Below are positions 1 to 32,862 of a stretch of 32,862 nucleotides of DNA, one piece after another. Source of the DNA: Okeania hirsuta (lineage in GTDB: Bacteria > Cyanobacteriota > Cyanobacteriia > Cyanobacteriales > Microcoleaceae); the NCBI RefSeq assembly GCF_003838195.1, contig NZ_RCBY01000070.1, forward strand, positions 1 through 32,862, read 5' to 3'. The translations under genes were made by a program, and so were the position numbers. The notes under the pieces are model-generated. The model had not been told where the DNA came from. It was given only the letters and a program-made list of their open reading frames with translations, and ran no database searches. Every line of letters starts with the position of its first letter. Position 1 is the stretch's first letter.

Positions 1-569
1 AACCAATTCTCATCCACAATGGGACATCTCCATCATTCGTACAAATTAAATCCATCATAAATTGTTTTAGATCGGGTCGTTTATCTCTCGAATATCCAGA
101 GGTAATTTTAATAGTTTTTGGTTCTATATCTTCCGTGGATTCATCCTCATATGTGTGATCATCTCCATGAACATGAAATGATGTAGAATCTAGGTGGACT
201 GTGCTTATCTCTAGCTGATAACTTTTCACTGCTTCTAACACCACAGACATGAAAATCTGATTTAATCCTCTGTGATACAGTTGGTCTAATACCCGACCTA
301 ATTTATCATCATTAAAATACTCTGTTTTTACCCCTTTGCCAATTAAATGTTCTATAGCTTTTCCATCAAAAAATTTACTAAATAAATATAGTGGGGATGA
401 AACTAATCCTAACCCATTTAAGAGCATTCCTTTAACTACTTAACCCCCTGTTATTTTTTCTGGTAACTGAACTCCCGCGTAGTCGATTAATTTTCTGTTC
501 TATGCCAATCTCGTCAATAATTCCTGCTACCAAACCTAGATGGTCTACATTAGTTACTTCTATTGACAT
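1..569 (-). pseudogene. IS1634-type (DUF4277) transposase, broken and cut by the window edge
   Basis: Read leftwards from the ATG at 569, the sequence encodes MSIEVTNVDHLGLVAGIIDE followed by GIEQKINRL, the typical start of cyanobacterial DUF4277/IS1634-type transposases. About 30 codons in, near 475, one base too many (or two too few) shifts the frame. In the restored frame a TAA follows almost at once at about 440. After that the reading frame is open to the window edge, with recognisable stretches such as GLVSSPLYLFSKFFDGKAIE, a His/Asp-rich STVHLDSTSFHVHGDD segment and SGYSRDKRPDLKQF, the DDE-transposase core. The gene is therefore inactive here; its 3' part lies outside the window. An exact 85-bp copy of its 5' end occurs at 12424-12508. 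The family call is from recalled motifs and is fairly sure; the exact IS name is not known. Confidence 0.8.
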
Positions 570-607
570 TTTCTCCTCTTTTTGATCTTCACTTAATTAT
601 CTAGAAT

Positions 608-750
608 TAGAGCTGATTGATCAAGTAAAGATTAAGGCGCTGAATCACTTGCTATACTTAGGTTTGAGGAGTTATTATCAAGTATTACCCTAATTGCTAA
701 AAACTAGGTAATATCAGACTTTTAGCTAAGTTTACAAATCAGCTCTTACA
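608..750. mobile_element. MITE, GAGCTGATT family, copy 1
   Basis: An imperfect terminal inverted repeat, GAGCTGATT on the left (610) and AATCAGCTC on the right (near 738-746), encloses about 140 bp without coding capacity. TTA lies directly outside both ends in the same orientation, which fits a 3-bp target duplication. A second copy with the same ends and the same TTA flanks lies at 20955-21096. Here the element sits inside the upstream end of the broken transposase, so it inserted into an insertion sequence. Confidence 0.7.
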
Positions 751-772
751 GTTTGAGGTTTTTTTTTCTTAA

Positions 773-840
773 GTCTAAATACTTACTCAAGTTTGACCAT
801 CTTTGCATACTACATTTTGTCGTGCGGAATGTGGGCTAAA
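773..840. repeat. Terminal end of the IS1634-type element
   Basis: About 65 bp ending in GTCGTGCGGAATGTGGG are nearly the same as 12786-12849, and the shorter core recurs (inverted) at 32362-32387 and 32576-32603. Its position just upstream of the broken transposase suggests it is the terminal repeat of that element. Confidence 0.6.
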
Positions 841-1209
841 ACTAAGTAAGGAGGTAAAGATTGTTCCGAAAAATCTGATTTTAATCTTAAAAGTAGGGGA
901 ATAAGGCAGCATTTTTCAATCTTTTTCCTGTGTTATTACCTCTATTCCACTCCCGACTCGTAACTCAAAAACTTAATCGTAGGCAAAAATACCAAATAGC
1001 TTCTATGAAATAGAGGGGAGATGGAAGCATTTTTCTACCTTTTTTCTATTTCTGAATTTCTTTACTTTTGAGGACTGAGTTCTGAGGAGGGCAGCCAAAA
1101 GCACATACCCCGTGCAAATATACCATAAGGGTTCTATAGAGGTCTTCCATAGTTACTAAAATTAAGGTACTATAGTAGTCTGTCTATAATTATCTATACA
1201 ATAACTTTC
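839..1209. other. Intergenic region upstream of rpmF
   Basis: No gene is seen. The part at about 950-1140 is a decayed copy of 13130-13280: both contain ACATACC-CGNGCAAA-ATACCATAA and flanking pyrimidine-rich text. A TATAAT at 1185-1190, 20 bp before the rpmF start, is a possible -10 box; the matching -35 (TTAAGG at 1162) is weak. Confidence 0.45.
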
Positions 1210-1386
1210 ATGGCTGTACCAAAGAAGAGAACTTCCAAGTCTAAGACAAATATGCGAAAAGCTCAGTGGAAGCGTAAAGCAAGACTGGAGGCACAGAAGG
1301 CGCTATCTTTAGGGAAATCAGTTCTTACTCAACGTTCCCACAGTTTTGTATATCCAAGTGCTGAGGAAGAAGAGGAAGAAAATTAA
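1210..1386 (+). CDS. rpmF: 50S ribosomal protein L32
   Basis: This 58-residue gene encodes large-subunit ribosomal protein bL32. It starts [20 protein letters not shown], the near-invariant L32 opening, and continues with a very basic stretch ([19 protein letters not shown]). It ends with an acidic run of six Glu and Asn, as in cyanobacterial L32, which lacks the zinc-binding cysteines of some other bacteria. Length matches the family (55-60 residues). No strong Shine-Dalgarno precedes the ATG, but the second codon GCT and the protein start fix it. It converges with queA, 57 bp away, across a hairpin. Confidence 0.96.
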
Positions 1387-1393
1387 TCTATCA

Positions 1394-1430
1394 GAGAATT
1401 GGGAAAAATAATGTCCAATTCTCAAAATAT
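1394..1430. terminator. Possible bidirectional terminator between rpmF and queA
   Basis: GAGAATTGG (1394-1402) pairs perfectly with CCAATTCTC (1415-1423) over 9 bp, with a 12-base loop and AT-rich flanks. It lies between the convergent ends of rpmF and queA. The T-run is short on both sides, so efficiency is uncertain. Confidence 0.55.
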
Positions 1431-1443
1431 TTTAACCATTAGA

Positions 1444-2541
1444 CTAATTTATCCTAGCAACTGGCAAAATGAACATCGCATCACCAAAAGAATAAAAGCG
1501 ATATTTTTTGGCAATCGCCTCCTGGTATAAGCTAAAAAGGCGTTTTCTCCCAATCATTGCACTTACAAGCATCAGCAGACTGGAGCGTGGTAGGTGAAAA
1601 TTAGTGATTAGACCTTCTACTATTTGCCACTTGTAGCCTGGATAAATAAATATATTGGTATAACCAGAAAATGGTGAGATAGAAAGCTGTTCATTACTAT
1701 TGTTCTGATTAGCTAGCGCTGCTCCCTCAAGAGCTCTAACTACTGTTGTTCCTACTGCAATTATACGTCCACCTTGGGATTTTGTTTGATTAATTTTGTC
1801 TACAACTGATGGTGAAACCTCTATCCATTCGTAGTGCATATCATGCTTCGTGATGTCTTCAGTCTCAACTGGCCGAAATGTACCAAGACCAACGTGTAGT
1901 GTGATGAAAGCTAGTCTAATATTTTTTTGTTCTAGTTTCTCTAGTAATTCATCAGTAAAATGTAAACCAGCAGTAGGTGCAGCTACTGCACCTAAAATAG
2001 TACCATATACAGTTTGATATTGTTCTGTGAGAGCCTGTGAATCTGTCACATAAGGCGGAAATGGCACATGACCAAATTGGTCTAATAAATTGATTAACGA
2101 AATTCCTTGAGGTAAGTTAAACTGTAAAAATCGCCCACCAGTTTCTCTATCTGTTGATAATACTGTTGCCTGTAACTTATAATTACAGTTAGATGAATTA
2201 GGTATAAATTCAATTGTTGTACCATTGCTAAAACGTTTACCAGGCTTGACTAAAGCCAGCCAACAATCATTTTCCACTGGTTTGAGCAACAATATTTCTA
2301 CCCGAGCACCAGTAGTTTTGTGGCCATAAAGCCTCCCAGGAATAACGCGAGTATTATTTAAAACTAGTAAGTCTCCTGATTCGAGTAAATCTGGTAAATC
2401 TCTAAAAATACAATTATGATGTGTAAGTGAATCTACAACCATTAAATGAGAACTATCCCTGGGGACAATGGGGTTTTGAGCAATTAGCTCTTGGGGCAGT
2501 TCATAGTCATAAGCATCAATAGACCAATCTACCTCAGTCAT
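1444..2541 (-). CDS. queA: S-adenosylmethionine:tRNA ribosyltransferase-isomerase
   Basis: QueA transfers and rearranges the ribosyl part of S-adenosylmethionine onto 7-aminomethyl-7-deazaguanine in tRNA, giving epoxyqueuosine at the wobble position of GUN anticodons; it acts in the cytosol. The 365-residue protein is the usual length. Family motifs are present in order: YDLP-like YDYELPQELIAQNP at residues 12-25, then RDSSHLMVVD, LLVLNNTRVIPGRLYGHK (about 60-77), VEILLLKP, AAPTAGLHFT (about 187-196), HVGLGTFRPV (about 216-225), the MHYEW-I-V segment, and TNFHLPRSSLLMLVSAMIG near the C-terminus. The ATG start agrees with homologues. It stands alone, convergent with rpmF. Confidence 0.96.
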   Translation of the reverse strand: MTEVDWSIDAYDYELPQELIAQNPIVPRDSSHLMVVDSLTHHNCIFRDLPDLLESGDLLVLNNTRVIPGRLYGHKTTGARVEILLLKPVENDCWLALVKPGKRFSNGTTIEFIPNSSNCNYKLQATVLSTDRETGGRFLQFNLPQGISLINLLDQFGHVPFPPYVTDSQALTEQYQTVYGTILGAVAAPTAGLHFTDELLEKLEQKNIRLAFITLHVGLGTFRPVETEDITKHDMHYEWIEVSPSVVDKINQTKSQGGRIIAVGTTVVRALEGAALANQNNSNEQLSISPFSGYTNIFIYPGYKWQIVEGLITNFHLPRSSLLMLVSAMIGRKRLFSLYQEAIAKKYRFYSFGDAMFILPVARIN

Positions 2542-2893
2542 ATTAGTGATATATAACTCGTAATTGGGTAAAATCCCCCAGATAAATTAGGGTAGTTTTC
2601 CCCTAGTGATATGCTACACATTAAGAGAAAATATAGAGTATATAAGTACAGAATTAATTTTCAGAGTGTAGAGCAGATGTATCTGTAGTGAAAAATAACA
2701 GATTGATCGTCTAGTTCAAAACTCTAGACATTCTAGAACATAAACCTAAATTATTAACTAGGAAGCGGCAATATCCGCCCCGCTCCCTACAACCGTTTTT
2801 CATTACCTTTAATTTTTCCTCTGTAGTAGCAAAAGATTTAGAGGTTAAACCGAGGGAAAAGCAGTAGTTTTCAGCGGTAATAGTTAGATTGAG
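2542..2893. other. Intergenic region between divergent queA and a hypothetical gene
   Basis: About 350 bp between divergent genes. It must hold both promoters, but no convincing -35/-10 pair was found. The only local structure noticed is the small palindromic stretch CTAGACATTCTAG near 2724. Confidence 0.4.
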
Positions 2894-3283
2894 ATGGAAT
2901 ACCTTTACTTTATAGCAAATACTAGCCTCTGCCTGAGAGTAGTTGAATACCTATGCATTACTCATCAACTACCGCTTCAATTTATGACTGTGATTCATCA
3001 AATTGATGGTTGGGTAGTAAAAATCAAAATGAGTCACTACTTAACTCCTCAACAACATGGGGATTTTAGGGCTTTTATGAATGAATTAGGAATACCTTAT
3101 CAGCCTGATATCCGTATCAGAATGGCATTGTGGAGTCTAGAAACTGGACAATCACCTTTAAGTGTGATGAGACGGTATCAGGTAGCAATAGTATCTCATG
3201 GCCAGCCCAATCAGGAGGAAATAGAATCATTCCGTACCCAATTTGTCAAGGGTTTAGGGTATTGTCCCGAAACTTTAGGTTGA
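2894..3283 (+). CDS. Conserved cyanobacterial hypothetical protein
   Basis: This 129-residue protein belongs to a family I recall only from cyanobacteria; its function is unknown. It is a single soluble domain without signal peptide or membrane segment. It starts MEYLYFIANTSLCLRVVEYL and contains the conserved-looking blocks GWVVKIKM, YLTPQQHGDFRAFM and ALWSLETGQSPLSVMRRYQV, ending KGLGYCPE. The ATG at 2894 has a poor Shine-Dalgarno (GAG shortly upstream). It stands alone, divergent from queA. Coding is supported by composition and the match to recalled homologues; no biochemical role is proposed. Confidence 0.75.
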   Translation: MEYLYFIANTSLCLRVVEYLCITHQLPLQFMTVIHQIDGWVVKIKMSHYLTPQQHGDFRAFMNELGIPYQPDIRIRMALWSLETGQSPLSVMRRYQVAIVSHGQPNQEEIESFRTQFVKGLGYCPETLG

Positions 3284-3844
3284 GCTATAGTTTTACTCTT
3301 ACTTTAATTTGTACCTGTACTTGTACTTGTACATTAATCATATTAGTACCGGTACAACAAGAGTAAGACACACTTAATTTATTCTTTATAATTTAACTTA
3401 CTTTTCTAATTTGCACAGCATTCTACAGTTGAGAGCCTTTTGGTCATAAGGAATAGAAGTAATTTGCATTAAAATTGGTTTCTCATTCCAGCCTACAAAA
3501 ATATCAAAGGAAGAAGAAAGCTAGGCGGTTTTAACCCTTGGATGAAAAATGAGTCACGGAATTGATTCTGTAGTCTGATAGTCCTTTTTTTAAATTAAAG
3601 TTTAGCCTATGGATGTTCCAGACTTTTGCTTAGTGCTTCTGGTGGCATAGGCAAATTATTGAATACCTCGCATTGCTGAAAAGAGGGATGAATTTTGGAA
3701 GTAGGGAAAATATATAATGATTGTATGATCTATGTTCTATCTGGATATGAAGCAAACAGAGATTTAGTACCTATAACCCTACTGACTACTAAAAATCATA
3801 CTGTTATTCAACAACGCCTAATACCTGATTAACTCTAAACGAGT
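3284..3844. other. Intergenic region with GTAC array and a very small ORF
   Basis: The left part (3292-3366) is an inverted repeat, TTACTCTT against AAGAGTAA, around six GTAC sites. The rest is AT-rich. At 3725-3832 lies an open frame of 35 codons (MIYVLSGYEANRDLV...) with no good ribosome binding site; it may be a remnant or chance. No RNA gene was recognised. Confidence 0.4.
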
Positions 3845-4378
3845 TTAATCCAGGTCAGAGGCAGATATAAAGGCAGAAGGGATATAATTTTGTAAGACAA
3901 GTTGATAACCTGCTAATTCTAAAGAATGTCCCACCTTAATAGTTAACTTAGATAGTTGATCCTGTAATGATAGAAATTTTGATTGAGGATAATCTTTTTG
4001 AGTATAATTACACTTGACTAAAGCTACATCGAATCTACAAGAACAATCTGCTAATTCTGGGCGATCGCTTAAAAATATTTCTGCAGTTTGCCATGATTTT
4101 GCTTGTTTTGCTTCTGTAACTGCGAGTAAACCATTTTTATCCCAGTTACCCCGACTACGAGTTTTGACCTCCACAAATATCAGAATTGGAAATTTTTGAG
4201 CTTGGTTATCTTCCAAAGGAGAAGTTTTTAGGGCAATAATATCTAACTCTCCCCAGCGACATTGCCACCGTCGATGGAGTATTTGCCAACCTTCTTGAGT
4301 TAACCATTTTGCCACTAAATCTTCTCCCAAGAGACCTCTGTCAATTTTTGAGGAAGAAGCAGATTGCCTAGTTGACAT
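3845..4378 (-). CDS. yraN: YraN family (UPF0102) nuclease-fold protein
   Basis: This 177-residue protein belongs to the YraN/UPF0102 family, which has a restriction-endonuclease-like (PD-(D/E)XK) fold and whose cellular role is unclear. Visible motifs are GLLGEDLVAKWLTQEGWQIL at about residues 15-34, RWGELDIIAL (about 41-50) with the acidic nuclease residues, and ILIFVEVKTRSRG (about 65-77) giving the E-V-K core. CRFDVALV follows. The C-terminus is about 50 residues longer than minimal members. The current ATG at 4378 lies inside the right end of the adjacent TnpB element (GGATGTCAA), so residues 1-2 and the first base of codon 3 are transposon-derived. The native start has been lost or replaced, and whether the gene is still translated is uncertain. 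Confidence 0.85.
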   Translation of the reverse strand: MSTRQSASSSKIDRGLLGEDLVAKWLTQEGWQILHRRWQCRWGELDIIALKTSPLEDNQAQKFPILIFVEVKTRSRGNWDKNGLLAVTEAKQAKSWQTAEIFLSDRPELADCSCRFDVALVKCNYTQKDYPQSKFLSLQDQLSKLTIKVGHSLELAGYQLVLQNYIPSAFISASDLD

Positions 4379-5744
4379 CCTCCCGACGCTGCTCTACGAG
4401 ACAGGGCGAGATTCCTCCTTCATCGTTGATAGGGGCTTTCTGTTTCCTCCTCCGGAGGAGCTGCGCTAACATAGCACCCGCCTTCCGGGATTTACTCCCT
4501 TCAGGTCTTACAGTCGCTCCACAGATTGAAACTGCGAGTCCCGCAGCCTTCTTGGTGGGTGTTCCCTTGCGTCTATCGCCGACGCGGGTTTCCATCCGCA
4601 AAATATTTATACTTGCCTTAACATCGCGGTCATGGTGAGTGCCACACTCAAGACAATCCCACTCCCTGATATTTAGAGGCAATTTCTCAACCACATGACC
4701 ACAATTAGAGCAGCGTTTGGAACTGGGAAAATATCTGTCAATCTTGATTAACTTTCGGCCATACCAATCAGCTTTGTACTCTAATTGCCTGACTAATTCT
4801 CCCCAGTTAGCATCACTATCCCCCCCTCTTGCTCCTCTCCTGGGAGGGGATAGGAGTGGGTTGTGGTTCTTGACCATGTTTTTAACTGCCAAATCCTCAA
4901 CCACTATCGTTTGATTTTCACGAATCAGTTGTAGGGGAACCGTCAGATTGGCGACGTATGTTAGCTTGTGAGTATAGTCAAGCCTTGAATCTTTTATTTT
5001 TCCGTGTATTCTAGCTACTTTTAATTTGGCCTTTTGATAGTTACTTGAGCCTTTACTCTTACGCGAGAGTGACTTTTGAGCTAACCTCAGTTTTTTGTGT
5101 AACTTGTTAAGATTCTTTGGGTTAGTTACTTTTTCCCCATTAGTAGTTAAGAGACTGGTGATTCCTAAGTCAATACCTAAGAGTTTTTTGACTGCCTTGA
5201 GTTTTAAATCTGTGGTGTCATTAATTCTCAAAGAGACAGACCATCTACCACTAGAGTCCAGTTTGACTGTTATTGTGGTAGGTAAACTATCATTAGGTAG
5301 TTGCCTAGTCCACCTAATAGGTAATGGTTCTACACATTTGGCTAGATATACTTGACCATCTTTCCACTTAAATGCTGACTTTGTGAATTCAGCACTACCA
5401 CCATTTCGTTTTTTCTTAAAGTTAGGATATTTAGCACCTCCACTAAAAAAGTTAGTGTTTGCGTAGGATTCCGTAGAAAAAGCAGTCTGTAGATGTCTCA
5501 AACCTTGTTGTAACGGTACACCGTTAACTTCTGTTAGAAAATCTAAATCTTCCTGTTTTTTCCAACAAGTAAGCATAGCTGAAGTTTGTTTGTAGCTCAG
5601 TCGTTGTTGCAGTTCATACCAAGCTTGAGTTCTAGCAGCTAAAGCTTTGTTGTAGACCAAGCGTACACAACCGAAAGTTCTCCGCAACAAGTTTTCCTGT
5701 TCTGGAGTCGGGTAAAACCTAAATTTATACGCTTTTTCAACCAT
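4368..5744 (-). CDS. tnpB: IS200/IS605-family TnpB, RNA-guided nuclease
   Basis: TnpB proteins are RNA-guided DNA nucleases of IS200/IS605 elements that cut the empty donor site, guided by an RNA from the element's right end. This 458-residue copy has the N-terminal HTH_OrfB region (KAYKFRFYPTPEQE...), then the split RuvC site: D192 in LGIDLGITSL, E283 in VVEDLAVKNM and D374 in HDRDVKASINIL. The zinc ribbon is C345, C348, C364 and C367. All catalytic residues are present. Residues 295-309 (NPLLSPPRRGARGGD) look like a genomic repeat inserted in frame, and residues 91-97 may be a second insertion. The tail after about 383 is translated right-end sequence that probably overlaps the guide RNA. 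The stop overlaps the yraN start by 11 bp. No tnpA is present, so mobility would need a partner elsewhere. Confidence 0.93.
   Translation of the reverse strand: MVEKAYKFRFYPTPEQENLLRRTFGCVRLVYNKALAARTQAWYELQQRLSYKQTSAMLTCWKKQEDLDFLTEVNGVPLQQGLRHLQTAFSTESYANTNFFSGGAKYPNFKKKRNGGSAEFTKSAFKWKDGQVYLAKCVEPLPIRWTRQLPNDSLPTTITVKLDSSGRWSVSLRINDTTDLKLKAVKKLLGIDLGITSLLTTNGEKVTNPKNLNKLHKKLRLAQKSLSRKSKGSSNYQKAKLKVARIHGKIKDSRLDYTHKLTYVANLTVPLQLIRENQTIVVEDLAVKNMVKNHNPLLSPPRRGARGGDSDANWGELVRQLEYKADWYGRKLIKIDRYFPSSKRCSNCGHVVEKLPLNIREWDCLECGTHHDRDVKASINILRMETRVGDRRKGTPTKKAAGLAVSICGATVRPEGSKSRKAGAMLAQLLRRRKQKAPINDEGGISPCLVEQRREDVN
4372..4640 (-). ncRNA. Probable TnpB guide (omega/reRNA) region at the element's right end
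   Basis: In this family the guide RNA scaffold spans the 3' end of tnpB and the right end, and the guide is the flanking sequence. Here the guide would be the start of yraN, read leftwards from 4371 (CTAGGCAATCTG...). The segment is GC-rich and can form hairpins (for example CTCCTCCGGAGGAG at 4447-4460). Boundaries are inferred, not seen. Confidence 0.45.
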
Positions 5745-5803
5745 CTACTGTTAGCCAAGTAATTTTTAAAGTCTAACATATTGTGTGTGAGATATCAATA
5801 TTG

Positions 5804-5858
5804 ATTGGTTTTCGCGAAGGAAGCTCCCACAGGCCGGAGAGCGCGGCTCTCCAACCAA
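5804..5858. repeat. GC-rich palindrome near the left end of the tnpB element
   Basis: An outer repeat TTGGTT/AACCAA encloses TTCGCGAA and the hairpin GGAGAGC-GCG-GCTCTCC (5836-5852). It is much richer in GC than its surroundings. It may be the left-end hairpin of the IS or a separate dispersed palindrome. Confidence 0.55.
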
Positions 5859-5941
5859 CGTTGTGATCAAGAAAAGCTCATTTTGGTTTATTCTTCTTAT
5901 TATGGTTATGGACTGCCTGGAGTAAATTAGACAGAAGTAGT

Positions 5942-6469
5942 ATGAATTTTAGACAACAAAAAACTTCCCAAATTTTAGTCAGCTTCGTCTTTTCACTAAT
6001 AGTATATCTCATTACTATTGGGGCAATAACTGCCTTAATATTTACTAACCCAACACTCACTCTAGCTGATGAGTATAACAAGCAAATATTAGTGGGTGTT
6101 GATTTTTCTGGTCGAGACTTAACTAATGATTCATTTACTAAATCTATTCTGCGTAAAAGTGACTTCAGTAACTCAAATTTAACTGGTGTTAGTTTGTTTG
6201 GCGCTCATTTAGAAGGAGCTAATTTAGTAGGAGCTAATCTGAGTTACTCTACTTTGGATAATGCAATTTTTAACAAAGCAAATTTGACTAATGCTATTTT
6301 AGAGGGTGCTTTTGCTTTTCATACTCAATTCCGTGGTGCAATTATTGATGGAGCAGATTTTACAGATGCTTTTTTACGAGCAGATACTCAAAAGGAGCTA
6401 TGTAAAATAGCTCAAGGTACGAATCCTATTACAGGTAATGACACAAAGGATACACTCTTTTGTGATTAA
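5942..6469 (+). CDS. Secreted (probably thylakoid-lumen) pentapeptide-repeat protein
   Basis: The 175-residue protein has a hydrophobic N-terminal segment (about residues 10-35) and a likely signal-peptidase site after LTLA at 42 (TLTLA-DEY), so it should be exported to the periplasm or thylakoid lumen. Residues about 52-145 form pentapeptide repeats of A(D/N)LXX type (VDFSG RDLTN ... GAHLE GANLV GANLS ... KANLT NAILE ... GADFT DAFLR), which fold as a right-handed quadrilateral helix. Two cysteines (154, 174) close the tail and could form a disulfide. It resembles the lumenal pentapeptide proteins of plants and cyanobacteria (TL17/TL15-like); their function is not settled. It stands alone and diverges from tnpB. 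Confidence 0.87.
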   Translation: MNFRQQKTSQILVSFVFSLIVYLITIGAITALIFTNPTLTLADEYNKQILVGVDFSGRDLTNDSFTKSILRKSDFSNSNLTGVSLFGAHLEGANLVGANLSYSTLDNAIFNKANLTNAILEGAFAFHTQFRGAIIDGADFTDAFLRADTQKELCKIAQGTNPITGNDTKDTLFCD

Positions 6470-6651
6470 TTTTATTGGCTTGATTTGAAGTAATAAGGTA
6501 GAGGGAATGAGCAGAAGTAAAAGTGAAGTACATTTATTTCGATCTTCCCTTTTTTATTTTCAATATATGGGAGTAAATCCTATTTTTGATTGGTATTTTA
6601 TTAGATAGATAACCACACAATAATTCAATAGTTGTAGTAAAAAAGATTAGA

Positions 6652-6754
6652 TAGGGTGTGTGACAGTATGCTTACCATTTATGGAATTACGGTCGGTTTT
6701 ACACTTGACCATGTGCTGGAGGATAGTGCGTTATTTCACACGCTTCGTACCCTA
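6652..6754. mobile_element. Possible MITE with TAGGGT ends
   Basis: TAGGGTGTGTGA on the left faces TTCACAC...ACCCTA on the right (with a small insertion in the right arm), 103 bp in all, no coding capacity. A related end pair (TAGTAGGGT/ACCCTACTA) is at 27242-27534. Only one copy of this exact kind is in the window. Confidence 0.4.
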
Positions 6755-7442
6755 TGTTTTTGATATTTATCTGACAAACACTGTATAAGTTACACCGTTA
6801 ATCTCATCAATTAATGCTTTAGTATAGCCCTAGGAATATGAGAAAATTTATTGATTTTTAGACCTATTATTCCTTGTTATTTCTTGTATCTTGTATAGCA
6901 GAAGTAAGAAGGAATAATTTTGTGTTATCTGAGTTTTATAGCCATCGAAGCCAAGATTATGACATTTCTAAATTATCTAACTCAATTATAGATTATTTTT
7001 GATTTTTGTCTTGCCCATAGCGCTATAAGACTATCAAATTATTTAATATTAATTAAACTTATACTTAATTAATTAACATATTTATAATTTAAACTAATTT
7101 TGACAAAAAAAGTTGAAATGAGCTATCGAAAGCCAAATTTTAGCGAAAAATCGCAATTTTGCGCCTGTATGAGCAACCTTTTCATAAACGCTACAAGTCT
7201 TGATATGCAATAAATACAGAGTTTTTGCTTCTCAGCCAATTTTGATGTATATTGATAACAAATTATTCGCTCTGCGTAGGTGCTTATTAAAATGAATCAT
7301 GTTTTTATTAATTATTCATAGTATAGCAGTCGAAGCAAAGGGCACGGACGTTAAGCGAAGCGAACAGCATCATCAACTCTCCATAGGAAAATCTTTTATT
7401 GTTCCTTTTGACTTTCTGACTCAGTTTTTAATGGGAAACCAT

Positions 7443-7490
7443 TGACATCCTCCCGAAATTGCGCTTACGCTACAACGCGGGATTTCTTAA
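7443..7490. repeat. Solo IS605-type right end
   Basis: TTGACATCCTCCCG matches the right end of the tnpB element at 4372-4385 exactly, followed by a GC-rich stretch ending CGCGGGATTTCTTAA. It is a scar or a minimal non-autonomous relative of that element. No tnpB sequence lies next to it. Confidence 0.65.
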
Positions 7491-7560
7491 CATCAATAAC
7501 TTTTTGTCTTAAGTCGTAGCTATAAGGAGCAGGCATAATCTTTCCTAGATAATTTTTCTC

Positions 7561-7660
7561 TATTAGACATCTCCAGAAAAGAGAGAATAAGGAATAGGGA
7601 GAAGTAATTGATAACTTACGGATAAGAATTGATTTTATTTTTTTTTGGAGAAGTCTATGA
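7561..7660. mobile_element. MITE, TATTAGACATCTCC family, copy 1
   Basis: TATTAGACATCTCC on the left (7561-7574) faces GGAGAAGTCTATGA on the right (to 7660); about 16 of the outer 20 bases pair. The inside has a purine-rich tract (7575-7604) and the shared core AATTGATAA-TTA-GGATAAG (about 7607-7628), also found at 18554 and partly at 15519. Confidence 0.65.
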
Positions 7661-7903
7661 TGTCCGCGCTCTTTGCTTTGACTGCTATAAGCTTTTAATA
7701 TGTCCGTGCATTTCCTTCAATTGCTATAAAATCAAAACATTATTTTGTACAGCTTCACATCAAATTGGTATCAGGAATTTTGGCGTTGGTGAATCAAGCG
7801 ATGAAACCTAAATTTAGCGAAATATAAAATGCTTTTCAGTTAATAGTTAGACAATTGCCATTAAAGCACAATCATAGCCACGTATTACCAACGCTTGATT
7901 TTT

Positions 7904-9931
7904 TTAGTTAGCTAATTCCCCTAAAGGTACTTGTATTAAATCATAGATAGTGGTGCTTCTTAATCTCTCCAGTTCCTGAATCCACTCTGATTCAGAATAG
8001 AATTTTTCTTGATACTTTTTAGCCAATTCAAAGTCTGTCGATAAATCAGTTTTTTGCCACATACTTAAAACGGTGCTACGACGTTTTCTACACATAATTA
8101 ATTCAATAGTTGCTATTGTAGAACGGATTTCTAAAGGCGCTCTAAGAAGATTTTTCTTTGCCTTTTCATCTAAATGAAAAAGATGCTCTACTTCTGATAG
8201 TTTATCTGGAGCATCTAAACAACTATCTTGCAATTTTGAAATTAAATCATCTGAGTCAGTAATTTGATATTCAGACATATTTTCTACATCAATAATTTGT
8301 TTCCACAAAAATCGATTGTGAGACAAACTAAACTGTAAATCTCTAGCCTCCATTGCATCTTTCACATCTTGACGATATTTCGGACAATGTAAATAAATAC
8401 GCAGTAATAAATATTCTGCTTCTTCTAATAAACCACGCTCTCGAGGTGGAGATAAAACTTTTTGTGAAGTATTATTTTTCCCTTTAGTAGAATTTCTACT
8501 ATTTTGTCGATAATATTTTAACTGTTTTGCTACTAGCAATGGTACTGATAACAACTCATCCTCGCCTAAGAGCTTTTTCCAATGAGTAACAACTTGGTTC
8601 AACAAATTTTCAGTAAGTAATGAAACTCTACGAGAATCTCCTTGACTCAAAATATCTGCACAATATTGAAGATAATAAGTAAGCTGATTATCGTTAGTTA
8701 TTTTCGTTAAAATTTTAATTATTTGTTGAGTTGCTTGACCATACTCATCTGCCAAACTCAAATTTTTATTTGCTGCAATATTTTGAATTTGCCAGTCAAT
8801 CCATAGTGGAGAATTAACTAATAATTCCTGATACCTTTCAGAAGAATAATTTTGCAAATATTCATCAGCATCTTTCCCATCAGGAATATTCAATATTCGT
8901 AGTTGAACTTCCCCTTTATAAGCAAGATTTTCTATTTCTACAATTGCCCGGTTAGTAGCTTGAATACCTGCTCGGTCAGCATCAAAATTTAAGATAATTT
9001 GTTTAGACTCTGTATAACGTAAAAGTTGTTTAATTTGAATAGAACTTAATGCCGTACCTAGAGAAGCAACAACATTATTAATTCCCGCAGCATGGAGAGC
9101 AATTGCATCAAAATATCCTTCCACAACCACAGCTTTATCCAGTTTTGAAATAGCAGTTTTTGCCTTATCCAAACAAAATAAAGTTTTACCCTTATCAAAT
9201 AATTCAGTTTCAGGAGAATTCAAATATTTAGGTTGTTCATCACTCAAAGTTCTCCCACCAAAACCAATAACTCTACCTTGCGCATCATTAATAGGAATCA
9301 TCAAGCGATCGCGAAATCTATCGTAATAACTATTACCTGATTTTCTAGGTAAAATTAATCCTGCTTTCTCCACTAACTCTACAGGAAAACCTTTTTGTTC
9401 CACCAAATAACCATAAATAGTTTCCCAACCATTAGGAGCATAACCCAGTTGAAATTTTTGAATAGTTTCTTCTGTAATTTGACGTGAAAATTTTAAGTAC
9501 TCTAAAGCAATTTTTCCCTGTGATTGTCTCAAAGCGTGTTGATAAAAACTATTAGCCATTGCCAAGATTTCATAAAGTTGTTCCCGCAGAGAAATTTGAC
9601 GTTGAAACTCTTGTCTATTTTCTGGTGATTCCGTTTTAATTTGTATTTGATAACGTCTGGCTAAATCTAACACTACATCACTAAAAGAAGACTTACCAAC
9701 TTCCATCAGAAATTTCAAAGCATTACCACCTGCACCACAGCCAAAACAGTAGTACATTTGTTTGCTGGTACTAACAGTAAAGCTAGGAGTTTTTTCTTCA
9801 TGGAAAGGGCATAATCCTACATAATCTTTACCTCGCTTTTTTAAGACAATATGCTCTGAGATAACATCATAAATGTCAGCTCTTTCCTTCACTTCTGTAA
9901 TAGTATCTTGATGAAAACGAAAATTATTCAT
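7904..9931 (-). CDS. dnaG: DNA primase
   Basis: DnaG makes the RNA primers for DNA replication and works with the replicative helicase DnaB. The 675-residue protein has the full domain order: CHC2 zinc-binding domain (residues about 1-100; C41-P-F-H44 and C62-F-G-C65), the catalytic core with the RNA-polymerase basic region (about 120-260, including RFRDRLMIP and FGGRTL), and the TOPRIM fold with E271 in VVVEGYFDAIALH and D317/D319 in LNFDADRAG. The C-terminal part (about 450-675) is the divergent DnaB-binding region typical of cyanobacterial primases. Start ATG at 9931 agrees with homologues (HQDTITEV). It stands alone, divergent from the DUF502 gene across 855 bp. Confidence 0.96.
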   Translation of the reverse strand: MNNFRFHQDTITEVKERADIYDVISEHIVLKKRGKDYVGLCPFHEEKTPSFTVSTSKQMYYCFGCGAGGNALKFLMEVGKSSFSDVVLDLARRYQIQIKTESPENRQEFQRQISLREQLYEILAMANSFYQHALRQSQGKIALEYLKFSRQITEETIQKFQLGYAPNGWETIYGYLVEQKGFPVELVEKAGLILPRKSGNSYYDRFRDRLMIPINDAQGRVIGFGGRTLSDEQPKYLNSPETELFDKGKTLFCLDKAKTAISKLDKAVVVEGYFDAIALHAAGINNVVASLGTALSSIQIKQLLRYTESKQIILNFDADRAGIQATNRAIVEIENLAYKGEVQLRILNIPDGKDADEYLQNYSSERYQELLVNSPLWIDWQIQNIAANKNLSLADEYGQATQQIIKILTKITNDNQLTYYLQYCADILSQGDSRRVSLLTENLLNQVVTHWKKLLGEDELLSVPLLVAKQLKYYRQNSRNSTKGKNNTSQKVLSPPRERGLLEEAEYLLLRIYLHCPKYRQDVKDAMEARDLQFSLSHNRFLWKQIIDVENMSEYQITDSDDLISKLQDSCLDAPDKLSEVEHLFHLDEKAKKNLLRAPLEIRSTIATIELIMCRKRRSTVLSMWQKTDLSTDFELAKKYQEKFYSESEWIQELERLRSTTIYDLIQVPLGELAN

Positions 9932-10786
9932 AAATTCATTAAATAATTGATTGTCAATGATTTTGAGGATTTTTTATCTGTAACCTGTTTGGCATTTACA
10001 CTCTGATAATGCCATTGCCTTTTCTATTCTTAAAATACTCTTCTATGAAGTCATAAAATTCTCATCCATAATTCTGATTTTATCTAGTTGAAAGATATAT
10101 AGCCATCCTAGATAGAAGATAAATATTAGCTACAGAGCAAGATAAGTAACTCTCTGTATTTAGATAACTAAAATTTGTTCAAAACCTATTATATGACAAC
10201 TATAGTATTTCCATTTTAGACGTAAACATAGATGATGATTTTTGACTACAAAAAATTTTATCTATCAATCATCTTCCCCTATCCTTTGTTCTCTCTTAAA
10301 TGTAAATTCTATATATCTTTCATATATATCTCAGTTCTATTCTGCCTAGCAAAAATTTACAACTTAAATAGAACTACTGGAAAGAAGACCTTTTGCAAAA
10401 GTCAATATTAAATCTTTTTTCCTTTCGTCCTTTTACCTTCTATTGCTCCTGCTCCCTGTCACTTATGTGGCGAAGTCTACAGTTGAGAAAAAGAGACAAA
10501 TTGTTTTACCATATAAATCTATCCAATATCATCTGGAAATCAGCCACGGCTCTCAGTCCAATCTCAGTCCAATTATTATTGTGGACAAGTGGTAGAAAAT
10601 ATATCTGAATATTTTGGATGATTAAAATCAGTTCAATTTTGATTTGAATTTACATTTGCAACAATTATTGACAGTTGTTAATAATTGTAAGTATTCAGAA
10701 TAAAAAATATAAATATTAAATTAAAAAAAATTGGTTTCAAGCTAGATCAAAAAATATCTAGCAATTTACGAGGAAATGGGTAAACA
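9932..10786. other. Long AT-rich region between divergent dnaG and DUF502 genes
   Basis: No gene or RNA is recognised. Noted structures are the direct repeat CTCAGTCCAAT (twice within 10552-10573) and a perfect 7-bp hairpin GCTAGAT/ATCTAGC at 10741-10762, 24 bp before the DUF502 start, which would lie in that gene's leader RNA. Confidence 0.4.
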
Positions 10787-11506
10787 GTGTTCAAACGCAT
10801 AAGGCAGGATTTAAAAAACGACCTAATTGCAGGCTTACTGGTAGTCATACCATTAGCTACAACAATTTGGTTGACCATAACTATTGCTCGGTGGGTAATA
10901 GATTTTTTGACAAAGATACCCAAGCAAATCAACCCCTTCGATGGTTTACACCCAGCTTTAGTGGGCCTACTAAATTTCTTAGTAGGACTAGCAGTACCAT
11001 TGCTAAGTATTCTAGTGATTGGGTTAATGGCTAGAAACATTGCTGGAAGATGGTTATTAGATGTAGGCGAGCGAATACTACAAGCTATTCCATTTGCAGG
11101 GTCAGTCTACGGCACTCTCAAACAAATCTTAGAAACTCTACTCAAGGATTCTAACGAAAAATTTCGCCGTGTGGTACTTGTAGAATATCCACGTCAGGGA
11201 GTTTGGACTATAGCTTTTGTCACTGGTACGATTAGTAGTCAAATTAAATCTCATCTAGGAGACTCAATGCTAAGTCTTTTCATTCCAACGACTCCTAACC
11301 CTACATCTGGTTGGTATGCCATAGTGCCAGAAAAAGATGTGCTTAACGTTTCAATGTCAGTGGAAGATGCGTTTAAAGTTCTCATATCAGGTGGAATAGT
11401 AACTCCAAATCAATCAGTACGTCCAGAAAAAAATTCAAATGATCAACTCAAACCTCTACTTTTAGATAGAGAAGACTATCAAAAATTTTCCACTGAAGAG
11501 GATTGA
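10787..11506 (+). CDS. DUF502 family membrane protein
   Basis: This 239-residue inner- or thylakoid-membrane protein belongs to the DUF502 family; its function is unknown. It has two long hydrophobic segments (about residues 12-42 and 58-85), followed by the family block RNIAGRWLLDVGERILQAIPFAGSVYGTLKQ and a soluble C-terminal domain with VVLVEYPRQGVW and TPNPTSGWYAIVPEKDV. The start is GTG at 10787 (MFKRIRQDLKNDLIAG), preceded by AGGA at a long 12-bp spacing; no in-frame ATG fits. nusB follows 245 bp downstream on the same strand, the usual neighbour in cyanobacteria, but the gap is filled with repeats here. Confidence 0.88.
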   Translation: MFKRIRQDLKNDLIAGLLVVIPLATTIWLTITIARWVIDFLTKIPKQINPFDGLHPALVGLLNFLVGLAVPLLSILVIGLMARNIAGRWLLDVGERILQAIPFAGSVYGTLKQILETLLKDSNEKFRRVVLVEYPRQGVWTIAFVTGTISSQIKSHLGDSMLSLFIPTTPNPTSGWYAIVPEKDVLNVSMSVEDAFKVLISGGIVTPNQSVRPEKNSNDQLKPLLLDREDYQKFSTEED

Positions 11507-11538
11507 ACGAGTTATATTGAAAAAGGCAGAAAGCAGAA

Positions 11539-11613
11539 GCGGTGCGACCCCGCGTCGGCGTCAGACGCAAGGGAATGCTGACCAAGATAGGGAATGGGCA
11601 CCAATAGAGGCAA
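11539..11613. repeat. GCGGTGCGACC repeat, copy 1
   Basis: GC-rich text starting GCGGTGCGACCCCGCG and running to CACCAATAGAGGCA matches 25365-25438 with few differences. It is preceded directly by a purine heptamer tract (GGCAGAAAGCAGAA). Its CCCGCGTCGGCG...AGACGCAAGGGAA part also closely matches tnpB codons near 4569-4600. Confidence 0.7.
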
Positions 11614-11625
11614 AAGGTAGAAGGT

Positions 11626-11722
11626 TTAATTGCATGGGGATAGTCAATGACTGGCCACTCTGTGTCTGATAACCCCGAACAATTTTCAGTACCCCTGTTG
11701 ACGATGGGATATTAAACCTGCC
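11626..11722. repeat. ATTAAACC(C/T)GCC repeat, copy 1
   Basis: ATTTTCAGTACCCCTGTTGA followed by GATGGGATATTAAACCTGCC is related to 17384-17482 and, inverted, to 26120-26190. All three carry a hairpin in which runs of C and G pair (best seen at 26130-26152). Each is next to heptamer repeats. Confidence 0.6.
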
Positions 11723-11751
11723 ACTTAAAAGATAAAAGATGATCAAAAATT

Positions 11752-12375
11752 ATGAACAAAGCTCCTCGCTCCACAGCTCGTGAACTAGCTCTGCTTGGTC
11801 TAAGTCAATTACCAACAAATTCAGGCAGTCTAGAAAAAAAGCAACTTCAAGAAGTCATACTAGCAGCAGTTAGGACTCTCAGAGCTGAAGTCCAAGATAT
11901 TTTAGAAACTGCTGCGGCAGAATTACAGAGAGGGAGCGATCGCCTCCTTAATAGTCAAATTAGTGCTAGTGATGTTCAAAGTGCAAGTTCGATGGTCCAC
12001 GAAGCAGTGGAGTTAGGCCAAACAGCAATTAATCGTATTGGCACTGCTGTGGAGTTACCAGAACTAATTCAACTAACTAATCAATTAGAAGTTCGCAAGT
12101 ACGCTTTAGAAATTTTGACAAAGGTGAATGACAATAAAGAAGAAATTGATAATTTATTGAGAGAATCAATAGTAGATTGGCAAATAGAACGTTTGCCTAG
12201 AATAGATATAGATATTCTCAGAATTGCAGTGACAGAAATGATGTTTATTGGCATTCAAGAACAAGTGGCAATTAATGAAGCTGTAAAATTAGCCAAGCGT
12301 TACAGTAGTGAAGATGGATATAGATTTATTAATGGGGTATTGCGAAGAGTGCTACATAAAATTAATTTAGCTTGA
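11752..12375 (+). CDS. nusB: Transcription antitermination factor NusB
   Basis: NusB binds boxA RNA with NusE (S10) and promotes antitermination, chiefly of rRNA transcription. The 207-residue protein starts ARELALLGLSQLP, as in the family. It has a long middle helical insert (about residues 25-100) usual in cyanobacterial NusB. The C-terminal half holds the conserved core: RKYALEILTKV, VDWQIERLPRIDIDILRIAVTEM (about 145-168), VAINEAVKLAKRYSSEDGYRFINGVL (about 176-201). ATG at 11752 is the natural start. ftsY, often next in cyanobacteria, does not follow; mobile-element scars begin about 50 bp downstream. Confidence 0.95.
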   Translation: MNKAPRSTARELALLGLSQLPTNSGSLEKKQLQEVILAAVRTLRAEVQDILETAAAELQRGSDRLLNSQISASDVQSASSMVHEAVELGQTAINRIGTAVELPELIQLTNQLEVRKYALEILTKVNDNKEEIDNLLRESIVDWQIERLPRIDIDILRIAVTEMMFIGIQEQVAINEAVKLAKRYSSEDGYRFINGVLRRVLHKINLA

Positions 12376-12423
12376 AGAGTTATAAGTCTAAAGTAAAAAT
12401 CAAAATTAAGGTCTTTGTTGTGA

Positions 12424-12508
12424 ATAGAAGTAACTAATGTAGACCATCTAGGTTTGGTAGCAGGAATTATTGACGAGATTGGCATAGAACAGAAAATTAA
12501 TCGACTAC
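12424..12508 (+). pseudogene. 5' fragment of the IS1634-type transposase
   Basis: These 85 bp are identical to positions 563-479 (minus strand) and encode IEVTNVDHLGLVAGIIDE plus GIEQKINRL in frame. The start codon has been lost (GTGA precedes) and the similarity ends abruptly after CGACTAC. What remains is a dead fragment. Confidence 0.85.
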
Positions 12509-12618
12509 TTAGATTAAGAATCAGAAACTTGAGGTAAAAACAGGTAGAGGGCCAAAATAATCAACGATTGAATCATAGTGTAGAATTAACCACTTGGCAA
12601 TGATTAAGATGCGATCAA

Positions 12619-12767
12619 ACTCCGTTCCGCTTCGCGTTGGCGGAGCCTAGCGGCAGCTATATCGCGAAGCGTGATAGAGAAACTTTGGCAATTTTTGGAG
12701 ATGTCTATTGGTAAGTTCCGGCAACTGATGATTTGCGTTGGCGGAGCCTAGCGGCAGCTATATCGCT
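12619..12767. repeat. Pair of GC-rich palindromic repeats
   Basis: TTGGCGGAGCCTAGCGGCAG occurs twice (in 12637-12664 and 12738-12765), each followed by CTATATCGC. The first copy is flanked by CTTCGCG and CGCGAAG, forming a long inverted repeat. Such palindromes are common, dispersed elements in cyanobacterial genomes. Confidence 0.65.
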
Positions 12768-12785
12768 TCTTAAACCATACTATCA

Positions 12786-12849
12786 GTCTAAATACTTACT
12801 CAACTTTTACCATCTTTGTATACTACATTTTGTCGTGCGGAATGTGGGT
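12786..12849. repeat. Terminal sequence of the IS1634-type element, copy 2
   Basis: Nearly identical to 775-838 and in the same orientation, although the two transposase fragments lie in opposite orientations. It may mark the right end of an internally deleted copy beginning near 12424. Confidence 0.55.
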
Positions 12850-13317
12850 TGAAAATTATCAACATTTTTATTTTATGAGGCTCCTGAAAAAAAATCGCGC
12901 GTCAAAGGATTTTCGGTTGCATCCTCACAAAAATTGTGATATGTATATACAATGAGTTATTCTGTTTGCCTATACGCATGACTTTTTATTCAACTAAAAA
13001 AATGTATAGTCAGCGTGATAGAACTCAGTGTAAAAGATAGCAAATGGTTTCTATATAATTAGTGTATTGTCATTATTTTTGTTACCTACAGCAGTGGGAG
13101 GAATATGCCCCTGTTCCAGGAGTCCCTTGTTCTTGTATACCATTAAGCGAGGAAGACTACCCATTCTTCTACCTTTTTCCACTATTGTCTAACTGAATAT
13201 CCTGACTTCTGACTCAGTAATCTTGACTCCTGCAGATAAAAACATATACCACGAGCAAAGATACCATAAAGGTTTTGTAATCAATAACATATTTGTAATG
13301 ATTATTGGTAGGCAAAA

Positions 13318-13797
13318 TTACAACTCATGGAAATCGTAAATTACAATTCCTGTCTCCGGATGGTTATCCACACTAACATAACCAGTTTTAAGCATTTCCT
13401 TGAGAGCTTCTTCTACTTCTAGAAAGCTAGCTCCTGTTGCCATGACACCCTGACTAACAGATAACTTTCCTCCTTTAGTAGAAGCTGACCTGAGTAAAGC
13501 TACCATTAACTGTTGACGGGTTTGTGGAGGAGAAGCTTTCATAGAGACCGCCCCATTTGATTGATATAGTGGTACTCCTTGGGATGAAATACCTAATTTT
13601 GCTTTGACTTTAGTATTGTGTTCTTCTACCATATTGGGAATTAACAACAAATCAATAAATTGGCCTATTCCAAATAAACCCCCAGTAAAGAGCCAAAGTA
13701 GACCAGTCAAAATTTTGCCATTGTATAAACGATGGCATCCGTTAAGACCTAGGACGCAAGCCCCCCAAAATAGGTAACTGTATCTTATACTATTCAT
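13318..13797 (-). CDS. TM2-domain membrane protein
   Basis: The 159-residue protein has an N-terminal TM2 domain (residues about 5-52): two hydrophobic segments around GCHRLYNGKILTGLLWLFTGGLFGIGQFIDL, with the usual G-x-HR-Y-GK and (T/G)GG-x-GIG-x-IDL pattern. A linker follows, then a C-terminal part (about 92-159) that looks like a small winged-helix (LLRSASTKGGKLSVSQGVMATGASFLEVEEALKEMLKTGYV). It may read out a ligand or partner in the cytosol; function is unknown. ATG at 13797 is directly before SIRYSYLFWG. It stands alone, divergent from acsF. Confidence 0.85.
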   Translation of the reverse strand: MNSIRYSYLFWGACVLGLNGCHRLYNGKILTGLLWLFTGGLFGIGQFIDLLLIPNMVEEHNTKVKAKLGISSQGVPLYQSNGAVSMKASPPQTRQQLMVALLRSASTKGGKLSVSQGVMATGASFLEVEEALKEMLKTGYVSVDNHPETGIVIYDFHEL

Positions 13798-14114
13798 TTA
13801 GTCCCAAAAATTATTTTTCTGAAATTAATATACTGTTTTGCCTAGTTACTTAATTTTCGTTATGGGCACTTAGTATTATTACCATCTTAGTCCAAGAATA
13901 TAATGTGGAAAACATTAATAACTCTAAATATACTGAGAAGTAGGATAATAATGGGCTATTTCTTATAGGTATAGATACTTTGCAATTCTTAACAAAAACT
14001 ATGTACTTCAGTCCCCTAGACCTTGGTAAACTATATAGCGTGGAAAATATAATACTTTCTTGCTCATTCTCCAAACCAGGCATAGATTGATAAATTAAGA
14101 AAACAACAAAACTT
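13798..14114. promoter_or_regulatory. Intergenic region upstream of acsF
   Basis: It must carry the promoters of the TM2 gene and acsF. TATAAT at 14048-14053 with TTGGTA at 14023-14028 (19-bp spacing) is a possible acsF promoter. The motif GTGGAAAA followed by an AT-rich box occurs twice, near 13903 and 14040, about 137 bp apart, and could be a repeated operator. No experimental support is visible in sequence. Confidence 0.35.
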
Positions 14115-15191
14115 ATGGTAGATTCTCTAAAAAAACCAGATTTTCAAGAAATGCGACCAGGGGTTAAAGTTCCCTCAAAAGAAACTATTCTAACTCCTAG
14201 ATTCTACACAACAGATTTTGATGAGATGGCTAAAATGGACATCTCAGTCAATGAAGATGAATTAATAGCTATTCTAGAAGAATTTCGTACTGATTATAAC
14301 CGCCATCATTTTGTTCGGGATGAAGAATTTGCCCAATCATGGGATCATATTGATGGGGATACTCGTAGGTTATTTGTTGAGTTTCTAGAACGTTCTTGTA
14401 CGGCGGAATTTTCTGGTTTTTTACTCTACAAAGAATTGGGTCGTCGTCTCAAAGATAAAAGCCCTGTTTTGGCTGAATGTTTCAATTTAATGTCCAGAGA
14501 TGAAGCTCGTCATGCAGGTTTTTTAAATAAGGCAATGTCAGATTTTAATCTATCATTAGATTTAGGATTTCTGACTAAAAGTCGTAAGTATACTTTCTTT
14601 AAACCAAAGTTTATTTTCTACGCTACTTATCTATCGGAAAAAATTGGTTATTGGCGCTACATTACTATCTATCGTCATTTAGAAGCTCATCCAGAAGATA
14701 GAATTTATCCTATTTTCCGTTTCTTTGAAAATTGGTGTCAGGATGAAAATCGTCATGGAGATTTCTTTGATGCTATTATGAGGGCACAACCACAAATTTT
14801 AAATGACTGGAGAGCAAAATTGTGGTGTAGATTTTTCTTACTTTCTGTATTTGCGACTATGTATTTGAATGACATTCAAAGAGCTGATTTTTATGCTGCT
14901 ATTGGTTTGAATGCTCGTGATTATGATAAGTATGTAATTGAGAAGACTAATGAAACTTCAGGACGTGTTTTTCCAGTAATTTTGGATGTAGAAAATCCTC
15001 AGTTTTATGAAAGACTAGAAGTTTGTATTAAGAATAATGAAAAGTTAACGGCGATCGCTAATTCTAATAAGTTAGGTGTTGTGAAGCTTTTCCAGAAGTT
15101 ACCTCTTTATCTGTCTAATGGTTGGCAGTTCCTGAAACTATATTTTATGAAGCCAATTGAAACTGCTACTATGCAGAGTTCTGTTCGCTAA
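14115..15191 (+). CDS. acsF: Magnesium-protoporphyrin IX monomethyl ester (oxidative) cyclase
   Basis: AcsF is the oxygen-dependent di-iron enzyme that closes the fifth ring of chlorophyll, turning Mg-protoporphyrin IX monomethyl ester into divinyl protochlorophyllide. The 358-residue protein is the usual length. The two carboxylate-bridged iron motifs are present: E98 (in CTAEFSGF) with E130-A-R-H133, and E190 with D210-E211-N-R-H214, in the order expected for this family. Start ATG at 14115 gives [16 protein letters not shown], matching homologues. A strong terminator follows at 15220. Cyanobacteria often have two copies for high and low oxygen; only one is in this window, so which this is cannot be told. 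Confidence 0.96.
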
Positions 15192-15219
15192 AGAAGTTTT
15201 TAATAATTAACCTCGCTTG

Positions 15220-15253
15220 ATAGCCTTGTGATATTTCCAAGGCTATTTTTTTA
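15220..15253 (+). terminator. Rho-independent terminator of acsF
   Basis: ATAGCCTTG (15220-15228) pairs with CAAGGCTAT (15238-15246) over 9 bp, followed by a run of seven T. It lies 29 bp after the acsF stop. Confidence 0.88.
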
Positions 15254-15265
15254 TTTGTTTTATTT

Positions 15266-15482
15266 AGGGTTTGCTGAAAAAGTCTTATGGTGATGATAGG
15301 CAACAGATCATCTGGCAACAGGCAACAGTTTAGACTATCTGCTACGGCCAAATTTTCGGCATTTCAGCGGAAAAGTATTAGCATTTTGAGACTACAACAG
15401 CCAAAAACCTTGCACTTTTTCATAAATATTTAACCCTGGAAGCCTTTACAGGTATTAATTACAATTTTATTCAGCAAACCCT
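15266..15482. mobile_element. MITE, AGGGTTTGCTGA family, copy 1
   Basis: Terminal inverted repeats AGGGTTTGCTGAA and TTCAGCAAACCCT bound 217 bp. The 4-bp sequence ATTT lies directly outside both ends (15262-15265 and 15483-15486), a target-site duplication. It is homologous, in inverted orientation, to 30346-30534. Inside is a heptamer tract, GGCAACA type, near 15300-15328. No coding capacity. Confidence 0.85.
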
Positions 15483-15486
15483 ATTT

Positions 15487-15577
15487 AAGAAAAGAGGGAG
15501 TAGGGAGTAGGGGGGAAATAATTGATAATTTATGTACTATGATTGGCTGTATTTTGGATGATTGGAGATGTCTAATA
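15487..15577. mobile_element. MITE, TATTAGACATCTCC family, truncated copy
   Basis: The right end GGAGATGTCTAATA (15564-15577) and the core AATAATTGATAATTTATG (about 15518-15535) are present; the left end is missing where it abuts the preceding MITE. The tract before the core is GGGAGTA repeats. Confidence 0.55.
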
Positions 15578-15715
15578 TCAAATCCACTTAATTGGATATA
15601 AAACAATGTTTCATCTTCAACCAGAGCACAAATCTTTCTAAATTCTCTTCCCTCCTGACTCGGTCTTTCCCCTGCCAGGAGGGGAGGGGTTAGGGGTGGG
15701 TTGACTCCTGACTCC

Positions 15716-17317
15716 TCAATTCAAAGACTCTAAAAAAGTCTGAACTTGACCATCTGGTCTCAAAACCAATCGAATTTTAGCAGTCTTATCGCCCTCAATA
15801 TTAGAGACAAAAACTTGGTCTTCTAAAGGCATCTTTGTATTACCATAAAACTCAACAGATGCTAGACCAATTGGAGTTACCTTTTTCACCGAACCATCAC
15901 CGTTTAATAACAAACTATACTGCAAATTCCTATCTAAATCTGATGGCGGTTCCCAACTTTTTTCAAAATATTCTCTTACCTCTGCAACTTGGGGAATTCG
16001 ATCGAATAATGTAGATTTCGGTTTCCTGCCAGCATTTTCACTAGGTTCAACCACAGATTCGCGATCGCGTAAAGCAACTGGTTCTACATCTTCCAAGGTC
16101 GGTAAATCAATTGCTCTAGGAACATTGACCGGAATACGACTCACATCTACATAAGGTCTTACCCCACCTCCTCTATTAAGTGCTGGTGGTAGAGGTCGGT
16201 TTGGTGCAGGTGGAATTTGTAAATTTGGGGGCGGTTGTACAGGAGGTCTTGGTTGTACTGACACCCCATAGTTAGGTATTGCTGGTGGAGGAACTGGTGG
16301 CGGTGTCGTTGGTGGTGCAACAGGAACTGGTGGCAGTATTGTTGGTTGTGCGGGAATAACTACTGTTGTAGCATTTCCCTGATTTTGAGGAGGACGAGAA
16401 AAATCATTCAGAGGTGGTGGCAAGTTATTCGGAGCGGGTGACGCTGGGTTTTGTCTAGGAAATAGAGGAGATGGTGTAGGAATTGGAGATGGTCTAGTAA
16501 TAGTTGGTGTTGGTAGATTTGTTGGTGGTGTTGGTAATGGTGATAGAGTTACTGTTGGTGTTGGTGTTGGTAAATTTGTTGGTGGTGTTGGAATTGGTGA
16601 ACTATTGCTTGGTGGAGAAGCAATAATATTAGGCTCATTTTGTGGTTTGCGACTAATTGCGTAGCGGTCATATAATTTAATGGCGCTAACTGTTAGACCA
16701 GCGCTGATGATAATTAGTACCGCACTCCGCAACCATTCAGGAAGAGGTGTAACTTCACTGTCAGACTTAAACTGAGGTAATGTCTGTATATCTGCTTCAC
16801 ATTCATCTAGAGCAATCGCCAGGTCAAATAGTTGCAACATACTCATGGTAATAAAACTTCCTGACTCTTTAGTCGCTAGAGACCCCAAAAATAGATCGTG
16901 GTTTAATAAGTCTCGTGGTTGTAGATAAATAGTTTGACCGTTTATTGGAGGTGGGGAATTAGGTATCGAAAGTTTGGCATCAGCAACTTCGGTGATCTCT
17001 TCCTGAATTTTTGTTTGTGAGTTTGACTCTGTTGCAGTGCTATTGTTTTCTTCTCCTTTATTATTTTCATTGTCTAGAGGTAATTCAGGAGATTTACTAA
17101 GAAATTCTTGTACATAAGTGGTAACAACTTTGTGGAGAGCGTCTAATTCACTGCGGCCACCCCTCAGTGTAATATGTTCTGTTTCTGATACCCTGGGATC
17201 ATCAAAACTAAGGCTAAAGCGTTGTTTTCTGGAAATACCGATCCATTTTAAGACCGCTAAACCTCTAGCTGTAAATTTTAGCGTACAAGTTGGGGGAGTA
17301 TAACTTCGTGAAGGCAT
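15716..17317 (-). CDS. DUF4335 family protein with one membrane segment
   Basis: The 533-residue protein belongs to DUF4335, a cyanobacterial family of unknown function. The N-terminal domain begins MPSRSYTPPTCTLKFTARG and contains FSLSFDDPRVSETEHITLRG (about residues 34-53) and YLQPRDLLNHDLFLG (about 131-145). A single transmembrane helix follows at about 194-215 (WLRSAVLIIISAGLTVSAIKLY). Then comes a very proline-rich linker (about 235-395; repeated PTPPTNLPTPT) and a conserved C-terminal segment (about 430-533). Topology suggests an N-terminal cytosolic part and a long linker crossing the periplasm or lumen. The DUF3038 gene lies upstream on the same strand; the two families are commonly adjacent, but are 517 bp apart here because of inserted repeats. 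Confidence 0.85.
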   Translation of the reverse strand: MPSRSYTPPTCTLKFTARGLAVLKWIGISRKQRFSLSFDDPRVSETEHITLRGGRSELDALHKVVTTYVQEFLSKSPELPLDNENNKGEENNSTATESNSQTKIQEEITEVADAKLSIPNSPPPINGQTIYLQPRDLLNHDLFLGSLATKESGSFITMSMLQLFDLAIALDECEADIQTLPQFKSDSEVTPLPEWLRSAVLIIISAGLTVSAIKLYDRYAISRKPQNEPNIIASPPSNSSPIPTPPTNLPTPTPTVTLSPLPTPPTNLPTPTITRPSPIPTPSPLFPRQNPASPAPNNLPPPLNDFSRPPQNQGNATTVVIPAQPTILPPVPVAPPTTPPPVPPPAIPNYGVSVQPRPPVQPPPNLQIPPAPNRPLPPALNRGGGVRPYVDVSRIPVNVPRAIDLPTLEDVEPVALRDRESVVEPSENAGRKPKSTLFDRIPQVAEVREYFEKSWEPPSDLDRNLQYSLLLNGDGSVKKVTPIGLASVEFYGNTKMPLEDQVFVSNIEGDKTAKIRLVLRPDGQVQTFLESLN

Positions 17318-17333
17318 TTGAAAACATTTGATT

Positions 17334-17382
17334 GAAGAAGGAAGAAGGAAGAAGGAAGAAGGCAGAAGGCAGAAGGCAGAGG
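17334..17382. repeat. Heptamer tandem repeat (GAAGAAG to GCAGAAG)
   Basis: About seven 7-bp units in a row. The unit sequence switches once within the array by a single A-to-C change that is then repeated in the following units. Confidence 0.9.
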
Positions 17383-17383
17383 G

Positions 17384-17482
17384 TAAAATTGCTTATGGAT
17401 AGTAAACCACCGACCGCGTGCATGTCCGATCGCCCTAAATAATTTTAAGCACCACCTGTAAGGTGGTGTATTAAACCCGCCA
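17384..17482. repeat. ATTAAACC(C/T)GCC repeat, copy 2
   Basis: Related to 11626-11722 and, inverted, to 26120-26190. It ends AATTTTAAGCACCACCTGT followed by AAGGTGGTGTATTAAACCCGCC, where ACCACCT and AGGTGGT pair. Confidence 0.65.
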
Positions 17483-17834
17483 GAGAAAAGATTAAATTAT
17501 CTTAATCTACAGCTTTAACAATAATTTCCTCATATCAATTTAATTATAGTTGAGTTATATAGATAAGTAGCCAAGAGGTTAAGATATCATCATATAATTT
17601 TTTTAATTTAGTATACAGGGATAAATTTTATCTCAAAAAATCAAAAGAGAATTAAGGTATGAAACAGTTTAAATTATCTGAAATTTACCGTTTACTCAAT
17701 CATTCTTAATTCTCTACCATGCTTAAAACTTTTTTAATCAATCAATTGATTTTTTTAATTTTTTGTGAAATCAGTATTTTGAATTCTGCTTAAGCGTTTT
17801 GCTTCATACTAAAAATTTAGTATGATTTCAGGAT

Positions 17835-18410
17835 CTAAAATTTCAGACTTGACCAAAGACGACTACACCCTTGAGGAGAACTATAAAATAACAAATTCAC
17901 TAATAATTTTAGAGCTAATTTTTCTGGGTTATCCTGGGAAGTATTTTCAGAGTATATGTGATATTGTTTATATGCTTTTTTAAATTTCTCAAGATATTCT
18001 CTTAATAAAGTAACTGATTGAGGTTTAGTATTTTGAGCAGCCACTTGTTCCATTAATGCTACTGCACGACGAATTAATGCTTGGTTTTGTTTTGCCAAGT
18101 GACATATAACTAAAATGAAAGATTTCGCTTCCTCTGTTTTCAGAGGTTGGTTTGCCGACATTCCCCGTTTTTCATCTACCACTAAAGTCAGTTCATCAGC
18201 TAACTTGGGAGATATATTCAATTTACTCGCTACTCGCAATATGCTGTCTGAATTAATTCCTGTTAAAACATTTAAGGCTAATAATTCCATGTCCAATTTT
18301 GTTCTAATCTGGTTTGACCGAACTTTTTTGGCCACAGTAGGCTGGGTATAATCTTGTCTCGAAGGCAGTATAAAAACTGAGGTATTGCCGGGAGCAGCAG
18401 ATGTTACCAT
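17835..18410 (-). CDS. DUF3038 family protein
   Basis: This 191-residue, largely helical soluble protein belongs to DUF3038, a cyanobacterial family of unknown function often encoded beside DUF4335, which lies downstream here. Visible family blocks are LDMELLALNVLTGINSDSIL (about residues 39-58), EEAKSFILVICHLAKQNQAL (about 93-112), IRRAVALMEQVAAQ, and LALKLLVNLLFYSSPQGCSRLW near the C-terminus. Start ATG at 18410 gives MVTSAAPGNTS, like homologues. There is no signal peptide or membrane helix. The pairing with DUF4335 suggests they act together, but this is inference. Confidence 0.85.
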   Translation of the reverse strand: MVTSAAPGNTSVFILPSRQDYTQPTVAKKVRSNQIRTKLDMELLALNVLTGINSDSILRVASKLNISPKLADELTLVVDEKRGMSANQPLKTEEAKSFILVICHLAKQNQALIRRAVALMEQVAAQNTKPQSVTLLREYLEKFKKAYKQYHIYSENTSQDNPEKLALKLLVNLLFYSSPQGCSRLWSSLKF

Positions 18411-18509
18411 ATTATAGACCTCTTAAAAATTTATTACAAGCACGTCTATTGTAGTCGTACTTTGCCAAATTGTGTCTACTATTCGGAAAACTTTATTTGA
18501 CAAAATATT

Positions 18510-18614
18510 TATTAGACATCTCCTCCAAAAGAGGCAACAGGCAACAGGGAAAAATAATTGATAATTTATGGATAAGAATTGATTTGATTTTTGATTTTCA
18601 CGCCTATGTCTATT
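18510..18614. mobile_element. MITE, TATTAGACATCTCC family, copy 3
   Basis: Left end TATTAGACATCTCC (18510-18523), then a GGCAACA heptamer tract (18533-18549), then the core AATTGATAATTTATGGATAA, and a decayed right end (ATGTCTATTTA near 18606). Same layout as 7561-7660, but with a different heptamer. Confidence 0.6.
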
Positions 18615-18655
18615 TACCAATATTTTTTTTGAAAAATAATTGTTTGATTTCTGAA

Positions 18656-20530
18656 TCAGTTAATAAGTATAATTTTGGCATTCAGACCATTATTCCGTAA
18701 AACTTTTAATAGTTGATCGGCCTCAAGACGACTACGAAAAGCTCCTGCCTGCATTACTGAATTACCATTAATATTCGTGGAAAAAGCATCTGGTACAAGC
18801 GATCGCAACTTATAGGTCTGAGCAGCATTATTGACATTAACAACTACTCGATAACGTAGACCCAAGGCCGCAGCACGACTTTGAGAATTACGACGTAAGG
18901 ATAGTCTAGGCAAAGGGTTGGGATTAGGATTTTGATTTCTGCCAATACCAGGAGGTACATAACCCCCACGACCAAGGGGAATATTTGTGCTTGGTACAGA
19001 TAGTAAACCAGGAGATGCAACTGGGGTAGTGGGTTCAAAACTTGGGTTAGTGCTGCTTGGAGGCAAATTTCGCCATCTTTCTAAAGTTCTGCTCCCTGAC
19101 TCTGGTGGCGATACTGGTATTTCAATTGCTCGTGTATTCTGATAATTAGGATTAGTTTGTAGTAGTCTTTGTAAGTTGCCTTGATGAGTTGTTGTCTGGT
19201 AGGAATTTCCCCTAGACCTTGTAGTTTCTGGAGCTGGGACAGGGATAAGAATTGTCGTAGAATTTCCCGGTCTTTGTCGTGAAATAATACTATCAGAACT
19301 GTTCTGCCCCTGTAATTTTTCTGCTGAAGCTGAAATATTTGATTTCTTTGGGGTTGTCTGAATTTCTGGTTCAGTCGATGCAGTTTCCGTAACAGACTTT
19401 TCCTGGACAGACTCTGTTTCTCGATTTACTGTAGGGGTAGTTACAATATTCGGCAAAGGAGCAACTCGCGGGGGTGGAGCAATTTTCCCAGCAATGTCAA
19501 TACTGCCATAATTACGACCGCCTCCTAAAGAATTTCCATAAGCAGGAAGAGTTTGACCTTTTACTGCATGATAAATATTATACCGAATGTTATTACGAAT
19601 AGTATTACGACCAGGTTCTTGAGAATTACCTAGATCTGGTAATGATTTAGCGATCACTGCTACTCCATCCTGTCTATTACCCTCAATATAATTACCCCGC
19701 AAAATTGGGCGTGCATTTCCTTGAATAATAATCCCACTTTGATTTTCAATCAGACGGTTTCCCACTACTTTTGGAGCAGCATCATCAGATATTTTCATTC
19801 CAATACCAGTATTTTGAAACAAATTATCTCTAATTTCCGGCTGAGAATTATGATAAATTGTGATGCCACTTACGCCATTTTCATAGAAATTATTTTCCTG
19901 AATAATTGCTGTATTACTACCCGCTATAGAAATGCCATTTACAGTATTACCACTCAAAGTATTTTTACTAATAACACAACCACTAGATTCTATCCATAAA
20001 CCATAACCTTGAAGATTAGGATTTATGACTGTTACGCCACTTAAATTAGATTCATTAGCAGCTACTATTGTAATATTTTTCCGATTTAAAGTCGGACTAT
20101 TAAAATTACCTCCACCTTGAATCAAAACATTTTTTCCACGGTTAAAATAGTTACCTTTGATGGTAATTTTTGGCTGCAAAATTAAAGGGAATTTTTCACC
20201 TGTTCGTCTATTGTAAGTTCCAGGAGCAAGTAAAATTGTTGTGTGAGGTTGAGCAATTTTCAAAGCATAAGTAATAGTTTTCAAAGGAGCTGTTTTAGTA
20301 CCATCTCCAGAGTCACTACCAATAGATGAACTAACATAAAGTACATTTATTTGAGAATTAGCTGGAGTTTCTGGGGATTGGGCTACTTGTTGTGAAAATG
20401 GTACTGCCAAACTTGCAGAAGTAAATACCCCTAGTAGCGCAGTGGCTAAAATAGGTGATAAAAAGTTGATTTTACGCAGTAAATTTGTTTGATTATTTTC
20501 CTGCGAAAAAAGGATAAATATTTGTTTCAC
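18656..20530 (-). CDS. Secreted right-handed beta-helix (DUF1565) protein with SPOR-like C-terminus
   Basis: The 624-residue protein starts with a signal peptide (hydrophobic about residues 22-42, LATALLGVFTSASLAVP, probable cleavage near SLA). Then comes a DUF1565 region (about 62-170; LYVSSSIGSDSGDGTKTAPLKTITYAL, APGTYN) and parallel beta-helix repeats (about 175-325) rich in N-x-SGI patterns (NGISIAGS, SGITIYHNSQPEIRDN, SGIIIQGNARPILRGN). A low-complexity Pro/Ser/Asn/Arg-rich linker follows (about 355-545). The last 70 residues (YRVVVNV...VMQAGAFRSRLEADQLLKVLRNNGLNAKIILIN) look like a SPOR domain, which binds glycan-stripped peptidoglycan. It is probably a cell-wall protein; any polysaccharide substrate is unknown. 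It stands alone. Confidence 0.85.
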   Translation of the reverse strand: MKQIFILFSQENNQTNLLRKINFLSPILATALLGVFTSASLAVPFSQQVAQSPETPANSQINVLYVSSSIGSDSGDGTKTAPLKTITYALKIAQPHTTILLAPGTYNRRTGEKFPLILQPKITIKGNYFNRGKNVLIQGGGNFNSPTLNRKNITIVAANESNLSGVTVINPNLQGYGLWIESSGCVISKNTLSGNTVNGISIAGSNTAIIQENNFYENGVSGITIYHNSQPEIRDNLFQNTGIGMKISDDAAPKVVGNRLIENQSGIIIQGNARPILRGNYIEGNRQDGVAVIAKSLPDLGNSQEPGRNTIRNNIRYNIYHAVKGQTLPAYGNSLGGGRNYGSIDIAGKIAPPPRVAPLPNIVTTPTVNRETESVQEKSVTETASTEPEIQTTPKKSNISASAEKLQGQNSSDSIISRQRPGNSTTILIPVPAPETTRSRGNSYQTTTHQGNLQRLLQTNPNYQNTRAIEIPVSPPESGSRTLERWRNLPPSSTNPSFEPTTPVASPGLLSVPSTNIPLGRGGYVPPGIGRNQNPNPNPLPRLSLRRNSQSRAAALGLRYRVVVNVNNAAQTYKLRSLVPDAFSTNINGNSVMQAGAFRSRLEADQLLKVLRNNGLNAKIILIN

Positions 20531-20807
20531 GGCTTTCTTCCTAGGAAACTGTGACAGACAATTTAGTTATTATATTTTGTCAAGTATCTCTTATTATAGA
20601 TGTTTTGAACAAATATTTTAATTTTTGTAAAGAGTAGGTTGATTTTTAAGGATAATGGATACCGCTTGAACAGTGATAAATAATTAGGCAGGAGTCAGGA
20701 GGGGAAAAAAGTTCTATCACGCGCTTAAGTGACCAGGTTATAAGTCTTAATGTATCTAGCAAAACTTATTTTTAGAGATAGAAATGGAACTTTGCAATTA
20801 CCCAAAA

Positions 20808-21260
20808 TTATTTACTCTTCCCACTCATTTTGCTCTTAATAAACTCTACTATTGCCTGGTTATGGATACTATTTAGGAGAGTTTCATCATAATTATTTTT
20901 AGTATTAACATCTGCTCCTTTATTAATAAGTCAAGCAGTTATTTCCTGGGTTTTAGAGCTGATTTATAAACTGAGCTGAAACTATGATACTATCTAGGTC
21001 TCAGGAATTTATGGTTTACTGATCCACAATCGGCAAAACCTTTGTCCTGTAATAAATTCAGCCTCTTAATATTTACTTTATAAATCAGCTCTTACCTGCA
21101 TAATAATGTAGTGGAGTATTCTCATGGTTTTTTTGTTCCCACTAAACGATGCTTCATTCACAATTAGTATATCTATTACTTGAGATTTATTATCCTGAGT
21201 AGCATTATGTCATCGAGTCCAAATGTTAGACTTCCTCTGTGCTTACTGGAGTCATCATAT
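20808..21260 (-). pseudogene. Ankyrin-repeat protein, decayed and split by a MITE
   Basis: On the minus strand, about 21110-21225 encodes HNATQDNKSQVIDILIVNE and, after a frame change, ENTPLHYYAGK. The MITE at 20955-21096 interrupts. About 20808-20950 then encodes ITA-stop-LINKGADVNTKNNYDETLL followed by NSIHNQAIVEFIKSKMSGKSK and TAA. PLHYYAG and LINKGADVN are classic ankyrin motifs. At least one stop, one frameshift and the MITE insertion make it non-functional. The 5' boundary is not clear. Confidence 0.75.
20955..21096. mobile_element. MITE, GAGCTGATT family, copy 2
   Basis: GAGCTGATTTATAAA and TTTATAAATCAGCTC form 15-bp terminal inverted repeats, flanked on both sides by TTA in direct orientation. 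It lies between two ankyrin-coding pieces, so it is a true insertion. Related to 608-750. Confidence 0.82.
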
Positions 21261-21416
21261 TCAGACCAGTTGCTTATCCGGTAATTGGACTTGGACTGAT
21301 TCAGATATAGAAATGTCCTTATAGAAGCTATTTGGTCAAGTGATTAATTTCCTCTTGAGCTGATAAGATATGAAATGAAAAATTAACTTCATAAATTATC
21401 AAGGAAATAAATAATC

Positions 21417-21719
21417 ATGGCTATGATGCAAACAGGTTCTGTTGACTTAAACTCCCCTGGAGACAATGCTACACAAAGCGGTGACATTAGTGGTTTTACA
21501 CAAGTTAACTTTCCTACACCATTTCCAGAAGGAACAACTGTAATTGTTATTCCTATGGTTCAAACCTTTAATGGACCAGAGACCCCAGGAGTCCGTCTTG
21601 CTGAGGTTACTACTACTGGGTTTAAGATCCGAATGAATGAATTAATTGGAAAAGGTGCATCACTCTCAGGTAATGCCCACACTACTGAAACAATTGGATG
21701 GGTGGCTTATTCTGTTTAA
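21417..21719 (+). CDS. Small H-type-lectin-like protein
   Basis: The 100-residue protein has no signal peptide. Residues about 28-98 (FTQVNFPTPFPEGTTVIVIPMVQTFNGPETPGVRLAEVTTTGFKIRMNEL ... TIGWVAYSV) follow the pattern of the H-type lectin domain: a V-x-F strand, P-x-V strand, an R-containing turn, a TGF strand and a terminal W-x-A strand. Such domains occur in discoidins, snail agglutinin and some phage tail fibres and bind sugars. The start is ATG at 21417, or the in-frame ATGs at 21423 and 21426; AAGGAA at 21401-21406 is a good ribosome binding site for the first. It stands alone among repeats. The assignment rests on pattern only and is tentative. Confidence 0.65.
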   Translation: MAMMQTGSVDLNSPGDNATQSGDISGFTQVNFPTPFPEGTTVIVIPMVQTFNGPETPGVRLAEVTTTGFKIRMNELIGKGASLSGNAHTTETIGWVAYSV

Positions 21720-22293
21720 TCCTGTAGAGTCTATACTTTAGGGTTGTCTGTAAATTTAACGGCAGGGTTGCTATTCAAAACGGTCGCACATTTATCTTGT
21801 GCGATCGCAATTACGATCAAGAATCTACAATATTGTTATTTTCTGAGAAATTAAATAAAGCCGAAACTTAGGATAGCCCTCAAATATATCCACTATTCCC
21901 TATCAGGATTAACTAGCAACATAAACTTTAACTCAACCCCGAAAATTAAGAAGTTACTCATAGCGATCGCTAAAATTTGTCTATTATTGCTATCCGCTAA
22001 TTACATAAACAATTAATTTAATTTAACGAAAATTTCTACCCTGAGAGTCAACATTTTTTCTAAATATGGCCTAACTAAATATTTTGATCTTGACCCTACA
22101 GTAGCAATCCTGATAGCTAAACTATTTCAGACATTAATAGTTAACTTCTGTATTGCAGGCAATATTATACTATAAAACGATCTATATTAATGGCAAATGA
22201 GAAAATTTGTCATAATCTGCCCTTCAATATTCGAGAGAGCAGGATTATAGTTATGTTGGCAATTTAAGGATTAAAATTTATAGGGTAATTATT
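21720..22293. other. Intergenic region upstream of thiE
   Basis: Two HIP1 octamers (about 21801 and 21963). A perfect 7-bp hairpin TCGCACA/TGTGCGA (21784-21804) overlaps the first and could end the lectin-like transcript, though no T-run follows. No TPP riboswitch was recognised: CTGAGAGTC at 22042 is a partial likeness only. Confidence 0.4.
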
Positions 22294-23376
22294 ATGAACG
22301 ATAAGTATAATTGGGGTCAAAATGTACAGCCTGGGGTTCGCCGAATTCTGGATGCCAACCTAGATAGGGCGAGAGAAGGTCTAAGAATTATAGAAGAATG
22401 GTGCAGGTTTGGCCTCAATAGTATACATTGGGCAAATGAATGTAAACAACTACGTCAAGAGATTGGGAGTTGGCATAGTACAGAATTAAGAATGTCCCGA
22501 AATACCCCTGGCGATCCAGGTACAGAATTGACTCATCCACAGGAAGAGGAACGTTCAGATGTTCAACAACTGCTACAAGTTAACTTCTGTCGCTTAGAAG
22601 AAGCACTACGAGTTTTAGAAGAATACGGAAAAATTTATAATTCTCAAATGGGTTCCGCTTGTAAACAAATGCGTTACCGAGTTTATACTATAGAAAGTGG
22701 ACTTCTCGCCTATAGAAGATATCAGCAATTACAAAACTCCTACCTTTATCTAGTTACCTCACCCAACGATAAATTAATCAATATAGTAGAAGCAGCTCTT
22801 CAGGGAGGGTTAACTCTTGTCCAATACCGCAATAAAACAGCAGACGATATAACAAGATTGACAGAAGCTCAAAAACTCTGTCAACTCTGCCATCGCTACG
22901 GCGCTCTATTTATTGTTAATGACCGAGTAGACATGGCGATCGCTGTGGATGCAGATGGAGTTCATCTAGGACAAGATGATATACCAGTTCAACTTGCTAG
23001 ACAACTGCTTGGCCCTCAGAAACTTGTAGGTCGTTCCACTACAAACCCACAAGAAATGAAGCGAGCTATTCAAGAAGAAGCGGACTATATTGGAGTAGGG
23101 CCAATATATGAAACTCCTACTAAGTTAGATAAACCAGCAGCAGGTTTAGAATACATTAGTTATGCTGTGAATAATTGTACTATTCCTTGGTTTGCCATTG
23201 GTGGAATTGATATGCAAAATTGTGATGAAGTTCTATCTTCTGGTGCGGAGCGTGTATCTGTAGTTAGGGCAATTATGCAGGCAGAGCAACCAACTTTAGT
23301 AACTCAATATTTTCTTTCTCAACTAAATCGTTATCAAGCCCTACGCTCTCATAATATATTACCAGAAAAAATCTAA
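22294..23376 (+). CDS. thiE: ThiD2-ThiE fusion: HMP-phosphate kinase / thiamin phosphate synthase
   Basis: The C-terminal part (about residues 148-350) is thiamin phosphate synthase, which joins HMP pyrophosphate to thiazole phosphate. It has VQYRNK, FIVNDRVDMAIAVDADGVHLGQDD, VGRSTTNPQE, GVGPIYETPTK and WFAIGGID, the usual phosphate- and magnesium-binding stretches of ThiE. The N-terminal part (about 14-130; RRILDANLDRAREGLRIIEEWCRF and NFCRLEEALRVLEEYGK) matches my memory of the ThiD2 family, described as a strictly HMP-phosphate-specific kinase often fused to ThiE. One chain would therefore make and use HMP pyrophosphate. The 360-residue length fits cyanobacterial fusions. thiS starts 11 bp after the stop, so they form an operon. 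Confidence 0.93.
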   Translation: MNDKYNWGQNVQPGVRRILDANLDRAREGLRIIEEWCRFGLNSIHWANECKQLRQEIGSWHSTELRMSRNTPGDPGTELTHPQEEERSDVQQLLQVNFCRLEEALRVLEEYGKIYNSQMGSACKQMRYRVYTIESGLLAYRRYQQLQNSYLYLVTSPNDKLINIVEAALQGGLTLVQYRNKTADDITRLTEAQKLCQLCHRYGALFIVNDRVDMAIAVDADGVHLGQDDIPVQLARQLLGPQKLVGRSTTNPQEMKRAIQEEADYIGVGPIYETPTKLDKPAAGLEYISYAVNNCTIPWFAIGGIDMQNCDEVLSSGAERVSVVRAIMQAEQPTLVTQYFLSQLNRYQALRSHNILPEKI

Positions 23377-23387
23377 ATATTACTAGA

Positions 23388-23606
23388 ATGTCAAGTCAAA
23401 TTACGCTCAAAGTTAACGGAGAAACCCATACTTGTTTACCTCATATACTTTTACCTAATTTTCTGGAACAGTTGGGGTTAAACCCTCGGTTAGTAGCTGT
23501 GGAATATAATGGTGAAATTTTACATAGACAATTTTGGGACAAAACTGAAATACAAGCAGGGGACAAGTTGGAAATAGTTACTATTGTGGGGGGTGGTGTT
23601 GATTGA
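23388..23606 (+). CDS. thiS: Sulfur carrier protein ThiS, with extra residues after the Gly-Gly
   Basis: ThiS carries sulfur as a C-terminal thiocarboxylate for building the thiazole part of thiamin; ThiF adenylates the terminal glycine and ThiG uses the product. The 72-residue protein has the ubiquitin-like fold pattern: ITLKVNGE start, LPNFLEQLGLNPRLVAVEYNGEIL in the middle, IQAGDKLEIVTIVGGG at the end. The usual free Gly-Gly terminus is followed here by Val-Asp before the TGA. These two residues would have to be removed, or the carrier would not work as in other bacteria. It lies 11 bp after thiE and is surely cotranscribed. Confidence 0.92.
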   Translation: MSSQITLKVNGETHTCLPHILLPNFLEQLGLNPRLVAVEYNGEILHRQFWDKTEIQAGDKLEIVTIVGGGVD

Positions 23607-24260
23607 AGTCAGAAGTTAGAAGTTAGAAGTGAGATTTGATAGGCTAAAAACGGGGATTTATATTTATATATGGTTATAGGTAGTGGTGTACAAGTAGTGA
23701 TTTTTGTAGTTTTGTTTCTGGCAGTGAAAGGGATTTAATTATAAATATCACTAGATCTACAGGACTACCTGATTATAGTAACTAAAAACTATAGTGCTAT
23801 ATATTTTAAGACTTAGACAAATATACTTGACTAAAAAATAAAGAAAATTCAGTATTTCAAGCCTCCTACCTACTTTAGTAGGAGGTACTGTTAACTGATA
23901 ACTGAAATAACCTAGTGCAGGATGGCGGAAATAACTGACCAGTTACAAAATCGCGCGAACAATTACAAATCAAAAATGATTGACTGTCAGATGTGCGTCT
24001 TACATTCTGGAGGGGCTGTGTGCGGAATTACTTCCGCACTTTATACACCCCGTAGGAGACGCCAATTAGCACTCGCTTTTAAATGCATGACTTCCGCGTA
24101 GCCGCACTAGACTGTAACCTCGACTACATAATTTTTGATTTTTGATATTTTGTGATTCAAGTACGGATATCCCAATAATTAAACACCAAGCTTTGATTGC
24201 AAAGTCTAGAAAGAAAGCTATACATTAAAGAAAGAAGTATAGAAATAATAACAATTATTT
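23607..24260. other. Intergenic region with two strong hairpins
   Basis: A short heptamer tract (AGAAGTT units, about 23610-23630). Hairpin 1: CCTCCTAC/GTAGGAGG (23862-23885), 8 bp. Hairpin 2: GTGCGGAA/TTCCGCAC (24020-24039), 8 bp with a 4-base loop, inside an outer GGGG/CCCC pairing (24012-24051). Neither has a T-run. No gene was found. Confidence 0.5.
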
Positions 24261-25205
24261 ATGAATAAAAAATTGCTTTCACAGATCGTAAAATCTGTCT
24301 TTGTCATCGGACTAGTGTTTACTTTAGTCTTCAGTCAAGCTGATGCAGCTTTAGCCGCTCGGAGTGGAGGTCGCATTGGCGGTGGGTCATTTAGAATGCC
24401 CAGTCGCACCTATACATCACCTACCCGTAGTCCTGGAGGTGGTTACTATCCTGGGGGTGGTATTGGCTTTCCATTTTTACTACCTTTCTTTGGTTTCGGT
24501 GGGTTTGGCAGTCTGTTTACAATTTTGATTTTTATTGCGATCGCTAATTTCTTAGTTAGTAGTTTCCGAAGAGCAACTCAGGGAGATGAGTTTGACAGCT
24601 ATAGTAATAATCCTACAGTTTCTGTTGCTAGCGTACAAGTTGGTTTATTGGCAGAAGGTCGTAGTTTACAAACAGACCTTGATAGAATAGCGGAAAATGC
24701 TGATACTGGTTCTGCTGCGGGTAGAGCGCAAGTTCTCCAAGAAGCTACATTATCTTTATTGCGTCACCCTGAATATTGGGCTTATGGATCTGCCCAAAGT
24801 GAACAAGCAAAGCTAGACTCGGCAGAAGCAAAGTTTAATCAGTATGCTCTGACTGAACGCAGTAAGTTTTCTGAGGAGACTCTTTCTAATTACAATAATC
24901 AATTAATTGATAAAAACCTTCAAACTTCTCTACCTGTTAGTGAAACTGATGGCGAACTGGTAACTCAGGAAACTGAAGCACCAGGGGAATATATTGTGGT
25001 TACTATTGTTGTTGGTACTCAAGGTAAATTACAGTTGCCAGTTATTAATAGTACAGAAGATGTAAGACGTGCTTTAAGTCAAATGGGTACTATTTCTAGC
25101 GAGCAGTTATTAGCTGTTGAAGTTTTATGGACACCTCAAGCGAGTGGCGATACTTTGACTTCTGAGGATATGGTTGCTGAGTATCCAAATCTTAAATTGG
25201 TTTAA
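24261..25205 (+). CDS. DUF1517 family membrane protein
   Basis: The 314-residue protein has an N-terminal signal sequence (about residues 8-33, ending ADAALAA), a Gly/Arg/Ser-rich stretch (RSGGRIGGGSFRMPSR...), a Gly/Phe-rich hydrophobic segment that probably spans the membrane (about 68-102), and a soluble C-terminal domain (about 118-314) with SVASVQVGLLAEGRSLQTDLDRIA, LRHPEYWAYGSAQSEQ and VVTIVVGTQGKLQLP. This is the DUF1517 layout found across cyanobacteria and chloroplasts. A plant relative has been linked to acclimation to fluctuating light (FLAP1); I recall that link and cannot verify it. It stands alone, followed at once by heptamer repeats. Confidence 0.87.
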   Translation: MNKKLLSQIVKSVFVIGLVFTLVFSQADAALAARSGGRIGGGSFRMPSRTYTSPTRSPGGGYYPGGGIGFPFLLPFFGFGGFGSLFTILIFIAIANFLVSSFRRATQGDEFDSYSNNPTVSVASVQVGLLAEGRSLQTDLDRIAENADTGSAAGRAQVLQEATLSLLRHPEYWAYGSAQSEQAKLDSAEAKFNQYALTERSKFSEETLSNYNNQLIDKNLQTSLPVSETDGELVTQETEAPGEYIVVTIVVGTQGKLQLPVINSTEDVRRALSQMGTISSEQLLAVEVLWTPQASGDTLTSEDMVAEYPNLKLV

Positions 25206-25334
25206 TCAAAAGAAGGAAGAAGGAAGGAGGAAGAAGGAAGAACCGAAGTTGTGATTTTTTGGTCAGGGTATAGCAAGTGGGAGTATCTTGCTCCGGTTGT
25301 GAGTATTGCTTGTCTCCATTTATAGCGCTGTGCA

Positions 25335-25365
25335 CAGGCAACAGGCAACAGGCAACAGGCAACAG
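25335..25365. repeat. Heptamer tandem repeat (GGCAACA)
   Basis: Four perfect 7-bp GGCAACA units, directly joined to the GCGGTGCGACC repeat. Confidence 0.92.
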
Positions 25366-25438
25366 CGGTGCGACCCCGCGACGACGCCAGTCGCAAGGGA
25401 ATGCTGACCAAGAGAGGGAATGCGCACCAAGAGAGGCA
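25365..25438. repeat. GCGGTGCGACC repeat, copy 2
   Basis: Close copy of 11539-11613, including CGCAAGGGAATGCTGACCAA and GCACCAA-AGAGGCA. Both copies are preceded by heptamer repeats, but of different unit sequence. Confidence 0.75.
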
Positions 25439-26119
25439 ACAGGGGGAATAAATTGCCGATAATATAAGACTTTTAGCTATTTGGCCCCTGCTGCAATTTG
25501 TAAATATACCAGCGCTCATTGCTATACCATTACGCCTGCAGGACTACCAATTACTGTACTGTTTGTTAAACTGTAATATTCTCCATTCTTAATTTCTGTA
25601 AGGGTGGGGAATATTTATTTTTGATTTTTGATATATTACTGATTTCCTGGAAGATTGATGAATTTGCAGTAATATCATGTCCGGTTGAATACTTATAAAT
25701 AAACGATGGAGGATTCAGGAGTCAGGAGGGAAGAAAGAAGAGTAGGAAAAAGAGAAAGTTTTTTGATCACTAACTATCCAGACATGATGTAATACCATTT
25801 CTCAAAAAAAATGTTACGAATAAATAAGTGCGATTAAAATATTTTATAGGAGATGTTCCTTTGACAAAAAAAGAGAATTTATGACCTAAAACCTGGTATT
25901 GAAGCCATTAATTCTGGGTCCTGTACGTCGCCAATCCGACGGCTCCCCTACCGAATAAAGAGGCTAGTCATTTGTAGCAAACATTTATCAAATTGGTATA
26001 AGATTATTCCGGAATTTATCAATATTTGATTGTAACTTAACAATAGTAGCATAGCCAGGATATATTAGGTAAAATTTATTGCCTAATATATAATGTGAAT
26101 AGTTATTATCATTTTCTTT

Positions 26120-26190
26120 GTGGGTTTAATACCCCACCGTCAACGGGGGTGTTCAAAATTACTTGGGGGAGCGAATCCCCATGTAATTTT
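26120..26190. repeat. ATTAAACC(C/T)GCC repeat, copy 3 (inverted)
   Basis: The minus strand has the same order as the other two copies. CACCCCCGTTGACGGTGGGG contains a stable hairpin, and ATTACATGGGGATTCGCTCC followed by CCCAAGTAAT forms a second inverted repeat. A GGAGACA-type heptamer tract follows at 26193-26226. Confidence 0.65.
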
Positions 26191-26366
26191 CCTCCTGTCT
26201 CCTGCCTCCTGTCTCCTGTCTCCTTCTTCAAATTAATCCATATATTTCACAAATTAACTATCAGTTATCTCAGGGTCGCATCTGGTAAAAAATATCCTCA
26301 AACTTAAAATTTGAATCAATAAGTTTGAGGTAGTTATAACTCGTACACAGATGCAATAAAGAATTA

Positions 26367-27239
26367 GTGATGAAGAACTGCAACCAAGCAATTAATTCCA
26401 GAGAATACAAATTAATTCTCAATATTAATCAATTTTATGACCGTACTCATACTGTAGAAAGATTTGGCAATTTAGTTGAGTCATTGACACAACAGTTTAA
26501 AGGAAAAGTTATTAGCCAACAAACTGAAGAAAAATATAGACAAATTTATTACTTAGATACACCAAATTTTGATTTACGTCATCATGGTTTTATCTTGAGA
26601 ATTAGACGAGAAAAAAAATATCATCAACCAGAATATCAGGTGAATCTCAAACATCGTGAGTCAGACCGCTATTTATCAGCTTCACAGGATTTGTCGGCAA
26701 CAAAAGCAGGTAAGACTAAGTTTGAAGAAGATATAATTCCGCCATTTCAAAGTAAATTTTCTCAGTCAATATCTGTAACTAGAGATCGGCAACCTAACTT
26801 TGAAAATATTAAACAAGTTGCGAAATTATTTCCTGGTTTAAAAGCTCTTGATATTCCCGAACAAACTTCAATTGAGTTAGTTAATAATTTTCATGCTTTT
26901 GAAGTGGTAAGGAAACTAGCAAATTTACAATTTGGAGACAAACATATTGTGAAAACCGATCTAAGTTTCTGGTATTTAAATACAACAGATAATTTACCGT
27001 TAATTGCAGAATTTTCACTTAAATATCGTCTACCTAAAAAATTGTTAGAATCTCCAAAAAAATTAGAACAATTTCCTATGCCAATGATTCAAGGAACAAA
27101 TTATTTGTTTAAAGCTTTGCAACAACAATGGGAATGGATAAATTTTCACCCTATGACTAAAACTGCTTATGTTTATGGCCAAGGAAATCAATCTCAAAAT
27201 ATGTTTTTGGCAGAAAAAAAATCTCTTTTGGCTGCTTAA
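26367..27239 (+). CDS. CYTH-like (triphosphate tunnel) domain protein
   Basis: The 290-residue protein looks like a member of the CYTH/triphosphate-tunnel superfamily, whose members hydrolyse or polymerise phosphates inside a beta-barrel. Support: a first strand with E-x-K (EYKLILNINQF, about residues 13-23), RQIYYLDTPNFDLRHHGFILRIRRE (about 58-82, matching the YYDTPD-LR-GF-LR-RR signature), YQVNLKHRESDR (about 90-101, basic strand), FEEDI (about 119-123) and LIAEFSLKYRL (about 212-222). The classic first-strand ExExK is only partly kept (E-Y-K-L-I), so catalysis may differ. The ATG at 26367 is followed by another Met; AGTGATG gives little ribosome binding signal. It stands alone; the substrate is unknown. 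Confidence 0.72.
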   Translation: MMKNCNQAINSREYKLILNINQFYDRTHTVERFGNLVESLTQQFKGKVISQQTEEKYRQIYYLDTPNFDLRHHGFILRIRREKKYHQPEYQVNLKHRESDRYLSASQDLSATKAGKTKFEEDIIPPFQSKFSQSISVTRDRQPNFENIKQVAKLFPGLKALDIPEQTSIELVNNFHAFEVVRKLANLQFGDKHIVKTDLSFWYLNTTDNLPLIAEFSLKYRLPKKLLESPKKLEQFPMPMIQGTNYLFKALQQQWEWINFHPMTKTAYVYGQGNQSQNMFLAEKKSLLAA

Positions 27240-27566
27240 TTTAGTAGGGTGCTGTTAGCGACAGGGTAACTGAGCAAAACTCAACGGTGCTTCATTAATT
27301 GATAATGGATAATGGATAATTGATAATTACCTCTGGTTAAAACCGTTCTTGATTGAATATAAGGAGATATTATTTCTTCTCTTGGTTGATTGGATATGGC
27401 GAGGAGACCTCGCCATCCCTCAACCGCTTTTTTCCCCTTAAAAGGGGAGGCTTTAAACCTGAATTATTTAATTATTAATTATTAATAATTAGGTAATACT
27501 ATACTCCACTTCGTTCCGCTCACATACCCTACTACTAATAAAGAGGTAATATAAAGTAGTGAATTT
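27240..27566. other. Intergenic region, possible TAGTAGGGT element
   Basis: TAGTAGGGT at 27242-27250 and ACCCTACTA at 27526-27534 are inverted repeats 293 bp apart overall. Between them lie GATAATG/GATAATT heptamers (27300-27327) and AT-rich text. It may be a MITE related to 6652-6754. Confidence 0.4.
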
Positions 27567-28565
27567 TTATTGATATTGTTCCCAAGTTTCATCCTTTAAT
27601 TTTTCGGCTAAATCTGTAACATCATTCACACTACCAATATAAAAGTATCTTTTACTGCTTTGCATACCCCCAGGAGTAGTCTTGCGAAAATTAGTCGGAT
27701 GTAAATCAGCTAATAAAAATACTCTTGCTGGATACCATGAATTATCAATATAGCTACGACGGTTTCTAGCAATTTCAACTAATTCTTCATCCGATTTATC
27801 AACGTTTTTCCACTTAATAGAATACTCATCTTCTGACTCAATATCCACAACTGCTTCAATCTTAGCTACCCGGTCTACTTGTTTATTTCTATAGACTCCA
27901 AAGTACAAACTGCGACGATGACTATACTGACCACCTTTTGCTGTACAAACATATATATTATGGTTAATAACATCATCATAAGTTCCAGCACAATTCACAA
28001 CATCTAGACGATATTTCCAAGAAGGTAACAAATTTTCTTCATCAAAATACTCTTCTAAGTCGGCGATCGCATCGGCTAGACTTTTTGATAAACCTTCCAC
28101 TTTTATTGACTCTAGAAAATATTCAAAACTAATAGGTAAAAATAAAATTTTATCTGCTTCAGCAATCTTTTTAACATTGGAAAAAGCCGGATCATTAGGT
28201 TCATCTTGTTCATAGTTAGCAAGAGCAATAAGAACTTTTGCCCCTTGCTTTTGCTTGAGGCTTTCTAGATGACGTAATAATTGTCCTTCATCAAAATTAT
28301 TTCCCCTTTTAGTTTCAATAAAAATAGAGAAAGGTTCTTGAGTAATTTCTCCATCAGGAGTGCTTTGTTTTCTTCTTACTTGTTGAGTGAATTTGACTCC
28401 AACTTTTCCAGATAAACCTTCACCTAATAGTTTACTCAAAACTTCCGATAAAAATTTAGGATTTTCTTCATAGAGCATTTTGAGAATCAGGAGACAATGG
28501 TTTGTAGTCTGATTTTCTCTTTGAGAATAGGAGGGAAAGAGGCGAATATTTCGGCTCATTTTCAA
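27567..28565 (-). CDS. PD-(D/E)XK nuclease-like protein
   Basis: The 332-residue protein has a PD-(D/E)XK core: P70-D71 in QSTPDGEITQE, then E84-T-K86 in FSIFIETKRG, followed by a conserved-looking Q95 and H99 in GQLLRHLESL. It is soluble, with no signal peptide. Strand-like ALLIALANYE and ILFLPISFEYFLESI follow, consistent with the rest of the fold. The C-terminal half (about 180-332) is not recognised. Such proteins can be restriction, repair or defence nucleases; no methylase or helicase gene is adjacent, so no system can be named. ATG at 28565 or the second Met two codons later (28559) could be the start. Its stop is 328 bp from the end of the convergent CYTH-like gene, and it is divergent from the FAD hydroxylase. 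Confidence 0.68.
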   Translation of the reverse strand: MKMSRNIRLFPSYSQRENQTTNHCLLILKMLYEENPKFLSEVLSKLLGEGLSGKVGVKFTQQVRRKQSTPDGEITQEPFSIFIETKRGNNFDEGQLLRHLESLKQKQGAKVLIALANYEQDEPNDPAFSNVKKIAEADKILFLPISFEYFLESIKVEGLSKSLADAIADLEEYFDEENLLPSWKYRLDVVNCAGTYDDVINHNIYVCTAKGGQYSHRRSLYFGVYRNKQVDRVAKIEAVVDIESEDEYSIKWKNVDKSDEELVEIARNRRSYIDNSWYPARVFLLADLHPTNFRKTTPGGMQSSKRYFYIGSVNDVTDLAEKLKDETWEQYQ

Positions 28566-28737
28566 TCAATATTTTGACGAATTCCTAATAGTTTAGCACT
28601 ATAGCACTTTAATTCTGTCTCCTGACTCCTTCTTCAAATTCTCTCTTCAGTCACAAATCACTCAGATTTTTCCGAAAAGTTGCGCCACAATATAGGGAGA
28701 GTATAAATTACTAGACACTTGATTATTTTTGATAAAT

Positions 28738-30054
28738 ATGGTAATGGAGCAACTTTCACAAAATTATCTATCTGAAACAACTGTCAAACCAAAATTAGAT
28801 TACGATTTAGTTATTGTCGGTGGGGGTATCGCTGGTACCGCTCTTGCTTGTGCTTTGAAAAATTCTGGCTTAAAAGTGGCATTAATTGAAAGTCAACCTA
28901 AATCTGTAGTTGCAGCTAGAAAACTTGCTTATAATCTTTCCTTAACGTCTGGCAGAATATTAGATGGCATCGGAGTTTGGCAACAAATTTTGCCTAAAAT
29001 CACTACATATCGGCAAATTAGTCTTTCTGATGGTAATTATCCCCGTACTGTCCAATTTTATCCTGATGATTTGGCTATTACTGGTAAGAGACCAACTTCA
29101 AAGGAGGGATTGGGTTATGTGGGAGAACATCAGGTGATGCTGACGGCAATGCAGGAATTTTTGGCAGACTGCGAACAACTTACTTGGTTATGTCCAGCGG
29201 AGGTTTTGCGGGTAGATTATAAATCGGATTTTGTGGAAGTTGAGCTAAAGCAGAAGGATACGGACAGTTTGTCTGGTGAAAATGAAAGTTTGACTGTCCG
29301 TTCTCGGTTGGTGGTAGGAGCAGATGGGGCGAGGTCTCCTATTCGTGAAGCTGCTAATATTGGGACTCATGGTTGGAAGTATTGGCAGTCTTGTGTGGCA
29401 ATGACGATTAAAACTGAAAGGTCTCACAATGATATTGCTTTTGAGAGATTTTGGCCGAGTGGCCCGATGGGGGTTTTGCCGTTGCCGGGAAATCGCTGTC
29501 AGGTGGTTTGGACTGCTCCTCATGCTGAGGCGAAGGCGTTGCAAGAGTTGGATAAACAGGAATTTTTGGCTAAGTTGGAGTATCGCACTGCTGGAAAGTT
29601 GGGTAAGTTGGAGTTGTTGAGCGATCGCTACGTTTTTCCGGTACAGTTGATGCAGAGCGATCGCTATGTTCAACACCGTTTAGTTTTAATTGGGGATGCT
29701 GCTCATTGTTGTCATCCTGTGGGTGGTCAAGGTTTGAATATGGGTATTCGGGATGTAGGGGCGATCGCTGAGGTGATTAAGTTTGCTGATCAGCAAGGTG
29801 AGGATATTGGAGATATTCGGGTATTGAAGCGTTATGAAAGTTGGCGCAGAAAGGAGAATTTCGTAATTTTAGGGGTTACTGATTTTCTGGATAGAATGTT
29901 TTCTGCTAGTGTGTTGCCTATAGTAGCGGTTCGTCGTTTAGGTTTGTGGGGTATGGGAATAGTTCCGATTTTTAAGTCTTTGTCTTTGCGAGTGATGACT
30001 GGTTTATTTGGTCGTCATCCAGAATTAGCTCATACTGTTTCACAGAAGTTATAA
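28738..30054 (+). CDS. UbiH/Coq6-family FAD-dependent hydroxylase
   Basis: The 438-residue protein is a flavin monooxygenase of the UbiH/Coq6 type. It has the FAD-binding GGGIAG motif near residues 28-33 (YDLVIVGGGIAGTALACAL), the DG motif in VVGADGARSPIREAA (about 193-207) and the second FAD motif in LVLIGDAAHCCHPVGGQGLNMGIRD (about 318-342). In cyanobacteria members of this family are thought to hydroxylate the ring of the plastoquinone precursor; the exact substrate here is inference. A TTG nine bases upstream is in frame, but ATG at 28738 (or 28744) is preferred; no clear Shine-Dalgarno. A heptamer array starts just after the stop. Confidence 0.87.
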   Translation: MVMEQLSQNYLSETTVKPKLDYDLVIVGGGIAGTALACALKNSGLKVALIESQPKSVVAARKLAYNLSLTSGRILDGIGVWQQILPKITTYRQISLSDGNYPRTVQFYPDDLAITGKRPTSKEGLGYVGEHQVMLTAMQEFLADCEQLTWLCPAEVLRVDYKSDFVEVELKQKDTDSLSGENESLTVRSRLVVGADGARSPIREAANIGTHGWKYWQSCVAMTIKTERSHNDIAFERFWPSGPMGVLPLPGNRCQVVWTAPHAEAKALQELDKQEFLAKLEYRTAGKLGKLELLSDRYVFPVQLMQSDRYVQHRLVLIGDAAHCCHPVGGQGLNMGIRDVGAIAEVIKFADQQGEDIGDIRVLKRYESWRRKENFVILGVTDFLDRMFSASVLPIVAVRRLGLWGMGIVPIFKSLSLRVMTGLFGRHPELAHTVSQKL

Positions 30055-30345
30055 CTTAGTAAGTCAAAAGTCAAAAGTCAAAAGTCAAAAGTAAGATTTT
30101 ATCGGCTCAAAACTAAGTTATAAGTCAAAAGTCAAAAGTAAGATTTTATCGACTCAAAACTTTGATACTACAGTAATTTATGGAAATCAAAAGTTATAAG
30201 TCAAAAGTCAAAAGTCAAAAGTAAGATTTTATCAGCTCAAAACTTTGATGCTACAGTAATTTACTGAAGTTATTTAACATTTAAAAGAGGGAAACTATTT
30301 GTGACATCTTTAAAGTGAATTGGTACCAGATTTTGTTTGTTAATT

Positions 30346-30534
30346 AGGGTTTGCTGATTAAATTTCAAATAATTACCAGATAAAGGTTTTAGCCTTTTTA
30401 GGTATTGAAAAAGTACATGGTTTTCAGCTCTTCATGCTCAAAAAGTTAGCATTTTTAGCAAGAGTTGGGCAAAAAAATTCTCCCCTACTCCCCTACTTCC
30501 CTACTCCTTAAAAAAGACTTTTTCAGCAAACCCT
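30346..30534. mobile_element. MITE, AGGGTTTGCTGA family, copy 2
   Basis: Terminal inverted repeats AGGGTTTGCTGA and TTCAGCAAACCCT bound 189 bp, flanked by AATT on both sides (30342-30345 and 30535-30538), a 4-bp target duplication. It aligns with the reverse complement of 15266-15482. At the homologous place it has a CCCTACT heptamer tract rather than GGCAACA. Confidence 0.87.
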
Positions 30535-30690
30535 AATTAGAGGAGTCAGGAGTCAGCAGGAAAGAAGGAACAGGAGAATATGGAAGTCAAAAGTCAAAAG
30601 TCAAAAGTTAAAACTTAAAAGTTAGTTATCAGTTCAAAACTTTGATGCTACAGTAATTTATGAAATTCAAAAGTCAAAAGTCAAAAGTTA

Positions 30691-30862
30691 AAACTCAGAC
30701 AACGGAAATTTCTTCCTTTTCCCTTCTTCTTTAGTCTTGTAAAACTCAGACAAGGGAATATTTTTCCCTCTTTTTTCTTCCTTTCTTCTTCCTTCTTCTT
30801 TAGTCCTGTAAAACTCAGACAACGGAAATTTTTTCCTTCTTTCTTCTTCCTTCTTCCTTCCG
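30691..30862. repeat. Tandem 50-70 bp unit with a pyrimidine tract
   Basis: Three units, each AAACTCAGACAA(C/G)GGAA followed by a TTCTTCC-rich tract and (in the first two) TTTAGTC(T/C)TGTA. The last pyrimidine tract runs up to 4 bp before the next gene's ATG, so its transcript leader has no purine-rich ribosome binding site. Confidence 0.85.
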
Positions 30863-30865
30863 ATC

Positions 30866-32308
30866 ATGCTCTTTGAATTTAGTTACTCTCCAACTCCAGA
30901 AATATTAGATTGGTTAGCATTAGGGCGATTAGGAGATAGATTAAATCGCTCTATTAGATTGTGGGTTTTATTAAAATATTTTTATGGAAAACCAAATAAT
31001 TTACCAGCGGAATTACCAAAATATTTTACTTATATAGATTTCCGCAAATATTTTTTTTCGCCAGAACATCAATTGAGCGATCACTTAACTACAGAACAAA
31101 TAAAAACAGAATGTCGAGACAAAAATTGTATTTGTAAAAAGTAAGTAAAAGAATTAGTTAAAACTGCAATTTTTCCCCAATCAATTAAAGAATGGGAGCA
31201 AAAAATTACAGATAAAATGGGTGGGGAAGTTATCAAAATACAACAACGTCCTTTTGCTACAGTACACCGTACAATTAGAGATGATTTAAAGTATTTAGCT
31301 AAATTAGGATGGCTGAAAAAATCTCAAGCAGGAGAATATTACTGTCTACAGCAAAAAGACTGGCCTCAACCTCCGGTATTTGAAACAGAAAGATGGAATA
31401 TTTCAGAATTATCCTCTAGTCAAACTTGGCAATTATTAAAGATTTTAGAGTCAGTTTCATTTGTACAACCAAACTTGGAATTAGTCGTCGAATCTTTGTG
31501 GGAAAAAATAACTCAACAACAATCAATACCAAATTATAATAATCAACAACAACGCCGAATTTTTATACATTTAGATTACATTTTATCAGATGAAAATCAA
31601 GAACGGGTTGATAATTGTCAGCAACAAATTGAGGATTTATGGCATCAATCATTGGGTAGAGTAATCAAGTTTAAATATTGGATAGCTTCTACTGAAAAAC
31701 AAGTAGAAATAATAGTTTATCTAGTTTGTCTACACTATGCACGTCGGGCTAAATATTTAACTGCTTTTGGCACAGACCCTTTTGGTAAATTTGGCTGGTA
31801 TAATTATCGTTTAGACAGAATAGTATCCGAACAATTAACTATTTTAAAATGGGGTAATTCTCAGATACCTAAAAAATCATCTAAATTATGGGAAAAAGGA
31901 AAATTACCAACTGTAGAATATATGGAACAAGAACTAGAAAAAGCTTGGGGATTTAACTTTTATTTGCTTCAAGATTTGTTAGTAATGATATTTGAATCTA
32001 AGTTTGCCCGTTGGTATGTGGATGATACTCTACGAAATCCTACATTTAAGCCGATAAAATATGAAAATTTATCAAAGTTAGTGCAAAAAGAAATAAAAAA
32101 TCTCCAAGAGAAACAACAGTTATTGAATATTATTAAGGCACGTTATCCTCAAGATGCTTATTATTATGGATGGATAAGAAATGGAGATATTAATGTCTTA
32201 ATGCGGTTGAGAGATTGGCGGCCAAAAGGGGAAGTTATTGCTCCTATTTCAATTCGAGAAAAGTTGAAATTAGAAGCAGAACAAGAATTAGCTAATTATC
32301 ATCGGTAG
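30866..32308 (+). pseudogene. TIGR03985-family CRISPR-associated WYL-type protein, one in-frame stop
   Basis: Two open stretches in the same frame are separated only by TAA at 31142-31144 (codon 93). Read through, the product is 480 residues, the usual length for the cyanobacterial TIGR03985 family. Its start (FSYSPTPEILDWLALGRLGDRLNRSIRLWVLLKYFYG) and end (YPQDAYYYGWIRNGDINVLMRLRDWRP) match my memory of that family. A winged-helix-like stretch (about residues 127-150, TVHRTIRDDLKYLAKLGWL) and a WYL-like core (about 311-318, WYNYRLDR) suggest a ligand-sensing regulator. Downstream ATG at 31217 could restart 363 residues. No CRISPR array or other cas gene is in the window; the region to the right is not covered. 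Family call from memory, moderately sure. Confidence 0.72.
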
Positions 32309-32862
32309 CTTTGTTTTGTCGGGTGCATTGCAACGCACCTAAAAATTCCGGAAAAGTAGAACCCACATTCCGCACCACAAAATGTAGCAACCGAAGAAGG
32401 AGTCAGGAGACAGGAGACAGGAGACAGAATTTGAGAAGAAAATCATAACTGCCGTGATTGAGTAATCAATCAAATAAGTATTTGTGCTTAATTATTTACT
32501 CGGAATTTGATGAACGAAAAAAGTAATTGAGATGATTTGCATAATATAAATACCTACCAAAATACAAATTTATATCCCACATTCCGCACGACAAACATAC
32601 TACAGTACCTTTTTCCACGAAGATGGTGGAACACAGATTCTAATATTAAGAATTATAGTCAATAGTTAATGTAGTATGTATTTATACTTAAACCTTGCTC
32701 GTAATGCCTATCATGTAAAAATCTGAGCAATAAATACCTGACACTACAAGCTAGACCTGCGGAATGTCGGTTATATACTACTTTTAATGATACGCTCTTG
32801 AAGTTCCGAATGTGGGTAGAGCTATAGCAGTTGAAGAAAAGGTTAGGACAAATCAAAAGCTT
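32309..32862. other. Region of mobile-element ends after the CRISPR-associated gene
   Basis: GGTGCATTGCAACGCACC (32322-32339) is a near-perfect palindrome 14 bp after the stop. CCCACATTCCGCACCAC (32362) and CCCACATTCCGCACGAC (32576) are IS1634-type element ends; TTCCGAATGTGGG (32804-32816) is the opposite end. A GGAGACA heptamer array is at 32398-32427. A TATAGCAGT-type repeat runs from 32823 to the edge. No gene. Confidence 0.55.

Follow-up and report, generated by a model that had tools for sequence, protein, structure and literature searches.

Why do different heptamers occupy the same internal slot in separate copies of one repeat family? Tandem heptamers are common in some cyanobacteria, and a generally accepted account of why they differ between loci is not known to us. 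The question is raised by three repeat families in the window, i.e. the whole stretch of 32,862 nucleotides that was analyzed: the TATTAG family (TATTAGACATCTCC), a MITE family with AGGGTTTGCTGA ends (AGGG family) and the GCGG repeat (GCGGTGCGACC). The original prediction, whose coordinates for the repeat copies proved right, proposed either that the slot is a hot spot for the replacement of heptamer arrays or that some process converts heptamers into one another. It is partly supported, since the observation of heptamer differences holds while its interpretation as replacement or rewriting mostly does not. Probably, the heptamers turn over by point mutation and unit duplication, the elements inherit the heptamer of their source, and the GCGG repeat inserts into existing arrays.

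The counts were drawn from stretches of the window genome and of its relatives; the window and four Okeania MAGs (G001, G002, G003 and G004) are congeneric. Relatedness inside the families was judged by distances alone. In 1.37 Mb of partly redundant DNA, 523 distinct tandem 7-bp arrays of at least 24 bp were detected. Exact matches to the three family patterns in the own genome numbered 236 (termini of the AGGGTTTGCTGA family), 64 and 59, compared to 0 for the patterns read backwards. Because the heptamers in the slot moreover vary among the copies, the pattern is not due to chance. For the first two families, neither an identical heptamer in all copies nor a freely varying slot position was found.

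Two families of MITE-like elements with internal arrays

The following features belong to the AGGG family:
15266..15482, plus strand: MITE copy 1, with terminal repeats AGGGTTTGCTGA and TCAGCAAACCCT and a 4-bp target duplication ATTT (15262-15265 and 15483-15486)
15299..15327, plus strand: GGCAACA array of MITE copy 1, composed of a unit (15299-15305), an 8-bp insert GATCATCT (15306-15313) and two further GGCAACA units
30346..30534, minus strand: MITE copy 2, of the same family and opposite in orientation to copy 1, with a 4-bp target duplication AATT
30480..30507, minus strand: array of MITE copy 2, which reads GGGGAGTA when oriented like copy 1 and occupies the slot that corresponds by homology to 15299-15327

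Copy 1 faces an empty site (TTTTATTTAAGAAAAG) in G001, G002 and G003, and the site of copy 2 is empty in G003 and G002. As predicted, copy 1 contains GGCAACA in the slot and copy 2 a different array, but the latter does not quite consist of CCCTACT units, since TRF revealed a period of 8 instead of 7 (30480-30507, unit CTCCCCTA). An 8-bp insert similar to GATCATCT, GCTCATCT, is polymorphic between the orthologs L041 and L300. The family possesses terminal inverted repeats, and 71 copies with both ends at no more than one mismatch were found in the examined loci. All 21 full copies with exact ends are flanked by a 4-bp direct repeat, counted over redundant loci. Neither an autonomous parent nor a transposase of either MITE family was recognised in the examined loci, and where paired AGGGTTTGCTGA ends lie 0.7-2.2 kb apart, the enclosed ORFs were read as host genes. 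Transposition may be accomplished by an unseen transposase.

The TATTAG family is represented by three copies:
15487..15577, minus strand: copy A, inverted, with one terminal repeat left (15564-15577) and an ortholog in G001, G002 and G003
15496..15509, plus strand: GGGAGTA array of copy A, two units
18511..18614, plus strand: copy B, with a 3-bp target duplication ATT (18511 and 18612)
18533..18546, plus strand: GGCAACA array of copy B, two units
7561..7660, plus strand: copy C, whose right end is approximate; its GGGAATA-like units (about 7581-7606) are decayed

The array of copy A comprises two units in G001, GGGAGTA GGGATTA in G002, and about nine units, one of them GGAAGTA, in G003. The site of copy B is empty in G002 and G003; by this empty site (one site) and its terminal inverted repeats the family can be classed as MITEs. 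The TATTAG copy that G004 holds near the place of copy B is a different one; its units are one GGGAGTA and four GGCAGTA, and we read it as a separate insertion. The left flank of copy C (7561) had no match in the six loci of relatives that were tried.

Two of the three families are MITE-like elements that contain tandem heptamers at one internal place. BrickBuilt of Porphyromonas gingivalis is likewise a MITE with tandem repeats inside it; its unit is 23 bp long (PMC4596501), whereas several heptamer subfamilies of one element occur here. The tandem heptanucleotides (STRR) of Calothrix and Nostoc (PMC4692102) resemble the arrays in these features: the period of 7, the many loci and the variable length. 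By contrast, many of the arrays studied here sit inside MITE-like elements.

Linkage of heptamer and subfamily

Different heptamers at one slot among copies of a family, as claimed in the original prediction, were seen in the copies collected. From 121 deduplicated TATTAG places, 89 could be parsed (the others had no clear border, and some were plainly not elements), of which 77 had one main heptamer out of five (34 in G000, 27 in G003 and 16 in G002), while seven had another heptamer and five were mixed. The five heptamers can be arranged in a chain in which each step is one substitution: GGCAGTA-GGGAGTA-GGGAATA-GGGAACA-GGCAACA. For 52 of the 77 copies, the copy with the nearest tail (outside the array) in the same genome shares the heptamer, compared to a chance value of 0.24, and the tail-distance test was matched by 0 of 2000 shuffles, within genomes too. 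Tail distance rises with the number of heptamer steps (0.131, 0.144, 0.175 and 0.195 for 0, 1, 2 and 3 steps; Mantel r 0.357, 0 of 2000 shuffles). The linkage is incomplete, as the nearest tail of 25 copies belongs to another heptamer. Within the 89 parsed arrays, nine mosaics cover all four links of the chain and no other pair of the five heptamers. Where GGNANNA unit types share a TATTAG array, 35 of 45 pairs differ by one base, compared to a fraction of 0.39 in random draws.

Similar linkage was detected in the AGGG family: 42 of 55 copies share their unit label with the nearest copy, compared to a chance value of 0.47, and the distance test was matched by 0 of 2000 shuffles. This test left out unlabelled copies and 11 copies without a found core. 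Of the 71 two-ended copies, 26 are without a scored period-7 unit; they include copy 1 of the window, due to its reversed orientation in the script, and the octamer copies, due to their period. GGCAACA and GGCAGTA are absent among the 55 copies. By eye, copy 1 of the window and L213 were read as a GGCAACA subfamily of the AGGG family, two copies being too few to test.

The arrays can act as subfamily tags of mobile elements. Probably, a point mutation in one unit is followed by the duplication or loss of units, perhaps through slippage or unequal exchange, so that the whole array drifts to a heptamer one step away. A multiplying element would pass the heptamer of the source copy on to its copies, and because of this inheritance the subfamilies would differ in the slot.

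An improbable but not negligible alternative is gene conversion, in which non-reciprocal exchange would occasionally overwrite an array with that of another copy. It could explain why seven close TATTAG pairs, with tail distances of 0.034-0.052, have different heptamers, two of these pairs being two steps apart, and why some arrays contain a deviating inner unit, e.g. GGGAACA GGCAACA AGGAACA. However, five of the seven pairs are one step apart, as mutation predicts, the mosaics of the five heptamers join one-step neighbours alone (9 cases), and most orthologs retain their heptamer. Turnover by mutation and unit duplication is preferred.

Orthologous arrays

Orthologous slots allow the steps of heptamer change to be counted. 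Altogether, 66 comparisons (51 distinct slots) were made, 60 of which (45 distinct) had an array scored on both sides; in the others, no array was scored on one side. The original prediction had suggested comparing orthologous insertions for a changed heptamer. Such changes do occur, but the consensus heptamer was mostly unchanged (50 comparisons), differing by one substitution in seven and by more in three. Two of these three, L346:17174 and G002w:17978, each scored with at least three differences, were set aside on inspection by eye, since the scorer had chosen an array in a neighbouring insertion of the other genome; both are still counted in the 60. Unit number varies between orthologs: 25 comparisons showed a difference in segment length that is divisible by 7, nine another difference of up to 45 bp, six one of more than 45 bp and 20 none. 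Among 17 TATTAG ortholog alignments, 14 had heptamer units, and 12 of these retain the main heptamer, as judged by reading. In the two remaining pairs, L242/L314 is tied, with one GGCAGTA unit, while L319/L287 contains one deviating unit next to an insert.

One array revealed graded mixtures over five genomes:
17334..17380, plus strand: orthologous array with graded GGAAGAA/GGCAGAA mixtures

Its flanks are the same in all five genomes. While G002 and G003 contain GGAAGAA alone, G004 has one GGCAGAA unit at one end and the window three, the last being GGCAGAG. In G001, all full units are GGCAGAA-like, beside the shared left edge TGAAGAA. The predicted process that rewrites one heptamer into another can be retained for this array in the sense of one substitution in one unit, spread by unit duplication, and in no other sense. 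The copying step may have been slippage, and a direction of the change at 17334 can be suggested. The gene whose copy in the window has the 17334 array is preceded, in the more distant relative L384, by an AATTATT array 50-79 bp upstream, in flanks too diverged to equate the slots.

Like units are clustered within arrays, with 381 type changes in 214 arrays compared to a mean of 468 in 300 shuffles, for which the standard deviation was 9.7 and the lowest value 438. Among 307 pairs of units from the same array, 267 are one base apart, a count biased by the array detection, which favours one-base differences.

Because the slot of a single family can hold different heptamers, a hot spot at which whole arrays are replaced had been assumed, and the slot L330:13161 would agree with it, since it contains AAAAGTC units where L331 has unrelated TCAGTTA units between the same flanks. 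This case is left unexplained by the one-step account. On the other hand, the heptamer follows the subfamily, and by our own arithmetic, plain mutation at 5% divergence hits about 30% of the 7-bp units at least once, so that there is no excess needing replacement. On the ortholog counts (50 of 60 unchanged, seven with a one-base change), the hot spot was rejected and is to be regarded as very unlikely. In this respect the arrays differ from those of the trnL intron P6b region of lichen Nostoc, for which PMC4476775 describes heptamer classes and an inferred replacement of the whole region in the structured intron RNA. Both systems have different heptamers by lineage in one homologous slot, but the orthologous slots of Okeania are mostly unchanged or changed by one base. 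Equally implausible is an independent birth of each copy's array from a short GG-rich seed. Copies with one or no unit do exist (L269, L279 and L289) and would agree with it, but the one-step chain, its agreement with the tail subfamilies and the occurrence of mosaics at all of its links fit descent better.

Probable insertion of the GCGG repeat into arrays

Two places in the window contain the GCGG repeat:
11525..11538, plus strand: GGCAGAA AGCAGAA, the left part of an array that is split
11539..11608, plus strand: GCGGTGCGACC repeat within the array
11609..11622, plus strand: GGCAAAA GGTAGAA, the right part of this array
25321..25526, plus strand: third MITE-like element, TATAGCGCTGTGC ... 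GCGCTCATTGCTATA, which carries a GGCAACA array
25337..25364, plus strand: four GGCAACA units left of the GCGG insert
25365..25434, plus strand: GCGGTGCGACC repeat within the third element's GGCAACA array, with an identical heptamer left and right
25435..25441, plus strand: GGCAACA right of the GCGG insert

That the repeat is preceded by GGCAGAA-type units at the first place and by GGCAACA units at the second had been correctly noted, but the related heptamers on both sides had been missed. At the 11539 site, G004 contains seven uninterrupted GGCAGAA units and lacks the insert. The nesting supposed for this family is thus reversed: the repeat does not hold heptamers in a slot, the array is its landing site, as seen in one empty site. 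This is one case of a small repeat landing in a pre-existing array. The GCGG repeat would have no slot of its own and, when in an array, would have been inserted between pre-existing units, so that ...A precedes its left end and GG... follows its right end; the flanking heptamer would accordingly be that of the site. The third MITE-like element is missing at its place in G001, G002 and G003. By eye, it was also seen in slot A of G002.

Of 60 GCGG copies, 45 were evaluated; the other 15, among them the 11539 copy of the window, had no right end by the pattern used. The left and right 7-mers agree with at most one mismatch in 24 of the 45 copies, compared to a fraction of 0.10 for ends of different copies, and 21 copies are not located between like 7-mers. 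The value is not inflated by the choice of the right end: a repeat of the control, using either the first or the last candidate, revealed that none of the copies offered several candidates. Our own reading of the list placed 22 of the 24 matched copies in one register of seven, with the left end after A and the right end before GG; two are flanked by TCAAAAA and have no GG heptamer. In seven copies, just one unit is present left and right of the repeat.

The units next to the repeat comprise GGCAACA, GGGAACA, GGCAGAA, GGCAGGA, GGAAGAA, GGGAAGA, GGGAGTA, GGGAATA and GGGAGCA. Possibly, though this is doubtful, the repeat recognises heptamer arrays as such, by their period and GG boundary, regardless of the letters; a mobile element reading these features instead of a sequence would be unusual. 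Copies carried inside one MITE, which are non-independent, the seven copies flanked by single units and the 21 of 45 found elsewhere weaken the case for such recognition.

Small dispersed repeats (SDRs) are 21-27 nt long. Elhai et al. are said to have described in 2008 SDRs of Nostoc punctiforme that are embedded in tandem heptamers and minitransposons. The GCGG repeat is SDR-like in that it lies in heptamers, as indicated by 24 of 45 copies flanked by like 7-mers and by one empty site, but its length (51 bp in the commonest form, up to 154 bp) lies outside the SDR range. SDRs are also mentioned in PMC3116915. Compared to the SDRs of N. punctiforme, the genus studied here is Okeania, and the ortholog comparison revealed both heptamer change and an empty site.

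Repeat copies and their slots

The original prediction held that separate copies of three repeat families carry different heptamers in the same internal slot, and proposed either a hot spot for array replacement or a process rewriting one heptamer into another. All the places named exist, but orientation, period and flank details needed correction. The copies concerned are:

7561-7660, TATTAG element, copy C
11539, GCGG repeat (GCGGTGCGACC)
15266-15482, AGGG element (ends AGGGTTTGCTGA), copy 1
15487-15577, TATTAG element, copy A (slot A)
18511-18614, TATTAG element, copy B
25365, GCGG repeat
30346-30534, AGGG element, copy 2

AGGG copies 1 and 2 were located, but copy 2 is inverted and its array has a period of eight. 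The TATTAG copies were likewise found, but the one at 15491 is inverted and the tract at 7591 resembles a decayed GGGAATA array. The GCGG repeat does follow heptamers, but related heptamers flank it on both sides.

The window (G000:C668:1-32862) belongs to a genome of 8.79 Mb in 716 contigs. Its 15.7-17.4 kb stretch matches four relatives of the same genus at 92-95% identity, namely Okeania sp. SIO2C9 (G001), SIO2B3 (G002), SIO1I7 (G003) and SIO3B5 (G004), every one a MAG assembly; copies were compared by distances, not trees. In the own genome, AGGGTTTGCTGA matched 236 times, TATTAGACATCTCC 64 times and GCGGTGCGACCCCGCG 59 times, while the patterns read backwards gave 0 matches.

Slot heptamers follow subfamilies

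The AGGG and TATTAG families are MITE-like, and in both a single internal place holds the heptamer array. A 4-bp direct repeat borders the AGGG element in 21/21 copies with exact ends, among the matches listed and with redundant loci. Empty sites were detected for copy 1 in G001, G002 and G003 and for copy 2 in G002 and G003. The TATTAG copy at 18510 is absent in G002 and G003, which reveals a 3-bp duplication, ATT. Near this place, G004 (L127) harbors an apparently separate TATTAG copy with a mosaic array of one GGGAGTA and four GGCAGTA units.

Tabulation over copies bore out that the slot heptamer varies in both families. The 77 scored TATTAG copies contained GGGAGTA (31), GGCAACA (13), GGGAACA (12), GGCAGTA (11) or GGGAATA (10). 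Own-genome AGGG copies were drawn from part of the first ~100 of the 236 matches; among the matches listed, with those from relatives added, 71 had both ends (61 from G000) and 45 of these a scored period-7 unit, which was GGAGACA in 29, GGAGTCA in eight, GGGAGTA in two, GGCAGTA and GGCAACA in one each and other sequence in four. The other 26, among the same matches, include copies with the octamer GGGGAGTA, as judged by eye. The array at 30480-30507 has GGGGAGTA units of period 8 in a slot that sister AGGG copies fill at period 7; each unit looks as though it had gained an additional G.

Heptamer and subfamily are linked in both families. Right of the TATTAG array, the distance was 0.131 between copies with the same heptamer versus 0.167 with different ones, and 0.133 versus 0.168 within genomes (0/2000 shuffles each); the nearest tail shared the heptamer in 52/77 copies (chance 0.24). 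For AGGG, the nearest copy had the same label in 42/55 cases (chance 0.47) and the distance test gave 0/2000 shuffles, among the matches listed. The five TATTAG heptamers can be ordered in a chain so that each differs from the next by one substitution, and tail distance increases with step number. All four links of this chain are covered by mosaics in the 89 parsed arrays (GGCAGTA/GGGAGTA 5, GGGAGTA/GGGAATA 2, GGGAATA/GGGAACA 1, GGGAACA/GGCAACA 1); no mosaic there combined two of the five that are not neighbours in the chain. Array detection in general is biased toward units one base apart.

Orthologous slots

Of 66 placed slots, 60 had an array scored on both sides, with each window-region slot entering once for every genome pair. 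Consensus heptamers were identical in 50, differed by one base in seven and by three or more in three; arrays paired at random agreed in 202/2000 draws. The unchanged heptamer in 50/60 comparisons argues against a hot spot for array replacement. Segment lengths were equal in 20 of the 60, and in 25 the difference was a multiple of seven. At slot A, GGGAGTA is kept in the window, G001, G002 and G003, with two, two, two (one GGGATTA) and about nine units (one GGAAGTA), respectively. Inspected by eye, two of the three multi-base differences are scoring artefacts. The third is real and not explained by one-step change: in this slot (L330:13161 compared with L331), identical flanks enclose AAAAGTC units in one of the two genomes and TCAGTTA units in its counterpart. 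For the trnL P6b loop of lichen Nostoc, a section of PMC4476775 infers that heptamer classes replace each other.

The array at 17334 adjoins the start of the 15716-17317 ORF and has the same flanks in the window and G001-G004. Its units are GGAAGAA in G002 and G003. In G004, a single GGCAGAA unit stands at one edge of the array, and at that edge the window has three GGCAGA(A/G) units; in G001 the full units, adjoining the left edge, are all GGCAGAA-like (AGCAGAA, GGCGGAA, GGCAGAA, GGCAGAA). We read this series as a single substitution that may have spread through unit duplication, in either direction of change. In two remoter relatives, the array is absent at this place (L385), or an AATTATT array lies 50-79 bp upstream with flanks too diverged for alignment (L384).

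Inserts in and beside arrays

Elhai et al. in 2008 reportedly described small repeats embedded in tandem heptanucleotides. Like 7-mers border the GCGG repeat on both sides in 24/45 copies, versus 0.10 for ends paired across different copies; 21/45 lie in other surroundings. The ortholog of 11539 in G004, the sole GCGG empty site, consists of seven GGCAGAA units without the insert. In G002 and G003 these flanks enclose other sequence. For G001, the match to the right flank was insufficient. The copy at 25365 lies inside an array of GGCAACA units carried by a third MITE-like element, which G001-G003 lack at that place. Judged from the like 7-mers, the G004 empty site and the GGCAACA array at 25365, the heptamer adjoining an array-embedded GCGG copy thus probably belongs to the insertion site. 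A GCGG-like stretch (4550-4588) also occurs within the 4368-5744 ORF, which by eye resembles an IS200/IS605-type TnpB protein.

Tandem heptanucleotides of Nostoc and Calothrix appear in a portion of PMC4692102, and an excerpt of PMC4596501 presents BrickBuilt as a MITE carrying an internal 23-bp array. A narrow search of the open-licence literature found no paper on Okeania tandem repeats or, by those terms, on STRR heptanucleotide repeats in cyanobacteria.

Other inserts in or beside arrays act like the GCGG repeat: the 8-bp GCTCATCT is polymorphic between the orthologous loci L041 and L300, as is a stretch starting ACCCACCCC between L060 and L320. An 8-bp insert (GATCATCT or GCTCATCT) separates GGCAACA units at 15306-15313 of the window, around 1530 of L300 and in L090; other copies have GCTCCGGAA at the same phase. 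At 28320, G001 and G002 contain a 183-bp insert missing from the window (and from G003 compared with G001), whose ends are seemingly built of heptamers like TCAGCTA/TAGCTGA. At 30722-30861, a 69-bp unit with CTTCTTC-type heptamers inside is repeated twice, and a similar unit occurs in higher number in G003.
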